Shown here: one piece after another, positions 1-64,000 of the stretch | Numbering within the stretch: the first letter of the stretch is position 1 | Layout: the number at the start of each line of letters is the position of its first letter | DNA from: Spirosoma panaciterrae DSM 21099 | GTDB taxonomy: Bacteria; Bacteroidota; Bacteroidia; Cytophagales; Spirosomataceae | Assembly: GCF_000374025.1 (NCBI RefSeq) | Contig: NZ_KB893175.1 | Span: forward strand, 62,001-126,000 | Direction of reading: 5' to 3' | DNA length: 64,000 nucleotides | Program-made: the position numbers and the translations under genes | Notes under the pieces: model-generated | Told to the model about the DNA's origin: nothing | The model's input: only the letters and a program-made list of their open reading frames with translations | Databases searched by the model: none

Positions 1-1
1 C

Positions 2-1192
2 GATAAGAAAAATGCTTCTATTCAGCTTGCTCTGGGCGATGCTTACTACCAGAACCGGGATGCCGGAACGGCCGTATCACGCTACGAGAGCGCTATCGAA
101 CTGGGAATGAATCCGTCGCGCGTATACCAGCGCATCGGCGACATCTATTGGCAGGGGCGCAATCTGAATCTGGCTGTAGAGAATTATAAAAAAGCCATTG
201 AGGCCAATCCAAACTACGCTCCGGCCTACAACCAACTGGCCGAACTCTATTTTCTGGTCAACCGATATAAGGAAGCGGCCAGCTATATCGATCAGTACGA
301 GAACGTATCGAAAGACAAACGGCAGGAAACATTGCTCCGGCAGGCTCAGTTTCATTTTCTGGCGAAAGACTATCAGCGGGCTATCAGTCTGATTGATAGT
401 AACCGAACGGCGCTGGGTCAGAATCCTATTGTGTACCGGATCGAGGGATGGGCTTATTCATCGCTGAAGCAGCCCCAGAAAGCCATCGAAAACCTTACTA
501 CGTTCCTGGAAAAAGCTCCGGAAAAAATCATGCCCGACGATTACAAGTATCTGGGGCAGGCGTATCTGGCTACCGAACCGACGGACGACGATTCGGTAGG
601 GGTGGTCTATCTGGAAAAAGCAGCCCCTGCCGATACCAGCGAAAATCTGTACAGCGACATTGCCCGCTATTATTACCGGACCAAAAAGCATCCCGAAGCG
701 GTTGCTGCTCTCGATTCGGCTGCCAAACACGGCTTCAAAGCCGATGTTCAGGATTTGTTTCGCTACGGTATGAGTAACTACACGCTTGGCTTTCAGCGCG
801 ATAGTTCAGGGAAACTGACGCGCGATACCGTCCGGTTCGCCCTGGCCGACTCGGCGCTGGCGCTGGCGCAACAAGGATCGCCTGATTATGCACCTACGAT
901 CCTTTACCGCGCCAAAGCAAATTACTATGCCTACGAACCCGAAGACGCAGTACGGAATGGGAAAGCAAAGCCTTATTTTGAGCAGTTTATCACAATGGTA
1001 GCCGATAAACCTGAGGAGCGTACACGCTACAAAAATGATCTGGTGCTGGCCTTTAAGTACCTCATTTCTTACAATGAACTGGTTACCAAAGATGAAGCTG
1101 CCCGCAATGAATGGCTTCAGAAAGGACTGGACTGGTTCCCCGACAATAAAGATCTGGTCGCTATTTCTGCACCGCGACCCAGCTCCCAATAG
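2..1192 (+). CDS. TPR-repeat protein, 5'-truncated by the window edge
   Basis: The reading frame is open from base 2, so the true start lies outside the window; 396 residues are visible. The visible part is a chain of tetratricopeptide-type helical hairpins, recognisable by the A-x-x-x-L-G-x-x-Y/F pattern and segments such as 'NPNYAPAYNQLAELYF' and 'YKEAASYIDQYE'. TPR arrays are protein-protein scaffolds; Bacteroidota carry many periplasmic or outer-membrane examples. The C-terminal 120 residues are less repeat-like and end 'ISAPRPSSQ'. The signal peptide, if any, is outside the window, so its location cannot be judged. A strong hairpin terminator follows the stop. The specific role is unknown. 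Confidence 0.85.
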   Translation, partial: DKKNASIQLALGDAYYQNRDAGTAVSRYESAIELGMNPSRVYQRIGDIYWQGRNLNLAVENYKKAIEANPNYAPAYNQLAELYFLVNRYKEAASYIDQYENVSKDKRQETLLRQAQFHFLAKDYQRAISLIDSNRTALGQNPIVYRIEGWAYSSLKQPQKAIENLTTFLEKAPEKIMPDDYKYLGQAYLATEPTDDDSVGVVYLEKAAPADTSENLYSDIARYYYRTKKHPEAVAALDSAAKHGFKADVQDLFRYGMSNYTLGFQRDSSGKLTRDTVRFALADSALALAQQGSPDYAPTILYRAKANYYAYEPEDAVRNGKAKPYFEQFITMVADKPEERTRYKNDLVLAFKYLISYNELVTKDEAARNEWLQKGLDWFPDNKDLVAISAPRPSSQ

Positions 1193-1229
1193 TGCTTTTA
1201 TTACCGTTGGTTCATTATGACTTGCTTTT

Positions 1230-1270
1230 ACCGCTACCGGAGCATTGATCTCTGGTAGCGGTTTTGTTTT
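1230..1270 (+). terminator. Rho-independent terminator after the TPR gene
   Basis: The arms 1230-1242 (ACCGCTACCGGAG) and 1250-1262 (CTCTGGTAGCGGT) pair at 12 of 13 positions around a 7-nt loop. They are followed by TTTGTTTT. The site lies 38 nt after the TPR stop codon. Confidence 0.85.
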
Positions 1271-1315
1271 AAGGAGTCTATTGCTCCCTAGCGGTTCAAT
1301 TCGTTTCCGATTCAG

Positions 1316-2653
1316 CTATCGCTTGGCTACGAGCGATTGGGGCAGTAGCCTTTGCAATACATGTTGCCCAACGTGTTCTCCCTGAATAGTGCCCTCTTCG
1401 ACGCCGTCACGGTAGTGAATCCCTCCATATACCCGACTCACCGAAGCTTCCTGATAGGCTGCTTCTACCGATGCAAATGAACGTACCCCATGCCCATAAG
1501 GCAACTCTGTCGAATCGGTAAAGGCCACGTTATTCCCAATCAACTGTTCGATTACCTTGCCCGCTGCCGCCGAAATATCGCTGTGCCCACTGACGTATTC
1601 GGGGAAAGCCGGGGTTTCCAGAAAAGGGCGCCACTGCGGATCGATATTCGTATTGATAACTGTTTCTGGCCGAATGCGGATGTGTGTGTATTTTTCATCC
1701 CAGCAGGCAATGAAGGCGTCGAACATGGCAATCGACGTCAGCGAAAACAACTGAGCAGCCTGAACCATGTTCAGTTTTTGCTGACGGGCCAGCGTGGTAG
1801 CAATAGCCAGCCAATGACCGGGTGGCGACATTTTTTTACTGGCAAACATCACGTGGCCCGAAATGTTGGTCACAAACGCATTATCGTCCCAGAAGTACGC
1901 AATGGCCTGTTCGGTCTTATCCTGTCGTTGGCCAATCGTATACACTTCTTCAGTAAGTTTCCAGAACGGGCTGTTGTGATTCAGATCGTATTTGGCGGGG
2001 GGAGGGCACCGAAACTGCCGGGCCGAATCCAGGGTAAACAAGCGAACGGTATTCCATTGCGGTTCGCAGGCATCGGCATAAGCGGGGGGAGTAGGTACCC
2101 AGGTTCCCGGCTTATTGGTTACCGAATATCGGAAACCGCGCGTTTCTTTATAATGATCTTTGCTGGCATACTCCAAGATGTGCTTCGCAACCTGTTCGCC
2201 ATACTGCACTGAACGCTCATATACCTCATCCGGAATTTGCAGAGCTTTTAAACGGGGCTTAAATGTTTTGTCAAATGTATCCCACAAATCGGCTGAAAAA
2301 GTCAGTGCCCGCCCAACCGTCATAAACGCAGTCAAACTGGCAATGGGATAGCAGTAGGCTACCCCTGAATCAGGCTGAGGAGTAGCTTTCGACCCATTGA
2401 GTTTGCCCATCATTGATGCGTATCCCGTATACCCTGGCCGGAGTGCTTCATAAGCTGCCAGATACGAATACCCATAAATCCGACTGGCAACGGGTGGCTT
2501 AAAAATATCATGGATCATAATATCCGTCAGTGTTTTCGAACAGTCGTAGAGCAGTTGCGGGTTCGCTGCCTTCGCGTTATACTGTTCGGGTGGCGTATCG
2601 GGCTGGCAAGCCAATATACCTAGTAGCAAAAAGCTTATCAATAGTGGTTTCAT
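1316..2653 (-). CDS. Vanadium-dependent haloperoxidase / PAP2-type phosphatase lipoprotein
   Basis: 445 residues with a lipoprotein signal (LGILAC, Cys16), so probably membrane-anchored in the periplasm or at the surface. The vanadate/phosphate pocket of the VHPO-PAP2 superfamily is visible: K321-x6-R328-P, then a VSGH motif (His357) where the classical motif is PSGH, then S406-R407-x5-H413. After His413 the sequence runs Y-R-D, so the acid residue sits one position closer than in the textbook H-x3-D. Members either oxidise halides with peroxide or hydrolyse phosphate esters, and sequence alone does not decide between these. The ATG at 2653 starts the signal peptide directly. The next minus-strand gene upstream is the unknown at 2768-3310, 114 nt away. 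Confidence 0.85.
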   Translation of the reverse strand: MKPLLISFLLLGILACQPDTPPEQYNAKAANPQLLYDCSKTLTDIMIHDIFKPPVASRIYGYSYLAAYEALRPGYTGYASMMGKLNGSKATPQPDSGVAYCYPIASLTAFMTVGRALTFSADLWDTFDKTFKPRLKALQIPDEVYERSVQYGEQVAKHILEYASKDHYKETRGFRYSVTNKPGTWVPTPPAYADACEPQWNTVRLFTLDSARQFRCPPPAKYDLNHNSPFWKLTEEVYTIGQRQDKTEQAIAYFWDDNAFVTNISGHVMFASKKMSPPGHWLAIATTLARQQKLNMVQAAQLFSLTSIAMFDAFIACWDEKYTHIRIRPETVINTNIDPQWRPFLETPAFPEYVSGHSDISAAAGKVIEQLIGNNVAFTDSTELPYGHGVRSFASVEAAYQEASVSRVYGGIHYRDGVEEGTIQGEHVGQHVLQRLLPQSLVAKR

Positions 2654-2767
2654 AAAATAGCCTGAATGGTAAAGGGCCTCGCTGGGGAAGCCAAAATGAG
2701 AATAAGAAGCTTGTAGCCAGGCTGTTAAGCATGGACTAGCTCCATAGGTAAACCATTGAAAATCAGG

Positions 2768-3310
2768 CTATTGTTTGGGCGGGGGCGATGGTGCATCGAT
2801 GCCAATAGCGGCATAAGCGAGCTGTATTACTCCGAAGCCTTTACTGGATTGAAGCGATTGAACATCTGGCTGGGCCAGGTAATAGGGGCTGGGAGGCAGG
2901 TATGTGGTAAACCGCTCGCCCAGCAGTTTGAGCAGCCGTCCCAGTGGCGTTTTCGGCAACGACTGATCGTTGCTGTTCATCTCCTGTAGCTGCTCAGCCA
3001 GATCAAAAAAGCGCTCTTTGGCGTTCTGGTTCGTTTTCAGTACAGTATATAGGGTGTCGTTGGCATATTGCTGGTGGACGATGTTGTAGAATTCGTCGCC
3101 ATCCTGAATTAGTCCTTCATGCCCATCTGTATTTTCCCAGGCCGACGTATAAGGGAGAGAAATAGGCAGTTTAACCACTTTCCATTGGTCATCAGTCGAA
3201 ACGGGCGTTGCCGATTCGTAACCTTGCTCAAAGGTAAATACAGCCAATGGCAGCCCTATCCAGTGGTAGAGCAACAGTACAAGGAAACCGATGGCTGTTA
3301 ATGCCTTCAC
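2768..3310 (-). CDS. Hypothetical membrane-anchored protein
   Basis: 180 residues from a GTG start (minus strand, 3310). An N-terminal hydrophobic stretch (about residues 4-25, 'IGFLVLLLYHWIGLPLAVF') suggests a signal anchor, with the rest outside the cytoplasm. The body is acidic and Gln/Tyr-rich with a Pro-rich end (PSPPPKQ). I do not recognise a family. It lies upstream of, and may be co-transcribed with, the haloperoxidase-like gene. No better start is visible, because there is no in-frame ATG before the hydrophobic segment. Confidence 0.6.
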   Translation of the reverse strand: MKALTAIGFLVLLLYHWIGLPLAVFTFEQGYESATPVSTDDQWKVVKLPISLPYTSAWENTDGHEGLIQDGDEFYNIVHQQYANDTLYTVLKTNQNAKERFFDLAEQLQEMNSNDQSLPKTPLGRLLKLLGERFTTYLPPSPYYLAQPDVQSLQSSKGFGVIQLAYAAIGIDAPSPPPKQ

Positions 3311-3726
3311 GCAATGTGTACCCGAAGGGCGACCTACGACGAAGCCACTCCGGTATGATCAATTTATTGATTATACGCCGTATTCGAAAAGGAGCTCAAA
3401 ATTCTAAAAATCTACTCAATTACTTGATCAGCCTGATAAATATCAGTCCCTGATCGGATCGATAATCTGAGCATTGTGAATCATTCGTGAAGTAACTAGA
3501 CCAATCAGCAGATCGACTATCGTCGTGATAAGCTGAGCAGGCATACTGATTAAATCCACTTAACCTATACGTTCATTAAAATAAGATTAACGATTTGGAC
3601 CATCTCTAAGGAAATTCTAATATTTTTTTAATCTGCTCCTTAGTTGAGTATACCTCCTTGCTGAAAGGATGAACGCAAGAATTACTAAACCAATGTTTTG
3701 TTTAGTCAGGTATACTAATCTTATTT
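3311..3726. other. 416-nt intergenic region upstream of the RND operon
   Basis: AT-rich and free of convincing ORFs. It holds small palindromes (ATCAAT-TT-ATTGAT near 3359-3372; CTGAT-AAAT-ATCAG near 3430-3445) and the TetR-style inverted repeat annotated separately. No clean TTG-N19-TAnnTTTG promoter was found by eye. Confidence 0.6.
3684..3706. promoter_or_regulatory. Candidate operator: inverted repeat before the RND operon
   Basis: ACTAAAC (3684-3690) and GTTTAGT (3700-3706) are perfect inverted repeats with a 9-nt spacer, ending 20 nt before the adaptor start codon. The size, spacing and position resemble TetR/AcrR-family operators that control RND pumps. No TetR gene lies in the window, so a trans-encoded repressor is inferred. 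Confidence 0.45.
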
Positions 3727-4866
3727 ATGCATAATCACGCTGGTTTATTCAGTTTATTACTTGGTATCGCCTTAACGGGCTGTTCTGTACACAGCGAGCA
3801 GAAGTCAGAAACAACGACGCCTGCTCTTCCGGTTATTCAGCTAACACAACAGGACGCAACACTCGATCACTATTATACTAGTGAGCTGGAGGCTATTCAG
3901 AACGTGGAAGTACGCGCGCGGGTAGCTGGCTATCTAGATAAAATCCTGGTCGACGAAGGGCAGCCCGTTCGGAAAGGCCAGCTTTTATTCCAGCTTAATC
4001 CGACCGAATACCAGGTTGAAGTCGATAGAGGCCAGGCTAGTCTGGAGAGTGCTCTGGCCGATGAACAATCAGCCGCAGTTGAACTGGAAAGGGTGAAACT
4101 ACTGGTCGGGAAAAACGTTATATCGCCATCCGAACTGAAGCTGGCCAAAGCAAAAATGGAAACGGCCCGCTCCGCCATCAATGCCGCCAAAGCCGCTCTG
4201 ACCAAAGCTCAGTTTCATGTGTCGCTGACCAGCATCCGCGCACCATTCGATGGAGTTATTAACCGAATCCCGTTCAAACGGGGGAGCCTGATCGAAGAAG
4301 GGGCCCTGCTCACAAGCATTTCAGACCTAAGGCAGATGTATGCCTACTTCCACGTTTCGGAGAAGGAGTATCTGGCATTTATCAAAAAACGGCGCGACCC
4401 GGATAAAACGACTGTTCGGGAGGTTGATCTGCTGCTGGCTGATGATACACCTTATCCGTTCAAAGGGAAGATTGAAACCACCGAAACGGAATTTGAAGGT
4501 AATTCGGGTACGATAGCGTTCCGAGCCAGTTTTCCGAATCCCAACCGATTGCTTCGGCATGGAGCTACCGGCAAAATTCGCCTGGCAACCGAAGTCGATG
4601 ATGCCGTTCTAGTGCCTCAGAAAGCCGTTTTCGAAGTGCAGGATAAAAACTTCGTGTATGTGGTCGATGCCAAAAATAGAGTCCGTACCCGAAGTTTTAT
4701 TCCCCGGAGTCGGGTCGATCAGATGTATATCGTCCAGACGGGGCTGAAGGCGGGAGATCGGATCGTATACGAGGGCATCCAAAGCCTCAAGGATGGTATG
4801 ACCATCATCCCAAAAGCCCTGCCAACCAAACGCTTGCAGGCTCTATATGCCTCAGCCCATTTGTAG
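3727..4866 (+). CDS. RND efflux periplasmic adaptor (membrane fusion protein)
   Basis: 379-aa lipoprotein with lipobox LTGC. It links the inner-membrane RND pump to the outer-membrane channel. The order of domains is typical of the AcrA/MexA family: a first biotinyl-lipoyl half near residues 55-85 ('VEVRARVAGYLDKI', 'VDEGQPVRKGQLLF'), an alpha-hairpin about 95-160, the second lipoyl half with 'SIRAPFDGVINRIPFKRGSL', a beta-barrel, and a membrane-proximal domain ending 'AGDRIVYEGIQSLKDGMTI'. It is first gene of a three-gene operon with the pump (139 nt downstream) and channel. A perfect 8-bp hairpin (TATGGATT/AATCCATA, 4917-4924 and 4934-4941) sits between adaptor and pump and might adjust their expression ratio. 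The substrate cannot be told. Confidence 0.95.
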   Translation: MHNHAGLFSLLLGIALTGCSVHSEQKSETTTPALPVIQLTQQDATLDHYYTSELEAIQNVEVRARVAGYLDKILVDEGQPVRKGQLLFQLNPTEYQVEVDRGQASLESALADEQSAAVELERVKLLVGKNVISPSELKLAKAKMETARSAINAAKAALTKAQFHVSLTSIRAPFDGVINRIPFKRGSLIEEGALLTSISDLRQMYAYFHVSEKEYLAFIKKRRDPDKTTVREVDLLLADDTPYPFKGKIETTETEFEGNSGTIAFRASFPNPNRLLRHGATGKIRLATEVDDAVLVPQKAVFEVQDKNFVYVVDAKNRVRTRSFIPRSRVDQMYIVQTGLKAGDRIVYEGIQSLKDGMTIIPKALPTKRLQALYASAHL

Positions 4867-5005
4867 CCATTTGCTTGGCGTCATTCAATAGTCATAAGCT
4901 TCACGTCATGTATTGTTATGGATTACTCGAAACAATCCATACCATGATTGACTACTGAATGACCACTAAATGACCAGTAGTATCCATCAATGACTCTGTA
5001 TACCG

Positions 5006-8000
5006 ATGTTTAATATATTCATAAAGCGACCTTTATTATCGACGGTTATTTCCGTACTGCTGGTCCTGCTCGGGATATTAGCCCTGACGGGTTTGCCCGT
5101 CACGCAGTTTCCCGACATTGTGCCACCCTCGGTAACGGTAACGACCCGGTATACGGGTGCCAGTGCCGATGTGTGCGTGAAAGCAGTGGCGACTCCCCTC
5201 GAACGAGCTATCAACGGGGTGCCGAACATGACCTATATGACTTCCATTTCGGGCAATGATGGAACGACACTGATTACGGTTTTCTTCAAAGTTGGCACCG
5301 ACCCCGATCTGGCCGCTGTAAACGTACAGAACCGGGTAACGACTGTAATCGATGAACTACCAGAAGAGGTAATTAAAGCAGGGGTAGTGACTGAGAAAGA
5401 GGTTAATAGCATGCTGCTATACCTCAATATTGTCAGCGATGACCCAACCGTCGATGAAAAATTCATTTACAACTTCGCCGACATCAATGTGCTGGCCGAA
5501 TTGAAACGGATCGACGGGGTGGGTTTTGCCGCCATTATGGGTAGCCGCGATTACTCCATGCGGGTGTGGCTCAAGCCCGACCGGATGACGGCCTATAATG
5601 TTTCGGCCAATGAGATTGTAGAGGCTATCCGGAAGCAGAACGTTGAAGCGGCTCCCGGTAAAGCTGGTGAAGCTGCCGACAAAGCTCCTCAGGTGTTGCA
5701 GTACGTATTGCGGTATACGGGTAAGTTCTTTGAGCCTCAGCAATACGAAAACCTGGTCATCCGGACCGAAAACGATGGCTCGTTGCTGTTCCTGAGAGAT
5801 GTTGCCGATGTCGAATTTGGCTCACTGGATTATTCGGTGCTATCGAAAAATGACGGCCGCCCATCGGCGTCGATCATGCTGAAACAACGGCCGGGTTCCA
5901 ATGCCAGCGACGTGATTGCGGCTGTCAAACAGCGAATGGCTGAGTTGAAAGAATCGTCGTTTCCGGCGGGAATGACCTACAATTATGCCTATGATGTGTC
6001 GCGGTTTCTGGATGCGTCTATTCATGAGGTGATTCGTACGCTGATGGAAGCCTTTTTGCTGGTGTTTGTGATCGTCTTTCTCTTCTTGCAGGACTGGCGT
6101 TCTACCCTGATCTGTGCACTGGCCGTTCCTGTGGCGCTGATCGGAACGTTCACCTTCATGAGCGCCATCGACTTCTCGATCAATCTGCTGACACTTTTTG
6201 CGTTGGTACTGGCCATTGGAATTGTGGTCGATAATGCCATTGTTGTTGTCGAAGCGGTACACGCCCGGATGGAGGAAGAGCATCTTACCCCTCGAAAAGC
6301 CACTTTTGCCGCCATGCACGACATTGCCGGTGCCATTGTAGCGATCACGCTGGTGATGTCGGCCGTGTTTGTTCCTGTGGCGTTCATGTCGGGGCCGGTC
6401 GGTATTTTTTATCGACAATTTTCGTTGACCCTGGCTATCGCCATCGTGATTTCGGGTATCAATGCCCTTACCCTCACCCCGGCTTTATGCGCGCTGCTGC
6501 TGCGCCCGGTACATCATGAGAAAAAAGGCCTGCTGGGTCGCTTCTTTGCCCGATTTAACCGGGGGTACGAGTCACTGGCGAACGGTTATCAGCGGTTGCT
6601 ACGTCGGATCGTGAGTCGGAGCGTCGTTACGTGGGGATTGCTGTTAGCATTCGTGTTGGGTACCTGGGGAATACTTCAACTGCTGCCGGGGGGCTTTATT
6701 CCTACCGAAGACCAGGGCATGATTTACGCCAACGTGACAACACCCGCCGGAGCTACCGTCGACCGGACCGAGAAAGTCCTTGACGCTATTCAGGAAGTGG
6801 CTCTCAAGCAGCAATCGGTTGAAAACGTATCAACTTTGGCTGGGTATAGCCTCCTGACCGACGGGGCTGGAGCTTCCTATGGTATGGCTATGATTAACCT
6901 CAAACATTGGGATGACCGTACCGTTTCGACTGACGATCTGATCAAACTATTGGAGAAAGAGACGAAGGGCGTTACCGACGCCAGCATTCAGTTTTTCCCT
7001 CCGCCTACGGTACCGGGGTTTGGGAATTCCAGCGGATTTGAACTCCGCTTGCTCGACCGTAGTCGCAGTGACGACCTGCAAAAGACGGCCAAAGTTGTCC
7101 AGGAATTTATCGAAGCCCTGAAAAAACGGCCGGAAATCAACGACGCCTTTACCAGTTTCGATCCTAGTTTTCCGCAATATCTGCTCCATGTCGATCAGCA
7201 AAAAGCGTCGCAGAAAGGGGTTTCGATTGACAATGCGATGAGTACCCTGCAAACCCTGATGGGTAGCTACTATGCCTCCAACTTTATCCGGTTCGGGCAG
7301 ATGTACAAAGTGATGGTGCAGGCGGCTCCTAATTATCGGGTCAAACCGGAAGATGTGCTGAATATGCGCGTCAAAAATGATCAGGGAGAAATGGTGCCCT
7401 ATGCCAACTTCGTCAGCCTCGAACGGATATATGGTCCCGAACAACTTACCCGCTACAACATGTATACCTCGGCCATGATCAACGGCGACGCGGCTCCGGG
7501 CTACAGTAGTGGCGATGCGATTCGGGCCGTTGAGGAGGTAGCAGCTAAGGAGCTTCCCAAAGGGTTTGGGTTCGAATGGTCGGGTATGTCGAGGGAAGAG
7601 GTTAAGTCGGGCGATCAGGCGGTGTATATTTTCGCCATTTGTCTGGTATTTGTTTATCTGCTGCTGGTGGCTCAGTACGAAAGTGTCTTGTTGCCGCTAC
7701 CCGTTCTGCTATCCCTGCCCACGGGTATATTTGGTTCGTTTGCTTTTCTGCAACTGGCCGGGCTTCAAAATAATATTTATGCGCAGGTGGCTCTGGTTAT
7801 GCTCATCGGGCTACTTGGTAAAAATGCCATCCTGATCGTCGAGTTTGCCAACCAACGCCAACGTGAGGGAGCTTCGATAATCGACGCAGCGCTGGAAGGA
7901 GCCGTTTCTCGTTTACGCCCGATCCTGATGACCTCCTTTGCATTCATTGCTGGTCTGATTCCACTCTGCATGGCCGCCGGTGCCGGTGCACTCGGAAACC

Positions 8001-8227
8001 GATCCATTGGTACTGCGGCTGCCGGAGGTATGCTGACCGGCACGCTTTTCGGGTTGATCCTGATACCCGGCCTGTTTGTCTTCTTCGCCAGACTGGGTAA
8101 ACGATTTGGTTCAAAACCAGATGATGACGAAGATAATATGGAGGCAGATTCTCTGGACTTAGGTTCTCCGCACGTTGTTTCATCTACGCCCAAACAAGTC
8201 AATGGTCAAGTTATTCACACTCCGTAA
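5006..8227 (+). CDS. RND efflux pump, inner-membrane permease (HAE1/AcrB type)
   Basis: 1073 residues, the usual size for the hydrophobe/amphiphile efflux family. The start 'MFNIFIKRPLLSTVISVLLVLLG' is the typical first transmembrane helix. Twelve membrane segments and two large periplasmic loops are evident. TM4 reads GIVVDNAIVV: the first of the two proton-relay aspartates (AcrB Asp407/Asp408) is present at about residue 409, but the second position is Asn410. The TM10 lysine region 'LLGKNAILIVEFA' is intact. The C-terminus has a 40-residue acidic and Pro/Ser tail. The pump trimerises and expels drugs or amphiphiles using the proton gradient, docked to the adaptor and to the TolC-like channel, whose ATG overlaps this gene by 26 nt. 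Confidence 0.96.
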   Translation: MFNIFIKRPLLSTVISVLLVLLGILALTGLPVTQFPDIVPPSVTVTTRYTGASADVCVKAVATPLERAINGVPNMTYMTSISGNDGTTLITVFFKVGTDPDLAAVNVQNRVTTVIDELPEEVIKAGVVTEKEVNSMLLYLNIVSDDPTVDEKFIYNFADINVLAELKRIDGVGFAAIMGSRDYSMRVWLKPDRMTAYNVSANEIVEAIRKQNVEAAPGKAGEAADKAPQVLQYVLRYTGKFFEPQQYENLVIRTENDGSLLFLRDVADVEFGSLDYSVLSKNDGRPSASIMLKQRPGSNASDVIAAVKQRMAELKESSFPAGMTYNYAYDVSRFLDASIHEVIRTLMEAFLLVFVIVFLFLQDWRSTLICALAVPVALIGTFTFMSAIDFSINLLTLFALVLAIGIVVDNAIVVVEAVHARMEEEHLTPRKATFAAMHDIAGAIVAITLVMSAVFVPVAFMSGPVGIFYRQFSLTLAIAIVISGINALTLTPALCALLLRPVHHEKKGLLGRFFARFNRGYESLANGYQRLLRRIVSRSVVTWGLLLAFVLGTWGILQLLPGGFIPTEDQGMIYANVTTPAGATVDRTEKVLDAIQEVALKQQSVENVSTLAGYSLLTDGAGASYGMAMINLKHWDDRTVSTDDLIKLLEKETKGVTDASIQFFPPPTVPGFGNSSGFELRLLDRSRSDDLQKTAKVVQEFIEALKKRPEINDAFTSFDPSFPQYLLHVDQQKASQKGVSIDNAMSTLQTLMGSYYASNFIRFGQMYKVMVQAAPNYRVKPEDVLNMRVKNDQGEMVPYANFVSLERIYGPEQLTRYNMYTSAMINGDAAPGYSSGDAIRAVEEVAAKELPKGFGFEWSGMSREEVKSGDQAVYIFAICLVFVYLLLVAQYESVLLPLPVLLSLPTGIFGSFAFLQLAGLQNNIYAQVALVMLIGLLGKNAILIVEFANQRQREGASIIDAALEGAVSRLRPILMTSFAFIAGLIPLCMAAGAGALGNRSIGTAAAGGMLTGTLFGLILIPGLFVFFARLGKRFGSKPDDDEDNMEADSLDLGSPHVVSSTPKQVNGQVIHTP

Positions 8228-9659
8228 TGTATGCTGGCGAGTTAGTCCCTATATCATAGCGTTAGGACTACTTGGGAGTTGCCAGCTTCCCAAACCACTA
8301 CTTCTTCCTGCCCAACAGCCCGTTCCCGGATTGTTTGTCCGTCAAGCTGACTCAACTAGTATCGCGGCTCAAAGCTGGCGAAGCTTTTTTGCCGACACCA
8401 ATCTGACTCGGCTTATCGACACGGCGCTGACCAGCAATCTGGATTTACGCATAGCGACCCAGCGGATCGAGGTTGCCAGAGCCAATTTCGAATACAGCCG
8501 GGGTTTTCTGGCTCCCCAGGTCAATGCAGTAGCCTCAGCCGGAGTGGATCGGTACGGGGAATATACCATGACGGGTGTTGGCAATTACGACACGAACCTA
8601 TCCGATAATATTCGGGGCAGTCAATTAACGCCGAACCCCACACCCGATTACTTTCTGGGTGCCCGGAGTTCGTGGGAGGTCGATATATGGGGAAAACTTC
8701 GCAATCGGAAGAAATCGGCTTATATACGCCTGCTGGCTTCTGAGAAAGGACGACAGGCCGTAACCACGGCCCTGGTTGCCGAAATAGCCCGGTATTACTA
8801 TAACCTACTGGCTCTGGATGGTGAACTGGAAATTCTTCAGGAAAATATCGATTACCAGCAAAAAGCTGTCGATCTGGTGAGTATTCAGAAGCAGGCTGGC
8901 CGGGTCACAGAACTGGCGGTTCAGCAGTTTAGGGCACAACTCCTCAACACCCAAAGCCGAATTGGGCAGGTAAAGCAGCAGATTGTCGAGAATGAGAATC
9001 AGTTAAATCGGCTGCTGGGCCGCTATCCACAAACCATCCGTCGCGGAAAATCTTTACAGGAGCGTGAGCTGCCGAGTCAGGTTTTAGCGGGACTTCCGAC
9101 GCAGATGCTTATTCGACGGCCTGATATTCAGCAGGCAGAGCTTGAGTTACAGGCTGCGCATGTTGATGTCGATGTAGCCCGTGCCGAATTCCTGCCCAGC
9201 CTGAATTTGACGGCTTATCTGGGATTGAATGCCTTCCGTACATCCGTACTGTTCAGTCCGGCGTCGATTGCTGCCGGTATTTTGGGGGGCTTATCGGCTC
9301 CTATTCTGAATCGACGTGCTCTAAATGCCAATTACCAGCAGACTGTTGCCCAGAACCGGGAATCCTTATACCGTTATCAGCAAATTGTTCAGACAGGTTT
9401 TGGCGAAGTGATGACCAATCTGCGCGGGATCGAAAATTATCGACAGGTTGCTCAGTTAAAATCGCAGGAGGTAAACATGCTCCAGCAGGCAGTCTCTACG
9501 TCAAATGATCTGTTTGCCAATGGGTACGCTTCTTATTTAGAAGTAATCACCGCTCAGCGCAGTGTTTTGGAAGCTGAATTGGCGCTCATCAATACAAAGC
9601 AAGCGCAATTTGTTGCCTTAACCAATCTGTATCGGTCATTGGGTGGAGGCTGGCAATAG
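8202..9659 (+). CDS. TolC/OprM-family outer-membrane efflux channel lipoprotein
   Basis: 485 residues from the ATG at 8202. A longer frame from a TTG at 8175 is less likely, because the ATG places the lipoprotein signal properly ('LGLLGSCQLPKP', lipobox LGSC). It has two outer-membrane-efflux-protein repeats, each with long amphipathic helices; typical motifs are 'TALTSNLDLRIATQRIEVARANFEYSR'-type helix starts and the NodT-like 'LIRRPDIQQAELELQAA' followed by 'ARAEFLPSLNLTA'. It forms the trimeric exit duct for the RND complex. It overlaps the pump gene by 26 nt, which suggests translational coupling, and ends before a strong terminator. Confidence 0.95.
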   Translation: MVKLFTLRNVCWRVSPYIIALGLLGSCQLPKPLLLPAQQPVPGLFVRQADSTSIAAQSWRSFFADTNLTRLIDTALTSNLDLRIATQRIEVARANFEYSRGFLAPQVNAVASAGVDRYGEYTMTGVGNYDTNLSDNIRGSQLTPNPTPDYFLGARSSWEVDIWGKLRNRKKSAYIRLLASEKGRQAVTTALVAEIARYYYNLLALDGELEILQENIDYQQKAVDLVSIQKQAGRVTELAVQQFRAQLLNTQSRIGQVKQQIVENENQLNRLLGRYPQTIRRGKSLQERELPSQVLAGLPTQMLIRRPDIQQAELELQAAHVDVDVARAEFLPSLNLTAYLGLNAFRTSVLFSPASIAAGILGGLSAPILNRRALNANYQQTVAQNRESLYRYQQIVQTGFGEVMTNLRGIENYRQVAQLKSQEVNMLQQAVSTSNDLFANGYASYLEVITAQRSVLEAELALINTKQAQFVALTNLYRSLGGGWQ

Positions 9660-10039
9660 CCTCAATGTCAGAGGTATATCGTGTATCATATAGACTATTC
9701 AGTCGCGCTGGCGGGCTGTCCTGTAAGGGATAGCCCGCCTTATTTTTTAAATGACTAACAACGGAACATACGTTTGATATAGAGCCAGGGAGACAGTCGA
9801 GAAATTGCCTGGATTTTTTTGTCGATTGAGCGCTCCGGCCTTACTTTGTGTATAGTCGTCCAGGTTTCTCGTATCTGTGTACCCGCAGGTATACATAAAA
9901 AAGAGGGAATTTGTGAAAAGAAATGCGGCACTGTCAGAGAGCCTGGACAAATTCACTCTGTATACGACTGAGCTGAAAAAGAAGTAAAACGCTTAAAGTC
10001 GAGTTGATTAACTCAATCGGAACCGTGACCACTGATAAA
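9660..10039. other. 380-nt region between the efflux operon and a small membrane peptide gene
   Basis: Holds the terminator at 9710-9748. No convincing gene is seen; a 24-codon GTG frame at 9913-9987 was considered and rejected. No promoter of the full Bacteroidota form was recognised. Confidence 0.55.
9710..9748 (+). terminator. Terminator of the RND efflux operon
   Basis: GGCGGGCTGTCC (9710-9721) pairs with GGATAGCCCGCC (9728-9739) at 11 of 12 positions, with one G-T wobble and a 6-nt loop. It is followed by TTATTTTTT. Confidence 0.88.
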
Positions 10040-10156
10040 ATGCCTACACCAAGCGAACGACGACTAAGACCCGTGTTAATTCTGATTCTAGCCCTGCTAA
10101 GCAGTAGTTTACTTCTGTTTGTCTATATGGCCATTAAGGGTTATTTAATGGAGTAA
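10040..10156 (+). CDS. 38-residue single-span membrane peptide
   Basis: ATG at 10040, TAA at 10154-10156. The peptide has a basic, hydrophilic N-terminus (MPTPSERRLRP), one hydrophobic helix of about 20 residues (VLILILALLSSSLLLFVYM) and a short tail (AIKGYLME). The positive-inside rule predicts N-in, C-out. The lipoprotein gene next to it starts 50 nt downstream, and a weaker in-frame ATG of that gene overlaps this stop as TAATG. The regular topology supports a real small protein, but codon evidence from 38 codons is limited. It is not KdpF as far as I can judge, because no kdp gene is near. Function unknown. Confidence 0.6.
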   Translation: MPTPSERRLRPVLILILALLSSSLLLFVYMAIKGYLME

Positions 10157-10206
10157 TGCTTAGGGTTTCTTTTCTTCTACGTTGTATTCCATTTACAACA
10201 CATCAA

Positions 10207-10668
10207 ATGAAGTTTCTTACTGAAAAAAGCACTTTTTACCGATACGGGCTGTATCTGGTACTTGTCGTCTCTGTAAATATAGTTCAAGGCTGCCATTCTG
10301 ATGGAGCTGGCGTTACGCCGGCCAATTCGACTATTTATGGACTCTGGACGGGTACCTACACGGTTTCTGCCACTGATCCAACGTATGTTGGAAAATCTTT
10401 CTTTTTTAGTTTTACTATTTATGATGATGGTACCCTGACCTACAAAAGTAAAACGCCTGGAAGCGATGTGTATGCCTACGGTACCTGGAGTTTGAGTGGC
10501 AATACCTTTTCGTTTAAAGTGACTACTTTGAATTATGATGGTGGCTATCAACATACGCAGTTAGGCAATGCTACCTTTATCAGTAGTCAAAATACGTTAT
10601 CAGATGGAACGATAACAGACTCGGTAACGGGGGGTAAGTCTTCCTGGACGATGAAAAGGGAAAATTGA
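10207..10668 (+). CDS. Putative lipocalin-like lipoprotein
   Basis: 153 residues if the ATG at 10207 is used. This start puts a basic n-region (MKFLTEKSTFYRYG) before a hydrophobic core and the lipobox VQGC (Cys about 29). An upstream ATG at 10156 would add 17 residues and is less fitting. The mature part is all-beta in appearance: 'YGLWTGTYTV', 'FSFTIYDDGTLTYKS', 'YGTWSLSGNTFSFKVTTL', 'SSWTMKREN'. This GxW-led strand pattern is common in small Bacteroidota lipocalin-like lipoproteins. Surface or periplasmic anchoring is inferred; the ligand is unknown. Confidence 0.65.
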   Translation: MKFLTEKSTFYRYGLYLVLVVSVNIVQGCHSDGAGVTPANSTIYGLWTGTYTVSATDPTYVGKSFFFSFTIYDDGTLTYKSKTPGSDVYAYGTWSLSGNTFSFKVTTLNYDGGYQHTQLGNATFISSQNTLSDGTITDSVTGGKSSWTMKREN

Positions 10669-11104
10669 GGTGTGCAAATAGACGGTCGCAATAAATAACG
10701 CACAGAACGCATTGGTGCGTTTGGGCACTTTGCGCAATGCAAATCTATACGCAACTCAGTCACGTTTGGGAATAGATTTGGTAAACGAAGTACCAAGTAA
10801 ACAGTCTACTACACAAAACCCCACCAACGTTGGTAGGGCTTGTCGGCACATATAAAATGACCACATTGCGTCGGTCGATCTTTAGACTAAGTTTTAGTTG
10901 GTTGGGTCACAAAAAATTTATTATTCTGTAAAAATCACATTTCTGTAGTATTATTACACTCGATATCGGCCAATTTTGCTAACTCGATTTGTCTCCGAGT
11001 TCTGTTAAAATGCTTTGTAATTTATACGCTTAGTAAATTTATTGAGCTATATTTTATAATTATTGGAAATTTAATCATTTATGCGGTAGTAAAACTCAAC
11101 CACC
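10669..11104. other. 436-nt AT-rich intergenic region
   Basis: Contains an imperfect stem (GCATTG ... CAATGC, about 10709-10742) and a perfect 12-bp palindrome ACCAACGTTGGT (10823-10834) flanked by CCC and AGGG, which may end the lipoprotein transcript though no T-run follows. The last 200 nt are very AT-rich and probably hold the promoter of the 128-aa gene. No gene was recognised. Confidence 0.55.
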
Positions 11105-11491
11105 ATGAAAACAAAAACTAACGTTAGTCTATTGAAGGAGTATATTAAGACGCTGGTCGCTACAGAAGTTGAATTTCCGGGCGTTTTGCCACGGAGCTGG
11201 GGTAACGAGTTTACCAGAACTGAGCTATCGGCTATATACTTCACGCTCAAATTTGTTCTCAAATCTGCAGAACCCAAAACCAGACTGATTCTGATGGATG
11301 CATTTAAAAACGTAAATCATCCAGGCATGAACATGCATTGGTTTTTGTGCGACTTCTGGCCAGAAATTGTTCCGCTACTGACGAAACAAAATGTGTCGGA
11401 AGTGCAGTATCCATCGCCAAAACGGGTAAAAACACCTCAAGGACTTGATCTGGCTTTGTTGAACTTAATGAAGGAGACCGTCAACTCATGA
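11105..11491 (+). CDS. Hypothetical protein (128 aa)
   Basis: A soluble, helical-looking protein with no signal peptide. The N-terminus is basic ('MKTKTNVSLLKEYIKTL'); recognisable landmarks are the aromatic cluster 'NMHWFLCDFWPEIVPLL' and a C-terminal helix 'LDLALLNLMKETVNS'. I do not recognise the family. It is monocistronic: a long AT-rich leader precedes it, and a perfect 17-bp bidirectional terminator follows between it and the convergent glycosyltransferase. The start ATG at 11105 is the only sensible one. Confidence 0.6.
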   Translation: MKTKTNVSLLKEYIKTLVATEVEFPGVLPRSWGNEFTRTELSAIYFTLKFVLKSAEPKTRLILMDAFKNVNHPGMNMHWFLCDFWPEIVPLLTKQNVSEVQYPSPKRVKTPQGLDLALLNLMKETVNS

Positions 11492-11602
11492 TTGGATGCC
11501 TATTAAATCGATAGGGAGATTCAAAGATCTTTAGCAGCAACACATGGCTTTCCTGGCTTAGTGAGCAAGGGAACGGCTGTCCAGCACCAACAATATATTT
11601 TG

Positions 11603-11645
11603 CACAAAAGGATAAGGGACTTTATCGTTCCCTTATCCTTTTGTG
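11603..11645. terminator. Bidirectional terminator, perfect 17-bp stem
   Basis: CACAAAAGGATAAGGGA (11603-11619) and TCCCTTATCCTTTTGTG (11629-11645) pair without mismatch around a 9-nt loop. The 3' arm carries a T-run in either orientation. It lies between two convergent genes, ending 2 nt before the stop codon of the minus-strand gene. Confidence 0.88.
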
Positions 11646-11647
11646 AT

Positions 11648-12973
11648 TCAGGCCCATACCGTCTCTTCGCTTGGGAGAGCGTATTCCTGATATAAGTCAG
11701 CTATATAGCGTTCGGCCAGGTCGTTTGGGGGATATGACGACAATTCGGCGCCTAACTTCTGCACGTTTTCCCGATACCTTAGGTCGCTTAACAGGGTTTC
11801 AACCGCTTTATAAATCTGGACGGGTTTGGGCCTTTCCGTTTTAAGGTTGATGCCCACCTGACAATAGTCAAGCCGGGCTGCAATCTCATTTTTACCTTCA
11901 TGGATACCAGCCGCAACAATGGGCAATTTATGTTGTAACCCCAGCATAACGCCACCATAGCCACCATTGGTGATATAGACACTGGCATAGGGCATCACCA
12001 TATTAAAGTCGATATAGTCCTCGATCAGCGCGTTACGAATCGGATAACGAGCCCTGAGTTCGTTTGTTTGTGAGCCACCAGTCGTAGCGATTATGAGGGT
12101 ATCCGGTTCATTTTTGAAGGCTTCAAGCGTGGGAACAATTAGTTTTTCCACGTCGCGTTCGATAGTGCCCTGCGTTACAAGAACGATTCGTTTGAAAGAA
12201 GATACCTTATTAACCAGTTCATACATTCGTTTAGGCCCTTTGCTGTAAGGAAGTAGTGGTCCTACAAAACGGATATTTGGACTGATACGTTGACGGGGGT
12301 ACTCAAACCCTGGCACCCCGCTTTGCAAATACAAATCGGAAGTACGTATAAGATCATCGAATACGAAATCGTTGGCGGGAGGCATACCATATTGCCGACG
12401 GTACTGATTATACAGTGTGTGGCATGTTTTAAGGGCATACTTCTGAATTAGATGCCGGACCAAACCTAAAAATAGTTGACCAGGCCAAGCCATACGAGGA
12501 TGCAATCCGAGCCCTGATGCACCAACATAAGGGTCTGATTCGGCAAGTGGCACCACGCCAACACCGACCGTTTTAACTCCCAGTAGATGCCTGGCAAATA
12601 CTCCTCCCATAAACCCTACATCATGAACCAGTATATCGAATGGCCATTCTGTATGTATTTCGGTAAGATCTTCGATAAATTCTGGTGTCCGAAGTAAAAA
12701 CACCTGGTGTATGTCGAACCGAAGGCGGGCTAAAGGACTCTTTACTCTAACCCGTTCAGGAAACAAGCTATCCAGATTGTCCTGATTGACCGTCTGTGCT
12801 TTTCTAAATGGGTAATGGTGCAGGCCTAGTTGATGAACTTTTTGACCATAATGGCCGCCTACATACCACCGTACATCATGACCTGCCTGGCTAAGATGCA
12901 CAGCCAGTCCCGTTAAAGGACTAAAATGACCATCCATGGGCATGGTGGCGAAGAGAATGCGTTGAGGTGTCAT
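11648..12973 (-). CDS. GT1-family (MGT/UGT-like) glycosyltransferase
   Basis: 441 residues from ATG 12973; a TTG-initiated extension to 13021 adds 16 residues with no family match. GT-B fold: the N-terminal Rossmann half begins 'RILFATMPMDGHFSPLTGLAVHLSQAGHDV', the standard HxxP-type acceptor-domain opening, and the C-terminal half has 'VLVTQGTIERDVEKLI' and the nucleotide-sugar motif 'YITNGGYGGVMLGLQHK' followed by LPIV. Such enzymes transfer a sugar from a UDP-sugar to small lipophilic acceptors such as macrolides, flavonoids, sterols or carotenoids. It is cytoplasmic and stands alone, 3.6 kb from the glycan locus, so a small-molecule acceptor is more likely than the surface polymer. Confidence 0.88.
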   Translation of the reverse strand: MTPQRILFATMPMDGHFSPLTGLAVHLSQAGHDVRWYVGGHYGQKVHQLGLHHYPFRKAQTVNQDNLDSLFPERVRVKSPLARLRFDIHQVFLLRTPEFIEDLTEIHTEWPFDILVHDVGFMGGVFARHLLGVKTVGVGVVPLAESDPYVGASGLGLHPRMAWPGQLFLGLVRHLIQKYALKTCHTLYNQYRRQYGMPPANDFVFDDLIRTSDLYLQSGVPGFEYPRQRISPNIRFVGPLLPYSKGPKRMYELVNKVSSFKRIVLVTQGTIERDVEKLIVPTLEAFKNEPDTLIIATTGGSQTNELRARYPIRNALIEDYIDFNMVMPYASVYITNGGYGGVMLGLQHKLPIVAAGIHEGKNEIAARLDYCQVGINLKTERPKPVQIYKAVETLLSDLRYRENVQKLGAELSSYPPNDLAERYIADLYQEYALPSEETVWA

Positions 12974-13405
12974 TGATTCGTTGTTTGCCTCAAAATTGCG
13001 GGCTGGCTTAGACCCCGCCAATGTCAGTTGCTACGAAACGGAATAAACGTCCGTTGAAGCGATTCATGGGGTTGTCAGGAGACCTATACGGCAGATAGGC
13101 CATTCAATAGGATAGCTGTATAAGTGCCAGAAAAATAGGCATTTGGAATGATTTTTGCGCCTTTTTAGAGAATGTACGCAGCATTTGGCGTGTATCGTAG
13201 AGCCTGGAAATTTATGAGCCGGTAGCACAGATTTTTTTGTGGTGATTCAATTGGGCATCTCAACGATATATGACCAGAATATACGCGCTAACGGCTACCG
13301 GACAGTAAATAATGAAGTATCGTCAATGACTAAGTTGGGCACTATACGTGTACATTTGGTAATTGACTTTTCCGGTTTTCTCACGTTTCATACTTGGCAT
13401 AGATT
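12974..13405. other. 432-nt divergent intergenic region
   Basis: Lies between the minus-strand GT1 gene and the plus-strand repeat protein and should contain both promoters. One -7-like box, TACATTTG (13351-13358), fits TAnnTTTG but lacks a TTG at the right distance (the nearest, 13335-13337, is only 13 nt upstream). No RNA gene or other structure was recognised. Confidence 0.5.
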
Positions 13406-16400
13406 ATGATGGTATCTATATCTCGACTTTTCAATGGAAATTGGTTCGTAATTGGGTTGTTTGTTTGGGGCTTACCTTCGTTTGTACTAGGCCAGTCAAA
13501 CTATGCCGTTACAACGCCTAACTCGGTCACGCCCGGTAATTTCAATACATTGGTTGGGCCTTTTGCCGGGAATAGCTCCATGCGTGGGTTGTACAACGTA
13601 TTTATGGGCTATAATGCAGGCCAATCGACCACTACGGGGTATTACAATGTCTTTATGGGGTTTGGAACCGGGCAGGCTAATACAACAGGTTCTCAAAATA
13701 CGTTTGTTGGTATCAATGTAGGTACCAATAACACAATTGGTTCTCAGAATGCCGTTATAGGTGCTTATGCCGGACAGTTTAACACAACAGGCTTTTCCAA
13801 TTCATTCTTAGGCTCGTATGCCGGATATAGCAATACGGTTGGCTCACAGAATGTTTTTCTGGGGACATATGCTGGTTATACTAACCTAACGGGAGTCGAC
13901 AATGCGTTCATCGGTAGTTTCGCCGGGTATAGAAATACGGGCTCTCAAAACGCATTTATTGGCAGTTTTGCCGGATATAATAATTCGACCGGAGCCCGGA
14001 ATGCATTTCTTGGTTTCAATGCCGGCCGAGCGGGTACGACTGGGTCACAAAATGTGTTTGTTGGCACGGAAGCGGGCTTTAATACCACAACCGGGTCATA
14101 TAACGCGTTCAATGGGTATCGTGCAGGATACAACAATACCCTTGGAGCCCAGAATGTGTTCCTGGGAGAGAGTACAGGCTTTAGCAATACAACAGGACTC
14201 AATAATACATTTATCGGTAACACGTCAAGCTATTCGAATACAGTAGGGTCGAACAACGTGTCGGTGGGTATTCGGGCTGGCTACAGTAATTTATCGGGCT
14301 CCAATAATGTACTGGTCGGTGATTCGGCCGGGTATACCAACACCGTAGGAAATAATGTATTTATAGGCTCCAAGGCTGGTTTCCTGAGTCAAATTGGGAT
14401 ACAAAATACGTTTGTGGGGTTTCAGTCAGGGTATAGCAGCACAGCCGGAGTCAACACGTTTGTAGGCTATTTATCGGGGCGTTCCAATACGACCGGAACA
14501 CAAAATACATTTATCGGAGCAACGGCCGGAAGGAATACGACATCGGGCTCTTCGAATGTATTTGTGGGTGATAGTGTAGGACAGACAAATACAATTGGTC
14601 GATTCAATACATTTCTGGGGAGCCGAAGTGGTTTTCGCAATGTGAGTGGAGAGGGTAATGTGTTTATTGGCCAGCAAACGGGTTTTTCCAATACAACTGG
14701 TATGGGAAATACATTTATCGGTAGCAATAGTGGGTATACGAATACATCCGGTTATAGTAATGTTGCAATAGGTACTCGTGCAGGCTATTCCAATTCAACG
14801 GCCCATCATACGATTATGATTGGTGATTCGGCTGGCTTTAGCAATGGGGCATCACAAAATGTTTTCATTGGTGCTAAGGCGGGATATGCCAATACAACGG
14901 GTGGCCAAAATACGTTTGTCGGGTATCTGTCGGGGCAGGCCAACACCGCCGGAACGGATAATACGTTTTTGGGTGTAAATTCTGGTAAGAGCACGACAAC
15001 AGGTTCTCACAACTTGTTTAGTGGCGCAAATGCCGGACAGGCAAATACGACGGGAGGTGGAAACCTCTTTCTAGGATCTCAGGCTGGTTTTTCTACGACT
15101 ACGGGCTCTCAGAATTTGTTTATGGGGTATGCATCTGGGTATAGTAACGTAACAGGCACTGATAATACATTTATTGGTCTTCGGACTGGTGAAAAGAATA
15201 CGACGGGTAGTGGGAATACGTTTATGGGTACCAATGTCGGTTTAAATAATACATCTGGCGTTTTTAACCTGTTTTTAGGTAGTGGTGCAGGCTATTCTAA
15301 TCAGGTTGGTGAGTACAATGCATTTCTAGGGCATAATGCTGGATATAGTAATAACTCAGGTTCTAGTAATGTATTTATTGGAAGAGATGCTGGGAGTGCA
15401 AATAAAGAGGGTAGTTACAACTTATTTATGGGTTTCTCAGCCGGGGTTCAAAATACGTCAGGCACATTTAATACATTTTTGGGGAGCGGAAGTGGATATA
15501 CCAATAATGGCAATGAAAATGTCTTTATTGGTCATAATGCGGGTTATAAAAATACTTCCGGTGGCAATAATGTGTTTATTGGCCAGGGGGCAGGGTCGAA
15601 TAATGCTACTGGTCAGGAAAATGTCTTTATTGGATATAATGCCGGTCCTGCCGATGGGAGGGCGGGTTTAATAAATGCAGTGGCTATCGGTAGTAACGCT
15701 CAGGTTACGGCCAACAATTCGCTTATCCTTGGTAACGGTGTCAATGTGGGCATTGGCACTACGGCTCCAAATGCCAAATTAGAGATTACTTCGTCGAGTT
15801 CTGGCGTGAGTGGTTTACGCTTTACGAACCTGACATCCGATTTTGTGCCTACAGGAACGGTCACAAAGGTTTTGACCGTCAATGCGAACGGAGATGTATA
15901 TCTGGCTAATGTGGCTTCGGGTACGGTAATTTCGACCACTGTCGTCTCAACGTCAGTAGTTAGTAATACGAACGTCGGGACCAGCGATAATCTGTGGCTT
16001 CGTCAGAATGGAAATTTGTTTCCTGTTCGGGACGATGCTGTAGTAATAGGAGCTTTGGTTACAAAAATACCTGTAGGATATAAGTTGTATGTGCAGGATG
16101 GAATTTTAACCGAAAAAATCAAAGTAGCGATCAAGAACTCAGCCGACTGGAGCGACCATGTATTTGAACCGACATATCAACTAAAAAGTCTGAGTGAAGT
16201 TCAGCAATTTATACAAAGGAATAAGCACCTTCCCGGCGTACCATCTGCTAAAGAAATGGTTGAACAGGGGAACGACCTTCATAAAACCGACGCAAAGCTG
16301 CTGGAAAAGATAGAAGAGCTAACCTTATACAGTATCCAACTTGAGAAAGACAATCAGGAGCAGCGGACGGTTAATCAGCAACAGGAGCAGAAACTCAAAT

Positions 16401-16471
16401 CGGTAGAGGAAGAATTACAAAGTTTAAAACAGCTTGTTCAACAGCTATTGCAAAAGGCGGATAAAAAGTAA
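13406..16471 (+). CDS. Giant 17-residue-repeat surface protein with Bacteroidota tail domain
   Basis: 1021 residues with a signal peptide (about 1-30, cut after VLGQ). Residues about 46-755 are some 42 tandem copies of a 17-residue unit close to NTFIGSxAGYSNTTGSQ, rich in Gly, Asn, Ser and Thr, with a few 15-, 16- or 18-residue variants. Such units usually form left-handed beta-rolls or solenoids, as in trimeric adhesin heads. Copies 13-19 resemble copies 23-28 in order, offset by 504 nt, so a block was duplicated. After the repeats come 'VGIGTTAPNAKLEI', a linker, the widespread Bacteroidota tail 'HLPGVPSA ... LLEKIEELTLY' and a Glu/Gln coiled coil (about 975-1015). No T9SS sorting domain is seen. 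A trimeric fibre or adhesin is inferred. The start is the first of two adjacent ATGs. A perfect bidirectional terminator follows. Confidence 0.85.
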   Translation: MMVSISRLFNGNWFVIGLFVWGLPSFVLGQSNYAVTTPNSVTPGNFNTLVGPFAGNSSMRGLYNVFMGYNAGQSTTTGYYNVFMGFGTGQANTTGSQNTFVGINVGTNNTIGSQNAVIGAYAGQFNTTGFSNSFLGSYAGYSNTVGSQNVFLGTYAGYTNLTGVDNAFIGSFAGYRNTGSQNAFIGSFAGYNNSTGARNAFLGFNAGRAGTTGSQNVFVGTEAGFNTTTGSYNAFNGYRAGYNNTLGAQNVFLGESTGFSNTTGLNNTFIGNTSSYSNTVGSNNVSVGIRAGYSNLSGSNNVLVGDSAGYTNTVGNNVFIGSKAGFLSQIGIQNTFVGFQSGYSSTAGVNTFVGYLSGRSNTTGTQNTFIGATAGRNTTSGSSNVFVGDSVGQTNTIGRFNTFLGSRSGFRNVSGEGNVFIGQQTGFSNTTGMGNTFIGSNSGYTNTSGYSNVAIGTRAGYSNSTAHHTIMIGDSAGFSNGASQNVFIGAKAGYANTTGGQNTFVGYLSGQANTAGTDNTFLGVNSGKSTTTGSHNLFSGANAGQANTTGGGNLFLGSQAGFSTTTGSQNLFMGYASGYSNVTGTDNTFIGLRTGEKNTTGSGNTFMGTNVGLNNTSGVFNLFLGSGAGYSNQVGEYNAFLGHNAGYSNNSGSSNVFIGRDAGSANKEGSYNLFMGFSAGVQNTSGTFNTFLGSGSGYTNNGNENVFIGHNAGYKNTSGGNNVFIGQGAGSNNATGQENVFIGYNAGPADGRAGLINAVAIGSNAQVTANNSLILGNGVNVGIGTTAPNAKLEITSSSSGVSGLRFTNLTSDFVPTGTVTKVLTVNANGDVYLANVASGTVISTTVVSTSVVSNTNVGTSDNLWLRQNGNLFPVRDDAVVIGALVTKIPVGYKLYVQDGILTEKIKVAIKNSADWSDHVFEPTYQLKSLSEVQQFIQRNKHLPGVPSAKEMVEQGNDLHKTDAKLLEKIEELTLYSIQLEKDNQEQRTVNQQQEQKLKSVEEELQSLKQLVQQLLQKADKK
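13541..15675 (+). repeat. Tandem 51-nt coding repeats (about 42 copies) with a 504-nt higher-order duplication
   Basis: The DNA repeats with a 51-nt period, imperfectly, through the body of the 1021-aa gene. Copies differ at many synonymous sites, so the array is old rather than freshly expanded. A matching pair shows the larger period: the segment coding GFSNTTGLNNTFIG (near 14177) and that coding GFSNTTGMGNTFIG (near 14681) lie 504 nt apart, and the flanking units (IRAGYSN/TRAGYSN, GDSAGYTN/GDSAGFSN, GSKAGF/GAKAGY, GYLSGRSNT/GYLSGQANT) follow in the same order. Confidence 0.8.
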
Positions 16472-16477
16472 GTGAAG

Positions 16478-16540
16478 AAAACGGATTGCATAAAAAAGCC
16501 CTCTGAGTCTTTCAGAGGGCTTTTTTATGCAATCCGTTTT
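16478..16540. terminator. Perfect 29-bp bidirectional terminator
   Basis: The arms 16478-16506 and 16512-16540 are exact reverse complements (29 bp) with a 5-nt loop GTCTT. The core is AAAAAAGCCCTCTGA paired with TCAGAGGGCTTTTTT, giving a U-tract in both directions. It serves the convergent repeat-protein and WecA-like genes and overlaps the last two bases of the latter's stop codon. Confidence 0.93.
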
Positions 16541-17747
16541 ATAAATAATCGACAATTCGTTTGCCTGTGATACCGCTCTGTAATTCACGGCGCAGTACAG
16601 CTCGTCGTCGACGTGGATGCGTGGTTATATATTTCACCCGCATTTTAAGACCAAAACTAACCAGCATATACACGCCAAATAACCCAGCAATAATGACGAG
16701 AGAGAATGTATTGGAAATATTCCGGTGTAATAACAAAAACAGAATGGTATTGAATAACGAAACACCACATAGAACGGCTGTTGCACCAATATGCGATAAG
16801 CCGTTATCAAGAAGAATATGATGCATATGATTGCGGTCGGCAGAAAAGGGAGAGCGTCCGGCCAGTATCCGAACCAGAAATACCCGCAAAGTATCGAAAA
16901 TGGGGATAATCAGCACAACAATGGCCAGAATGGGCGCATTGAAAAAAGCGGTAGGCTCATATCGGTAAGATGCATTCAGGCTGACAAATCGAACCGCGAA
17001 GAAAGCCAGCATGAACCCAATAATCAGCGAGCCGGTATTACCCATGAAGATCTTACTCGTTTTCGAGAAGTTGAAGCGCAGAAAGCCTAACAATGCTCCG
17101 GCAAGCGTGAAGGCTAAACAAGCCATCGAGAAATGGTTGGTCATTAAAAACCACCCCCCAAATGTACCGCTGGCAATGGTAGCAATGCCACCCGCCAGGC
17201 CATCAATCCCGTCGATGAGGTTTATGGCATTAGTAAGCGCAATGAAAATGAAACAGGTGAGCAGTATACCAACAATTTCGGCCACATGATGAAAACCCAT
17301 AATGCCATACAGATAATCAACGCGCAGATCGCCGAAGAAAATCAGAATCATAGCTGCCAGAACCTGAAACATGATCTTTTTCGCAGGGTCGATCCCCACC
17401 AGGTCATCCTTGATACCGATAAAAAATAGTATGGTCATCCCGGCAATGGACAGATTTGTCCGGTAAATCTCGGTTTGGTCAATACTTGGCCATAGGAAAT
17501 ACGAAATGAGCAGACCGGCAAAAATGGCGATTCCACCGAAGGTAGGGGTGGGGGTAGAATGCGCCCGACGCTCACCAGGTTTCTCCATGAGTGATTTCAA
17601 CTCGGAGATTTTAATAATAACCGGGATCGCTACGACCGAAACAAAACAGGCGACCAGAAACGATAATACGCACTGGTACAGTCCGAGTGTAAACAGATCG
17701 TCTTTGAATTTATGTTGTAGGTAGGCAATGAATAAGTCGATGTTCAT
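16539..17747 (-). CDS. WecA/MraY-family undecaprenyl-phosphate sugar-1-phosphate transferase
   Basis: 402 residues with about eleven membrane segments. It transfers a HexNAc-1-phosphate from a UDP-sugar to undecaprenyl phosphate on the cytoplasmic face, the first step of many surface glycans. Family motifs are present: DD at residues 114-115 (GIKDDLVGID), NAINLIDGIDGLAGG at 173-187, GNTGSLIIGF, and the HxHH-type RNHMHHILL near 300. The basic C-terminal tail (RRRRAVLRRE) is cytoplasmic. MraY proper is unlikely because no peptidoglycan genes are near, whereas the glycan locus adjoins. It is the distal gene of the minus-strand set 20.2-16.5 kb and ends in the shared terminator. The gene symbol is withheld, since the sugar is unknown. 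Confidence 0.92.
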   Translation of the reverse strand: MNIDLFIAYLQHKFKDDLFTLGLYQCVLSFLVACFVSVVAIPVIIKISELKSLMEKPGERRAHSTPTPTFGGIAIFAGLLISYFLWPSIDQTEIYRTNLSIAGMTILFFIGIKDDLVGIDPAKKIMFQVLAAMILIFFGDLRVDYLYGIMGFHHVAEIVGILLTCFIFIALTNAINLIDGIDGLAGGIATIASGTFGGWFLMTNHFSMACLAFTLAGALLGFLRFNFSKTSKIFMGNTGSLIIGFMLAFFAVRFVSLNASYRYEPTAFFNAPILAIVVLIIPIFDTLRVFLVRILAGRSPFSADRNHMHHILLDNGLSHIGATAVLCGVSLFNTILFLLLHRNISNTFSLVIIAGLFGVYMLVSFGLKMRVKYITTHPRRRRAVLRRELQSGITGKRIVDYL

Positions 17748-17911
17748 AAGGCAGGACGTTAAGATACTGATTCCCTTACTGGGTTTTTCGTCAGTTTGCG
17801 TCGAGTAATGCTACCTAAGCCAACCGGATATTTGGGTTTTGGGGCTGTAAGGAGCATAAAATTCATGGGTTTAGCTAATGAGGCAAAGAAAATCTGATTT
17901 AACGGTAGAGA

Positions 17912-18685
17912 TTACAACTGATTGGTAGGCTCAGGTGGTTTGCTTACATACTGTTTGAGCTTGCGCAAAGGTTTTAACCATAAGGTGAAAAAGTAAGGCT
18001 TGAGCCCGTTAAGCTCCCAGGCCAGCTTGTCTTCCCGGTTTGCACGTAGCCTGTTTTGAAGACTACTGTTACTAATTCCGCCAGCCCGCATCACAATCGT
18101 AACCTCATCCATGTAGGCAATTTTGGCTTTGTTTTTGTGAATGAACCGTAACATGAGTTCGTAATCGGCGGCACTTTTCATGTCTAGTCGAAAGGGGCCA
18201 TATTGCTCATAGAGCCAGCGTTTCGCAAAGAACGAAAGGTGCCCAGGCATCCAACCCCACAGGAAAGCATTTGTGCTGTACCAGCCCGAGCGCCAGTATC
18301 GCTTGAGCTGTTGAGGATTTACCCGGTCAACATAGAGCATATCACCATAAACGGCATCACTGCCTGTTCGTTCGAACGTCGATACCATATGTTCGATCAC
18401 ACGATTGTGCCGATAAAAGTCATCCGCATTCAGTAAACCGATCACTTCGCCAGTAGCCAAACCAATGCCTTTGTTCATGGCATCGTATAAGCCTTTATCG
18501 GGTTCTGAGATAAATCGAGCAATTTTAGTGCCGTACGACTGTATAATCTCGACCGTTCCATCCGTCGACTTTCCGTCCACGATGATGTATTCAATATCTG
18601 GATAAGTCTGATTCAGAATCGATTCGATGCAGTCCCGAATAAATTCTGCACCATTGTAAACAACCGTTATAATAGAAACTTTCAC
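17912..18685 (-). CDS. GT2-family glycosyltransferase
   Basis: 257 residues from a GTG at 18685, chosen because the product then opens exactly with the GT-A start 'VKVSIITVVYNGAEFI' and the GTG overlaps the upstream TGA as GTGA. A longer frame to 18838 only reads through the neighbouring gene. Motifs: 'YIIVDGKSTDGT' and 'GLLNADDFYR', where ADD is the DxD-like metal/nucleotide site. Family members transfer sugars from nucleotide donors to lipid-linked acceptors in the cytoplasm. Tight coupling to the acetyltransferase gene says both act on the same repeat unit. The donor sugar is unknown. Confidence 0.92.
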   Translation of the reverse strand: MKVSIITVVYNGAEFIRDCIESILNQTYPDIEYIIVDGKSTDGTVEIIQSYGTKIARFISEPDKGLYDAMNKGIGLATGEVIGLLNADDFYRHNRVIEHMVSTFERTGSDAVYGDMLYVDRVNPQQLKRYWRSGWYSTNAFLWGWMPGHLSFFAKRWLYEQYGPFRLDMKSAADYELMLRFIHKNKAKIAYMDEVTIVMRAGGISNSSLQNRLRANREDKLAWELNGLKPYFFTLWLKPLRKLKQYVSKPPEPTNQL

Positions 18686-19248
18686 GCCGTTATGGTTCGT
18701 TTTCGGACAAAGGTTGCCGGATTGCCCTGGTAAATACTGTAGGCGTCCAATGAACGTGTGGCCACTGAATTGACCGACAGTACAGAATGCGATTCGCAAC
18801 GGACACCCGCACATACAACGGATTTTGCCCCAATCCAAACCCCATCGGCTAGTGTAATCGGCTGGGTTGTCAGATCAAAGGTTGCGCTTCGGTAATTGTG
18901 GTTGCCCGTCAGAATCATGGCTCCCTGCGATAGGCAGGCATTGTCGCCGATGACTACCTGGCTCAAATTGTCGATCCAAACCTGCTCACCAATCCAGACG
19001 TAATTCCCAATCTCCAGTAACCAGGGATATTTGACATTTAGCGCTGGTTTAATCATCACATTACGCCCGATTTTAGCTCCAAACAAACGTAATACCGCTA
19101 TTTTGAGGCTAACTGGTATAGGTAAATAGGTATTTAAAAAATAGGCGTTCACAAGAAACCAGAGCACAACCCGCCACCGTGGGCCGTGGTCGTACCAGCT
19201 ATTGTCGAAGCGTGACAGGTCTGTTTTTCCGTTGATCTGTTCCGTCAT
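18682..19248 (-). CDS. WcaF-like O-acetyltransferase (left-handed beta-helix)
   Basis: 188 residues. The C-terminal two thirds are hexapeptide repeats ('IGRNVMIKPALNVKYP', 'IGNYVWIGEQVWIDNL', 'IGDNACLSQGAMILTG', 'LADGVWIGAKSVVCAG'), forming the acetyl-CoA-dependent trimeric beta-helix fold. The likely catalytic His lies in 'TGNHNY'. The family resembles the colanic-acid acetyltransferase WcaF, including the opening 'LSRFDNSWYDHGPRWRVVLW'. It would O-acetylate a sugar of the glycan or its lipid-linked precursor. It sits between two GT2 genes and is coupled to the downstream one by a GTGA overlap. Confidence 0.9.
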   Translation of the reverse strand: MTEQINGKTDLSRFDNSWYDHGPRWRVVLWFLVNAYFLNTYLPIPVSLKIAVLRLFGAKIGRNVMIKPALNVKYPWLLEIGNYVWIGEQVWIDNLSQVVIGDNACLSQGAMILTGNHNYRSATFDLTTQPITLADGVWIGAKSVVCAGVRCESHSVLSVNSVATRSLDAYSIYQGNPATFVRKRTITA

Positions 19249-19289
19249 ACTAGTCTTGTTCCTGAATGAACGATCGGTTGAATTGGGAG

Positions 19290-20222
19290 TCAGGATTGAG
19301 TAACCTGTTGCGGGCGAATAGCCCGGAGGTCTTTACCGTACTCGGTTTTAAAGTAGTTGATAATCGCTTCTTTATCGTTACCAATTCGAATGTCCAGTTC
19401 CAGCAGTTTGGCATCGACCAGAAAACGATACCACAAACCTTGTAAAAAGCACCAGACAAACCCCGGCCGGCCATCCAGAAAGCCCAATCGTATAAAGTAG
19501 CGATACACGAAATAGAGGATAGGCCGGGTGAAGTAGGGCATAGACGCATACATTTCCTTTAAAAATCGAATTCGCTGATCCTGCGTTCCAAAAAAACGGG
19601 GTTGTACTTTTTCGGCCTGATCAAACTGATGCCGGTAGTTGAGCAGGTTAATCATTTCCAGAATGGTGTAATGATTGTGCTTCTGCGTCCACCAGGTCAG
19701 GTTGTTCAGGTTATGATCAACAATGTCGTGATCGAAATGTATTGGTTCACCCTTTGTTAATTTTATGTGTTCATCATGCCATACTTGTTCACAAAAACCA
19801 TCCCCTCTGCGCCATAAACGAAGCAGCCAGATCGGATAGAAACCACCGTAGCGTATCCAGCGATTCAGAAAAAATACCCGACGCTTTACATATACACCAC
19901 CAATAGGATCGGGCAATGTATTCAGGCGTTGATTGATTTCAGAAGCTAATTCGGGCATCACGTACTCGTCGGCATCCATACGCATAAGCCAGGCCGTCTG
20001 GAAAGGTGTATGCTCAATGCCATAATTGAACTGAGTTGCGTAATTTACCCAGGCGTTCTGTACGACAACTGCCCCCATAGACCGGGCAATCTCAACGGTA
20101 CGATCGGTCGAAAATGAATCAACAATAAAGATTTTATCCGTAAACGGGAGAAGACTATCCAGGCAGCGAGCAATGTGCTTTTCCTCGTTGTGGGTCAGGA
20201 TGATGACAGATACGTCGGTCAT
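19290..20222 (-). CDS. GT2-family glycosyltransferase, WaaE/KdtX-like
   Basis: 310 residues. 'VSVIILTHNEEKHIARCLDSL', shortened here to its start VSVIILTHNEEKHI, opens the GT-A domain; 'IFIVDSFSTDRTVEIA' and 'LMRMDADEYV' (DAD as DxD) complete the nucleotide-sugar site, and the later 'VDHNLNNLTWWTQKHNHY' is the usual WaaE-group acceptor region. Members add glucose or related sugars to LPS-core or exopolysaccharide intermediates. It leads the four-gene minus-strand set that ends with the WecA-like enzyme, and its promoter should lie in the 132-nt divergent gap 20223-20354. Confidence 0.9.
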   Translation of the reverse strand: MTDVSVIILTHNEEKHIARCLDSLLPFTDKIFIVDSFSTDRTVEIARSMGAVVVQNAWVNYATQFNYGIEHTPFQTAWLMRMDADEYVMPELASEINQRLNTLPDPIGGVYVKRRVFFLNRWIRYGGFYPIWLLRLWRRGDGFCEQVWHDEHIKLTKGEPIHFDHDIVDHNLNNLTWWTQKHNHYTILEMINLLNYRHQFDQAEKVQPRFFGTQDQRIRFLKEMYASMPYFTRPILYFVYRYFIRLGFLDGRPGFVWCFLQGLWYRFLVDAKLLELDIRIGNDKEAIINYFKTEYGKDLRAIRPQQVTQS

Positions 20223-20354
20223 ACTTAAAGTTACTATTTGCTCAATAAATAGCCTTTTTTGCCGGTTTATGTAAAAAAAGCCTTATTTTACCATCACGTT
20301 CTTCTGTGGAAGGATGATGCAATATTATAACTTTTTTTATACTCAGCAAAGCTT

Positions 20355-22337
20355 GTGAAGGCACTTTACATTACAGTCATATTGTTTTTGTACTATTTCA
20401 CCACATCGGCTCAGGTAGTTTTTCTACAGATGCCGCATCCCTACCAGCTTTTTCCCAGAGATGCGAATAATCAGGCCGAAGTGGTGATCAGTGGCATCAA
20501 TTACACGCCCTGGTTTACAAAGATCAACATGGAAGTATGGCGAGAAGATTCACTGATTAGTATTCAAACCAAGCCACTGACTCCCAACGTAGATAGTACA
20601 CTGTTCCGATTTTCGTCTGTGATCAAAGCGGAACGGGCCCAATATACATTTAAGGTGTATGTCTACACACAGACGGATTCGGTCCTGATTGCCAATCAAA
20701 ATGGGGTTGTTTGCGGGGACTTTTTCATCATTCATGGGCAATCCAACGCATTGGCGCTAGCCCAGCTTGAAGAGTACTATTCGTATAGTTTTGATGATAA
20801 ATACTTGCGCAATGCAGGGTATGCAGCAGGTGAATCACCGGATAAAATAGCCTGGTACCCAGCTAAGCAGCCTTATGCCAGTGTAGGTGGATTGGGCCTT
20901 ACGTTACAGCGATTGATTCTACAGTATTACGGTATACCTACCTGTGTGCTCAATGGGGCTAAAGGGGGAACAGGTATTGACGCATTGATGCTTCGCGACC
21001 CCAACAACCACGCCAATCCGAATACAATTTATGGGGATTTGCTCTACAGGGCGAAATGGGCAGGTGCCGCTAAATTGGCTAAAGCCATTATCTGGCGGCA
21101 GGGGGAAGAAGATGCAGGTACAGGTACGAAAAACTATGCTGGAAAGTTTGGAACGCTTTATAACCAGTTCCGGGAAGATTATGGCGACATGCGCCTATAT
21201 GTTGGCCAGATCAACATCCTGAATAATGCTAATCCGCAGGATAGTGCGGCTGCCCTACGCGATTTTCAGCGCCGAACGAAATATTTATTTAAGAACGTCG
21301 AGACGATCGCTACGGTAGGAACGCCTGGATACGATGGCGTTCACTATGAACCGTTAGCGTATCAACGGCTTGCTTTTGAACAATTTCGGCAGATCGCCCG
21401 TGACATTTATGGCTCAAAGGATACGATCCAGATTAATTCGCCTGATATTAAGCGGGTATTTTACAATTCTCAGAAAGATTCCGTCACGATGGAGTTTACG
21501 GATCAGGTACTCTGGAAGAATGACACCACCTTTTTTAATTTCGCGACTGGGCAGGTCCTGATTACTCGCTACCAGAAAGATTATTTTTACCTGGATGGAC
21601 AGCCGGGATTCGTAAAGACGGGTACACCTAGTGGTAACCGGGTAAAGCTCGCCCTGACGCAGCCCGTTACGGCGAAAAGGTTACGGTATTTACCCGCATT
21701 TTTCTCCGATGAGGTATCCGCTTTTTACGATGGCCCTACCCTCCGAAATGCACGGGGTATGCGGGCTTTTTCGTTTGATGTGCCCATTGCCGATGCCATT
21801 GCCACCGTTACGACGCTGGCTGCCAAACCGTTATCCGAAAAGCAAATTCAATTGAACTGGGTTGCCTCGGCTGGATCCGACGTACAAATTCTGGAGCGAT
21901 CCGATACGGTGGCAAATCGGTTTAAGCAGATCGCGGTTCTGAACGGCACCGCTACTACATTTACGGACCCTAATCTGCCGGATATGTATGGGACGTATTA
22001 TTATCGACTGCGGGCCTATAGTAGCGCGTCGGAATCAGTATACAGTAACGTAGTCACGACAAAACCGTTGGTTCTGGGGGTAGAGCCGGCTGAGCCGCTG
22101 GTACAACTGTATCCGAATCCGGTGGCCACTGATCGGATGCTTCATGTGGAGGCTGATCAAATCAGATTTACCGACCTGACACTACGGGATGGAGTCGGTA
22201 GGGTGGTGAAAAATTGGCATGGAAGTGCTGTGAAGGCTTTCTCATTAAGTGTGGCAGACCTTAGTGCCGGGTTCTATATCGTCGACCTCCAAACGACTGA
22301 GGGCCGTTCCATCCGTCGAAAATTGCTCATTCGATAA
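20355..22337 (+). CDS. T9SS-exported SGNH/sialate-O-acetylesterase-like protein
   Basis: 660 residues from a GTG start, with a signal peptide ending near TTSAQ (residue 20). The SGNH (SASA) hydrolase core shows the nucleophile motif HGQSN (Ser130), 'IWRQGEEDAG', and the Asp-His motif DGVHYEP (about 320). A fibronectin-III-like module follows (about 480-570), and the last 80 residues, from 'LVQLYPNPVATDRML' to 'RRKLLIR', are a type IX secretion C-terminal sorting domain. The protein is therefore expected outside the cell or attached to the surface, where it would remove O-acetyl groups from glycans. It lies inside the glycan locus next to an O-acetyltransferase gene, so it may edit the cell's own polymer, though an external substrate is also possible. 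Confidence 0.88.
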   Translation: MKALYITVILFLYYFTTSAQVVFLQMPHPYQLFPRDANNQAEVVISGINYTPWFTKINMEVWREDSLISIQTKPLTPNVDSTLFRFSSVIKAERAQYTFKVYVYTQTDSVLIANQNGVVCGDFFIIHGQSNALALAQLEEYYSYSFDDKYLRNAGYAAGESPDKIAWYPAKQPYASVGGLGLTLQRLILQYYGIPTCVLNGAKGGTGIDALMLRDPNNHANPNTIYGDLLYRAKWAGAAKLAKAIIWRQGEEDAGTGTKNYAGKFGTLYNQFREDYGDMRLYVGQINILNNANPQDSAAALRDFQRRTKYLFKNVETIATVGTPGYDGVHYEPLAYQRLAFEQFRQIARDIYGSKDTIQINSPDIKRVFYNSQKDSVTMEFTDQVLWKNDTTFFNFATGQVLITRYQKDYFYLDGQPGFVKTGTPSGNRVKLALTQPVTAKRLRYLPAFFSDEVSAFYDGPTLRNARGMRAFSFDVPIADAIATVTTLAAKPLSEKQIQLNWVASAGSDVQILERSDTVANRFKQIAVLNGTATTFTDPNLPDMYGTYYYRLRAYSSASESVYSNVVTTKPLVLGVEPAEPLVQLYPNPVATDRMLHVEADQIRFTDLTLRDGVGRVVKNWHGSAVKAFSLSVADLSAGFYIVDLQTTEGRSIRRKLLIR

Positions 22338-22347
22338 GAAACTAATC

Positions 22348-22376
22348 TTGCCTTTTCGGTGGAATACGTAGTTTTG
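22348..22376 (+). promoter_or_regulatory. Bacteroidota-type promoter for the formyltransferase operon
   Basis: TTG (22348-22350), 18-nt spacer, TAGTTTTG (22369-22376), against the known consensus TTG-N19-TAnnTTTG. Transcription would start near 22383, giving a leader of about 20 nt before ATG 22402. Confidence 0.65.
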
Positions 22377-22401
22377 TGGCATTAACATTTGCGAATCGGT
22401 T

Positions 22402-23166
22402 ATGCGCCTTGTGATCCTTACTCAGGATGATCCTTTCTATCTTGCTCGTAATATTGATTATCTATTGAAGAAGTTGCCACCCTATGCCGAAGTGGTAGCA
22501 ACGGTCGTATTCGATGTATCACCATTTGGAAAGCGAGAAACATTTACTGAGAAGATGAAAAAGACCTACGACATCTTCGGCTTCCCATTTTTTGTTCGGT
22601 ATGGTTTCAAGTTCGTTTCATCTAAATTAAACAGTCAGAATAATGTTCGGAAGGTGCTTGCCGACCGGAACATTCCGCTGATTCATATCGAAGGGAATAT
22701 CAACAAAGATGAGAACCTCGATAAGCTTCGGGCTTACAAACCTGACCTGTTTGTATCGATTGCGGGTAACCAGATTTTCAGACAGAAATTGCTTGATGTG
22801 GCAACGCATGGCTGCATTAACCTGCATACAGCCTTGTTGCCCAAATACCGTGGCCTGATGCCTTCTTTCTGGGTGCTGAAAAATGGTGAAACCCACACAG
22901 GGGTATCCGTTTTTTTTGTGGACGAAGGCATCGACAGTGGTCCCATTCTGGTGCAGAAAAAACTGGCTATCGGGAATATGAGCCAGGCTGAATTGATTGA
23001 CGTGACCAAGAAAATGGGCATGGATGCCATTCTGGAATCGATTGATAAAATTCACTCGGGTAAGTACGAACTGATTGAAAATGATGCCTCGCAGATGACG
23101 TATTTTACGTTTCCTACCCGTGAGGATGTGCAGGCTTTCCGGGCTGCAGGAAAGCGATTTTATTAA
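22402..23166 (+). CDS. Sugar N-formyltransferase (formyl-THF dependent)
   Basis: 254 residues. The formyltransferase catalytic triad of the Fmt/PurN superfamily is visible: Asn140 and His142 in 'CINLHTALLPKYRG' and Asp178 in 'DEGIDSGPIL'. The protein lacks the C-terminal tRNA-binding domain of Fmt, and it sits among glycan genes, so it most likely N-formylates an amino sugar such as a dTDP- or GDP-linked amino-deoxyhexose, using N10-formyl-tetrahydrofolate. The aminotransferase at 40.3-41.4 kb could supply the amine. It has its own promoter and is followed 94 nt later by the deacetylase, with a low-complexity stem-loop in between. Confidence 0.85.
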   Translation: MRLVILTQDDPFYLARNIDYLLKKLPPYAEVVATVVFDVSPFGKRETFTEKMKKTYDIFGFPFFVRYGFKFVSSKLNSQNNVRKVLADRNIPLIHIEGNINKDENLDKLRAYKPDLFVSIAGNQIFRQKLLDVATHGCINLHTALLPKYRGLMPSFWVLKNGETHTGVSVFFVDEGIDSGPILVQKKLAIGNMSQAELIDVTKKMGMDAILESIDKIHSGKYELIENDASQMTYFTFPTREDVQAFRAAGKRFY

Positions 23167-23182
23167 AGAAGGACGAAATAAC

Positions 23183-23250
23183 GGAAAGGGAGTGAATGGG
23201 GAATGGATGGAACATGATCCCTTTACTTCCTTTCTCTTTTCTCCCTTTCC
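23183..23250. repeat. Low-complexity stem-loop, element A
   Basis: A purine-rich 5' side beginning GGAAAGGGAG (23183-23192) faces a pyrimidine-rich 3' side ending CTCCCTTTCC (23241-23250); these outer 10 bp pair perfectly and the inner part imperfectly. It fills the gap between the formyltransferase stop and the deacetylase ATG. It is the weakest member of the family described in the findings and lacks the CTGRCGCA tip. Confidence 0.5.
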
Positions 23251-23260
23251 TCCCTTTTTT

Positions 23261-24115
23261 ATGAATATCCTTACGTTTGATATTGAAGAGTGGTTTCATA
23301 TTCTGGACAATGCATCGACCCGCACCGAAGCCGACTGGGGACGTTATGAAACCCGTATTCACCAAAATATGGATTTGATTTTCCAGCTTTTGGAGGATAC
23401 AAAAAGCCGGGCTACTTTTTTCTGTCTTGGCTGGGTAGCAGACAAGCATCCTGATGTGATCCGACGTATCGATGCGGCTGGGTATGAGATTGCTACGCAT
23501 TCGTATGCCCATCAACTCGCCTACGAGCAAACGCCCCAGGAGTTTCAGGAAGATTTAACACGCTCGATCAAACATTTGCAGGATTTAACGGGCAAAAAAG
23601 TTCGGTCGTACCGCGCACCGGGTTTTTCGATAAAAGCCTACAATCGGTGGGTGTTTCCGATTCTGATCGAACAAGGGATCGAGATTGACTGTTCCGTCTT
23701 TTCGGCTCGACGGGCGCACGGGGGCGATGCCTCACTGAATATGTTTGAGCCAGGGTATCTGAATGTGGATGGTACACTCCTCAAGGAGTTTCCTATCAAT
23801 ACGGCTGCCGTAGTTGGGCAGGACCTGATTTTTTCGGGTGGGGGCTACTTTCGGTTGTTTCCATATTCGGTTATCAAAGGGTTGATGCGTCGGTCACCTT
23901 ATGTCATGACCTATTTCCACCCCCGCGATTTCGATGCGGAGCAGCCTATGATTCCTGGCCTAAGTCGGGTACGGCGATTTAAATCCTACTATGGGCTTAA
24001 GGGGTGCCTGCCAAAGCTGAAACAACTCCTCATTGAATTTCCATTCGTTGACCTGGCCGAAGCCGACAAACAGGTCAATTGGGAACGCGTGATTCAACGA
24101 ACGGTTTCGCTTTAG
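23261..24115 (+). CDS. NodB-type polysaccharide deacetylase with DUF3473-like C-terminus
   Basis: 284 residues from ATG 23261; an upstream frame to 23120 only reads the intergenic stem-loop. NodB metal-site motifs: Asp7 in LTFDIEEW, His80 and His84 in 'ATHSYAH', and 'YRAPGFSI'. The C-terminal part ('FSGGGYFRLFPYSVIKG', 'YFHPRDFD', 'LSRVRRFKSYYGL') matches the DUF3473 extension found in exopolysaccharide-locus deacetylases. It removes N-acetyl groups from a GlcNAc- or GalNAc-type residue. No signal peptide is seen, so action on a cytoplasmic, lipid-linked intermediate is likely. It pairs in an operon with the formyltransferase: deacetylation could expose the amine that is then formylated, an attractive but unproven sequence. 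Confidence 0.88.
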   Translation: MNILTFDIEEWFHILDNASTRTEADWGRYETRIHQNMDLIFQLLEDTKSRATFFCLGWVADKHPDVIRRIDAAGYEIATHSYAHQLAYEQTPQEFQEDLTRSIKHLQDLTGKKVRSYRAPGFSIKAYNRWVFPILIEQGIEIDCSVFSARRAHGGDASLNMFEPGYLNVDGTLLKEFPINTAAVVGQDLIFSGGGYFRLFPYSVIKGLMRRSPYVMTYFHPRDFDAEQPMIPGLSRVRRFKSYYGLKGCLPKLKQLLIEFPFVDLAEADKQVNWERVIQRTVSL

Positions 24116-24134
24116 CAGTCGGGGTGAAGGGGTA

Positions 24135-25292
24135 TTATAACTTTTTCCTGCAGATTTTTACGTACTCATCCAGCAATTGCTTCGCTACTATATCAATATC
24201 GTAATACGTCTTTACCATATTGGAGGCATTGGTGGCTACCTGCTGGCGAAGTTGATCGTTGGTGAGTAGGTTTTCCAGACCTTCTGTAACGGCTTCTGCC
24301 GTTAAGTTGCTTAACAGACCAGCAGCTTTGTGTTGGCGTATAGCCTCTCCAAAACCAACTCGATCGGAGACCAGGGCAGGTGTACCCGCAGCCATCGCTT
24401 CCAGTACCGCCATGGAAAAGCCTTCAGAATAGGAGGGAAGCGTAAATAAGTCGGCGTCAACAAGAGCGGCTTTCTTGTCATCACCCGTAAGCATTCCGAC
24501 CAACCGGATCGACCCGCCCAGGTTATGCTGCTCAATAAATTGGCGGGTAGCGGCTTCATACCCATCGTCGGAACCAGCAATGGCTAGTACGGTATCGGGA
24601 TGGTTGATAAGGTAGTCTTTAAAGCCGGGCAGGAGAATATCCAGTCCTTTCTTGATATTCAGTCGGCTCATAAACAGAACCAGCTTTTTATCCGAAGGTA
24701 AATTGAATTTTTGCCTGAATGTTCCTTTGGGAGGAAGCTGCACAAAATCGCTCCGTTTTACACCATTCGGAATAATGACGATGTTGGGATGGCGCTCACC
24801 AAGATAACGCAGTACGTCTTCCTGCTCATCGGTATTGTTGATCTGAACCAAGTCGGCCCGGCGCAAGTAGGCCTTTTGGGCCAACGTATCCATGAGCTGC
24901 TTCTTCCAGTTGTTATGGGCATACACCCAACGATCCAGCACTCCGTGAATGGTTATGACTTTAGCTACTGAACGATCGAGCATAAAGGGAGACAATGTCC
25001 CAAAGTGCCATAATCCATGACAGTGAATGACGTCGTACTCATGGATATGTTCCTTAAGATACTGATAAAGCTCTATAGAAAATTCCCGAAAAAAGCGACT
25101 AATACCAGGCGTTCGCTTGCACAAAATCAACCGGGCTCCTTCGGGTACAGTATAGGGCTTTTCGCCGGGAGAAATTGGACTTAAAATGTCGACCTGATGG
25201 CCATACCGAAGCACAACCTGTGTATGGTCGAAGATGATTTTAGGGGGGCCACCCGTTTGCCAGGTGTATGCACAGATATTTAAAATTCGCAT
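24135..25292 (-). CDS. GT4-family glycosyltransferase
   Basis: 385 residues, GT-B fold. The N-terminal domain starts 'MRILNICAYTWQTGGPPKI'; the C-terminal Rossmann domain shows 'KLVLFMSRLNIKKGLDILL' and the retaining E-x7-E motif in 'YSEGFSMAVLEAMAAG'. It is the last gene of the long minus-strand operon that begins near 47.5 kb, convergent with the deacetylase with only 19 nt between them and no clear terminator. It ends 'YVKICRKKL'. The donor and acceptor are unknown. Confidence 0.92.
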   Translation of the reverse strand: MRILNICAYTWQTGGPPKIIFDHTQVVLRYGHQVDILSPISPGEKPYTVPEGARLILCKRTPGISRFFREFSIELYQYLKEHIHEYDVIHCHGLWHFGTLSPFMLDRSVAKVITIHGVLDRWVYAHNNWKKQLMDTLAQKAYLRRADLVQINNTDEQEDVLRYLGERHPNIVIIPNGVKRSDFVQLPPKGTFRQKFNLPSDKKLVLFMSRLNIKKGLDILLPGFKDYLINHPDTVLAIAGSDDGYEAATRQFIEQHNLGGSIRLVGMLTGDDKKAALVDADLFTLPSYSEGFSMAVLEAMAAGTPALVSDRVGFGEAIRQHKAAGLLSNLTAEAVTEGLENLLTNDQLRQQVATNASNMVKTYYDIDIVAKQLLDEYVKICRKKL

Positions 25293-25312
25293 AGATGCCG
25301 CGAAATAACCGA

Positions 25313-26479
25313 TTATTTCGTGATTTTGATAAATCCGTCAAGCATTTCCTGGGCTACGGCTTTAGGCGCATAGGGGGCAATGAACTCTTTAGCAAACTGC
25401 CCCATGAGCCGGGTATTGACGGTTCCATCCATAAACTGTATCAGCCGAGAGGTTAATTGGGTTGGTTGGTCAGGATTAAAAACAAAGCCGTTTTGTCCGT
25501 CATGTACGATGTCAACAGCACAACCACACCGATTGGAGACAATGACAGGCAACCCACAGGCCATGGCTTCATTGACGACGAGCCCCCATGGCTCTGATTG
25601 GCTAGGTAATACCAGTACATCACTCAGAGCCAATACCTCAGGTACTCGAAACCAGGGTCGGCCCGGCAGCAATCTTACCTGGTCAGCAATGCCCAGATGC
25701 TGAATATGATTGGTCAGTCTGTTGTGTTCAGCACCATCGCCCAGTAGTATTAACCCCCACTCTTTTCCATTTATCGACCGCTTGCTGGCTTCATCAAAGG
25801 CCGTAATAAGCATGGGGAGGTTTTTAATTTCGATAAGCCGCCCGACGAAAATAAAGTTTTTAGGGCGTAAACCAGCTACTTGCTGTTGAGAATCCCGTTC
25901 GGGTAATGTTCGTTCGTAAGCCGCTACTATTGCGGGATTATCAACCGCGTTTTTACGGAGCAGAATTTTAGCAGGAGGTACGCCGAGTTGGATGAGGTAA
26001 TCGGCAGCCTGGCTTCCGAAGCAAAAGAACCCATCGCACAGCCGAAAAACCGATCGTTTTAACTGTTCCTTCCAGCCGCCCCGTTGTTGATCTACAGCCG
26101 TACTTTCATTCTGCATAACCACCCGAATGCCCTTACTTTTCGCCCAGATCAGCAATACAAGCTGGGCAGGGTCGTAATAACCAGTCAGGTTGATAACATC
26201 CGGCCGAAACGCGCTTGCTCGCTTTAGGAGTGCCCGAATGCGTTGTGATAGGCTAACTTCCTCAATATACGTGTCGAAAAGTAACTCGTGCTGATAGGAA
26301 TAGGTAGGTATCGATTCGTCAGATGATGCCTCCAGCCCTGCCCGCGAGCGCTCGTTGCGAGCAATCTGTAGCACATTGACGACCAGATCGGCTTGCTGGT
26401 CGACCAATTGTTGTAATGCCTGAAAAACACTCGATTTATAATGGGCCCACAATAGGTTATGGACAATGAGAATACGCAT
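25313..26479 (-). CDS. GT4-family glycosyltransferase
   Basis: 388 residues. The opening 'MRILIVHNLLWAHYKSSVF' is the N-terminal Rossmann strand; the C-terminal half has 'NFIFVGRLIEIKNLPMLI' and the E-x7-E motif in 'SEPWGLVVNEAMACG'. The start codon shares its A with the stop codon of the upstream O-antigen-ligase-like gene (TGATG), so translation is coupled. It is a retaining glycosyltransferase in the cytoplasm, and the sugar cannot be specified. Confidence 0.92.
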   Translation of the reverse strand: MRILIVHNLLWAHYKSSVFQALQQLVDQQADLVVNVLQIARNERSRAGLEASSDESIPTYSYQHELLFDTYIEEVSLSQRIRALLKRASAFRPDVINLTGYYDPAQLVLLIWAKSKGIRVVMQNESTAVDQQRGGWKEQLKRSVFRLCDGFFCFGSQAADYLIQLGVPPAKILLRKNAVDNPAIVAAYERTLPERDSQQQVAGLRPKNFIFVGRLIEIKNLPMLITAFDEASKRSINGKEWGLILLGDGAEHNRLTNHIQHLGIADQVRLLPGRPWFRVPEVLALSDVLVLPSQSEPWGLVVNEAMACGLPVIVSNRCGCAVDIVHDGQNGFVFNPDQPTQLTSRLIQFMDGTVNTRLMGQFAKEFIAPYAPKAVAQEMLDGFIKITK

Positions 26480-27858
26480 CAGGCAGGTTCAGGACTTGGC
26501 ACAACGACATACTTCTCTGGGCTGGCTATCGAAGGTTTATCCGATAAGTGGGCTGGAAATAAATGCTCTACGCCCATAAATCGAATCATCAGACAGATTG
26601 GAAACCAGAATGAAATCTCATTTGGGCGACCATTCGTGAATGCCTGGACCAAAATCAGGAAGTAAAAGTAGGCTAAAAAGATACTTAACGGATTGGGGTT
26701 GGTCTTCATAATGCGCCAGGCTTGCTTCAGAATGAGCCAATTTAACCCACCAAACAGTACGAATCCTAAAATGCCCTGATTGATAATCGACTCCAGTATG
26801 GGAATATCCAGGTAAAGATATTTATAGCCATAGCCTAAAATAAGCATATGCATATGGCTAAATATAACTAACTGAAGAAACTGGGTACTGACCGAACGGT
26901 TGGCTGTAGAGTCATCCAGCACGGCCTTATAGTCGTGACCAGCCGATTTAAGGCCCAGCATGGCATAAACGGTTTCCATGTTTCGCGACAAGAAAGCCGT
27001 TACATAATCGTATAAAATGAGATAGGTGGTGATGTTCCGCTGGAAGAAATAGACAACACCAAGAAACCCTACCACCATAACCATAATCGGGATTGGTTTT
27101 ACCAGACTACGGGCAGCAGTACGAATCTGGGCGGGTCGTACATTGAAATACAGGAAAAAGCAAACTGCAACCAGAAAAGCCAAAATGGCAGAACGGGTTT
27201 GGGTCAATACCAATATGGCAATGTTGAGCACACCGGCGAAAAAAGACAGTAGCCGAAAAATCAGAAGCGTGTTAGGACGGACCAGCCAGATAGCACAGGC
27301 TACAACTCCCATATAGGCATTTCGCGAAAATGCGTGGGGGTTTCCAGAACCAGGGTCACCATTGTTCAGCGTAATAGTAGCCCGTTGGCCAATTGCCCAG
27401 GTTGGGTCCGTTATCAGCGAATAAACGAGCCCCAGGTTGGAGGCTAACGTGAACCAGACAACCACCGGGATAAAATAAGGAATGATTTCATTCGGAATAT
27501 TGATCAGCAGAAACATGAAAATCAATATGTACGTGAAATAAATCATATCCCGGCCTGCATCCTGAAAGCCCGGTACACCATTAAAGATGAACATGTACAG
27601 AATGCTAAGGGTAATATACCCCATGCCCATCCAGAACATAGTGATATTGGGGCGGTAAAGTCGCCGGAAAATGGAAAACGGCACCATGAGCAACAAGCCA
27701 CTGGCCAGAGCTACAGCTGTAAAGGTTGTACTACCTGGAGCCAGCCGCATCGTTTCCCGAAAAAAGAATATAAGTGGATACCCATCAACAATAATGCAGA
27801 TGCCAAGCACCATCCGCATAAAATCGAGAGACCGAAACAGACGAATCAAACCGTTCAT
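26479..27858 (-). CDS. O-antigen ligase/polymerase-like membrane protein
   Basis: 459 residues with about eleven to twelve hydrophobic segments and a large loop in the C-terminal half (about residues 290-345, between two membrane spans), the layout of Wzy polymerases and WaaL ligases. Characteristic features are the 'LTQTRSAILAFLVAVCFFLY' helix and the loop region 'SVSTQFLQLVIFSHMHMLILGYG'. In a locus with an ABC exporter it could ligate the finished polymer to lipid A-core (WaaL role) or polymerise repeat units (Wzy role); sequence alone does not separate these. It is preceded by a 78-nt gap carrying stem-loop element H and coupled to the next gene by TGATG. Confidence 0.78.
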   Translation of the reverse strand: MNGLIRLFRSLDFMRMVLGICIIVDGYPLIFFFRETMRLAPGSTTFTAVALASGLLLMVPFSIFRRLYRPNITMFWMGMGYITLSILYMFIFNGVPGFQDAGRDMIYFTYILIFMFLLINIPNEIIPYFIPVVVWFTLASNLGLVYSLITDPTWAIGQRATITLNNGDPGSGNPHAFSRNAYMGVVACAIWLVRPNTLLIFRLLSFFAGVLNIAILVLTQTRSAILAFLVAVCFFLYFNVRPAQIRTAARSLVKPIPIMVMVVGFLGVVYFFQRNITTYLILYDYVTAFLSRNMETVYAMLGLKSAGHDYKAVLDDSTANRSVSTQFLQLVIFSHMHMLILGYGYKYLYLDIPILESIINQGILGFVLFGGLNWLILKQAWRIMKTNPNPLSIFLAYFYFLILVQAFTNGRPNEISFWFPICLMIRFMGVEHLFPAHLSDKPSIASPEKYVVVPSPEPA

Positions 27859-27877
27859 AAACAGATCATTGGTTTCG

Positions 27878-27934
27878 GTTTTCGGTTTCAGCGTATGGGG
27901 TAAGAGAGACCTATCATACCTGGAAACCGAAAAC
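27878..27934. repeat. Low-complexity stem-loop, element H
   Basis: GTTTTCGGTTTC (27878-27889) and GAAACCGAAAAC (27923-27934) pair perfectly, extended inward by GTATG/CATAC. The left side repeats the word GGTTTC/GGTTTTC. It ends 2 nt before the stop codon of the GT2 gene at 27937. It has the same word-repeat architecture as the other elements but with the T/G-rich arm first. Confidence 0.55.
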
Positions 27935-27936
27935 GG

Positions 27937-28833
27937 TTATCGGGCCTGGCGTAGCCTGAGCCGATGTATAACATACGAAAACTGGCCCTTACCTACAAAA
28001 GCCAGCAATTTGCGTAAGCGACAATAACGCTGCCAGAATGATGCCCCCAGCGATGAGGTCAGCATTGGCTGGTATTTTGTTTTAACAAGCTGGTGCTCCT
28101 GAAGACCAACCGAACTGGCTATCGTCGACGATTTGGCGTCAGGCTGGACCCTGAAGCCTCCCCAGAAGCCGTCAACGTGCCGAAAGGTTGCGCCTGCCTG
28201 TACACCCAGTCGGGCTACAATTTCGTAATCAATCACAAATCGAAGACTTTCATCGAGCAAGCCAACCTGTTCCAGCCGGGCCCGTCGCATGAACAACGAT
28301 TGGTTGAACACCTGCATGCCTTCATAAACCTGGCATTCTACACAAAAGTCTGGCGCCCGCATTTCTTCCTGAATAACGTCCTCTTCGTCGGTAATATACA
28401 TATCCCCGAAAAAAACATCAGTATGGGGGGCTTTGCGCCAGGCTTCGGCAACCCGGCTGAATGCATCCGGTGCAAACACATCGTCGGAGTTTTGAAACGC
28501 CACATAGTCGCCCGTTGCCTGCCGAAACCCTTTATTTATGGCGTCTGTCTGGCCCCGATCTTTTTCGCTTACCCAACCAGCCAGGTAGGGTTCATATTTT
28601 TTTATAATATCAAGGCTGCCATCTGTTGAGCCGCCATCCATAATAAAATATTCGAGCTTCGGATAATTCTGATTCAGAACGCTTAATATAGTCCGCTCCA
28701 AATACTGAGCCTGGTTGAAGGATGGCGTAACCACCGTCAGCTTTGGGTATTTACTCAGATCGAGGTTGTCAGTGGTGGATGGACGATAGGGTTGCGTGAC
28801 AAACGACCGGAGCGTGTTTGGATTCGAATTCAT
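27937..28833 (-). CDS. GT2-family glycosyltransferase
   Basis: 298 residues, GT-A fold. The motifs are 'LTVVTPSFNQAQYLERTIL', 'YFIMDGGSTDGSLDII', 'GWVSEKDRGQTDAINKGF' and 'FQNSDDVFAPDAF' (SDD as the metal-binding DxD equivalent). The 3-nt spacing from the upstream GT4 gene indicates a single operon. It is inverting by family and the sugar is unknown. Product length and motif order are normal for polysaccharide-locus GT2 enzymes. Confidence 0.92.
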   Translation of the reverse strand: MNSNPNTLRSFVTQPYRPSTTDNLDLSKYPKLTVVTPSFNQAQYLERTILSVLNQNYPKLEYFIMDGGSTDGSLDIIKKYEPYLAGWVSEKDRGQTDAINKGFRQATGDYVAFQNSDDVFAPDAFSRVAEAWRKAPHTDVFFGDMYITDEEDVIQEEMRAPDFCVECQVYEGMQVFNQSLFMRRARLEQVGLLDESLRFVIDYEIVARLGVQAGATFRHVDGFWGGFRVQPDAKSSTIASSVGLQEHQLVKTKYQPMLTSSLGASFWQRYCRLRKLLAFVGKGQFSYVIHRLRLRQAR

Positions 28834-28836
28834 GCC

Positions 28837-29946
28837 TTAGCACATAGATTGATACACCTCCAGCGTTTGCTGAGCCGTTTTGTCGCACGAAAACAACTGG
28901 AGCCGCTGGGTTCCTTTCTGTCGCAATTCCACGCAGAGTGCATCGTCGGTAACAATACGTTCGATCGCTTCAGCAATGGAATCATCATGTTCAGGGTCAA
29001 AGTAAAGGGCTGCGTCAGCGCCTACTTCCGGTAGTGAACTTCGATTGCTTAGCACAACCGGGCAACCGCCACTAAACGCTTCCAGTACAGGTAGTCCGAA
29101 ACCTTCGTTCAGTGAGGGGAAAACGAAAGCACGGGCATGCTGGTACAGATTCATCAAACCCGCATCGGTTATGGGCCGATAATGCACCTGTTCGTTCAGA
29201 CGGCTGGCATAAAACAGCGTTTGCTCTTCGTGCGTAAACGACCCACCTCCAGTGCAGATCAGGTGCAGATCTGGATAGCGGTGCAAGATCGGCTGAACAG
29301 CCCGGAAAAAGCCATTAAAGTTTTTGTATAGCCCACGCTTCCCGACATACAGCAGATAGGGGGCAGGAAAAGGCCGGGCTTGCGGATCGAACAAGGGCAT
29401 GGAATCACTTAGGCGGGTTCCCAAATGAATAACTTTAACCTTGTCGGGATCGATGGGAAAGTAACGCAGCAAATCCTGCTTACTAAACTCCGACACACTA
29501 ATGATACAGTCGGCCCGACGGAGAAGCTGCTTTTTTAAATCGTACAGCCCTTCTCCAACCTCTGGATACTCTTTGCCGAAACGTTCGCTGGTAGCATCGT
29601 GAAAGGTTAAGACAAACGGTTTTTTATCAATGGCTTTCAGAAAATACCGATGATAATAGGTCGGGTGAAATACATCGAATTTGCCGGCCCGTACCCGTTG
29701 CAGACTATATAACCGATTAAGAACGGAGGCAACACGGTGTGCATTCCGGATCTGGGCAAGCCCATGATACCGAAAATGATTGCTAAACGAAGCCTGATCT
29801 AAATATTCATTGTTCGATAACCGAAGCGACAGTTCAAAGTCAATGTCTGATCGCTTGGTGAATGAACGCATCAGTTCAAAAAAATAGCGGGACACACCCC
29901 CATAGGGCAGGCCCGTGAACGATTGATGGTCGAAGAGTACTTTCAT
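28837..29946 (-). CDS. GT4-family (mannosyltransferase-like) glycosyltransferase
   Basis: 369 residues from ATG 29946; a longer frame to 29967 adds seven residues of unlikely sequence. The opening 'MKVLFDHQSFTGLPYGGVSRYFFELM' (shortened: KVLFDHQSFTGLPYGG) is typical of the WbdB/mannosyltransferase branch. C-terminal motifs: 'YLLYVGKRGLYKNFNGFF' and 'NEGFGLPVLEAFSGG' (E-x7-E), then 'GADAALYFDPEHDDSIAEAI'. A -7-like box on the minus strand (TATTTTTG, 30003-30010) lies upstream, without a clear -33 element. Confidence 0.92.
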   Translation of the reverse strand: MKVLFDHQSFTGLPYGGVSRYFFELMRSFTKRSDIDFELSLRLSNNEYLDQASFSNHFRYHGLAQIRNAHRVASVLNRLYSLQRVRAGKFDVFHPTYYHRYFLKAIDKKPFVLTFHDATSERFGKEYPEVGEGLYDLKKQLLRRADCIISVSEFSKQDLLRYFPIDPDKVKVIHLGTRLSDSMPLFDPQARPFPAPYLLYVGKRGLYKNFNGFFRAVQPILHRYPDLHLICTGGGSFTHEEQTLFYASRLNEQVHYRPITDAGLMNLYQHARAFVFPSLNEGFGLPVLEAFSGGCPVVLSNRSSLPEVGADAALYFDPEHDDSIAEAIERIVTDDALCVELRQKGTQRLQLFSCDKTAQQTLEVYQSMC

Positions 29947-30002
29947 GTAGGAAAACCTACAAACCAAATGCCGGTTTGTATTTTTCTGAGAAAACGTGCC
30001 GA

Positions 30003-30010
30003 CAAAAATA
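30003..30010 (-). promoter_or_regulatory. Possible -7 box inside the glycan operon
   Basis: Reads TATTTTTG on the minus strand, matching TAnnTTTG. It is 57 nt upstream of the GT4 start at 29946 in a 119-nt gap, the longest gap in this part of the operon. No TTG is found at the expected -33 distance, so an internal promoter is only a possibility. Confidence 0.3.
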
Positions 30011-30065
30011 ACGGTATTTAGCGATAAATCCTTGACCTATGCTGATTATTCGGCGTATACTCTTA

Positions 30066-31082
30066 TCAAATGGCAGGCAGATAGACCCGGTCAAGAAAAC
30101 GATTTATACCCTGCATTGATTGGATGGTTTTATAACGCCAGCCACGAATGATCCGAGCTTCTGGCTTCAGTCCATAAGCGGGCTGAAGTGGTTCAAATAC
30201 CGACGCTGATTGCTGGGCAACGGCCTGCTGATACCTCTTCAGTAATGTTCCAATGGATGACTGTTTCGACAGAATAACGCGATTCTGATGCGGGAAAAAC
30301 CCCTCGTCAGCTTTATATAAGCCCTTGAAATTAACAAACTGCAGGGGTTGATTTTGCTTGGATGGACCGCTTACCTGCCAGCGATCGGCCATCGAATGGA
30401 TGGTTCGTTCGGGAAGGTTCCAAAGCCCTACATGCCAGCCTGGATTTTTGACAATAGCCACATCGCGAAAAAAGACCGGCACATGCATAAGCCAAATCTG
30501 ATCCAGACACAATCCAGCGCAGAAATCAATATTGGCTCGTTCGCGCACCCGATTATCCCACCAGGCCAACATCCGTTCGGTTTCAGCGGATCGCTTAAAG
30601 ACCAGAAAATCAGCATTATAAAGTCCGATGTTCTGGAACGCCTTTTCGTCGGGCCACGACTTGGCAGTACTACCAGGCAGAGCAAGATCGCGGGTGATAA
30701 ATGGCGTCAGCACAAAATTGGCTTTCTCCAACTGGGCCCAGATTGAATCGATAGGAGCCGAAAAATGGATATTCGGATCGGCATAGATAAGCCGAGTTAC
30801 ATCTGGATACCGGCGGAATACTTCGCTAATAAACAACGGTTTACAGGCTGCGGCAAATTCTGTTGGCGTGTATTGAGCCGACAACGACTTTAACTCTTCA
30901 CCCGGTAATATATCCTGAATTGGCAGAATCGGATAGGGCGAAGTAAAACCCGTTGGTAACTGGGCAGGATCATCGGCCAACCCAATCAGAACAAATGGGT
31001 CAGTAGCCGAAAACTGACGGAAACTATCGGCCAGGGCAAACGCCTGGGGTAATTGACGAAGGGTACAGATGGTAAGTAACAC
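30066..31082 (-). CDS. GT8-like glycosyltransferase paralogue with altered DxD motif
   Basis: 338 residues from a GTG at 31082, the only start that fits the conserved opening '(M)LLTICTLRQLPQAFALADS'. It is clearly related to the gene at 33996-35042: same length, same opening, same 'KPLFISEVFRRYPD' region, and a common end. The position of the metal-binding DxD reads A-D-P-N (102-104) where the paralogue has D-P-D, so metal binding may be altered. The later 'DLALPGSTAKSWPDEKAFQN', 'GLYNADFLVFKRS' and 'FCAGLCLDQIWLMH' follow the GT8-type layout. A nucleotide-sugar transferase role in the glycan pathway is inferred; catalytic competence is uncertain. Confidence 0.7.
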   Translation of the reverse strand: MLLTICTLRQLPQAFALADSFRQFSATDPFVLIGLADDPAQLPTGFTSPYPILPIQDILPGEELKSLSAQYTPTEFAAACKPLFISEVFRRYPDVTRLIYADPNIHFSAPIDSIWAQLEKANFVLTPFITRDLALPGSTAKSWPDEKAFQNIGLYNADFLVFKRSAETERMLAWWDNRVRERANIDFCAGLCLDQIWLMHVPVFFRDVAIVKNPGWHVGLWNLPERTIHSMADRWQVSGPSKQNQPLQFVNFKGLYKADEGFFPHQNRVILSKQSSIGTLLKRYQQAVAQQSASVFEPLQPAYGLKPEARIIRGWRYKTIQSMQGINRFLDRVYLPAI

Positions 31083-31100
31083 AGTAAGCGCAAAACTACG

Positions 31101-32138
31101 TCATTCAAACAAATCGCCCAAAACCGCCAGATAAGGTGCATACCAGTCGGCCGCCGGATCAACGTATCGATGGTAATTGCCTTTCCACAGACTGGTAAGT
31201 ACGGGAATAAACCGTTTCAGACGGTTAGGAGGCAGATTGCTTCGCATGGTGTAATGAGCTAACTGGCGATAAAGTTGAGGCAAACCTGGCGAATCCTGCG
31301 GGACTCGTTCGCTCAGAAGCTGGCTGATTACATTTAATTGAATCTGCTTTTTATGCAACGGGGCCAGTTTACGGGCTCTATGTCGGGTAAACCGATCGCG
31401 TAGTCGAATGCGTTCTCCAACTTCCTGTGGTCGAACCCCTACTTGTTGCTGTACATGCGTTCGGTAGAGCTGCAAAGGCTGGTCTATAAAGTGAACGGCA
31501 TTTTGGGTAGCGGCAACCAGGGCCATCCAGCCATCATATATATACCCCGGAATGTTCTTCGGAATAGGGATGATCAGGGGTAAATACGATTGCCGTACGA
31601 CGGTAGCACAGCCCATCATCCGATTACCATCCAGCATAACATCCATCATTTCTCCAGCCAGCCATCGGGTTTTGGTTTTTTCGTCAAACCGAACGGCTTT
31701 CCAGAATCGTTCTTCGCGCCCATCCAGGTATTCATCCGTAACCCAGGCGTCGCAGAATGCCATCTGGGCCTCAGGATGCTGAACCATATAGTCCGTCATG
31801 GTACTGATTTTTTCCGGGAGCCAGAAATCATCCTGGTCGCAAAGAAAAATCAGATCGCCCTTACAGGCTGCAATAGCTCGTTCGAAGTTTTTATTATAGC
31901 CTAAGCGGGTCGTATTGGGTAAAATACGCACGTCAAACGGCGCTTCGTCGGCCAGTTGCTTCAGCAAATCGGGCGTACCATCCGAAGAGCAGTCGTCGGA
32001 TATTACTACCTCATCGGGTAGCAGATGCTGATGTAGCAGACTATGCCATTGCACGGGTAGGTAGGTTTTGCCATTGTACGTGCAGATGGCGATGGAAATA
32101 GTTGGTTTTTGCACAGATGTAGTCATACGCGCAGTCAT
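31101..32138 (-). CDS. GT2-family glycosyltransferase (rhamnosyltransferase-like)
   Basis: 345 residues from the ATG at 32138, chosen because it overlaps the TGA of the DUF5672 gene as ATGA; a second ATG at 32126 is also possible. Motifs: 'SIAICTYNGKTYLPVQWHSL', 'EVVISDDCSSDGTPDLL', 'NFERAIAACKGDLIFLCDQDD' (DQDD as the DxD site). The CDQDDxW signature and the 'GYNKNFERA' stretch are typical of rhamnosyltransferase-like GT2 proteins. The enzyme is cytoplasmic, acting on a lipid-linked intermediate. The rhamnose assignment is only by resemblance. Confidence 0.9.
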   Translation of the reverse strand: MTARMTTSVQKPTISIAICTYNGKTYLPVQWHSLLHQHLLPDEVVISDDCSSDGTPDLLKQLADEAPFDVRILPNTTRLGYNKNFERAIAACKGDLIFLCDQDDFWLPEKISTMTDYMVQHPEAQMAFCDAWVTDEYLDGREERFWKAVRFDEKTKTRWLAGEMMDVMLDGNRMMGCATVVRQSYLPLIIPIPKNIPGYIYDGWMALVAATQNAVHFIDQPLQLYRTHVQQQVGVRPQEVGERIRLRDRFTRHRARKLAPLHKKQIQLNVISQLLSERVPQDSPGLPQLYRQLAHYTMRSNLPPNRLKRFIPVLTSLWKGNYHRYVDPAADWYAPYLAVLGDLFE

Positions 32139-32962
32139 ATTTGGTAGCCGTATTGGGCGAAAATGGGGCGCCAGTACGTTAGTCCATGAATATCCCAGGC
32201 GTGGCAACCGAATGGTAATTGCCCTTGATTGTAATGCTCAACGGCCCATTGCGGAAAAAATTCAATCGAGAAATGCAATGCTTTCCGATAATTCGGAATG
32301 CGGAGGTGTGGCCAGTACCGATTCACTTCAATACCCCAAAATACATCTTCGTGGTATTGGTGCATAGTAAGTTGATTATACTCAGCAATTTTTTTTGCGA
32401 AAGGTTTCAGGCAGCGTAGCATCGCCGGAACACGCCGAAGTGAGAAACCTCCGCACCCAACACCGTTCAGATTTATAATCTCCCGAGGGGTAATACCATC
32501 TGGTTTTTTCAGATCCAGCCAAGTGGCTACCCTTTGTTTGATCGTAAACCAAAGTTGGTCGCCCAGGCCCGTAAAATCCCGGTCACGTAGCCAGGGAGCA
32601 CCAATGTAATCATAATTCTGTTGACACCAGTACGCCAATTCATCGCTAAAGACAAAGGCATCTAACTGATGGATCAGCATATATTCCTGATCGGCAAAAG
32701 CCTGATAGAACTCTTCTGAAACCATAAGCCGATTGTAGCCTTGTATATCGGAAAAATAATGATCGTCGAAGGAGCGGGCCTGCAAATTAGGCCCTATCTC
32801 GCGATAGGCGGCTATATCGAGCGAATGCGGTGTGGCTAACCAAATCGGGTAATTTTTTAAAACGTTTATGCACTGAGTTAGCGCAATGCGCTCATAGTCA
32901 GTAAGCTGTGTTTTGTAAACGGGTATAACGACGTTTACGCTGACGGGTGTTGATGCTTTCAT
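32135..32962 (-). CDS. DUF5672-type putative glycosyltransferase
   Basis: 275 residues. The pattern 'NVVIPVYKTQLTDYERIAL', 'YMLIHQLDAFVFSDEL', 'YWCQQNYDYIGAPWLR', 'GVGCGGFSLRRVPAMLRCL' and 'HEDVFWGIEVNRYWPHLRIP' is that of the DUF5672 family, found in glycan loci and thought to be glycosyltransferases. The 'QLDAFVF' segment may be the DxD equivalent. Both ends overlap neighbours by ATGA (4 nt), so it is translated in concert with the GT9 and GT2 genes. The chemistry is not established for this family. Confidence 0.8.
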   Translation of the reverse strand: MKASTPVSVNVVIPVYKTQLTDYERIALTQCINVLKNYPIWLATPHSLDIAAYREIGPNLQARSFDDHYFSDIQGYNRLMVSEEFYQAFADQEYMLIHQLDAFVFSDELAYWCQQNYDYIGAPWLRDRDFTGLGDQLWFTIKQRVATWLDLKKPDGITPREIINLNGVGCGGFSLRRVPAMLRCLKPFAKKIAEYNQLTMHQYHEDVFWGIEVNRYWPHLRIPNYRKALHFSIEFFPQWAVEHYNQGQLPFGCHAWDIHGLTYWRPIFAQYGYQI

Positions 32963-33993
32963 GCAAAGTTAGGCTGACCCAGTTGCTTGGCGACCGCTTT
33001 CTGTACCCAGCTATACGGTAGATCGGCACAGTGGTGATCGAAATGGTTGAGGATGGTAATGCCCTCGCCCCGCTTGAAACGACCTGAGTAAGGTAGATAA
33101 TCGACAAAGTCGAACAGCTTTCCCAATAGAATAATTCCTTCTGTACCGACGGCATTCGCCATGTGGGCAGGACCACTATCGATGCCAATAAACAGACACG
33201 CCTGTCGAATCACTTCGGCCGTTTCGAGTAAACTCAGTTGGCCGCATACGCTTCGATAGTGCGGGTGGTTCAGGGTTATGGTAGGGGTTAACCCAATTTC
33301 AATAACTGGGTTAGGGTATGTGTCAAGGATCCACTGAACCAGTTTATTCCAGTTTGCCGCCGGCCAGTCGCGCATTACGTGGCTCGACTGGCAGTGAATG
33401 ACAATGGGCCTGGCTGGTAGATATAGCGAGACTATTTTTTGCCGAATCGCTTCCGGGATATACATTTTGGGGTCGGCGGTAAGCGCAGGTAAACCAGCCG
33501 CCTGTGGAAAAACATACAGCAGGTCGCCCCGATCATAATAATTATCAAAGTTCAGGCCAATCTGATCAGCTATCGGATTGACGGGGTCTTCGGGGCAGTA
33601 CTTACATTTTCGATGCGAAATATGCAGATTGTAAACCTTATCAAAAATGCCCGATTGGAGGAGTCGTACCCGTTCGCCCGGGCATTTTTCAATCAGGTAC
33701 CCATCGAGGTCTGGATGATACTTGACCAGATCAAGATAGGCTTTACGCACTACCCAAATAATGTAGTCGTTCGGATGCCTGCGTCGAACTTCCCGAGCTA
33801 CTGGCTCACAGGCAATGATGTCGCCCATTTGTTCGGAAAGAATAATAGCGACAAGGGGGCGACGTCCATTGCTTTGTTTAAGCCACCATAGCTGAACATA
33901 CTTGATCCCAACCGACCAAAACTTGCCGATTATGTGGGTATACTTATGAAAACGGTAGGTCCAGAGCTCCCGGAAAGGCGGTCCCTCATTCAT
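32959..33993 (-). CDS. GT9-family (heptosyltransferase-like) glycosyltransferase
   Basis: 344 residues, GT-B fold. 'LVAIILSEQMGDIIACEPVAREVRRRHP' is the family opening (GDII region), and 'CLFIGIDSGPAHMANAVGTEGIILLGK' carries the GT9 signature (D-S-G-P-x-H). The basic N-terminus 'FRELWTYRFHKYTHIIGKFW' may associate with the membrane. Family members transfer heptose or related sugars to LPS core. A cysteine pair, 'CKYCPED', near residue 130 is unusual and could bind a metal. It overlaps the DUF5672 gene by ATGA and begins 2 nt after the stop of the upstream GT8-like gene. Confidence 0.88.
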   Translation of the reverse strand: MNEGPPFRELWTYRFHKYTHIIGKFWSVGIKYVQLWWLKQSNGRRPLVAIILSEQMGDIIACEPVAREVRRRHPNDYIIWVVRKAYLDLVKYHPDLDGYLIEKCPGERVRLLQSGIFDKVYNLHISHRKCKYCPEDPVNPIADQIGLNFDNYYDRGDLLYVFPQAAGLPALTADPKMYIPEAIRQKIVSLYLPARPIVIHCQSSHVMRDWPAANWNKLVQWILDTYPNPVIEIGLTPTITLNHPHYRSVCGQLSLLETAEVIRQACLFIGIDSGPAHMANAVGTEGIILLGKLFDFVDYLPYSGRFKRGEGITILNHFDHHCADLPYSWVQKAVAKQLGQPNFA

Positions 33994-33995
33994 AC

Positions 33996-35042
33996 TCAGT
34001 GCGATTCTAACAGCGAAATAACTTGGTTGAACGGTGTTTGAAGGAATTTACGAACTCGTTTGTAACGAAGTATTACCGGTGGTTTAATGTAAACGCACGG
34101 ATACTGTCTATACTGTTCGTTGTGATTCGCCAGCAACCGCTCGCGGTAGAAATCGAATAGCGGGCGTACATCGGGACGCTGCTCTTTGGCCTGACTTGCA
34201 TCGGCAAAAGTAAAGCGTGTTTGGTATTTCGAAATTTCATCGGGTCGATCGGGATTGTAACCGCTGTAATGAAAGAACTGCAACGGTTCAACGTTCGGTT
34301 GGGAACCAGACGGAAAAGGCGGCTCTATGGCTCCCCGAATCTGCCACTCCCCGGCCTTGTTCTGCAAGAAATAGCGTTCGTGCAGGTTCCAGTAGGCAAC
34401 ATTATACCCTAAGTGGTGATCGATCAGTACATTATCGAAGTAAACCGGGGCGAAATTAACCCAATGTTGATCGACAAACAAGCCTTCACAAAGATCGATC
34501 CGGCACTCATAGACCAGGCGCTCTTTCCACCAGTTCACAAACCGACGGGCTGTTTCATCGGCCCGTAAGCCAATGAATCCGAGGTTGAAGATACCCGTGT
34601 TCAAATGATGTAACTCGTTTGGACGTTCCCAGTCAGGGGTGGGGGAGCAGGTATGCGGAGTCAGTACCAGGCTATACGTTTTCAGGGCTTTATTCAGATC
34701 CAGTAAAGGCTGATATACAATAATATCCGGGTCGAAATAAATAACTTCGGTAGCGTCGGGATAGGTTTTGTAAAAATAGTCTATAAAAAACGGCTTGACT
34801 GCCGTGTTGAGTTCGGTAATATCGTAGCGGTCGCACATGGCCCCAAAGTCTGGAATCCCGATCTTGTCCACTTCGAGCATGGGGTAATCAGGGATTAATT
34901 CAGTGGGGAGGTTGGCTGCGCTTAGTTTGTCAACCAACCCGATGATATACCGATAATCAGGATTGGTTTGCTGGAGTGATTCCCCCAGCGTTCGAGCCTG
35001 AGCCAGATAGTTAATCGAGCAGATTGTAAAAGCAAGTGTCAT
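33996..35042 (-). CDS. GT8-like glycosyltransferase paralogue with intact DxD
   Basis: 348 residues. 'MTLAFTICSINYLAQARTLGESL' (opening FTICSINYLAQARTLG) and 'EVIYFDPDIIVYQPL' with D104-P-D106 as the metal-binding site; later 'HHLNTGIFNLGFIGLR', 'DLCEGLFVDQHWVNFAP' and 'NVAYWNLHERYF' are GT8/nucleotide-diphospho-sugar-transferase-like. It shares length and most motifs with the gene at 30066-31082 and is the copy with conserved active-site acids. It sits 190 nt downstream of the GT4 gene, after a hairpin that may divide the operon. The donor is unknown. Confidence 0.78.
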   Translation of the reverse strand: MTLAFTICSINYLAQARTLGESLQQTNPDYRYIIGLVDKLSAANLPTELIPDYPMLEVDKIGIPDFGAMCDRYDITELNTAVKPFFIDYFYKTYPDATEVIYFDPDIIVYQPLLDLNKALKTYSLVLTPHTCSPTPDWERPNELHHLNTGIFNLGFIGLRADETARRFVNWWKERLVYECRIDLCEGLFVDQHWVNFAPVYFDNVLIDHHLGYNVAYWNLHERYFLQNKAGEWQIRGAIEPPFPSGSQPNVEPLQFFHYSGYNPDRPDEISKYQTRFTFADASQAKEQRPDVRPLFDFYRERLLANHNEQYRQYPCVYIKPPVILRYKRVRKFLQTPFNQVISLLESH

Positions 35043-35193
35043 AAATAAGCTGGGAAGATAGCAGATAATTCAGTGACGACAAAACGGATGTCCTAATGGG
35101 TCGGTTCACGCATCCCTTTACGAGAAACGTAACGATGCTCATACCAACTGGATTCGACCGGGTAGCGGGATCGCGCAGTCATAACCTCGCCTG

Positions 35194-35228
35194 TAGGAAA
35201 TTAGTCAACTAGTGCGGCTAATTTCCTA
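35194..35228 (-). terminator. Hairpin between operon segments
   Basis: TAGGAAATTAG (35194-35204) and CTAATTTCCTA (35218-35228) are a perfect 11-bp inverted repeat with a 13-nt loop, starting 5 nt beyond the stop of the GT4 gene at 35233. No U-tract follows on the minus strand, so it may be an attenuator or mRNA-stabilising structure rather than a full terminator. Confidence 0.55.
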
Positions 35229-35232
35229 TAAA

Positions 35233-36420
35233 TTAGGCTGTGAGTTGCTTGAACAAGTGTATGAGTGTATCAACACTTTGTTTTGCCGGATGCCGTTCTA
35301 AAATCTTTTGTCCCAGTCGTTGGCCCATTTGTCGACGGAGGTCAGGATTTTGTAGTAATTCAACGATCCGATCGCTCATGGCATCCAGGTCCAGGTACGG
35401 TACAACGAAACCACCGTCTGCTTCTACCAGTTCGGGTGACCCACCGGCTCCATCGAAACATACGACAGGCACACTACTTAGACCAGCCTCAAACACGACC
35501 AACGGGTAGGGGTCCTCGCGGGAACAGAGCACAAACACATCAAATCGACTGGTGTACCGGAGCACTTCAGGAGTGGGGGGAATCAGATGTACCCGATCGG
35601 CCAGCCCTGCTTTGCGAATATCCAGCCAGATGTCGTCGTGCAGCGTGCCTTTGGGCATACCCACCCAAACGAAGTGGATGGGTTGTTCGCCCGTATACCG
35701 ACCAATTACCTGACGGGCAATACTCACAAACAGGTCATTGCCTTTCCGCCATTCCGCATTACCACACCCTCCCACAATCAGCGCGTCGGCTGGCAAACCG
35801 AGTGATGCATAGGGCGTTGATTGCTGCTGTGCTATCTGTACATTTTTCGCCAGGGTAGGCGTATCAATGAGTGTGTATAAGGATATACGGGCGGCATCGA
35901 ACCCATGCTCCTGCTCGTAATAGCGGGCGGTTGCTTTCGATACAGCCAGCAGATGGTTTGTTCGTTTTAGTAGTAAGGACAGCTCATCGGGTCGGGTATA
36001 AATTCGAACCGACATATCCAGCTCATGGACAAACGTAACCACAGGTGTTTGAGCAGGAATGGCCAATTGGGCAAACCATCGGCTGCTGGTAACCGTATTG
36101 ACCAGGACCAGATCGACCGTGTCCAAGGCGAGTTGAGTCCGAATCGCCTGCTGATGGGCTTTGGTTTTTCGGTCATAAAACGACTGCCACTGACCTAGTT
36201 TCCACAAAACCTTATCGGCCAGAATTCCTACGGCATAGGTGGGGGGCGTAGGCCAGATTGTAACGGGGCAAATCGCCTGATAGTCTTCTAAAAGTGGGCC
36301 TCCCTCCCCAAGTAGTAAGCGCATCTGAAAGCCTTCCGCTTTCAGCAGACGCATTACATTCAATAAAACAAGCTGCGCTCCGGCGCGGTTGGCATCATGC
36401 CCGATGAGAAGGAGATTCAT
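35233..36420 (-). CDS. GT4-family glycosyltransferase
   Basis: 395 residues, GT-B fold. Opening 'MNLLLIGHDANRAGAQLVLLNVMRLL' (short form MNLLLIGHDANRAGAQ), with the C-terminal 'LIVGGCGNAEWRKGNDLFV' and 'CSREDPYPLVVFEAGLSS' where the E-x7-E motif is E-D-P-Y-P-L-V-V-F-E. The last part 'GGSPELVEADGGFVVPYLDLDAM' is the typical nucleotide-sugar loop. It is followed by the 11-bp hairpin and preceded by stem-loop element B, so it is bracketed by two RNA structures. The sugar is unknown. Confidence 0.92.
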   Translation of the reverse strand: MNLLLIGHDANRAGAQLVLLNVMRLLKAEGFQMRLLLGEGGPLLEDYQAICPVTIWPTPPTYAVGILADKVLWKLGQWQSFYDRKTKAHQQAIRTQLALDTVDLVLVNTVTSSRWFAQLAIPAQTPVVTFVHELDMSVRIYTRPDELSLLLKRTNHLLAVSKATARYYEQEHGFDAARISLYTLIDTPTLAKNVQIAQQQSTPYASLGLPADALIVGGCGNAEWRKGNDLFVSIARQVIGRYTGEQPIHFVWVGMPKGTLHDDIWLDIRKAGLADRVHLIPPTPEVLRYTSRFDVFVLCSREDPYPLVVFEAGLSSVPVVCFDGAGGSPELVEADGGFVVPYLDLDAMSDRIVELLQNPDLRRQMGQRLGQKILERHPAKQSVDTLIHLFKQLTA

Positions 36421-36432
36421 GCTTAAGGAGTG

Positions 36433-36514
36433 AGGAGTTAAGAGCGAAAAGAGAGAAGGGCTGACGCATCAGGAAAAACGCATTAGACCTTCTCTCTTTT
36501 CGCTCCTAACTCCT
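36433..36514. repeat. Low-complexity stem-loop, element B (CTGACGCA tip)
   Basis: The 27-nt arms 36433-36459 (AGGAGTTAAGAGCGAAAAGA...) and 36488-36514 (...TTTTCGCTCCTAACTCCT) pair at 26 of 27 positions. The 28-nt loop starts with CTGACGCATCAG (36461-36472), itself a mini-hairpin with CTGACGCA at 36461-36468. It occupies the gap between two co-directional minus-strand genes. The 5' arm has one C in 27. Confidence 0.85.
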
Positions 36515-36525
36515 GCATACTAAAA

Positions 36526-37179
36526 TCAATACGCTTCGTAACTGGGTTTGGGTAATTTTTTAGCCGGATTACCGAGATAAAGTCCCCACTCTTCGGTGTC
36601 TTTGTAAACGGCTGAGGCCATACCCACCAGCGTGCCAGTAGCAATATGGAGGAAATCGCGAATTGTACTATTGACACCAAAAAAGCAATAGGGTTCAATG
36701 ACACAGTGCCCCGACATAACAACGTGAGATGTAAAGAAGACATGGTCTTTGATCTGCCCGTGGTGGCCAATGTGATTCCCGCTCCATAGCACAACATTGT
36801 TGCCTATTGTTGTAAAGGGTTGTATGGTATTATCCTCCAGAATAAAGCAGTTTTCGCCGATCTGATTGCCAAAAACTGTCGCTTTTGAACTGATATACGA
36901 AATGAATTCATACCCTTTGGCTTTCGCTTCGAGGTAGATTCGTTCGCGATTGCGATTCATATTGCGCCCTGTCATAGGCGCGAAGAACTTGTATTCACTG
37001 GGCGAAAAAATGGTTTCGACTTCTTCAAACGCAACCAGAGGCAGGCCCTGAAATTCAGTACCGTTCATGTAGTCGCGGCTAACGGTGAAGGCGGCTACCT
37101 CATGTTCAGAATCGTGCTTAAGGTAGAAATGGGCCAGTTCGGCCGTATCCATTACGCCAAAAATGATAACTTTTGCCAT
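36526..37179 (-). CDS. PglD/NeuD-type sugar acyltransferase
   Basis: 217 residues. An N-terminal Rossmann-like part ('AKVIIFGVMDTAELAHFYL') binds the sugar nucleotide; the C-terminal left-handed beta-helix has hexapeptide repeats ('SSKATVFGNQIGENCFILED', 'IGNNVVLWSGNHIGHHGQI', 'IEPYCFFGVNSTIRDF'). The His pair in 'GNHIGHHG' is where the catalytic base sits in PglD. Members acetylate the amine of nucleotide-linked 4-amino or 3-amino deoxyhexoses with acetyl-CoA. With the aminotransferase at 40.3 kb this suggests an N-acetylated amino-deoxysugar. Both flanks carry low-complexity stem-loops, and the first 19 nt around the start are repeated inside element C. Confidence 0.85.
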   Translation of the reverse strand: MAKVIIFGVMDTAELAHFYLKHDSEHEVAAFTVSRDYMNGTEFQGLPLVAFEEVETIFSPSEYKFFAPMTGRNMNRNRERIYLEAKAKGYEFISYISSKATVFGNQIGENCFILEDNTIQPFTTIGNNVVLWSGNHIGHHGQIKDHVFFTSHVVMSGHCVIEPYCFFGVNSTIRDFLHIATGTLVGMASAVYKDTEEWGLYLGNPAKKLPKPSYEAY

Positions 37180-37251
37180 GCTTTATAAGGAGTGAGGGGT
37201 GAGGAGCGAGGATTGGGCAGGCAGCCGCACGAAAAAATGATAACTTTTGCC
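37159..37251. repeat. 19-bp direct repeat: gene 5' end copied into the neighbouring stem-loop
   Basis: AAAAATGATAACTTTTGCC occurs at 37159-37177 (codons 2-7 region of the acyltransferase, read on the other strand) and again at 37233-37251, in the loop of element C, 74 nt away. The match is exact over 19 nt. Confidence 0.8.
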
Positions 37252-37277
37252 CTGTGCACTTCTCGCTCCTAACTCCT
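37188..37277. repeat. Low-complexity stem-loop, element C
   Basis: AGGAGTGAGGGGTGAGGAGCGAGG on the left is built from words AGGAGTGAG/GGAGCGAG; CTCGCTCCTAACTCCT (37262-37277) is its partner. AGGAGCGAG (37202-37210) pairs perfectly with 37262-37270 and the outer part pairs at most positions. The loop contains GGCAGCCGCACG, a weak relative of the CTGRCGCA tip, and the 19-bp copy of the acyltransferase 5' end. Confidence 0.7.
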
Positions 37278-37281
37278 GATA

Positions 37282-37992
37282 CTACACTAATTCATATTCA
37301 TCCAGCATCGCTCTGACACTGGTTAAGTCGTTATTCATTAATATATCCAAAATCGATAACCAGGGAATGAACGGGTTTCGGTTATTGCCCTGCGGGTATT
37401 CGACTTTGTTTGATTTAATAAAATTCAACTCGATGCCAGCCTGGGCAAACGTTGGTTTATCGTACAGCTCGGTACCGCCAATTGGATTGATGTACCGGGT
37501 TGCCCCTTCCTGTCGACAAATATCCAGAATGCGTTCCTGCGCCTTTAAGTCTGCATTGTTGTAAATACTCGACGACTGGATCAAGTCAGTCGGTAAATCC
37601 AGATACTGCGTTAGTTCATGCAGGCTAAAGTACACCAATTCGGCAATCGAATCGGTGGTAAAGTTGATGATTTTTTCGGCCAGTGGCATAACCGTTTGAT
37701 AATAGGGGGCTTTACGGTACCCCTGCTCAATGGTTTTCAATAATTTGCCCTGCCATTTCGGATCATCGGCTATATGCACTTCATTGATTCGCTTATTCTG
37801 GCTGGCGTCTTTCAGAGGAACGGTAAACAGATATTCCTGCCCGTTGATAGCCAGTCGGTTACGATTTATCCAGCCTCGGTTGATAAAGGCTACATCGTCG
37901 TAGAGAATAAACTTGTCAACAGCCTTAATGAGTTGCATGTAGCCAACATAGGGCAGGAAATAAGGCTGCATGATCGCAATGGTCATAGGCAT
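37282..37992 (-). CDS. WbqC-family protein
   Basis: 236 residues. The opening 'MPMTIAIMQPYFLPYVGYMQ', followed by 'KFILYDDVAFINRGWINRNR', is the unmistakable WbqC signature, and 'PIGGTELYDKPTFAQAGIEL' and 'NPFIPWLSILDILMNND' complete it. WbqC-like proteins occur in O-antigen and capsule loci that make amino-deoxysugars and are thought to act on nucleotide-linked amino sugars, perhaps adding an acyl or amino-acid group; the reaction is not firmly established. It lies next to the PglD-like acyltransferase in an operon, flanked by elements C and D. Confidence 0.9.
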   Translation of the reverse strand: MPMTIAIMQPYFLPYVGYMQLIKAVDKFILYDDVAFINRGWINRNRLAINGQEYLFTVPLKDASQNKRINEVHIADDPKWQGKLLKTIEQGYRKAPYYQTVMPLAEKIINFTTDSIAELVYFSLHELTQYLDLPTDLIQSSSIYNNADLKAQERILDICRQEGATRYINPIGGTELYDKPTFAQAGIELNFIKSNKVEYPQGNNRNPFIPWLSILDILMNNDLTSVRAMLDEYELV

Positions 37993-37996
37993 AGGT

Positions 37997-38079
37997 AGGA
38001 GTTGGGAAGTTGGCGTGGACGTGAAAAGCCAATGACGGCCAGATGGATTCGCTCACCTCGCTTCTGACTTCTCACTCCT
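37997..38079. repeat. Low-complexity stem-loop, element D
   Basis: AGGAGTTGGGAAGT (37997-38010) pairs, with one bulge and two mismatches, with ACTTCTCACTCCT (38067-38079). The right side continues the word pattern (reverse complement AGGAGTGAGAAGTCAGAAGCGAGG). An inner stem TTGGC/GCCAA (38010-38014, 38028-38032) is present. The right arm overlaps the last bases and stop codon of the GT39-like gene. Confidence 0.6.
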
Positions 38080-40138
38080 TTTTAAGTTTTCGTAAATAAT
38101 AGTCTTCTCCCGGAACAATGATCGCGGCCCGCATGGTGGTATCAGTACCCAATCGAATGTCGCCGGGTTGTGGACGAATCACACTTTTATCGAAAAACAG
38201 GTAATCGGCATTTTTCGGAATGGGTTTCAAACCCTGCTCAAACGGGTTGATCGCAATAAGCCGACGGGATAAGTGTGGGCCGTAAAGCGGATATTCGTAA
38301 TCGTCGTTGATCGTTGCCAGAGCCACTGTGGCCTGCTCGGGGACCAGTTCATCGAAACGCTTGTAAGGAATATAGGTGTCGGGACGGCCCAGGGTCATTT
38401 GTTTGATGCGGTCTGCCTCAAAAGCCGACGGAAATGAACGTCCATCGGGTGCGGTCCAGGCAAAAGGAAGAGCGCGGGTATTAAAGAAGATGCAAAGAAT
38501 CGCTGAAAGACATCCCAAAACAGTTACCAGGCCGACATAACTTTTCCAGATGACCCGGTTGGGAACCTCAACCGATGTGCGGGCGTGCAGGAACAGCAGG
38601 GCGAGAAAGGGGACACCAAATAAACTGGTCTCAATGAAGTATCGGCCTTTGAAGGGGTCGTAAGGCGCTGAATAGGACAGGGCTGCAAAGTGAAGTAGCA
38701 GAGCAATACCCAGAAATGTATGTGGGGTTGAGCGCACATAGCCGATCAGAACCAGAATCAGCAAAGGGAAGATAAGGCCAAAGCCAAAGATTCCCCAATA
38801 GGGATTCGCATTGTAGAATACGAACTTGCGGTCGAAAGCAAATGGCTGGATTGAGAAATCAGTTTCTTCATCCAGACGCATATGAAGTTTATCTTCTAGC
38901 ACCACCAGTGGTTGGCGCATCGCATGGTTCACCTGAGCACCGATAGTCAGATTGCGAATACCATCCAGGTTTACATGGTCATAACCATAGCGAATGACAT
39001 TGCGGCTCCCTTGTTCAAACAAATTACCAAGTGTACCAGCTCGTTCAACGGACTGGTGTTTGAGGGCAGTTGGTGGACCGATCGGGTGCCCAAATACTTC
39101 AATATTTTTCAGGTACCCTGTAGGTAACATCCATAAACAGACCCCCACGACAATAGCGGCTCCCAACCGCCAGGTCCGTTGAAGCGTAATGTTCCAGGAA
39201 GAGGATAGAAAGACGGTGTAGACCATTACGGTGAAAACCGAGGGGAGGAGTAGAGCGAAGGTGATTTTATGTCCAAACGCGATCCCAAATGCCATACCCG
39301 CGAGGTACAAGTAGCGATTGTCGGTGCTGGGCTGGCTGCTTTTATAGCTGAACAGCATGTATAAAAGCACACTTAGGTAAGCCGTCAGAACAATATCGGT
39401 TTCCGTTGTGATGGACTGCATCAGAAAATCGGGCAGCAGAGCGAAAGCCAATGCACAGAAGAAACTGGCCGACAGTCGATTTTGACCAATGCGCTGAACA
39501 ATACCAAAAACAGCAACAATGGCTGTCCAGTAACTTAGATGATGAATGAATTTGAAGCCATTTTCGAAATGGCCCGTCATCAGAAATGAATAGATCTGAA
39601 GCGTACAAACACTTTTCGGATAGGTATCGATGTTCCAGTTTGTACCGCCAAAATGGCGCATCGAGCCGCGTTGAATGTACTGCATCACACGATTCAAATG
39701 GCCTGTCATACTATCCCATTCGTTAGGGACAGTAAACAGTACCAGCAGCAGGTTGGTGACGGCCAGTACGGATAAGGTGATGAATAGTAGGGAGAATAAG
39801 AAACGCGAATAACCTGACAGCCCCCCGAACCATTGACGGCCAATATACCAACGCTCCTGGATAAGCGATAAAACAGAATACGGTTTCTGATCGGGAGTCA
39901 GCCAGCGTAGTATAAAGCCGATGAGGGTAGCTGTTAAAAAAACGGAAACCGCCCAGACCAGAGTGTTTGCTGTTAAATAAAGAGCTGACAGTATAAAACC
40001 GGTTAGGATGACGCTACTTACGCCCAGCAAAAATGTGATCAGCCACCATTCGGTAAGTGAACGCCTTGAGATTTGTGTCGAGAGCCGACTAATGTAACCA
40101 ATAAATAGCGCTAACGCGAGAAGATAAATCAGGGTCAT
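38072..40138 (-). CDS. GT39/ArnT-like polytopic glycosyltransferase
   Basis: 688 residues with roughly twelve membrane helices and a periplasmic C-terminal domain of about 140 residues. The first large loop 'NLLLVLFTVPNEWDSMTGHLNRVMQYIQRG' (core: PNEWDSMTGHLNRV) contains the acidic 'WDSM' that corresponds to the catalytic D/E site of GT-C enzymes, followed by 'DTYPKSVCTLQIYSFLMTGH'. GT-C proteins use polyprenyl-phosphate sugars on the periplasmic side. In this locus it could decorate the exported polymer or lipid A. The last residues overlap element D, so that repeat has touched the 3' end. It is the largest glycosyltransferase of the locus. Confidence 0.78.
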   Translation of the reverse strand: MTLIYLLALALFIGYISRLSTQISRRSLTEWWLITFLLGVSSVILTGFILSALYLTANTLVWAVSVFLTATLIGFILRWLTPDQKPYSVLSLIQERWYIGRQWFGGLSGYSRFLFSLLFITLSVLAVTNLLLVLFTVPNEWDSMTGHLNRVMQYIQRGSMRHFGGTNWNIDTYPKSVCTLQIYSFLMTGHFENGFKFIHHLSYWTAIVAVFGIVQRIGQNRLSASFFCALAFALLPDFLMQSITTETDIVLTAYLSVLLYMLFSYKSSQPSTDNRYLYLAGMAFGIAFGHKITFALLLPSVFTVMVYTVFLSSSWNITLQRTWRLGAAIVVGVCLWMLPTGYLKNIEVFGHPIGPPTALKHQSVERAGTLGNLFEQGSRNVIRYGYDHVNLDGIRNLTIGAQVNHAMRQPLVVLEDKLHMRLDEETDFSIQPFAFDRKFVFYNANPYWGIFGFGLIFPLLILVLIGYVRSTPHTFLGIALLLHFAALSYSAPYDPFKGRYFIETSLFGVPFLALLFLHARTSVEVPNRVIWKSYVGLVTVLGCLSAILCIFFNTRALPFAWTAPDGRSFPSAFEADRIKQMTLGRPDTYIPYKRFDELVPEQATVALATINDDYEYPLYGPHLSRRLIAINPFEQGLKPIPKNADYLFFDKSVIRPQPGDIRLGTDTTMRAAIIVPGEDYYLRKLKKE

Positions 40139-40249
40139 AAAGCACGGTATACGGTGCAGGTACTAAGGTAAACGGATGCGATCAGGTGAACAATGAGTGC
40201 GTGTGAAGCAGGCCGTGCTTTGGCAAGCGCCTGTAGTCATCATCACAGA

Positions 40250-41356
40250 TTAGCCGTTTACTTCGCTGACAATGGCAATGGCTTCGTTCACTAACGTGGC
40301 AATTCGATCAATGTCGGATTCGGGTAAGTCGGGATAAAGAGGCAGACATAACACACGCGAAGCTATATCTTCAGCTATGGGGCATGGTTGTTGAACGCCG
40401 TCTTTGAGTGCAAAAGGGAGGGTATTGAGCGATGGATAGAAATAACGCCGGGGTACTACATCCTGCGCTTTCAGGGCTTCGGTAACCCGCAGCAGGGTTT
40501 CTTCGGAGTCGAGTACAATTGGATAATAGGCGTAATTGTAATCAGTACCGGGGAGCAGTGTGGGCCGGGTAATCCGGGTAAAATCCAGTTTATCGGCATA
40601 GTAACCAAACCGTAGTTTACGCGCTGCAATCAACTCGGGAACTTTAGGCAACACACAAAGCCCCATTGCGGCATGTAATTCTGAGTTTTTGGCGTTAATA
40701 CCCATCTCGAAGTAATCATCGTTTCGATGGCCAAATGAGCGGAAATGCCTTAGTTTTTTGGCAATTGCGTCGTCATTTGTGACGATACAACCGCCTTCAA
40801 CGGTATGAAATACCTTTGTCGCATGAAAGCTACAGGTGCTTATGTCCCCATAACTCAATATTGAGCGGCCATTATAGCTGGCCCCGAATGTATGAGCAGC
40901 ATCATAAATCACCTTCAGGTTATGCCGATCGGCAATCGCCTGTATCTGCTCAATCTGGCAGGGGTTGCCGTATACGTGCGTTGCCAGAATGGCCTGGGTG
41001 TTTTCGGTAATCAACGACTCGATCTTGCCAGGATCTATATTAAAGTCGTCGGGGTTTATATCGGCAAAAACCGGCGTGCAGCCTTCCCACAGGAGTGCAT
41101 TGGTCGTGGCTACATACGAAAATGGGGTTGTGATGACTTCTTTTGTGATGTTGAGTGCCTTGAGCGCCATCTGAAGCACGATGGTGCCGTTGGTACAGAA
41201 AAGAAGATGTTTTACACCTAACTCTTTTTTCAGGTCTTCCTCCAGTTTTTGTAGCAATGGACCGTCATTGGTGAGGTGTACACGCTCCCAGATACCTTCC
41301 AGGTACTTTACATAATCCTGTAGGTCAGGTAAATATGATTTCGTTATGTAGATCAT
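40250..41356 (-). CDS. DegT/DnrJ/EryC1/StrS sugar aminotransferase (QdtB/FdtB-like)
   Basis: 368 residues, the family norm. PLP sites: Lys181 in 'SFHATKVFHTVEGGCIVT', Asp152 in 'VIYDAAHTFGA', Thr-Asn-Gly at 55-57 ('LFCTNGT'). The SFHATK-x-F-x-T-x-EGG context is that of dTDP-3-amino- or 4-amino-deoxyhexose transaminases. It transfers an amino group from glutamate to a keto-deoxysugar nucleotide, giving the amine that the PglD-like or formyltransferase enzymes could modify. The matching dehydratases (RmlB-type or ketoisomerase) are not in this window. Two gaps of over 100 nt flank it; a weak 8-bp inverted repeat AAGCACGG/CCGTGCTT spans its downstream gap. Confidence 0.92.
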   Translation of the reverse strand: MIYITKSYLPDLQDYVKYLEGIWERVHLTNDGPLLQKLEEDLKKELGVKHLLFCTNGTIVLQMALKALNITKEVITTPFSYVATTNALLWEGCTPVFADINPDDFNIDPGKIESLITENTQAILATHVYGNPCQIEQIQAIADRHNLKVIYDAAHTFGASYNGRSILSYGDISTCSFHATKVFHTVEGGCIVTNDDAIAKKLRHFRSFGHRNDDYFEMGINAKNSELHAAMGLCVLPKVPELIAARKLRFGYYADKLDFTRITRPTLLPGTDYNYAYYPIVLDSEETLLRVTEALKAQDVVPRRYFYPSLNTLPFALKDGVQQPCPIAEDIASRVLCLPLYPDLPESDIDRIATLVNEAIAIVSEVNG

Positions 41357-41490
41357 ACGTCAATTGGCAGTTCCTGATGAACAGCTCCTGGGTTTGATTT
41401 CTAATACAGAGTATGGTAAACACAGACAAACCGTAAACGTCTGTACGATTGACCATCCCTAAATCCCTATACTACAAACCGACTAACAGG

Positions 41491-42750
41491 TTATTGTTCA
41501 CTTACAACTGGTTCCAGCATTTTAATGTGAAAGGGAAATTGGGGGCGTACATAGCCAGGCCATTTACCATACCACGCTATGCCTTCCCGATAATCTTCCA
41601 CATCAAAGGTAATGCCTTCTTCCATAACAAAAACGGGGGTAACGGTATCCTTGACAATCATCATGGAAATTGTGTAGGAACCATCATTAAGGAAATACCC
41701 CGGAATAGTACACTCGCCTGCGATTAATCCCTTGCCGTAAGGCTGTGATTGAGTACCGATATTGAAGATGCACTCGCCTGTAAGTGAGTTCAAATGCAGA
41801 CTCAGATTCAAATTGGCACGTTCCATCATGTTCCAGAATTCGAACCGGAACTTCATCGACGTTCGAACGTCGATATGAGTAAGATCATCTACATAATCAG
41901 GGATTAGCTCGATTCGACGAATCCGAACCAGGTCGTTGCCAGGGGCTTCTTTCGGGGTATCCCATTGGCGGACCAGCCGCGTTTTGGATACCTTGCTCAG
42001 ATAAGATGCCACTACCTGATTCGTTTCTCCCTGTTCGATCAATCGGCCTTTTTCGAAATACAGGGTTTTGTTGCAAAGCGCCTGAACGGCTGTCAGGTTA
42101 TGGCTCACAAAAATGATCGTCCGGCCGCTCGCTGAATTATCCCGCATTTTGCCAAGACTCTTTTTCTGAAACTCCGCATCGCCAACAGCCAGCACTTCGT
42201 CGACGATCATAATTTCGGGGTCGAGGTGGGCGGAAATGGCAAAACCCAATCGGACATACATCCCCGACGAATAGCGTTTTACGGGCGTATCGAGAAACTT
42301 TTCGACACCCGCAAAGGCGACAATCTCGTCGAACTGCTTTTTTATTTCGGTCCGGCTCATACCCAGGAGGGAGCCATTCAGAAATATATTTTCCCGACCC
42401 GTCAGTTCAGGATGAAAACCAGTACCTACTTCGAGCAGGCTGGCTACCCGTCCACGAATGCGAACCGTACCCGTGGTGGGCTGGATAATCTTGCTCAGAA
42501 TTTTGAGCATGGTCGATTTACCGGCGCCGTTATGTCCGATAATACCTACCCGATCTCCTTGTTCAATCGAAAAATTAACGTCACGCAAGGCCCAGAATTC
42601 CTCATGCGTGATGGTGGTTTGGTCTTTCTTGTTGCCGAATATCGACCGGAAATTTTCCGAGATGACATCCCGCAATGTATTGACACCCTTGCCCTTTTTA
42701 TGGTCAATGATGTATTGCTTGCTAATATTTTCGACAGTAATGACAGACAT
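41491..42750 (-). CDS. wzt: ABC-transporter ATPase for polysaccharide export (Wzt, with C-terminal glycan-binding domain)
   Basis: 419 residues. Nucleotide-binding domain: Walker A GHNGAGKST (72-79), signature YSSGM (160-164), Walker B MIVDE (182-185), His switch in 'IIFVSHNL'. From about residue 265 a beta-sandwich domain follows ('IRRIELIPDYVDDL', 'MKFRFEFWNM', 'TFDVEDYREGIAWYGKWPGY'), as in O-antigen Wzt proteins that recognise a modified non-reducing end. This suggests a length-controlled, capped polymer rather than the short KpsT-type capsule exporter. It forms the exporter with the permease gene upstream; stem-loop element E lies between the two. Confidence 0.94.
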   Translation of the reverse strand: MSVITVENISKQYIIDHKKGKGVNTLRDVISENFRSIFGNKKDQTTITHEEFWALRDVNFSIEQGDRVGIIGHNGAGKSTMLKILSKIIQPTTGTVRIRGRVASLLEVGTGFHPELTGRENIFLNGSLLGMSRTEIKKQFDEIVAFAGVEKFLDTPVKRYSSGMYVRLGFAISAHLDPEIMIVDEVLAVGDAEFQKKSLGKMRDNSASGRTIIFVSHNLTAVQALCNKTLYFEKGRLIEQGETNQVVASYLSKVSKTRLVRQWDTPKEAPGNDLVRIRRIELIPDYVDDLTHIDVRTSMKFRFEFWNMMERANLNLSLHLNSLTGECIFNIGTQSQPYGKGLIAGECTIPGYFLNDGSYTISMMIVKDTVTPVFVMEEGITFDVEDYREGIAWYGKWPGYVRPQFPFHIKMLEPVVSEQ

Positions 42751-42765
42751 AAGCAGTGAGGAGCG

Positions 42766-42837
42766 AGTAGTAAGGAGTAAGAAGGGCCGACGACAACGCT
42801 TTTATTTGTCTGTTAGCCTTTCTTATTCCTTACTACT
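42766..42837. repeat. Low-complexity stem-loop, element E
   Basis: AGTAGTAAGGAGTAAGAAGGG (42766-42786) pairs at 19 of 21 positions with CCTTTCTTATTCCTTACTACT (42817-42837). The loop holds GGCCGACGACAACGC, distantly like the CTGRCGCA tip. The flanking sequence GCAGTGAGGAGCGAG continues the same purine words. The right arm ends 1 nt before the permease stop codon. Confidence 0.75.
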
Positions 42838-42838
42838 T

Positions 42839-43678
42839 TTAAATATCATCTACAAAGGTATTCTCCCGTTTCCGAAAAAAGTAGAGGGAGAGGGCCAAAC
42901 ATACCAGTACAATGCTGACAGATATAAGTAAACTCTGCGGATTGAAGTAGGCTTTCTCGCCCAGCAGCGACCACCGGAACCCATCGATAATACCCACCAT
43001 GGGGTTGGCCCAATACAAGGGCGCCCACCATTCCGACGCTTTATCGGCAACCAGTCGGCTGCTATAGGCAATTGGACAGATATAAAACCCAACCTGAACA
43101 ATAAACGGAATGAGCTGGGCTATATCGCGGAAGCGAACATTGACAGCCGCGAAGAACAGGCCAAACGCAAAAGAGGCCAGTAACGCCAGTAAAATAAAGG
43201 CAGGAAGCAGCAATAGGTGCCAGTCGGGAATAAACTGGTACCAGATGGCCAGCAGAATAAACAGCCCAAGCGATACCAGAAAGTCGACCAGACTGATGGC
43301 AATCGAACTCAAAGGCATGATTAATCTTGGGAAGTATACCTTCGTGACCAGGTTTGAATTGAGGGTAACACTGTTGCTGATCTGGGTAAATGCGGTCGAG
43401 AAGAATGTCCAAACCGTAATGCCTCCCAGCACCATCAGCGGATATGGAATACCGGGATCGGGCGGCAGCTTGGCAATCTTGCTGAAAACAAATACCATAA
43501 TCAGCATGGTGGTAAGCGGGCGAATAAGGCCCCAGGCTGTACCAAGTGCTGTTTGCTTATAACGAACCGTTACGTCGCGCATCGACAGAATATAAAGCAA
43601 CTCCCGATTGCGCCACAGATCCCGCCAATAGTGCCGTTCCGAACGGCCTGGCTGGATAACAACTTCGTGTGTTTTCAA
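42839..43678 (-). CDS. wzm: ABC-transporter permease for polysaccharide export (Wzm)
   Basis: 279 residues with six membrane helices, ABC-2 type. It starts at a TTG (43678): the frame has a stop three codons upstream and no ATG before the conserved region, so a non-ATG start is needed. The conserved pre-TM helix 'LLYILSMRDVTVRYKQTALGTAWGLIRP' (core RDVTVRYKQTALGTAWGL) is the Wzm/KpsM hallmark; 'LYWANPMVGIIDGFRWSLLG' near the end is another. With Wzt it moves the undecaprenyl-diphosphate-linked glycan across the inner membrane. Confidence 0.93.
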   Translation of the reverse strand: MKTHEVVIQPGRSERHYWRDLWRNRELLYILSMRDVTVRYKQTALGTAWGLIRPLTTMLIMVFVFSKIAKLPPDPGIPYPLMVLGGITVWTFFSTAFTQISNSVTLNSNLVTKVYFPRLIMPLSSIAISLVDFLVSLGLFILLAIWYQFIPDWHLLLLPAFILLALLASFAFGLFFAAVNVRFRDIAQLIPFIVQVGFYICPIAYSSRLVADKASEWWAPLYWANPMVGIIDGFRWSLLGEKAYFNPQSLLISVSIVLVCLALSLYFFRKRENTFVDDI

Positions 43679-43750
43679 AACGAATTACAGTTTATAGGTA
43701 TTGATAAGACAGTTCGTGGGGTTTATTGGTCACCGCTTCAGCGTAACGTC

Positions 43751-44863
43751 TTATTCTTTCATGATTGAACGATAGGTCTCCCGTACGAAAATGATCACGA
43801 TCGAAAGGACCAGCGTCAGCGCAATGCCAACCTGAAGGCCCTGTGTCTTGATAACTTCGCGGAATAATGGATAGGTAACGGGCTCGATAACGGTAAATAA
43901 TGGGGTTTCCCGGATCAGCGATAAACGCATGTTATCGGCACTTTGGAGCGCCTGGTAATACAGACCGGAGAGGAAGGTCGAATTGCGGGTCAACTTACTC
44001 TCTTTCAGTTTGGCCTGGGCTACGACCACCTGCTGATTCTGGTCCATATACTGAGCCAGTTGATTCTCCGTTCCCGTGATTATTTTGGCTAGAGAGTCGG
44101 CTCGTTGTTCGAGCATCTCATACATCTCCCGGGTTTTCTTTGTTTGTTTCTTCTGATAATCTTCCTCAATGGTTTTCAGATGCGTGTTCAGGAAGGTTGC
44201 CGTCAGCTTTTCGTCTTCCATGAAGCACTCCAATTGCATGAAGGAGGATTTACGCTCAGGTTGCTTGATCGCCATTTCACCTTCGATCCGGCCACAGATA
44301 CCAGCCATCACGATCTGTTCCATTTTCGTGTATTGATCGGGCGTTTTGGCTTTCTTAAAATAAAAAGCGCGTAAGGAGTCATTGTCTTCCCACTCTTTAT
44401 CGCGGATGCCGCTGTGACGGATATAGTAGTTGACCAGCAGCGTATCTTTGCCATTGATCGTGTCGGTTTTCATCAGCGTCTTTTCCAGTACAGGCCGGGA
44501 TGTAGCATAGATCAGGAAGTTGTCGCCCACGAAAATATTGGCATCAGGAGCACCCGACGATAGACCAAATGCACTGGCCAACTGCCCTAAGTCGCCACCA
44601 AAACTACTGCTGGATGAGCCGCCACCGAGGTTGAACATGATGCTGCCCGTATAAACGATTCGGGGTTTGTGCATCATGTCGTAGATAAAACCGGCAATGC
44701 CCCCAATACCAACCAGAATAACGAGCAGTTTCCAGTTTCGATAGAAAACGTTCTTGACGGCTAATACCCGTAAAACGACCGATTTGGGCGAAATCTCATC
44801 GGGAGGCAACGGACGGCTCACGATGACGTTTGGATCTGTATTTGTTTTATTTGTAGGGTTCAT
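43751..44863 (-). CDS. Wzz/KpsE-type polysaccharide co-polymerase
   Basis: 370 residues: one membrane helix near the N-terminus (about 40-60, 'NWKLLVILVGIGGIAGFIYD'), a periplasmic region with long coiled-coil helices ('KTREMYEMLEQRADSLAKII'), and a second helix at the C-terminus ('GLQVGIALTLVLSIVIIFV'). This two-helix layout without a tyrosine-kinase domain matches chain-length/export proteins (PCP). The Gly/Ser patch 'LGGGSSSSSFGGDLGQL' is a flexible loop. It lies 15 nt downstream of the Wza-like gene and upstream of wzm/wzt, as in ABC-dependent capsule loci where KpsE-like proteins bridge the ABC exporter and the outer-membrane channel. Confidence 0.9.
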   Translation of the reverse strand: MNPTNKTNTDPNVIVSRPLPPDEISPKSVVLRVLAVKNVFYRNWKLLVILVGIGGIAGFIYDMMHKPRIVYTGSIMFNLGGGSSSSSFGGDLGQLASAFGLSSGAPDANIFVGDNFLIYATSRPVLEKTLMKTDTINGKDTLLVNYYIRHSGIRDKEWEDNDSLRAFYFKKAKTPDQYTKMEQIVMAGICGRIEGEMAIKQPERKSSFMQLECFMEDEKLTATFLNTHLKTIEEDYQKKQTKKTREMYEMLEQRADSLAKIITGTENQLAQYMDQNQQVVVAQAKLKESKLTRNSTFLSGLYYQALQSADNMRLSLIRETPLFTVIEPVTYPLFREVIKTQGLQVGIALTLVLSIVIIFVRETYRSIMKE

Positions 44864-44878
44864 ACGTAGACTCCTGAC

Positions 44879-47494
44879 TTAGTTTCCGACCCGGCTTAAA
44901 GCGATGATCAACCCGATGACACTAAGTAATGACGAAATGGTACCAGCGGTTGAACTGAGGATTTGCTGTGGGGTTAGTGGCGTTGCTGTCCGTTTTGGGA
45001 CTACAATTTCCGCGCCGGGTTCTACACGCGGATAAACGTTGAAGAACATAAATTTCCGGGTACGGTCGACCGAACCGTTGGCATACACGATAAACGATTT
45101 CCGACGCTGTGATTTCGACGTAAATCCGCCTGTTTGCGAGATGTAGTCCTGGAATGTCTGTCCTGAGCGGTATTTAACCGTGTTGGGCAATTGCACTTCT
45201 CCCTGAATTCGTACTGTCTCAAGCAGTTTTGGAATGCGAAGTGTATCGCCTTCCTGTACCAGGATGTCTTCGCTTGAGCCTGGTTTTGTCAGGATTTTCT
45301 TCAAATTGATACCAATCGACTCCGTAGAGGTTGGCGATTGCACTTCCGTTTCGACAATAGTTTTGGAAGCATTGTCGCCCACCTCCTGAATAGCCCGCTG
45401 CTTCCGCTGTAGTTCGTCTGAACTCAATCGCACAGGGCGGACCAGCGTAGCCCCTTCTACATAAGCTTGCGGAGTTAAACCACCCGATTGCATCACCAGA
45501 TCCGAAATTTTCATGTCTTTGCTCCGAATGGCATAAGGCCCCGGCATAATTACTTCGCCCACAACAGCCGCATAGGTTTGTTCGAGGTAATTAGGTGAAC
45601 GACGAACGATGATCTGATCAAATGGTTCAAGAACAAAATTTCGGTTTGCATCATTGGATAGGGTCAGATCCCGGTTGACGTTGAAACGGTAGATATCGGC
45701 AATTTGGGCTGTCGGCGATTTGGGATCGACGTCTTTTTTACGGCGTACTACCTCCACAACTGAATAAGCTGCCGATTCCTTCAGGCCACCCGTTTTGACC
45801 AGCACATCGTTGAGCGTCATATTGGCCATGTAAGCCATACCAGGGTCAGGCTTGTTCAATTCACCAATGGCTGATATGGTTGCCTGCTGAGCCAGTTCGA
45901 AGCGTGAAGGGATGATGACCTGATCTTCACGCTGAAGCGGGATATCCGGGTCAGTACCAGCCAAAATGTTAGCCAGATTGATCGACAGGTTTTCGACCGC
46001 TAAATCTTCGCGGGTTCGTACAATATTTACGCGCCCTGTAAAGGCATCTCCTCGTATGCCTTCGGCCGATTTGATAAGATCTTTCAGCGTCTTGTTGTTG
46101 TCGAGCGAGTACTCACCGGGACGGAAAACAGCCCCTTCAATCGTAATCTTGTTTTCAAAACGATTCAAAACCCGTTCGACCGACACGACATCGCCATCCT
46201 GCATAACAAACGTCTTGAACTCTGGCGCTGTAACGTCGGTAACCTTCAGTTCGCGGTCAGTAACCCGGGTAACCTTCAGACGACCTTTATAAGCATTGGC
46301 CGTAAAATCACCCGCATAGAACAGCAACCGATCGAGGGTTTCGCCTGGGAGCATTTCAAAAATATTGGATCGTTTTACGGCTCCGCCAATTTCAATTCGT
46401 TCAATGAAGGTGGTGAATCGAATGTTGTCGTTATCCTGCAAACGGAGGTCGTTTTGCTGAATACCATTCAGCAGATAATCGTATAAATCGAGTGTAGCTA
46501 CAATGCGGTTGTTGCGGATGAGCTGCACTTTCCGATAGGAGCCAATGTCGTTAGGCCCACCAGCCTGATAGATGGCATTCATGACCGTCGATAAACCCGA
46601 CATGGTGTACGTACCCGGACGAACAGCATCGCCGGTGACCGTCACCCGGATACTACGGATCGACCCGAGCGATACTTCCAGGAATGTGTTCTGTGCCCCA
46701 TAGGATGAATTCCGAAGCCCTACAAACTTCGTTGCCATCCGGCTGAGCAGCCGTTCTTTCGCTTTCTCTACTGATAAGCCAGAAACGAAAATTGGTCCAA
46801 TACCCGTTTGCTGAGCAATGTAAACAAAGCCTTCGGGCGAAACCTTTTGCGAATAGTCTCCTTCCGAATACCCGTACATCCGAATGTTTAACTCATCGCC
46901 GGGACCAACGATATAGTTGCGGGGCGTGGCAATGTTTATATTTGGCTGGAAAGTCGCAGCCATGGCGGGGTCGTTGAACAGCGAATACCCGAACAGTTTC
47001 TGACGACGTTCTTCCTGTTCACGGCGCTGAGCCTGTTTTATGCGTTCTTCAGCAAGTTCTTCATCCGTAGCCGGGGCGGTTTCCGAATTGGTGTCCTGCT
47101 TATCGAACTGCTGATTGCCATTCGTACCATTAGGCGTGTTCGTTGTGTTCCCGTTATTGCCCGTACGCGATTGTTGGGCAGGGGTAGGGTTCCCAGTACG
47201 ACCGTTGGTTGCGTTTTGCCCCCGTTGGTTGAGTTGTTGCTGAACATTTGCTGGTAGGTTAGCTGGATTCACGCCCGATGGAAGAGCGGTTCCTCTGCCG
47301 GGGGCGGCTGGGTTAGCCGAACTTGGCGCAGCAGGGGCGGCCCCTGTTGAGGGCGCTACCTGAGCCTGGGTTGTCAACCCGACTAAAAGAGCCAGTAAAC
47401 CAATAAAACAGCTAGTCAATTGACGGGGTAAACGGCTATCGCCGAAAAGAAAAAAATTCAGTGGGAACACGTGAATAATTCTTGGATTTTGCAT
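44879..47494 (-). CDS. Wza-like polysaccharide export protein with multiple SLBB domains
   Basis: 871 residues from ATG 47494; the frame to 47521 needs a TTG. A signal peptide ('LTSCFIGLLALLVGLTTQAQ') is followed by a low-complexity segment rich in Asn, Gly, Thr, Pro and Gln (about 45-130), a polysaccharide export domain ('YIVGPGDELNIRMYGYSEGD') and five or six SLBB modules ('VTVTGDAVRPGTYTMSGL', 'ITIEGAVFRPGEYSLDNN', 'AVVGEVIMPGPYAIRS', 'VRIQGEVQLPNTVKYRSG'), ending in a hydrophobic C-terminus. It forms the channel or periplasmic conduit of the exporter. It is the first gene of the long operon; its promoter should be in the 240-nt divergent gap 47495-47734, where no clean consensus is visible. 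Confidence 0.92.
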   Translation of the reverse strand: MQNPRIIHVFPLNFFLFGDSRLPRQLTSCFIGLLALLVGLTTQAQVAPSTGAAPAAPSSANPAAPGRGTALPSGVNPANLPANVQQQLNQRGQNATNGRTGNPTPAQQSRTGNNGNTTNTPNGTNGNQQFDKQDTNSETAPATDEELAEERIKQAQRREQEERRQKLFGYSLFNDPAMAATFQPNINIATPRNYIVGPGDELNIRMYGYSEGDYSQKVSPEGFVYIAQQTGIGPIFVSGLSVEKAKERLLSRMATKFVGLRNSSYGAQNTFLEVSLGSIRSIRVTVTGDAVRPGTYTMSGLSTVMNAIYQAGGPNDIGSYRKVQLIRNNRIVATLDLYDYLLNGIQQNDLRLQDNDNIRFTTFIERIEIGGAVKRSNIFEMLPGETLDRLLFYAGDFTANAYKGRLKVTRVTDRELKVTDVTAPEFKTFVMQDGDVVSVERVLNRFENKITIEGAVFRPGEYSLDNNKTLKDLIKSAEGIRGDAFTGRVNIVRTREDLAVENLSINLANILAGTDPDIPLQREDQVIIPSRFELAQQATISAIGELNKPDPGMAYMANMTLNDVLVKTGGLKESAAYSVVEVVRRKKDVDPKSPTAQIADIYRFNVNRDLTLSNDANRNFVLEPFDQIIVRRSPNYLEQTYAAVVGEVIMPGPYAIRSKDMKISDLVMQSGGLTPQAYVEGATLVRPVRLSSDELQRKQRAIQEVGDNASKTIVETEVQSPTSTESIGINLKKILTKPGSSEDILVQEGDTLRIPKLLETVRIQGEVQLPNTVKYRSGQTFQDYISQTGGFTSKSQRRKSFIVYANGSVDRTRKFMFFNVYPRVEPGAEIVVPKRTATPLTPQQILSSTAGTISSLLSVIGLIIALSRVGN

Positions 47495-47734
47495 ATTTTT
47501 AAGAAGTCGAACAAATTGCAAGCAACGCCGACTAAGACCAGTAATTAACGAACAATTAATTCGTGTAGTACGCAGGATAGTTTAGTTGGCAAAGTAAGTG
47601 AACTTTTGTTGGATTTTAAATAGTTTCCTTTTGAATGGTAAGTTTTATACTTCTAACTACACACGGTATAATTTTTCCGATGTGTTGGATTGAGTAGCAA
47701 AACTACTACTTTTTTAGTTAATCCGATAACCTAC

Positions 47735-49630
47735 ATGACAGAATCTCTGAACCAGCCGGTTCAATACAATGAAGACAGCATCCGCTCGCTGGATTGGCGT
47801 GAGCACATTCGCCTGCGACCAGGCATGTATATTGGTAAACTGGGCGACGGATCGGCTGCCGATGACGGTATCTATGTGCTGCTGAAAGAAACGATTGATA
47901 ACTGCATTGACGAACACGTAATGGGCTTCGGCAAAACGATCGACGTGCGGGTAACCGACCATCGGGTCGAAGTGCGCGACTATGGCCGGGGGATTCCGCT
48001 CGGTAAAGTGGTCGAGGTAGTATCGAAGATCAATACCGGGGGGAAATATGACTCTGGTGCCTTTCAGAAATCGGTAGGGCTCAATGGCGTCGGGACCAAA
48101 GCAGTTAATGCGTTATCGACCTACTTCCGGGTGCAGTCGTTTCGGGAAGGCCGAACCGTATGGGCTGAATTTGAGCGGGGTGAACTGAAACAACAGGGTG
48201 AGGAAGTCTCGTCTGAACGCAACGGCACGCTGATTTGCTTCGAGCCCGACGATACCGTCTTTAAGCATTTTCACTTCATCCCGCAGTTTCTGGAGAATAT
48301 GATCTGGAATTACTGCTACCTGAATGCTGGTCTAACCATCGCATTCAACAAGCAGAAGTATATTTCTCAGAATGGCCTCCTCGATCTGTTGCGGAATAAA
48401 ACCGATGAAGATTCGCTCCGCTATCCGATTATCCACCTCAAAGGACATGATATCGAAATTGCGCTTACTCACGGCAATCAGTATGGCGAAGAATATTATT
48501 CGTTTGTCAACGGGCAGAACACAACGCAGCATGGTACCCACCTCAATGCATTGAAAGAAGCCGTTGTAGAAACCGTACGTAAACACTACGACAAAAACTA
48601 TGAAACCACTGATATACGGGCCAGTATTATAGCTGCCATCAGTATCCGGGTTCAGGAACCTGTGTTCGAGTCGCAGACGAAGACTAAGTTAGGTTCGGTC
48701 AATATGTCGCCGGAGCCAAATGCCCAATCGGTTCGTTCATTTGTAATCGATTTTGTGAAAGAACGCCTGGACGACTACCTGCACATTAACCCATCGGTAC
48801 GTGATGCACTCAAAAAGCGAATCGAACAGTCGGAACGGGAACGCAAGGAACTCGCTGGTATCAAAAAACTGGCCAATGATCGTGCCAAAAAGGCAAGTCT
48901 TCATAACAAAAAACTACGCGATTGCCGAAACCATTTGTCCGACCTGAAAGCAGAAGATCGATACCAGACCACTCTGTTCATCACCGAGGGGGATTCGGCC
49001 AGTGGCTCGATTACAAAATCGCGGAATGTACAGACTCAGGCTGTGTTTAGCCTGCGAGGCAAGCCATTGAATTGCTTTGGCCTGACCAAAAAAGTGGTGT
49101 ATGAAAATGAAGAGTTTAACCTGCTTCAGCACGCGCTCGACATTGAGGATGGCCTGGAAGGGCTGCGGTATAACCGTATTGTGATCGCTACTGACGCGGA
49201 TGTCGATGGAATGCACATCCGGTTGTTGATGCTGACTTTCTTCCTGCAATTTTTTCCTGATCTGGTCAGGAATGGCCACCTCTACATCCTGGAGACTCCT
49301 CTGTTCCGGGTTCGGAATCCTAAAAACCATAAGGAGACTACCTATTGCTATTCGGAGGAGGAAAAGCAGAAAGCGATTGACAAGCTTACAAAGGGTGGGA
49401 AGAAGGTTGAAATTACCCGATTTAAGGGCCTGGGCGAGATATCACCGGAAGAATTTGGCTTATTCATCGGTGAAAATATGCGATTAGAGCCTGTAATTAT
49501 GGAGAAGGAAACCTCGATTCCGAAGCTGCTCAGCTATTTTATGGGGAAGAATACGCCCGAGAGGCAGCGATTTATCATCGATAACCTTCGTATCGAAAAA
49601 GATGTAGATGAAGCAGCACTGGTAGCCTAA
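47735..49630 (+). CDS. parE: DNA topoisomerase IV subunit B / type IIA topoisomerase ATPase
   Basis: 631 residues from ATG 47735 ([14 protein letters not shown]); a TTG frame to 47690 is unlikely. GHKL ATPase: '[13 protein letters not shown]', '[14 protein letters not shown]' (catalytic Glu and Asn), '[14 protein letters not shown]'. Transducer, then TOPRIM motifs EGDSASGS (about 418) and DADVDGMH (about 487). It decatenates and relaxes DNA with ParC. The length and opening fit Bacteroidota ParE better than GyrB, which is why parE is used, though GyrB-type activity cannot be excluded. parC is not in the window. A hairpin terminator follows. Confidence 0.93.
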
Positions 49631-49656
49631 ATAGCTAACGATTTAGCTGTATTGGG

Positions 49657-49686
49657 AAATGCCCACTGGTTGGCCAGTGGGCATTT
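49657..49686 (+). terminator. Terminator after parE
   Basis: AAATGCCCACTGG (49657-49669) and CCAGTGGGCATTT (49674-49686) pair perfectly over 13 bp around TTGG. A broken T-run (CTGTTTTG) follows. Confidence 0.8.
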
Positions 49687-49828
49687 CTGTTTTGAGACCT
49701 TTAGGAACGTGTATTACTCAAGAACGAACATGGATTAAATGGAAAATAATATTCATTCTTGAAAGTGTTATGTATTTAATAATATCAATCTTTAATACCG
49801 ATATTAATTACTTTTTTGGAATAAAATA

Positions 49829-49858
49829 TTGTTAATATCTATTTATGGAATATTTTTG
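49829..49858 (+). promoter_or_regulatory. Consensus Bacteroidota promoter of the susCD-like operon
   Basis: TTG (49829-49831), exactly 19 nt, TATTTTTG (49851-49858): a full match to TTG-N19-TAnnTTTG in a very AT-rich context. Transcription would start near 49865, leaving a leader of about 40 nt before the ATG at 49907. Confidence 0.85.
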
Positions 49859-49906
49859 CGGCTTATTAAAAAATGATTAAAGGAAAATCAACCTTACAAA
49901 CACTTC

Positions 49907-52900
49907 ATGAAAAAACTTTTATTAACTACTTGGTTATTAACCATTGTATTTAGTTTGCCAGTTGTCGCACAGGATATAACTGTGTCGGGCCGGGTAACAT
50001 CATCGGAAGATGGAGTAGGCTTACCCGGAGTAAGCGTTCAACTCAAAGGAACCTCGCGCGGCACAACCACCGATGCCGAGGGAAAATACCGGATCAATGC
50101 ACCAGCCAGTGGTCGGCTTGTATTTAGTTTTATTGGGTTTGCCTCAAAAGAGTTTGTAATCGGGAATCAATCTACGATCACGGTCGAGCTGACTCCCGAT
50201 GCAGCGAATCTGGATGAGGTTATTGTTACGACTTTCGGAACCACCAAAAAGGCTGCATTTACAGGCTCGGCGGGTATCATCTCGCCAACGCAAATCCAGA
50301 ATCGTCCAATTACAAACATTGGGCAGGCTCTTTCCGGTGCAATTGCGGGGGTTCAGACAACGGCTGGTAGTGGACAGCCTGGTACTGCACCAGATATTCG
50401 AATCCGGGGTTTTGGCTCAATTTCCTCGGGAAATGACCCACTCTATGTAGTTGATGGAATTCCATATTCGGGAAGCATTGCCAACCTGAGCCCTAATGAT
50501 ATTGAAAGTATCTCGGTCTTGAAGGATGCCGCTTCGACGGCGCTGTACGGGTCGCGGGCGGCCAATGGGGTGGTTGTAGTAACGACAAAAAAAGGACAGA
50601 AAGACCGAAGTGCTGTCAACGTGCGCTACACCAAAGGGTTTAGTACGCGCGGTTTGCCTGAGTATGATCGGGTTGGCGTAGGAGAGTACTATCCGCTGAT
50701 GTGGGAAATGTATCGGAACAGTGTGGCGTATCGGGCAACCAATCCAGTGGCACTGGCTACGGCGAATGCGGATGCCACCAGCCGATTGATTAGCCTTGTC
50801 GGTTACAACGTATATAATGTACCGGACAACCAGGTTGTTGATGTCAACGGACAAATGAACCCGAATGCTACGCTTAAGTTTTCGCCCGATGATCTGAATT
50901 GGGAAAAGCCGATTATGCGCCAGGGCAACCGGGATGAGATAACCGTAGGGCTTTCGGGTGGCCAGAATAAGACCGATTATTACGTGTCGTTCTCATATCT
51001 GAATGATAAAGGGTATCTGATCCGGTCGGACTATGATCGGTTTACGGGCCGGTTGAATGTGAATTCGCAGATGAAGTCGTGGTTACGGGCGGGTGCCAAT
51101 ATTTCAACTACCCTAACAAAGTCGAATCAGGCCGATGCAGGTAGCAGTACTGCCTTTGTCAATCCGTTCTATTTCTCACGGAACATGGGGCCAATCTACC
51201 CGGTATATGCCTACGATCCTGCGAATCCGGGCCAGTTTCTAACGCTGCCCAATGGGGATCGACGTTGGGATTATGGTAACCTGACGGCTCTGGGTCTGCC
51301 CGCCCGCCCGCAGTTTGGTGGTCGCCATTCCGTTGCCGAAACGCTGCTGAACCAGAACTATTTCCGCCGGAATGTATTGGGTGCTCGTGGTTTTGCAGAA
51401 GTTTCCTTCCTGAAGGATTTTAAGTTTTCGGTGAATATCGGTACCGATATTACCAACTACAACGGGTATACGTTCGGTAACCCTGAAGTGGGAGATGGGG
51501 CGCCGGCTGGCCGGGCTTCGCATGAATTTCAGAATATTTCGAGCTACAACCTGAACCAGTTGCTGAACTACAACAAAGGATTTGGCAAGCATAATTTTGA
51601 AGTACTACTCGGACATGAAAATTTCCAGGTCAATGACAATAACCTGGCCGGTTCACGCTCTCAACTGATTCTGGAAGGGAATTATGAACTGGTAAACTTC
51701 ACGACTACTACCAACCTGTCTTCGGTATTCAACACACGCCGGGTTGAGGGGTATTTCTCACGCGTAAATTACGATTACGACCAGAAATACTTTCTATCGG
51801 GGTCGGTTCGTCGGGATGGCTCAAGTAAATTTTATACCGATTCTCGCTGGGGTACTTTCTATTCGGTCAGCGGTGCGTGGCGGTTAGATCAGGAGGAGTT
51901 CGTCCGGTCGATTCCGAGTATCAATCTGCTGAAATTGAGAAGCTCATATGGGCAAACGGGTAACGACGGCGGTGGCAATACGGCCGATGGAGCCAATATT
52001 AGCTACTACGCCTGGCAGCCACTTTACGGATTGGGCTGGAACAACGCGTCGGAAGCGGGTATTTTGCAAACCAGTCTGGGTAACCGAAATCTGGCATGGG
52101 AATCGAGCAATTCTTTTGATGTCGGGCTGGAGTTTAGCCTATTCAAAGGACGTGTATCGGGTACCGTCGAATACTTCAATCGCCAGTCGTCGAACCTGAT
52201 TTTTGATGTGCCTCTACCCCTGTCGGCGGGTATTTCTACTGTTACCCGAAACATTGGAACCATGTATAACCGGGGTATTGAAGTAGAACTGGGGCTAGAG
52301 CCTGTTCGGACAAAAGATTTCACCTGGCGCCTGGATCTGAATGCGACTACCCTTAAAAACCGGATTACCAAAATGCCAGACGAAAACCCGGAGATCATCG
52401 ACGGTACAAAAAAACTGGCAGTGGGACGGTCAATCTACGATTACTGGCTGCGGGAGTATGCAGGCGTGAACTCTGCCAATGGCGAAGCGCAGTATCGAGC
52501 GGCCAACTACGTAGCGGCAAATACCCGTATTACTGAGCAGGGCGATACCCTGACCAACAGTGTCAATAATGCCCGCTATCGTTATAATGGTACATCGATC
52601 CCGGCCTTGATGGGGGGCTTTACCAATACCTTTAAGTACAAAGGGCTGTCGCTATCGGCGTTGGTCGTGTATCAGATTGGCGGTAAAACCTACGATGGAG
52701 CCTATGCTGCGCTGATGAGTGCTGGAGGGTATGGTAGCGCCAAGCATGTCGATATTCTGAAGCGGTGGCGTAATCCGGGCGACATCACCGATGTGCCTCG
52801 TATGGATGCCGGTCGGACTTCGGACTTTGATGCGGCCTCGGACCGCTGGCTCATCGATGCCAGTTATCTGAACCTTCGCTCAGTAACGCTCTCATATGCG

Positions 52901-53083
52901 TTGCCAACGACCCTGGCCCGGAAAGTATTCCTGGAAAATGCGCAGGTATATCTGAGTGCGGAAAACTTCCTGATTCTGTCGAACCGAAAGGGTATGAACG
53001 TGCAACAGAATTTTACTGGGGTCACCAGCAACGTATTCAGCCCGGCCAAAAGTGTCGTTCTTGGGGTTTCATTTACATTATAA
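49907..53083 (+). CDS. SusC/RagA-family TonB-dependent outer-membrane transporter
   Basis: 1058 residues. Signal peptide (ending VVAQ), a carboxypeptidase-like regulatory domain ('VSGRVTSSEDGVGLPGVSV' to 'TVELTPDAANLDEVIVTTFG'), whose end is the TonB-box region, then the plug with the SusC signature 'DPLYVVDGIPYSG' and 'ISVLKDAASTALYGSRAANG', then a 22-strand barrel ending 'KSVVLGVSFTL' with the usual aromatic/hydrophobic last strand. It imports a nutrient, often an oligosaccharide or peptide, with its SusD lid. It is led by a consensus promoter and followed 18 nt later by the SusD gene. There are no glycoside hydrolases or regulators nearby, so the substrate cannot be guessed. Confidence 0.95.
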   Translation: MKKLLLTTWLLTIVFSLPVVAQDITVSGRVTSSEDGVGLPGVSVQLKGTSRGTTTDAEGKYRINAPASGRLVFSFIGFASKEFVIGNQSTITVELTPDAANLDEVIVTTFGTTKKAAFTGSAGIISPTQIQNRPITNIGQALSGAIAGVQTTAGSGQPGTAPDIRIRGFGSISSGNDPLYVVDGIPYSGSIANLSPNDIESISVLKDAASTALYGSRAANGVVVVTTKKGQKDRSAVNVRYTKGFSTRGLPEYDRVGVGEYYPLMWEMYRNSVAYRATNPVALATANADATSRLISLVGYNVYNVPDNQVVDVNGQMNPNATLKFSPDDLNWEKPIMRQGNRDEITVGLSGGQNKTDYYVSFSYLNDKGYLIRSDYDRFTGRLNVNSQMKSWLRAGANISTTLTKSNQADAGSSTAFVNPFYFSRNMGPIYPVYAYDPANPGQFLTLPNGDRRWDYGNLTALGLPARPQFGGRHSVAETLLNQNYFRRNVLGARGFAEVSFLKDFKFSVNIGTDITNYNGYTFGNPEVGDGAPAGRASHEFQNISSYNLNQLLNYNKGFGKHNFEVLLGHENFQVNDNNLAGSRSQLILEGNYELVNFTTTTNLSSVFNTRRVEGYFSRVNYDYDQKYFLSGSVRRDGSSKFYTDSRWGTFYSVSGAWRLDQEEFVRSIPSINLLKLRSSYGQTGNDGGGNTADGANISYYAWQPLYGLGWNNASEAGILQTSLGNRNLAWESSNSFDVGLEFSLFKGRVSGTVEYFNRQSSNLIFDVPLPLSAGISTVTRNIGTMYNRGIEVELGLEPVRTKDFTWRLDLNATTLKNRITKMPDENPEIIDGTKKLAVGRSIYDYWLREYAGVNSANGEAQYRAANYVAANTRITEQGDTLTNSVNNARYRYNGTSIPALMGGFTNTFKYKGLSLSALVVYQIGGKTYDGAYAALMSAGGYGSAKHVDILKRWRNPGDITDVPRMDAGRTSDFDAASDRWLIDASYLNLRSVTLSYALPTTLARKVFLENAQVYLSAENFLILSNRKGMNVQQNFTGVTSNVFSPAKSVVLGVSFTL

Positions 53084-53101
53084 GTTAAGCATCATCAACT
53101 C

Positions 53102-54580
53102 ATGAAACTGAAATTTTTAACAACTGCTCTGGTCGTAGGTATGCTCACAACGGCCTGTGATAAAGAATATCTGGAAACGGCCCCCACCGGAAGTATCGAT
53201 GCCGGGGCGGCCTATGCCACGACTAAAAATGCGGCTGCGGCTATCAATGGTATTTACCGCGCCATGATCGTACGGTACCTCGATTCCCAGGGCCACTTTG
53301 GACATCCTGCTATGATGATTATTGTGGACGTGTTAGGTGAGGATGTCGTCATTCCAAATACATCGAATACCTGGCATCTGGGCGAAACCCGCTGGCAGGC
53401 GCACCGATCCGAAACGTCAGTAGGCGATCAGTTGCCGTACCAGCTTTATTATCGGCTGATTGGCAATGCTAACATCGCTATCGCTAATATTGATGCCGCT
53501 GCCGGAGCACAAACGGAACGGAATCAGATCAAAGGAGAAGCCTTGGGCTTACGGGCGTTTTCGTATTTTAATCTGGTGCAACTGTTTGGAAAACGCTATA
53601 ATGCGGCTTCGAAACCGAATAGTCAGCTTGCCGTACCACTGGTTCTGACGCCTACCACAGAAGGACTGCCTCGCGCAACGGTCGAAGACGTGTATGCGCA
53701 GATCAACAAAGATTTAGCTGAAGCGGCTACCTTGTTGACAACGACGCGTTCCTACAAGTCGCACATCAACCTGGAGGTGATCAAGGGATTTCAGGCTCGG
53801 GTTGCTTTGGCTCAGCAAAATTGGGCCGATGCGGCAAAATATGCGGCTGAAGCTCGTAAAAACTATGCGCCTATGACGGCAACACAATACCAGGATGGTT
53901 TTTCGGATATCAGCAATCCCGAATGGATGTGGGGTTTCGATCACCTTGAAGACCAGACGGAGTATTTTGGAGCCTATCATTCGTACATCTCCTGCAATTT
54001 TAACTCTACCAACATTCGTGTAGACCCCAAAGTGATTAACAGCAAGCTTTATGATCAGATTCCAACGACGGATGTGCGTTCGAAAATGTGGGTTAAAGCC
54101 CCTACAACTACCAATTCAGTCGTTCCAACGGGCGGGGTACGGGTGCCGTATATGACTCAGAAATTTAAGCTGCCAGGTACGCCATCGACCAGTACGATGG
54201 GCGATGTCCCCTATATGCGTGCTGCCGAAATGTATTTGATCGAAGCCGAAGCTCAGGCCCGTCAGGGGAATACAGCCGCTGCGGCTAGTACATTGTTTGC
54301 CCTGATAAGCCAGCGAGACCCTTCGTACAAGCTGTCAACAAAAACGGGCAACGACCTGATCGATGAGATACTGTTCCATCGTCGTGTCGAACTTTGGGGT
54401 GAAGGATTCCGGTTTACCGACCTAAAACGGTTGAATCAGCCGCTTAATCGAAACGGAGCCAACCTGAGTTCGGCGGTATCAGTACTCTTCGATGTACCTG
54501 CCGGAGACAACCAATGGGAATTCCTGATTCCACGTCGGGAAATCAACTCGAACGCGGCCATTGTACAGAACCCGCTATAA
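53102..54580 (+). CDS. RagB/SusD-family nutrient-binding lipoprotein
   Basis: 492 residues with lipobox LTTAC (Cys about 19). SusD hallmarks: 'DKEYLETAPTGSIDAG' after the anchor, 'KGEALGLRAFSYFNLVQLFG' (the TPR-like helices), 'VPLVLTPTTEGLPRATVEDVYAQI', and the closing 'RRVELWGEGFRFTDLKRL' and 'FLIPRREINSNAAIVQNP'. It caps the SusC channel on the cell surface and delivers ligand. It is the second and last gene of the two-gene operon and ends before a perfect 40-nt palindromic terminator. Confidence 0.95.
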   Translation: MKLKFLTTALVVGMLTTACDKEYLETAPTGSIDAGAAYATTKNAAAAINGIYRAMIVRYLDSQGHFGHPAMMIIVDVLGEDVVIPNTSNTWHLGETRWQAHRSETSVGDQLPYQLYYRLIGNANIAIANIDAAAGAQTERNQIKGEALGLRAFSYFNLVQLFGKRYNAASKPNSQLAVPLVLTPTTEGLPRATVEDVYAQINKDLAEAATLLTTTRSYKSHINLEVIKGFQARVALAQQNWADAAKYAAEARKNYAPMTATQYQDGFSDISNPEWMWGFDHLEDQTEYFGAYHSYISCNFNSTNIRVDPKVINSKLYDQIPTTDVRSKMWVKAPTTTNSVVPTGGVRVPYMTQKFKLPGTPSTSTMGDVPYMRAAEMYLIEAEAQARQGNTAAAASTLFALISQRDPSYKLSTKTGNDLIDEILFHRRVELWGEGFRFTDLKRLNQPLNRNGANLSSAVSVLFDVPAGDNQWEFLIPRREINSNAAIVQNPL

Positions 54581-54599
54581 TAAACCCTCTGTAGATCAA

Positions 54600-54639
54600 A
54601 CCAACGCGCCTGACCGAAATTTCGGTCAGGCGCGTTGGT
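54600..54639. terminator. Perfect 40-nt palindrome terminating the susCD-like operon
   Basis: The 20-nt half-sites 54600-54619 and 54620-54639 are exact reverse complements, with no spacer (ACCAACGCGCCTGACCGAAA and its complement). As RNA this gives a long stem with a minimal loop, followed by GTTTTG. It lies 20 nt after the SusD stop codon. Confidence 0.85.
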
Positions 54640-54725
54640 GTTTTGGGCCAGTCAAGGTTATAAACCGAATGGATCGCGCTCACGGATGGCGTGTTTTACA
54701 ATTCCGGTCTTTTCGGCCAGGAAAG

Positions 54726-54756
54726 TTTGCAGGAGGCAACCCGTAATGTACTTTTG
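54726..54756 (+). promoter_or_regulatory. Consensus Bacteroidota promoter of pheA
   Basis: TTTG (54726-54729), 19 nt, TACTTTTG (54749-54756), a full consensus match. Transcription should begin near 54763, so the mRNA would have a leader of only a few nucleotides before ATG 54767 (or about 13 nt before ATG 54776). This argues against an ATG at 54746, although a fortuitous AGGAGG lies upstream of it. Confidence 0.72.
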
Positions 54757-54766
54757 TGAATTAAGT

Positions 54767-55849
54767 ATGGCCATAATGACTCTAGAATCCCTTCGTAACC
54801 AAATCGACTCTCTCGACGATCAACTTCTGGCGCTCCTCAATCAGCGCATGGAACTGGTTCGTCAGGTAGGTGAATTAAAACGTTCGACCAACGCCGTGAT
54901 CTACCGGCCCGAACGCGAAAAGCAGATTATTGATCGACTGCATGAACAGAATAATGGGTTGTTGAATCGCCCTGCCATTGAAGCGATCTTTCTGGAGATT
55001 TTTGCCGTTTCACGGAATCTGGAACTTCCCGAACGAGTGGCTTATCTAGGTCCAGAAGGGAGTTTTACGCATCAGGCGGCCGAAAGCCGCTTTGGGGCAA
55101 TGAGTACCTATCTGGCTCTGCCCAACATTCGGTCGGTGTTCGAAAGTGTCGAAACGGGACGGGTTCGCTTTGGTGTAGTGCCTATTGAGAACAATCAGGA
55201 GGGCGTTGTGGAAGAGGCCATTGATCTGCTACTGGAAAAAGACTTGCGGATTGCCGCCGAAATTCAGATTCCTGTTCATTTTACGTTCGCGACAAAAGCC
55301 GAAAACCTGGCCGACATTACGCACATTTATTCCAAAGACATTGCCTTTGGCCAATGCAGTCGGTTCCTGCATGATTATTTTGATGGACTTAGCCCGGAGC
55401 TGGTGCCCGTAGAATCGACCTCGAAGGCGGCTAAACTGGCCTCGCAGCATCCGAATTCGGCCGCTGTCTGTTCGGGTATTGCGGCCAAGTTGTTCGATGT
55501 CCCGATTCTGTTCGACAATATTGAAAATAGTGATTTGAACCGGACACGATTCCTGATCCTGGCAAAAGACTTTGTTAATCAGCCTAGTGGACACGACAAA
55601 ACCACGCTGATTGCGAAACTTCAGAATACGGATTCACCGGGGGTGCTGGCCGAATTTCTACAGGAATTCAATGCCCGACGGATCAATCTGACCAAAATAG
55701 AAAGCCGCCCGTTGCGGGAAGGGGCTACCTTCCGCTACTGGTTTTTGCTGGAATGCGAAGGCCATGCCAACGACCCCGATTTGCAGGAAATATTGAACCA
55801 TCATGCAGCCGAAGTAAAATGGCTGGGTAGTTATGTGCGGGTTGCCTGA
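54767..55849 (+). CDS. pheA: Bifunctional chorismate mutase / prephenate dehydratase
   Basis: 360 residues from ATG 54767 (MAIMTLESLRNQ); ATG 54776 is equally possible. AroQ-type chorismate mutase (about 5-85: 'LRNQIDSLDDQLLALLNQRM', 'VIYRPEREKQIIDRL'), prephenate dehydratase (about 95-270: 'VAYLGPEGSFTHQAA', 'GVVPIENNQEGVVEEAIDLL', and the catalytic TRF in 'NRTRFLILAKD'), and an ACT domain ('TLIAKLQNTDSPGVLAEFL', 'TKIESRPLREG') whose ESRP motif binds phenylalanine for feedback inhibition. It converts chorismate to phenylpyruvate. It stands alone with its own promoter, next to the sulfite-oxidase-like gene 50 nt on. An unusual point is the near-absent 5' leader. Confidence 0.94.
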   Translation: MAIMTLESLRNQIDSLDDQLLALLNQRMELVRQVGELKRSTNAVIYRPEREKQIIDRLHEQNNGLLNRPAIEAIFLEIFAVSRNLELPERVAYLGPEGSFTHQAAESRFGAMSTYLALPNIRSVFESVETGRVRFGVVPIENNQEGVVEEAIDLLLEKDLRIAAEIQIPVHFTFATKAENLADITHIYSKDIAFGQCSRFLHDYFDGLSPELVPVESTSKAAKLASQHPNSAAVCSGIAAKLFDVPILFDNIENSDLNRTRFLILAKDFVNQPSGHDKTTLIAKLQNTDSPGVLAEFLQEFNARRINLTKIESRPLREGATFRYWFLLECEGHANDPDLQEILNHHAAEVKWLGSYVRVA

Positions 55850-55899
55850 TTGACGATCAAAGACTGTAACTTTTTCGCTGTAAAATCACTTATAACGGC

Positions 55900-56592
55900 A
55901 TGGAATCGAACGACAAAACAGAGCGAATAGTCGAAGCCCGAATGAAACTCAAACGTCGGTTTGAGGAGAAAATGGCGCAGACTCCCTCCATGACCGATGA
56001 AAAACCACGGGGTTCGGGACAGCCGAATCGCCATGGGATGCCAACCGTTCCGGTGGGACAGACCGTCACTACGAAATGGCCTGTACTGGATTTAGGGTAT
56101 CAACCGAATATCCCACTCGATAAATGGCAGCTTGCTATCGACGGTGAAGTGAATCATCCGGTTCGGCTCAAATGGGATGATTTACTGGCGTTGCCGCAGG
56201 TAGAAGATACGAGTGATTTTCACTGCGTAACCACCTGGTCGCGGCTAGATATTCCGTGGGTTGGGGTTCGGTTTATGGATTTAGCCGCCCTGGTTGACCC
56301 CAAAGGGACAGCAACACATGTGATGTGCTACGGCTACGATGGCTATTCGACCAACGTGTCGCTCGAAGAAGCCCTCAAGCCCGATGTATTGCTCGTTCAT
56401 ACCGCTGATGGACGACCGTTACCGCGCGAGCATGGCGGACCATTGCGCATGATTACTCCACAACTCTATGCTTGGAAAGGGGCAAAGTGGATTAAACGCA
56501 TTGAATTTCTGCCAAAAAATCAACTTGGATTCTGGGAAGAACGTGGTTATTCGAACACGGCCTACCCCTGGCGAAACGACCGATATTCGTGA
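55900..56592 (+). CDS. Sulfite-oxidase-like molybdopterin-dependent oxidoreductase
   Basis: 230 residues. The SUOX/YedY fold is recognisable: 'KWQLAIDGEVNHPVRLKWDDLLALPQ', 'DFHCVTTWSRLDIPWVGVRF' with the Mo-ligating Cys (about 107), 'GYDGYSTNVSLEEAL', 'LPREHGGPLRMITPQLYAWKGAKW' and 'FWEERGYSNTAYPWRNDRY'. The last motif is typical of the short, cofactor-only branch of COG2041. There is no twin-arginine or Sec signal, so it is probably cytoplasmic, unlike YedY (MsrP). The natural substrate is not known for this branch. A good terminator follows at 56597-56631. Confidence 0.9.
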   Translation: MESNDKTERIVEARMKLKRRFEEKMAQTPSMTDEKPRGSGQPNRHGMPTVPVGQTVTTKWPVLDLGYQPNIPLDKWQLAIDGEVNHPVRLKWDDLLALPQVEDTSDFHCVTTWSRLDIPWVGVRFMDLAALVDPKGTATHVMCYGYDGYSTNVSLEEALKPDVLLVHTADGRPLPREHGGPLRMITPQLYAWKGAKWIKRIEFLPKNQLGFWEERGYSNTAYPWRNDRYS

Positions 56593-56596
56593 TGCC

Positions 56597-56631
56597 AACG
56601 CCCTGGAAATAGAACATTTCAGGGCGTTTTT
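56597..56631 (+). terminator. Terminator after the sulfite-oxidase-like gene
   Basis: AACGCCCTGGAAAT (56597-56610) pairs with ATTTCAGGGCGTT (56616-56628) with one bulged G and a 5-nt loop; five T residues follow (56627-56631). Confidence 0.85.
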
Positions 56632-56652
56632 GCTTGGACACCTTTTTACTCA

Positions 56653-57735
56653 TTAAATCATAAGCAGCCGCCAGATGCCCGAGATGAGCAGTAAAATCAA
56701 TGCGGCTGGTGTCAGTACTTTCCAGCACAGGAACATCATCTGATCGACGCGTACGCGAGGAAACGTCCAGCGTACCCACATCTGAATCAGGACTGCAAAA
56801 AAGGCTTTCGACAGTAGCCAGAAACCACCTGTGATGTGCCCCCAGATCGTACCCGGTTCACCACTGGTCCAATCGGCTAGTCGGAGAGGGCCGAGGTTCG
56901 GGAATGGCGTATTCCAACTGCCCAGAAACAGGACCGCGCCCAGAAACGACACCAGCAGCATCATGGCGTATTCGGACAGGTACAACAGCGCGAACCGCAT
57001 ACCCGAATATTCAGTATGAAAACCGGCAACAATTTCTGATTCGCCCTCGGGTAAGTCGAATGGAGCCCGGTTGCTTTCGGCCAGTGTACAGATAAAGAAG
57101 ATGATGTAGGCAAAGAGCAGAAACGGATTTCGAAGGATATTCCAGCTAAAAATACCACCCCAAGTCGATACGTCGATGCCTAATGCTTTTGACCCAAACA
57201 GATAGTTGGTTTCATGCCCGAAAATCCCTTGTTGAAAGCTAATGTCTTGTAAATTAAGTGTCTGGCCGATCATAACGACGCACAGGATGGTCAGGCCGAG
57301 CGGAATTTCGTACGAAATAATCTGAGCCACCGAACGCATGGCGCCAAATAGCGAGTACTTATTATTCGACCCCCAGCCAGCCATCAGGATGCCCACCACA
57401 TCGAACGAAACAATAGCCATCAGGTAAAAAACGCCTACATCCGCTTTGGAGCCCTGAAGATCTGGTGTGAGTGGCAGTACGGCAAAGCCTGCAAAAACCG
57501 AAGCGAAAATGATTGAAGGGGCCAGCAGAAACAATCGACGATCGGCTGCCGTGGGCACAATGTCTTCTTTCTGAAGTAGCTTCAGCAGGTCGGCAAAGAG
57601 TTGCAACAATCCCCATTTTCCGGTTTCCATAGGGCCGAGCCGATCCTGCATAAAGGCCGATACCTTCCGTTCGGTATAAACCCCAACGACAACAAAGCCG
57701 GAAGCCATGGCCAGGAAAATAGGGAGAGCAAGCAT
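56653..57735 (-). CDS. nuoH: NADH-quinone oxidoreductase subunit H
   Basis: 360 residues from ATG 57735 (MLALPIFLAMASG). An upstream in-frame extension to 57795 consists of translated low-complexity repeat and is rejected. Eight membrane helices; conserved complex I features 'KEDIVPTAADRRLFLLAP', 'AESNRAPFDLPEGESEIVAG' and 'HTEYSGMRFALLYLSEY'. NuoH links the hydrophilic arm to the proton-pumping arm and forms part of the quinone channel. No other nuo gene is within the window on either side: it lies between asnS and the convergent sulfite-oxidase-like gene, which is unusual. Stem-loop element F lies between asnS and this gene. Confidence 0.93.
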   Translation of the reverse strand: MLALPIFLAMASGFVVVGVYTERKVSAFMQDRLGPMETGKWGLLQLFADLLKLLQKEDIVPTAADRRLFLLAPSIIFASVFAGFAVLPLTPDLQGSKADVGVFYLMAIVSFDVVGILMAGWGSNNKYSLFGAMRSVAQIISYEIPLGLTILCVVMIGQTLNLQDISFQQGIFGHETNYLFGSKALGIDVSTWGGIFSWNILRNPFLLFAYIIFFICTLAESNRAPFDLPEGESEIVAGFHTEYSGMRFALLYLSEYAMMLLVSFLGAVLFLGSWNTPFPNLGPLRLADWTSGEPGTIWGHITGGFWLLSKAFFAVLIQMWVRWTFPRVRVDQMMFLCWKVLTPAALILLLISGIWRLLMI

Positions 57736-57749
57736 GTTGGGAATGATTG

Positions 57750-57838
57750 AATGATTGAATGATTGAGTTGTTGAATGATTGAATAGCTGGCGCAAGCTTT
57801 TTTATTCAATCATTCAGCAACTCAATCATTCAATCATT
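57750..57838. repeat. Low-complexity stem-loop, element F (CTGGCGCA tip)
   Basis: The 36-nt arms 57750-57785 and 57803-57838 pair at 35 of 36 positions. The left arm is made of repeats of the word AATGATTG with one GAGTTG interruption, and lacks C entirely. The 17-nt loop contains CTGGCGCA (57787-57794) within AGCT-GGCGCA-AGCT, a mini-hairpin. It separates asnS (stop at 57842) from nuoH (start at 57735). Confidence 0.88.
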
Positions 57839-57841
57839 AGG

Positions 57842-59326
57842 TTAAAACTCGGCTGTTTTGGGGGCTCTGGGGAAAGGAATTACATCGCGGATGTTTCCCA
57901 TGCCCGTCACAAACAGAACCAGACGTTCGAAACCGAGGCCAAAACCGGCGTGGGGAGCGGTGCCAAACCGTCGGGTATCCAGATACCACCAGATGGCTTC
58001 GGGCTCGATACCCACTTCCTGCATTCGAGCAACCAGTTTGTCCAGATCTTCTTCCCGTTGTGAACCCCCAATGATCTCACCAATTCCTGGGAACAAGACA
58101 TCCATAGCGCGAACCGTTGGCCCAAACACCTCTCCACGCGGGCTGGTAGCTGGTTCATGGTCCTGTTTCATGTAGAAAGCCTTAATGGCACGCGGGTAGT
58201 TGGTCAGGATAACGGGTTTCTTGAAGTGTTTCTCGACCAAATACCGCTCATGTTCCGATTGTAGATCAATCCCCCATTTCACCTCAAACTGGAACTGACC
58301 TTTCTTGGCTGGTTTTGAACTGATCAGAATCTCGATTGCTTCGGTATAGGTAAGTCGTACGAACTCGTTGTTGATCACAAACTGAAGCTTTTCGAGCAGG
58401 CCCAGCTCACTCTGTTCTTCTTTCTTTTTGGTTTTATCTTCCTCTTTAAGGCGGTTATCCAGAAAAGCCAGGTCGTCGGCACAATGCTGAATCGCGTATC
58501 GGATTACGGTTTTTACGAAATCTTCCGCCAGATTCATGTTGTCTTCCAGTTCATAAAAAGCCATTTCGGGCTCAATCATCCAGAACTCGGCCAGGTGGCG
58601 GGTCGTGTTGGAGTTTTCGGCGCGGAAAGTAGGTCCGAAGGTGTAAATTTTACCCAGCGCCATTGCGCCCAATTCACCTTCCAACTGACCCGATACAGTC
58701 AGGTTCGTTTCACGTCCAAAGAAGTCCTGACTGTAATCCACTTTACCGTCTTCCGTTAGTGGCGGTTTGATCGCATCCAGCGTGGTTACGCGAAACATTT
58801 CACCGGCCCCTTCGGCATCCGAAGCGGTGATAATGGGCGTGTTGAGGTAGAAAAAACCGTGGTCGTTGAAGTATTTATGAATCGCAAAAGCCAGGGCGTG
58901 CCGAATGCGTAAAATGGCACTGAACGTATTGGTTCGGGGGCGCAGATGGGCAATTTCGCGTAAAAACTCCAGCGAGTGACGCTTAGGCTGAAGTGGATAT
59001 TTTTCGGGGTCGGCTGTGCCATAAATGACAACCTCGGCAATTTTAATTTCTATAGCCTGCCCTGATCCCTGCGATTCCACAATCTGCCCAGTGATGGATA
59101 GGCAGGAACCTGTCGTAATCAGTTTGAGGGTGACTTCGGGAAGCTGGCCAGCCTCAGCTACCGCCTGAATATTCTGTATGGTAGAGCCATCGTTGAGAGC
59201 GATGAAAACGGCGTTTTTACTTTCACGTTTTGTACGGACCCAGCCCTTTACGGTAGCGGTAGAGCCAACAGGCGAATCCACGCCAGTAGCGGCTTTCAAT
59301 AACTGCTTTATCGGTAAGTAACTCAT
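57842..59326 (-). CDS. asnS: Asparagine-tRNA ligase
   Basis: 494 residues from ATG 59326 ([13 protein letters not shown]); a longer frame to 59416 has no family support. OB-fold anticodon-binding domain (about 20-115, '[20 protein letters not shown]'), then the class II catalytic core with motif 2 '[22 protein letters not shown]' (core [15 protein letters not shown]) and motif 3 '[20 protein letters not shown]'. A charged insertion '[14 protein letters not shown]' in the middle is a common bacterial variant. It charges tRNA-Asn with asparagine. A -7 box TACTTTTG lies 34 nt upstream on the minus strand. It is followed by stem-loop element F and nuoH. Confidence 0.96.
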
Positions 59327-59359
59327 ACTAAAATGATGACCCAGTAATAGTTGTGGCCG

Positions 59360-59367
59360 CAAAAGTA
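59360..59367 (-). promoter_or_regulatory. Probable -7 promoter box of asnS
   Basis: Reads TACTTTTG on the minus strand, a perfect TAnnTTTG box, 33-34 nt before the asnS ATG. No TTG is found 19 nt further upstream, so only half the consensus is present. Confidence 0.45.
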
Positions 59368-59446
59368 CGGATTGTCGGTTGAATAGCCCATAAACAATTT
59401 TATTCCGTAAAATCATAAGAGTGTAGGTCAGGGGCGATTACGGCCT

Positions 59447-59454
59447 TATTTTTG
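59447..59454 (+). promoter_or_regulatory. Probable -7 promoter box of the sixA-like operon
   Basis: TATTTTTG matches TAnnTTTG, 41 nt before the ATG at 59496. The -33 TTG is not evident. Together with the asnS box it would make a compact divergent promoter region. Confidence 0.4.
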
Positions 59455-59495
59455 CGTTTATCCAGACAACAGACCACCCACATATTTGTGACACC

Positions 59496-60002
59496 ATGCC
59501 GATAACTTTGTATATCGTTCGCCACGCTAAAGCTGAAGACCGGGCCATGTTTATGACTGATCATGACCGACAACTCACTGCCGATGGCATCATTGCAGCC
59601 GCCAGAATGGGGCGATACCTGCAGGAAAAAGCAGTTTTGCCTGATGTAATTATCAGTAGTACAGCCCCCCGCGCTAAAGACACCGCCAAGGTCATTGCCG
59701 AACAAACTGGATTCGACACATCCCGCATTGACCTAAATCAGTTTCTGTATGAAGGTGGGCCCAAGGCATACCTGGCAGCTTTGAATCGATTGCCTGCTAC
59801 CGTCACTACAGCCATGATTGTAGGACATAACCCCGATGTGTCGTATCTGGGTGAGTACCTGACCCACAAGGATATTGGCTCCATGAGTAAAGGGGCTGTG
59901 GTGGCTATAACATTCGGAAACCTGAACTGGTCCGAAATTTCAGGCCGAACCGGAAATCTGGAATTTCAAATTGGACCAAAGCAGCTTACAAATGAAAAAT
60001 GA
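59496..60002 (+). CDS. sixA: SixA-like phosphohistidine phosphatase
   Basis: 168 residues. Histidine-phosphatase superfamily: the phosphate pocket is 'LYIVRHAKAE' with the nucleophile His10 in the R-H-A variant of the RHG motif, which is the SixA form; 'VLPDVIISSTAPRAKDTAKVI' carries the second Arg, and 'AMIVGHNPDVSYLGEYL' the second His. SixA removes phosphate from histidine in phosphotransfer proteins. Cytoplasmic. It overlaps the 63-aa membrane peptide gene by ATGA, and these two plus the VOC gene look like one operon. Confidence 0.88.
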   Translation: MPITLYIVRHAKAEDRAMFMTDHDRQLTADGIIAAARMGRYLQEKAVLPDVIISSTAPRAKDTAKVIAEQTGFDTSRIDLNQFLYEGGPKAYLAALNRLPATVTTAMIVGHNPDVSYLGEYLTHKDIGSMSKGAVVAITFGNLNWSEISGRTGNLEFQIGPKQLTNEK

Positions 60003-60190
60003 ATCGTAATCGTCGCATATTCGTCATCGTTTTTATCGCCTTCACGACCCTTGTGGTCTTGTTTACCATTGATATGGCTCGTCGGACAACGGCCCCCTGG
60101 AATAAGCGCCGTGAGGTTGAACGGGCTTTGCCGCCTAAAGACGGTACCGTTGCCGATACCATGGCCACAGATACGCTACTTAATCCCTGA
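59999..60190 (+). CDS. 63-residue single-span membrane peptide
   Basis: The ATG overlaps the SixA-like TGA (ATGA), so translation is coupled. Basic start (MNRNRR), one hydrophobic helix (IFVIVFIAFTTLVVLFTI), then a basic and acidic tail 'DMARRTTAPWNKRREVERALPPKDG' of about 35 residues. The exact coupling and clear topology support a real gene. No known family is recognised. Its fixed place behind a phosphohistidine phosphatase gene suggests a membrane partner or anchor, which is inference only. Confidence 0.72.
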   Translation: MNRNRRIFVIVFIAFTTLVVLFTIDMARRTTAPWNKRREVERALPPKDGTVADTMATDTLLNP

Positions 60191-60196
60191 TAAGCC

Positions 60197-60586
60197 ATGT
60201 TGCAACTGACCGCTGTTCATCACATTGCCATTATCTGCTCCGATTATGAACGGTCGAAGCAGTTTTATACGAGGGTAATGGGATGTACGATACTGGGCGA
60301 ATACTATCGGGCAGAACGGCAGTCCTACAAGCTGGATCTGGCCTTAAATGGTCAGTATCTGATTGAGCTTTTCTCGTTTCCCAATCCGCCCAAACGACCA
60401 TCAAGACCAGAGGCTGCAGGGCTACGTCATCTGGCCTTTGCGGTGGCTAATCTGGACACTGCTATTCAGCACCTGACCGAACAGGGCGTGGTAACGGAAC
60501 CCATTCGGGTAGACGAACATACCGGACGTCGGTTTACCTTCTTTGCCGATCCGGATGAGCTGCCCCTGGAACTATATGAACTGTAG
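60197..60586 (+). CDS. VOC-family (glyoxalase I-like) metalloenzyme, YaeR-like
   Basis: 129 residues, one pair of beta-alpha-beta-beta-beta modules. The four metal ligands of glyoxalase I are in place: His8 or His9 ('TAVHHIAI'), Glu57 ('YLIELFS'), His78 ('GLRHLAF') and Glu125 ('LPLELYEL'). The length and the 'GLRHLAFAVANLDTAI' context match YaeR/GloA2 rather than classical lactoylglutathione lyase. The substrate is unknown. The gene begins 6 nt after the membrane-peptide stop codon, and its own stop lies inside a bidirectional terminator. Confidence 0.88.
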   Translation: MLQLTAVHHIAIICSDYERSKQFYTRVMGCTILGEYYRAERQSYKLDLALNGQYLIELFSFPNPPKRPSRPEAAGLRHLAFAVANLDTAIQHLTEQGVVTEPIRVDEHTGRRFTFFADPDELPLELYEL

Positions 60587-60609
60587 AGACGCATCATTGC
60601 GTCTCTACA
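60582..60609. terminator. Bidirectional terminator of the GTAGAGACGC type
   Basis: TGTAGAGACGCA (60582-60593) and TGCGTCTCTACA (60598-60609) pair perfectly around TCAT. The stem includes both stop codons of the convergent genes: TAG of the VOC gene (60584-60586) and the TAG of the aminotransferase (60605-60607). I recall similar GTAGAGACG palindromes dispersed in Bacteroidota and cyanobacterial genomes. Confidence 0.85.
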
Positions 60610-61798
60610 TGAGTACGTCACGCAATACCTCAATTAGGGCGTCAACGTCATTGGCATCGTTATATACATGCGGGGCAATGCGAAGGACGCGGGCACGGGC
60701 CGAAACCGATACATTCCGCTTCAAAAGCGCCTGTTGAACAGCCATAGGGTCGGTATGTTCTGGAAGCCATAAGCCTACCAGATGATGACTACGACCCATA
60801 TGTTCGTTTTCGGGCTCGATCTGGCATCCTAAGTTCTCAAGAATGGGCCAGGCATCGGCCATTAAACCGTTGGTATAAGCCTGAATGCGTGCAGGCTGCC
60901 AATCGATCAGTTGGGTTAAGGCGGCTTCAAGCATAGGCATTTGCAGGAAATGGGTATGCTCTCCTACGTTATACCGATACGCTTTTGAGCGATAGGCAGG
61001 CTGGTAGTCCATCAGCCTATGAAATTGATTGCTGTCGAGCCGGTTCATCCAACTCTCTTCCAGCGGAATCCCGTTATCGAAAGCCGGGCCAAAATACGCT
61101 AGCCCCAGCGAGTAGGGGCCCATGAGCCACTTATATCCTGCACAAATAACGGCATCTGGTTGTATATCCGCCAGATTGAACGGAAGTGCCCCAATGGCCT
61201 GTGTGCCATCAATTACCAGCCAGGCTCCAACTTCTCTGGCCCGTTTGCTGATGGCTTCCAGATCGAACCGGATGCCGTACATCCAATGAACGGGGGGAAC
61301 GACCACCAACGCTGTAGTGGCGTCAATGGCGTCGAGCAGCCGCTGATTCCAAAGTGCTCCTTTCGGAAACTGAGTAGGCATAGCGACGGTCGTAACGGTT
61401 AAATCGAGTTCGAGGCTTACACGATCCCAGGCATACACATCGCTCGGAAATTCGTCGGTAATCGTTACCAGGTGCTGCCCTGCCCGAATGCCGGGTTTTC
61501 GATGAAGATTACGAGCCACTACAGCCATGCCGTACGAAACAGAGGGTATTATAGCGATGCGCTCAGGATCGGGGTTGTGGATCAGTTCGGAAAAAAGAAT
61601 CCGTGTGCGAGCGGCACCCGTAAAAAAATCATCGGGGTGTAAGCCAAATGGGTTGGCCTGCTGCGAAAGCGCCGTATGACCCGCCTGTTCGACAGAGCGA
61701 CTAAAGGGAGCACGGGTAGCGCAATTCAGGTAATGGATGGACGTTGGTAAATTGAACTGCTCTTTTTGTGAGCGAAGAGGAATTGAGTTGATGAGCAT
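60605..61798 (-). CDS. Class V aminotransferase-fold PLP enzyme
   Basis: 397 residues from ATG 61798 (MLINSIPLRSQKEQF). A longer frame to 61876 overlaps the divergent gene and is less likely. Fold type I motifs: 'IAIIPSVSYGMAVVARNL', 'VVVPPVHWMYGIRFDLEAI', 'WLVIDGTQAIGALPFNLADI' and the PLP lysine in 'CAGYKWLMGPYSLGLAYFG'. The family includes cysteine desulfurase-like, kynureninase-like and isopenicillin-N-epimerase-like enzymes, and this sequence is nearest in style to the epimerase-like group with no assigned substrate. It converges on the VOC gene and diverges from the tudor-like gene. Confidence 0.9.
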   Translation of the reverse strand: MLINSIPLRSQKEQFNLPTSIHYLNCATRAPFSRSVEQAGHTALSQQANPFGLHPDDFFTGAARTRILFSELIHNPDPERIAIIPSVSYGMAVVARNLHRKPGIRAGQHLVTITDEFPSDVYAWDRVSLELDLTVTTVAMPTQFPKGALWNQRLLDAIDATTALVVVPPVHWMYGIRFDLEAISKRAREVGAWLVIDGTQAIGALPFNLADIQPDAVICAGYKWLMGPYSLGLAYFGPAFDNGIPLEESWMNRLDSNQFHRLMDYQPAYRSKAYRYNVGEHTHFLQMPMLEAALTQLIDWQPARIQAYTNGLMADAWPILENLGCQIEPENEHMGRSHHLVGLWLPEHTDPMAVQQALLKRNVSVSARARVLRIAPHVYNDANDVDALIEVLRDVLM

Positions 61799-61875
61799 AT
61801 AAAAAGTTGATTGCTGAAAAAAATTGGCACGGGGTTTGTAAAGGCATGATTGAAACCTAAAACCTACCCCATACA

Positions 61876-62412
61876 ATGACTACATTACTAGGCATTGGCT
61901 CACGTGTTCGACACGAAGAATTTGGCGATGGCGTTGTCATTAATCTAAAAGCCAATGGCTATACAATTACGTTTATCGAGCATGGCGTGAAAGTAATCAA
62001 ATTCGACGCACCGCTCAGTATCCTCGATGCGCTGGAACCCGATGGTGATCTGGTAAGTCTGTTCGATGTTGAACAATCACTCACTCGGGTTCTTCAGCGC
62101 TGGGTCGACCAGACCGAACTTGTGCCACTCGGCGATAAGTGGAAAGGCGGCAAACTCATTCTGAAACCCGGTCGGGCCGATCTGGCCCAGAAAGAGATGC
62201 CTATCGATGCGTTCTTTCATAAAATCGTGATGGTTCGGGACCGCCTTCGCGTACTCGAACAGCGGGTAAATGCCAGTGCCCTCGACGATGAAGAGAAAAT
62301 AAATATTCAACAATATATCACCCGGATCTACGGCAGTTTAACCTCGTTCAATTTGCTGTTTAAGAATCAGAACCAACAGTTTGTGGGTGAAAAAGCATTG
62401 GCCGATGTGTAG
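61876..62412 (+). CDS. Conserved unknown with tudor-like N-terminal domain
   Basis: 178 residues. The N-terminal 55 residues 'IGSRVRHEEFGDGVVINLKA' to 'FIEHGVKVIKFDAPLSIL' follow the pattern of the small SH3/tudor domain at the end of UvrD/PcrA-type helicases and CarD-like proteins (G-x-x-V-x-H-x-x-F-G-x-G). The remainder is helical: 'MPIDAFFHKIVMVRDRLRVLEQ' and a final helix bundle. Cytoplasmic, no signal. An interaction with RNA polymerase, DNA or helicase partners is suggested only by the tudor-like fold. The gene ends 63 nt before a good terminator. Confidence 0.75.
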   Translation: MTTLLGIGSRVRHEEFGDGVVINLKANGYTITFIEHGVKVIKFDAPLSILDALEPDGDLVSLFDVEQSLTRVLQRWVDQTELVPLGDKWKGGKLILKPGRADLAQKEMPIDAFFHKIVMVRDRLRVLEQRVNASALDDEEKINIQQYITRIYGSLTSFNLLFKNQNQQFVGEKALADV

Positions 62413-62474
62413 GAATAACGCTTGGTCAAAACACAACTATTTCATATAGTTTTGGGTTAGTTAGATTGGAGGCT

Positions 62475-62508
62475 CCCCGCTACTGTTTCAGTGGCGGGGA
62501 CTTTTTTT
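62475..62508 (+). terminator. Terminator after the tudor-like gene
   Basis: CCCCGCTACTG (62475-62485) pairs with CAGTGGCGGGG (62489-62499) with one T-G wobble and a TTT loop. A run of seven T follows (62502-62508). Confidence 0.9.
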
Positions 62509-62511
62509 AAA

Positions 62512-62567
62512 GAGCGAAAGAGTGAAAGAGCGGAATACTGGCGCATACCATTTTCACTCTTTCGCTC
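62512..62567. repeat. Low-complexity stem-loop, element G (CTGGCGCA tip), extended by 8-nt tandem repeats
   Basis: GAGCGAAAGAGTGAAA (62512-62527) and TTTCACTCTTTCGCTC (62552-62567) pair perfectly over 16 bp. The loop carries CTGGCGCA (62538-62545). The right arm runs on as tandem TCGCTCGT copies to about 62586, which also complement the left flank AAAGAGCGA. Positions 62557-62586 are read on the minus strand as the last ten sense codons of xerD. Confidence 0.85.
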
Positions 62568-63489
62568 GTTCGCTCGTTCGCTCTTTAAATCCTCTGGCTC
62601 TTGGATGGTACTCCCTTAACGTTTGCTGGAGATAGTCGCGGTCGAGGTGGGTGTAGATTTCGGTAGTGGTAATGGATTCATGGCCAAGCATTTGCTGAAC
62701 CGCCCGGAGATCGGCTCCTCCTTCGATGAGGTGGGTGGCAAACGAATGCCGGAATGTGTGTGGACTAATCGTTTTTTTGACCCCAGCTTCGGTAGCCAGT
62801 TTTTTGATCGTTGTAAACACCGAAATGCGTGATAGTTGCTTGCCACGCAAATTCAGAAAGATAGTGTCTTCATCCCCTTTTTGTACATCCAACTGGCTAC
62901 GTACATGCTGTACATAGATACGCGTATAGTGCATGGCGTCTTCGCCGATTGGTACCAGCCGGACTTTATCGCCTTTGCCCAGAACCCGAATAAAACCCGC
63001 ATCGAAAAAGCAGTTGGTCAGGCGCAGGTTGAGTAATTCCGAAACCCGGAGACCGGAACTATACAGCACTTCGAGCATGGCCCGATCGCGGGTGCCCCCG
63101 GGGGTTGAGAGATCGATGGCGTTCAGAATGGCTTCAACCTCCGGAAAACTCAGGGTATCGGGCAACTGACGACCCAGTTTTGGCCCTTTGAGCTGCTGCG
63201 TGGGGTCATGCTGAATCAGATTTTCGAGCAACAGGTATTTAAAAAAAGATTTTAACCCCGACAACATCCGCCCCTGACTATGTGCCGATAAACCGAGTTC
63301 GCCCAGATACTTCAGAAAATTCATCAGCTCTTTTTCCGTAACCTGCATGGGCGTTCGGGCAGGATCGGTCAGAAGAATGTATTCGTAAAGTTTTTCGGCG
63401 TCGTGCAGATACGCTTCCACCGAATTTTCGGCCAGCGACCGTTCCAGCTTGAGGTAGTTCTTAAAGGCGTTTATATAACTTTGCCACAT
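62554..63489 (-). CDS. xerD: Tyrosine recombinase XerD
   Basis: 311 residues from ATG 63489 (MWQSYINAFKNYL). N-terminal core-binding domain and C-terminal catalytic domain with the full set Arg148 ('SGLRVSELL'), Lys172 ('LGKGDKVR'), His244 and Arg247 ('SPHTFRHSFATHL'), His270 ('MLGHESI') and the nucleophile Tyr279 ('TTEIYTHLD'). With XerC it resolves chromosome dimers at dif. The last residues, KERTSERAKE, are encoded by stem-loop element G and are not part of the family, so the native C-terminus was probably near 'EYHPRARGF'. The upstream region is shared with the divergent aroQ gene. Confidence 0.93.
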   Translation of the reverse strand: MWQSYINAFKNYLKLERSLAENSVEAYLHDAEKLYEYILLTDPARTPMQVTEKELMNFLKYLGELGLSAHSQGRMLSGLKSFFKYLLLENLIQHDPTQQLKGPKLGRQLPDTLSFPEVEAILNAIDLSTPGGTRDRAMLEVLYSSGLRVSELLNLRLTNCFFDAGFIRVLGKGDKVRLVPIGEDAMHYTRIYVQHVRSQLDVQKGDEDTIFLNLRGKQLSRISVFTTIKKLATEAGVKKTISPHTFRHSFATHLIEGGADLRAVQQMLGHESITTTEIYTHLDRDYLQQTLREYHPRARGFKERTSERAKE

Positions 63490-63500
63490 ATCTGAAGCCC

Positions 63501-63555
63501 GGACGGCCACGTCCAGGGTTTGTACTTTGCTCCTGATGCCCGGACGTGGCCGTCC
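63501..63555. promoter_or_regulatory. 14-bp inverted repeat in the xerD-aroQ divergent region
   Basis: GGACGGCCACGTCC (63501-63514) and GGACGTGGCCGTCC (63542-63555) are exact reverse complements, 27 nt apart. They lie in the 77-nt region between the two divergent start codons, and a TACTTTGC box, near but not equal to the -7 consensus, lies between them. It could be an operator or a large hairpin in the aroQ leader. Confidence 0.55.
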
Positions 63556-63566
63556 AGCCTACCTGT

Positions 63567-63992
63567 ATGAAACAGATTCTTATTATTAACGGCCCGAACC
63601 TGAACCTGTTGGGTAAGCGCGAACCGACTATTTACGGTAACCGCTCGTTTGTCGATTACCTGGAAACCCTCGAACAGCAGTTTTCGGATGTGCAACTTCG
63701 CTATTTTCAGTCGAACCACGAAGGCGAACTGATCGATAAAATTCACGAACTTGGTTTCGATGTCGATGGTATCGTGATCAATGCCGGAGCCTACACCCAC
63801 ACATCCATTGCTATAGCCGATGCGCTGTCGGCCGTTACAGCGCCAGCCGTTGAGGTGCATATCTCGAACGTACACGCCCGCGAATCGTTCCGGCACCACA
63901 GTTATCTGTCGGCCAAATGCAAAGGGGTTGTTGTCGGGCTGGGGTTAATGGGCTATGAAATGGCCGTGAGGTATTTGATCAGTGGAAAATAA
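63567..63992 (+). CDS. aroQ: Type II 3-dehydroquinate dehydratase
   Basis: 141 residues, complete, from ATG 63567 (MKQILIINGPNLNLLG). Active-site features: Arg18 and Tyr23 in 'LGKREPTIYGN' (flexible lid), Asn72 in 'INAGAYTHTS', and Glu96-x-His98 in 'AVEVHISNVHARESFRH'. It dehydrates 3-dehydroquinate to 3-dehydroshikimate, step 3 of the shikimate pathway, as a dodecamer. Chorismate from this pathway feeds PheA encoded 9 kb upstream. The gene ends 8 nt before the window edge. Confidence 0.96.
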   Translation: MKQILIINGPNLNLLGKREPTIYGNRSFVDYLETLEQQFSDVQLRYFQSNHEGELIDKIHELGFDVDGIVINAGAYTHTSIAIADALSAVTAPAVEVHISNVHARESFRHHSYLSAKCKGVVVGLGLMGYEMAVRYLISGK

Positions 63993-64000
63993 AACCTTAA

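What the first reader, a model, noticed from the sequence alone, without database searches (positions are those of the whole stretch)
23183..62586. A family of intergenic stem-loops with variable low-complexity arms and a shared CTGRCGCA tip
Eight gaps (elements A-H, at 23.2, 27.9, 36.4, 37.2, 38.0, 42.8, 57.8 and 62.5 kb) contain inverted repeats whose arms are strings of short words: AGGAGTKAG/GGAGCGAG in B-E, AATGATTG in F, GAGCGAAA in G, GGTTTC in H. Arms of different elements do not share one sequence, yet stems of up to 36 bp are kept with 0-2 mismatches in B, E, F and G, so compensatory change or copying between arms must occur. In B, F and G the loop carries CTGACGCA or CTGGCGCA; in B (CTGA/TCAG) and F (AGCT/AGCT) it sits at the tip of a mini-stem. 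In seven of eight the 5' arm is purine-rich and nearly free of C. Conserved tip with drifting, word-repeat stem is not the design of ordinary terminators, REP or MITE elements I know of. Possible roles are mRNA processing or stability between co-directional genes, a binding site for a protein, or a template-switching product.
Basis: partly seen in the sequence, partly recalled or inferred. Interest (0 to 1): 0.75.

Follow-up and report, generated by a model that had tools for sequence, protein, structure and literature searches.

The report
Self-copying hairpins behind Spirosoma genes
Many genes of this Spirosoma bacterium are followed by a long DNA hairpin whose two halves appear to copy each other, so that pairing persists while the sequence changes between close relatives; this makes it a natural place to study how perfectly paired stems arise.

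Summary
The elements are real, but part of a larger system. B (36.4 kb), E (42.8), F (57.8) and G (62.5) are strong inverted repeats, H (27.9) is moderate, A, C and D are weak or decayed. In 1.42 Mb of this genome 225 strong hairpins were found, 3 inside called genes; in tandem gaps they lie a median of 9 nt after the stop codon. The genus is Spirosoma.

In 22 hairpins alignable between two species, 38 base pairs changed on both sides and 33 on one side; independent mutation predicts about 4 double changes. Stem mismatches show no G-U over A-C bias on the mRNA strand (62 against 76, 60 other). Loops are inverted between relatives in four gaps. This fits template switching between arms better than RNA-level pairing selection.

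The tip is enriched but in a minority: 9 of 186 apices exactly, 27 of 299 with up to one mismatch. It matches one end of the spacer of GTAG-tagged REP dimers of this genus. Refilling of gaps by unrelated hairpins is only suggestive (p 3e-4 loosely, 0.06 strictly). Function is untested.

The parts
36433..36514 (-). Element B: word-repeat hairpin (AGGAGTTAGGAGCGAAAAGAG) filling the gap between the hexapeptide-transferase and glycosyltransferase genes; its loop is inverted relative to two close relatives
36461..36468 (+). Tip CTGACGCA in the loop of B
37195..37277 (-). Element C: weaker hairpin between the WbqC-like gene and the hexapeptide-transferase gene; the same gap holds a hairpin of score 12 or more in 13 of 29 genomes, with different words
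37995..38071 (-). Element D: decayed hairpin upstream of the WbqC-like gene; perfect 32-bp stem in the orthologous gap of G001, loop inverted between G010 and G027
42766..42837 (-). Element E: AGTAGTAAGGAGTAAG hairpin between ABC-transporter genes
57741..57838 (-). Element F: AATGATTG-word hairpin between a class II tRNA synthetase gene (lysS-like) and an NADH dehydrogenase subunit gene (nuoH-like); 23 of 30 genomes have a hairpin within 137 nt behind the synthetase gene, with many different stems; G001 lacks it (12-nt gap)
57787..57794 (+). Tip CTGGCGCA in the loop of F
62506..62589 (.). Element G: GAGYGAAA-word hairpin in a convergent gap, overlapping the 3' end of an integrase ORF
62538..62545 (+). 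Tip CTGGCGCA in the loop of G
27864..27941 (-). Element H: GTTTTCGGTTTC hairpin, not purine-rich; weaker, partly similar hairpins in the same gap of G001 and G021
23183..23258 (+). Element A: imperfect purine/pyrimidine inverted repeat resembling the GGGAGGAAAGGG word family
16478..16540 (.). Added by me: perfect 29-bp hairpin with A/T tracts in a convergent gap (bidirectional-terminator-like); G001 and G021 have perfect 24- and 30-bp stems there with different outer arms

Best explanation
These are palindromes that sit behind stop codons in Spirosoma. SHOWN: between close species the arms of alignable hairpins change mostly in matched pairs; some loops flip; mismatches show no RNA wobble bias; the tip matches one end of the spacer of GTAG-tagged REP dimers of the genus. 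INFERRED: during replication the nascent strand switches template at the hairpin and copies one arm from the other (or across the fork), which homogenises the arms and sometimes inverts the loop; slippage in the 7-8 nt words lengthens or rewords the arms; REP dimers that landed in or near such hairpins left their spacer as the shared tip. The 3'-end position suggests that the hairpin is at least tolerated, perhaps useful, as an mRNA 3'-end barrier, but exact base pairing appears to be maintained at DNA level.
For: Double changes: in 22 of 37 shared hairpins with alignable stems (469 bp) 38 complementary double changes (in 18 of the 22) against 33 single ones (10 G-U, 12 A-C, 11 other); 2.5 expected if independent; simulation with the same kind of detection step gives 4.0 per 469 bp at equal divergence. 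No wobble bias on the mRNA strand in tandem gaps of this genome and relatives: 62 G-U, 76 A-C, 60 other in 148 hairpins (p 0.27); 87, 91, 82 in a looser set of 200. Inverted loops: B, G000 against G001 and G021 (inverted score 17 and 19, forward 6, p 2e-4; G001 against G021 forward 27); D, G010 against G027 (25 inverted, 12 forward); F, G005 against G004: both stems 29/29 paired, four double changes, no single change, 18-nt loop exactly reverse-complemented; C1_108 (inverted 9, forward 4, p 0.007). Spacer CCGGATGGTTNTTGCTGACGC at up to 2 mismatches: 13 of 18 genus genomes, reversed control 0 in all 150 genomes searched; it lies mostly within GTAGAGACGC-type arms, but within GAGYGAAA arms in G000, G001 and G021 (L219, L244, L226).
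Against: In 13 of 37 shared gaps the best stems are not alike above the shuffle threshold; on re-check 5 of 12 such gaps still hold traces of the other species' hairpin, leaving 7 apparently unrelated. Copying between arms does not by itself make those, so insertion must be added. Homologous recombination between arms would also invert loops and is not separated from template switching. Seven of 9 significantly matching loops between G000 and G001 are not inverted, and in gap D the forward match is also significant (p 0.0012). The 22 stems were chosen for being paired in both species. No events within one species were seen, and polarity was not reconstructed. For B, F and G the link of the tip to the REP spacer rests on a match of about 9 nt.
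Confidence: 0.66

Rival explanations
1. RNA-structure selection: the hairpins are terminators or mRNA 3'-end stabilisers, and pairing is kept by compensatory mutation through G-U intermediates.
For: Position: 131 of 656 tandem and 63 of 172 convergent gaps hold one against 12 of 178 divergent gaps, median 9 nt after the stop codon in tandem gaps up to 400 nt. A hairpin lies behind the lysS-like gene in 23 of 30 genomes.
Against: No G-U excess (62 to 76; 10 to 12 between species). Only 15 of 124 long-loop tandem-gap hairpins have a T-rich foot, against 13 of 35 with short loops. The 3' arms of B, C, E and F end only 12-15 nt before the next start codon.
Confidence: 0.15
2. Mobile palindromes: REP-dimer-like elements with several arm families insert repeatedly behind genes and replace one another; stems are perfect because they are young.
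For: Word families are dispersed (GAGYGAAA pattern, up to 1 mismatch: 316 partly overlapping hits in this genome, 0 in the reversed control; 39 of 150 family genomes); GTAG-type REP dimers lie behind the lysS-like gene in G007 and in gap C1_150 of G001; the spacer is shared; 7 of 37 shared gaps hold apparently unrelated hairpins.
Against: Alignable stems differ by scattered double changes, not by whole replacement. In 29 Y1-transposase loci no word-repeat hairpin or full spacer directly flanks the gene, although other REP dimers do flank some; one locus (L271) has the 8-mer GCTGACGC near the gene on both sides. Copies of a word family differ in word order and number.
Confidence: 0.3
3. The tip is a functional binding site (protein or RNA) conserved by selection while the arms drift.
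For: Tip with up to one mismatch in 27 of 299 apices against a mean of 2.1 (maximum 9) for permuted motifs and 3.3 (maximum 8) for shuffled apices, on arms of several unrelated families.
Against: 272 of 299 apices lack it; a longer 21-nt match is the spacer of a REP dimer, so common descent can explain the sharing; loops change orientation.
Confidence: 0.1
4. Chance pairing of low-complexity purine-rich DNA.
For: Arms are low-complexity; A, C and D fold only slightly better than shuffles.
Against: B, F, E and G have z of about -6 or lower; 37 of 50 gaps with a hairpin in G000 have one in G001, against 14 of 156 without.
Confidence: 0.02

Closest known systems
Template-switch mutations at inverted repeats (Monttinen & Loytynoja 2022, PMC8794818; Abraham & Hazkani-Covo 2021, PMC8604942)
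   Same: Homogenised arms, several compensatory changes at once and inverted loops or spacers.
   Different: PMC8794818 found compensatory change together with loop inversion in only 6 of 9,931 rRNA cases and not enriched (first part of Results read). Here loops of 16 to about 30 nt are inverted in four intergenic hairpins of one bacterial genus, over stems of about 19-36 bp.
REPINs and GTAG/CGTC-tagged REP elements (Bertels & Rainey 2011, PMC3116915; Di Nocera 2013, PMC3733652)
   Same: Two inverted arms around a spacer, behind genes, dispersed; the tip matches the spacer of GTAG-tagged dimers of this genus.
   Different: Arms of B-G are 7-8 nt word repeats without a terminal GTAG tag; no transposase tied to them; stems differ between copies.
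Intrinsic transcription terminators
   Same: Hairpin just after the stop codon, also in convergent gaps.
   Different: Long loops, mostly no T tract, in B, C, E and F only 12-15 nt before the next start codon.
Quasipalindrome mutation hotspots of E. coli (PMC7202029; only the start of its abstract in a search listing seen)
   Same: Imperfect inverted repeats as sites of template-switch mutation.
   Different: Here spread over many gaps of a genome and over evolutionary time.

Membership tests
REPIN / GTAG-tagged REP dimer | conserved REP core in each arm ending in a GTAG (or CGTC) tag | tested here: not met
   Arms of A-H are word repeats or other sequences with no terminal GTAG tag (read by eye); relatives do carry GTAGAGACGC arms
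REPIN / GTAG-tagged REP dimer | two inverted arms separated by a spacer | tested here: met
   the GTAG-dimer spacer also lies in GAGYGAAA arms (L219, L226, L244)
REPIN / GTAG-tagged REP dimer | association with a RAYT (Y1) transposase gene | tested here: inconclusive
   29 Y1 loci from 7 genomes (13 + 16): some flanked by other REP dimers (e.g. L182, L183, L266, L269), none directly by word-repeat arms or the full spacer; L179 and L263 hold matching pieces over 1 kb away; L271 has GCTGACGC near the gene on both sides, in a GTGCGGG-rich array
Intrinsic terminator | hairpin near the 3' end of the gene | tested here: met
Intrinsic terminator | T (U) tract at the 3' foot | tested here: not met
   15 of 124 long-loop hairpins in tandem gaps; none seen after the 3' arms of B, C, E and F
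Intrinsic terminator | transcripts end there | not testable with these tools
   no RNA data
Inverted repeat evolving by template switching | arms homogenised by matched double changes | tested here: met
   38 observed, 4.0 simulated
Inverted repeat evolving by template switching | spacer inversion between relatives | tested here: met
   gaps B, D, F and C1_108
Inverted repeat evolving by template switching | switch event observed in replication | not testable with these tools
   needs mutation-accumulation or reporter experiments
Rfam RNA families | match at the gathering score | tested here: not met
   0 matches in window 22500-63500

The most novel reading that the evidence does not exclude
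Spirosoma genomes hold hundreds of lasting 'hairpin slots' behind genes, in which a palindrome is a self-maintaining DNA state: any arm sequence that enters the slot is copied onto the opposite arm, so structure is inherited without sequence. Mobile REP dimers and word-repeat arms are interchangeable occupants that exchange spacers, which gives conserved tips on unrelated stems.
Probability: 0.22. Interest if true: 0.85.

Novelty: new variant of a known kind. Interest (0 to 1): 0.65.

Why it matters
How long perfect stems arise, and stay paired while their sequence changes, is an open question. Compensatory change is normally read as evidence of RNA function. Here 18 of 22 alignable stems of two close relatives carry matched double changes without the G-U bias that RNA selection should leave, and some loops are flipped. 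If this holds, covariation alone is not safe evidence of RNA function in such genomes, and Spirosoma offers many natural replicates for measuring template switching. It also links a shared hairpin tip to the spacer of REP dimers.

Tried and rejected
Slot refilling: the first test gave 9 of 16 against 12 of 95 gaps (p 3e-4). When hairpins with any trace in the other species' gap were also removed, it fell to 4 of 11 against 12 of 95 (p 0.06). Transposase link: Y1 (PF01797) loci were examined in G000, G001, G021 (13 loci) and in G007, G012, G020, G002 (16 loci); they carry other REP dimers, and the word-repeat arms could not be tied to a transposase. An Rfam scan of window 22500-63500 gave nothing. 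A loose degenerate scan for the two-sided tip had a reversed-sequence background close to its hit count (83 against 73 on the first contig shown) and was dropped. A tRNA control for the wobble test (10 tRNAs, 18 G-U, 0 A-C; a first parse read 0 tRNAs) is not a fair control because, to my recollection, ARAGORN does not draw A-C as a pair; so the wobble test has no positive control. Ordinary terminators were rejected for most long-loop elements for lack of a T tract. Literature: only named Spirosoma (3 papers and 1 paper listed, judged by listing; none about such repeats); (12 of 26 listed) and 77 searched mechanism and REP terms; open-licence PMC text only.

Limits: genes were called by my own codon-score script, not by a standard annotator. 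1.42 Mb of the 8.13 Mb genome and 0.64 Mb of G001 were read. Rows dropped before counts: one search used 22 of 37 shared hairpins (aligned over 10 bp or more and better than all 60 shuffles); one search used 206 of 830 gaps with both flanks found; searches dropped divergent gaps and gaps under 50 nt in the slot test; one search left out loops under 8 nt; one search counted 29 or 30 genomes of 36 and took a fixed 110 nt (gap D) or 137 nt (gap F) instead of exact gap ends. At up to 3 mismatches the spacer pattern hits 31 of 36 genus genomes (165 hits), but the reversed control also hits 22 of 36 (30 hits, my count from the table), and in G000 itself 2 hits equal 2 control hits; the 2-mismatch search is the cleaner one.
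Full report
What is in the window. Searches confirm the inverted repeats. The strong ones are B (36433-36514), E (42766-42837), F (57741-57838) and G (62506-62589); H (27864-27941) is moderate; A, C and D fold only slightly better than shuffles (z -2.38, -2.57, -1.96). On the transcribed strand B, C, E and F nearly fill the gap between two genes: the 5' arm starts 1-11 nt after a stop codon and the next start codon follows the 3' arm by 12-15 nt (coordinates). The flanking genes are ordinary (glycosyltransferase, hexapeptide transferase, WbqC-like, ABC transporter, NADH dehydrogenase subunit, class II tRNA synthetase). The genus is Spirosoma: the orthologous contig of G021 has the same length and range as a named Spirosoma sp. 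48-14 record.

How common they are. I read 1.42 Mb of the 8.13 Mb genome (and the window) and called genes with a codon-score script. 225 strong hairpins were found, 3 inside genes. They occur in 131 of 656 tandem gaps, 63 of 172 convergent gaps and 12 of 178 divergent gaps; in tandem gaps up to 400 nt the median distance to the stop codon is 9 nt. Several word families appear: GGGAGGAAAGGG, GAGYGAAA, AGGAGTKAG, GGGCATAGGGG, AATGATTG, GTATGATATAGGAT, and longer non-word families such as TTTTGTCATCCCGACGCAGGAGGGATC.

The same gap in relatives. Behind the lysS-like gene (F) 23 of 30 genomes hold a hairpin of score 12 or more within 137 nt, with many different stems; G007 carries a GTAGAGACGCAA REP dimer there, while G001 has only a 12-nt gap and no hairpin. 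The figures for gaps C, B and D are 13, 7 and 6 of 29. Since about a fifth of tandem gaps hold a hairpin anyway (slightly different criteria), only F and perhaps C stand out as lasting places. Between G000 and G001, 206 gaps could be paired: 37 have a hairpin in both, 13 only in G000, 14 only in G001, 142 in neither (odds ratio 29, p 1.5e-18). Common descent explains much of this: in 24 of the 37 the best stems are more alike than shuffles. A re-check found 12 pairs not alike (the threshold is random), of which 5 still hold traces of the other species' hairpin, leaving 7 apparently unrelated. Does a gap with a hairpin attract or need a new one? Loosely, an unrelated G001 hairpin lies in 9 of 16 gaps where G000 has one and in 12 of 95 where it has none (p 3e-4); strictly, in 4 of 11 against 12 of 95 (p 0.06). 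This is suggestive, not shown.

How the arms change. In 22 alignable stems (469 base pairs) 393 pairs are unchanged, 38 changed on both sides and stayed Watson-Crick, 33 changed on one side (10 G-U, 12 A-C, 11 other), 5 other. Independent mutation with a similar detection filter gives 4.0 double changes at the observed divergence, 8.2 at 0.2 and 20.9 at 0.3, but at 0.3 only 11 of 2,200 simulated stems survive detection. On the mRNA strand of tandem gaps, in this genome and relatives, G-U and A-C mismatches are about equally frequent: 62 and 76 (60 other) in 148 hairpins (binomial p 0.27), 87 and 91 (82 other) in a looser set of 200. RNA-level selection on pairing should favour G-U. The equality points to a process that treats both DNA strands alike, though weak selection on very long stems could look the same, and the test lacks a fair positive control.

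Loop inversion. In gap B the loop of G000 matches the reverse complement of those of G001 and G021 (score 17 and 19 inverted, 6 forward), while G001 and G021 match each other forward (27). In gap D, G010 and G027 match better inverted (25) than forward (12, itself p 0.0012). In gap F, G004 and G005 carry two hairpins in series; the second has 29-bp perfect stems that differ by four double changes and no single change, and its 18-nt loops are exact reverse complements. C1_108, a GTAAYGCGGGTGG REP dimer, is a weaker case (inverted 9, forward 4). Of 9 loops that match at p < 0.01 between G000 and G001, 7 are forward and 2 inverted. Arm homogenisation plus spacer inversion is the signature named in PMC8604942 (abstract seen). 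PMC8794818 (abstract, first part of Results, and Discussion read) calls a compensatory change with loop inversion the strongest possible support for template switching and found it extremely rare in rRNA. Recombination between the arms would leave the same mark.

What the tip is. Exact CTGRCGCA lies in 9 of 186 apices of this genome. With up to one mismatch GCTGRCGCA lies in 27 of 299 apices over seven species regions, against a mean of 2.1 (maximum 9) for permuted motifs; it sits on AGGAGTKAG, GAGYGAAA, AATGATTG, GGTTTAC-type, purine-only and GTAGAGACGC arms. The last case revealed a longer spacer, CCGGATGGTTNTTGCTGACGC. At up to 2 mismatches it occurs in 13 of 18 genus genomes and in 8 of the other 132 family genomes searched (7 of 36 genera in all; only one genus besides Spirosoma has several copies), with no reversed-control hit in any of the 150. 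At up to 3 mismatches it hits 31 of 36 genus genomes (165 hits), but the control also hits 22 of 36 (30 hits), and in G000 hits equal control hits. In the 20 loci chosen for close matches, 19 show it with GTAGAGACGC-type REP arms, intact or partly so, and one (L244) within GAGYGAAA arms; among the loci several 3-mismatch or unlocated ones are in unrelated sequence. L219 (G000), L244 (G001) and L226 (G021) are one orthologous place, judged by their flanks, where the spacer lies within GAGYGAAA arms. The GAGYGAAA word is wider: 39 of 150 family genomes, 8 of 36 genera. I infer that the tip is the remnant of a REP-dimer spacer. For B, F and G this rests on a match of about 9 nt; the 21-nt match is at L219, outside the window.

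Function. The position behind genes fits a 3'-end role, and PMC3733652 (parts 1-2 of 8 and search passages read) reports the same position for REP elements. Only 15 of 124 long-loop hairpins in tandem gaps have a T-rich foot, against 13 of 35 with short loops, so most are not classical terminators. No RNA data were available. Rfam has no match in window 22500-63500.

Verdict. A real, widespread and unusual system. The parts (template switching at inverted repeats, REP dimers) are known; I found no description of the combination in Spirosoma in two searches naming the genus (open PMC text only).

Noticed in passing
16478-16540: Convergent-gap hairpin with A6/T6 tracts whose outer arms are perfect but different in G001 and G021, so even terminator-like hairpins turn over by matched arms.
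   Followed up: partly
L182 and L183 (also L266, L269): Y1 transposase genes flanked by GTAACGCGGGTGGAAACCCGC-type hairpins: a RAYT with its own REP dimers in Spirosoma; in L182 and L269 the loops of the two flanking copies are in opposite orientation.
   Followed up: partly
L271:1300-1360 and 2060-2220: In G007 a Y1 gene lies between copies of GCTGACGC; the downstream ones sit in a GTGCGGG-rich tandem array, without CCGGATGG or word arms.
   Followed up: partly
62554-62589: The 3' end of the integrase ORF (62554-63510, minus strand) runs into the 3' arm of element G, so the hairpin encodes its C-terminal residues.
   Followed up: no
L028, L032, L054, L055: A family of about 33-bp stems TTTTGTCATCCCGACGCAGGAGGGATCTTCGGG resembling CGTC-tagged REP dimers (resemblance judged from PMC3733652 and recall).
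   Followed up: no
L249: In G012 the piece spacer plus GCGTCTCCT is repeated in tandem, suggesting slippage within a REP dimer.
   Followed up: no
L211, L217, L237, L254: REP arms with an inserted CGCACCGGCGGACCGGC-like block, a nested variant seen in several species.
   Followed up: no
36.4, 37.2, 38.0 and 42.8 kb: Four gaps of one gene cluster share the AGGAG word family in G000, which may mean local spreading between gaps.
   Followed up: no
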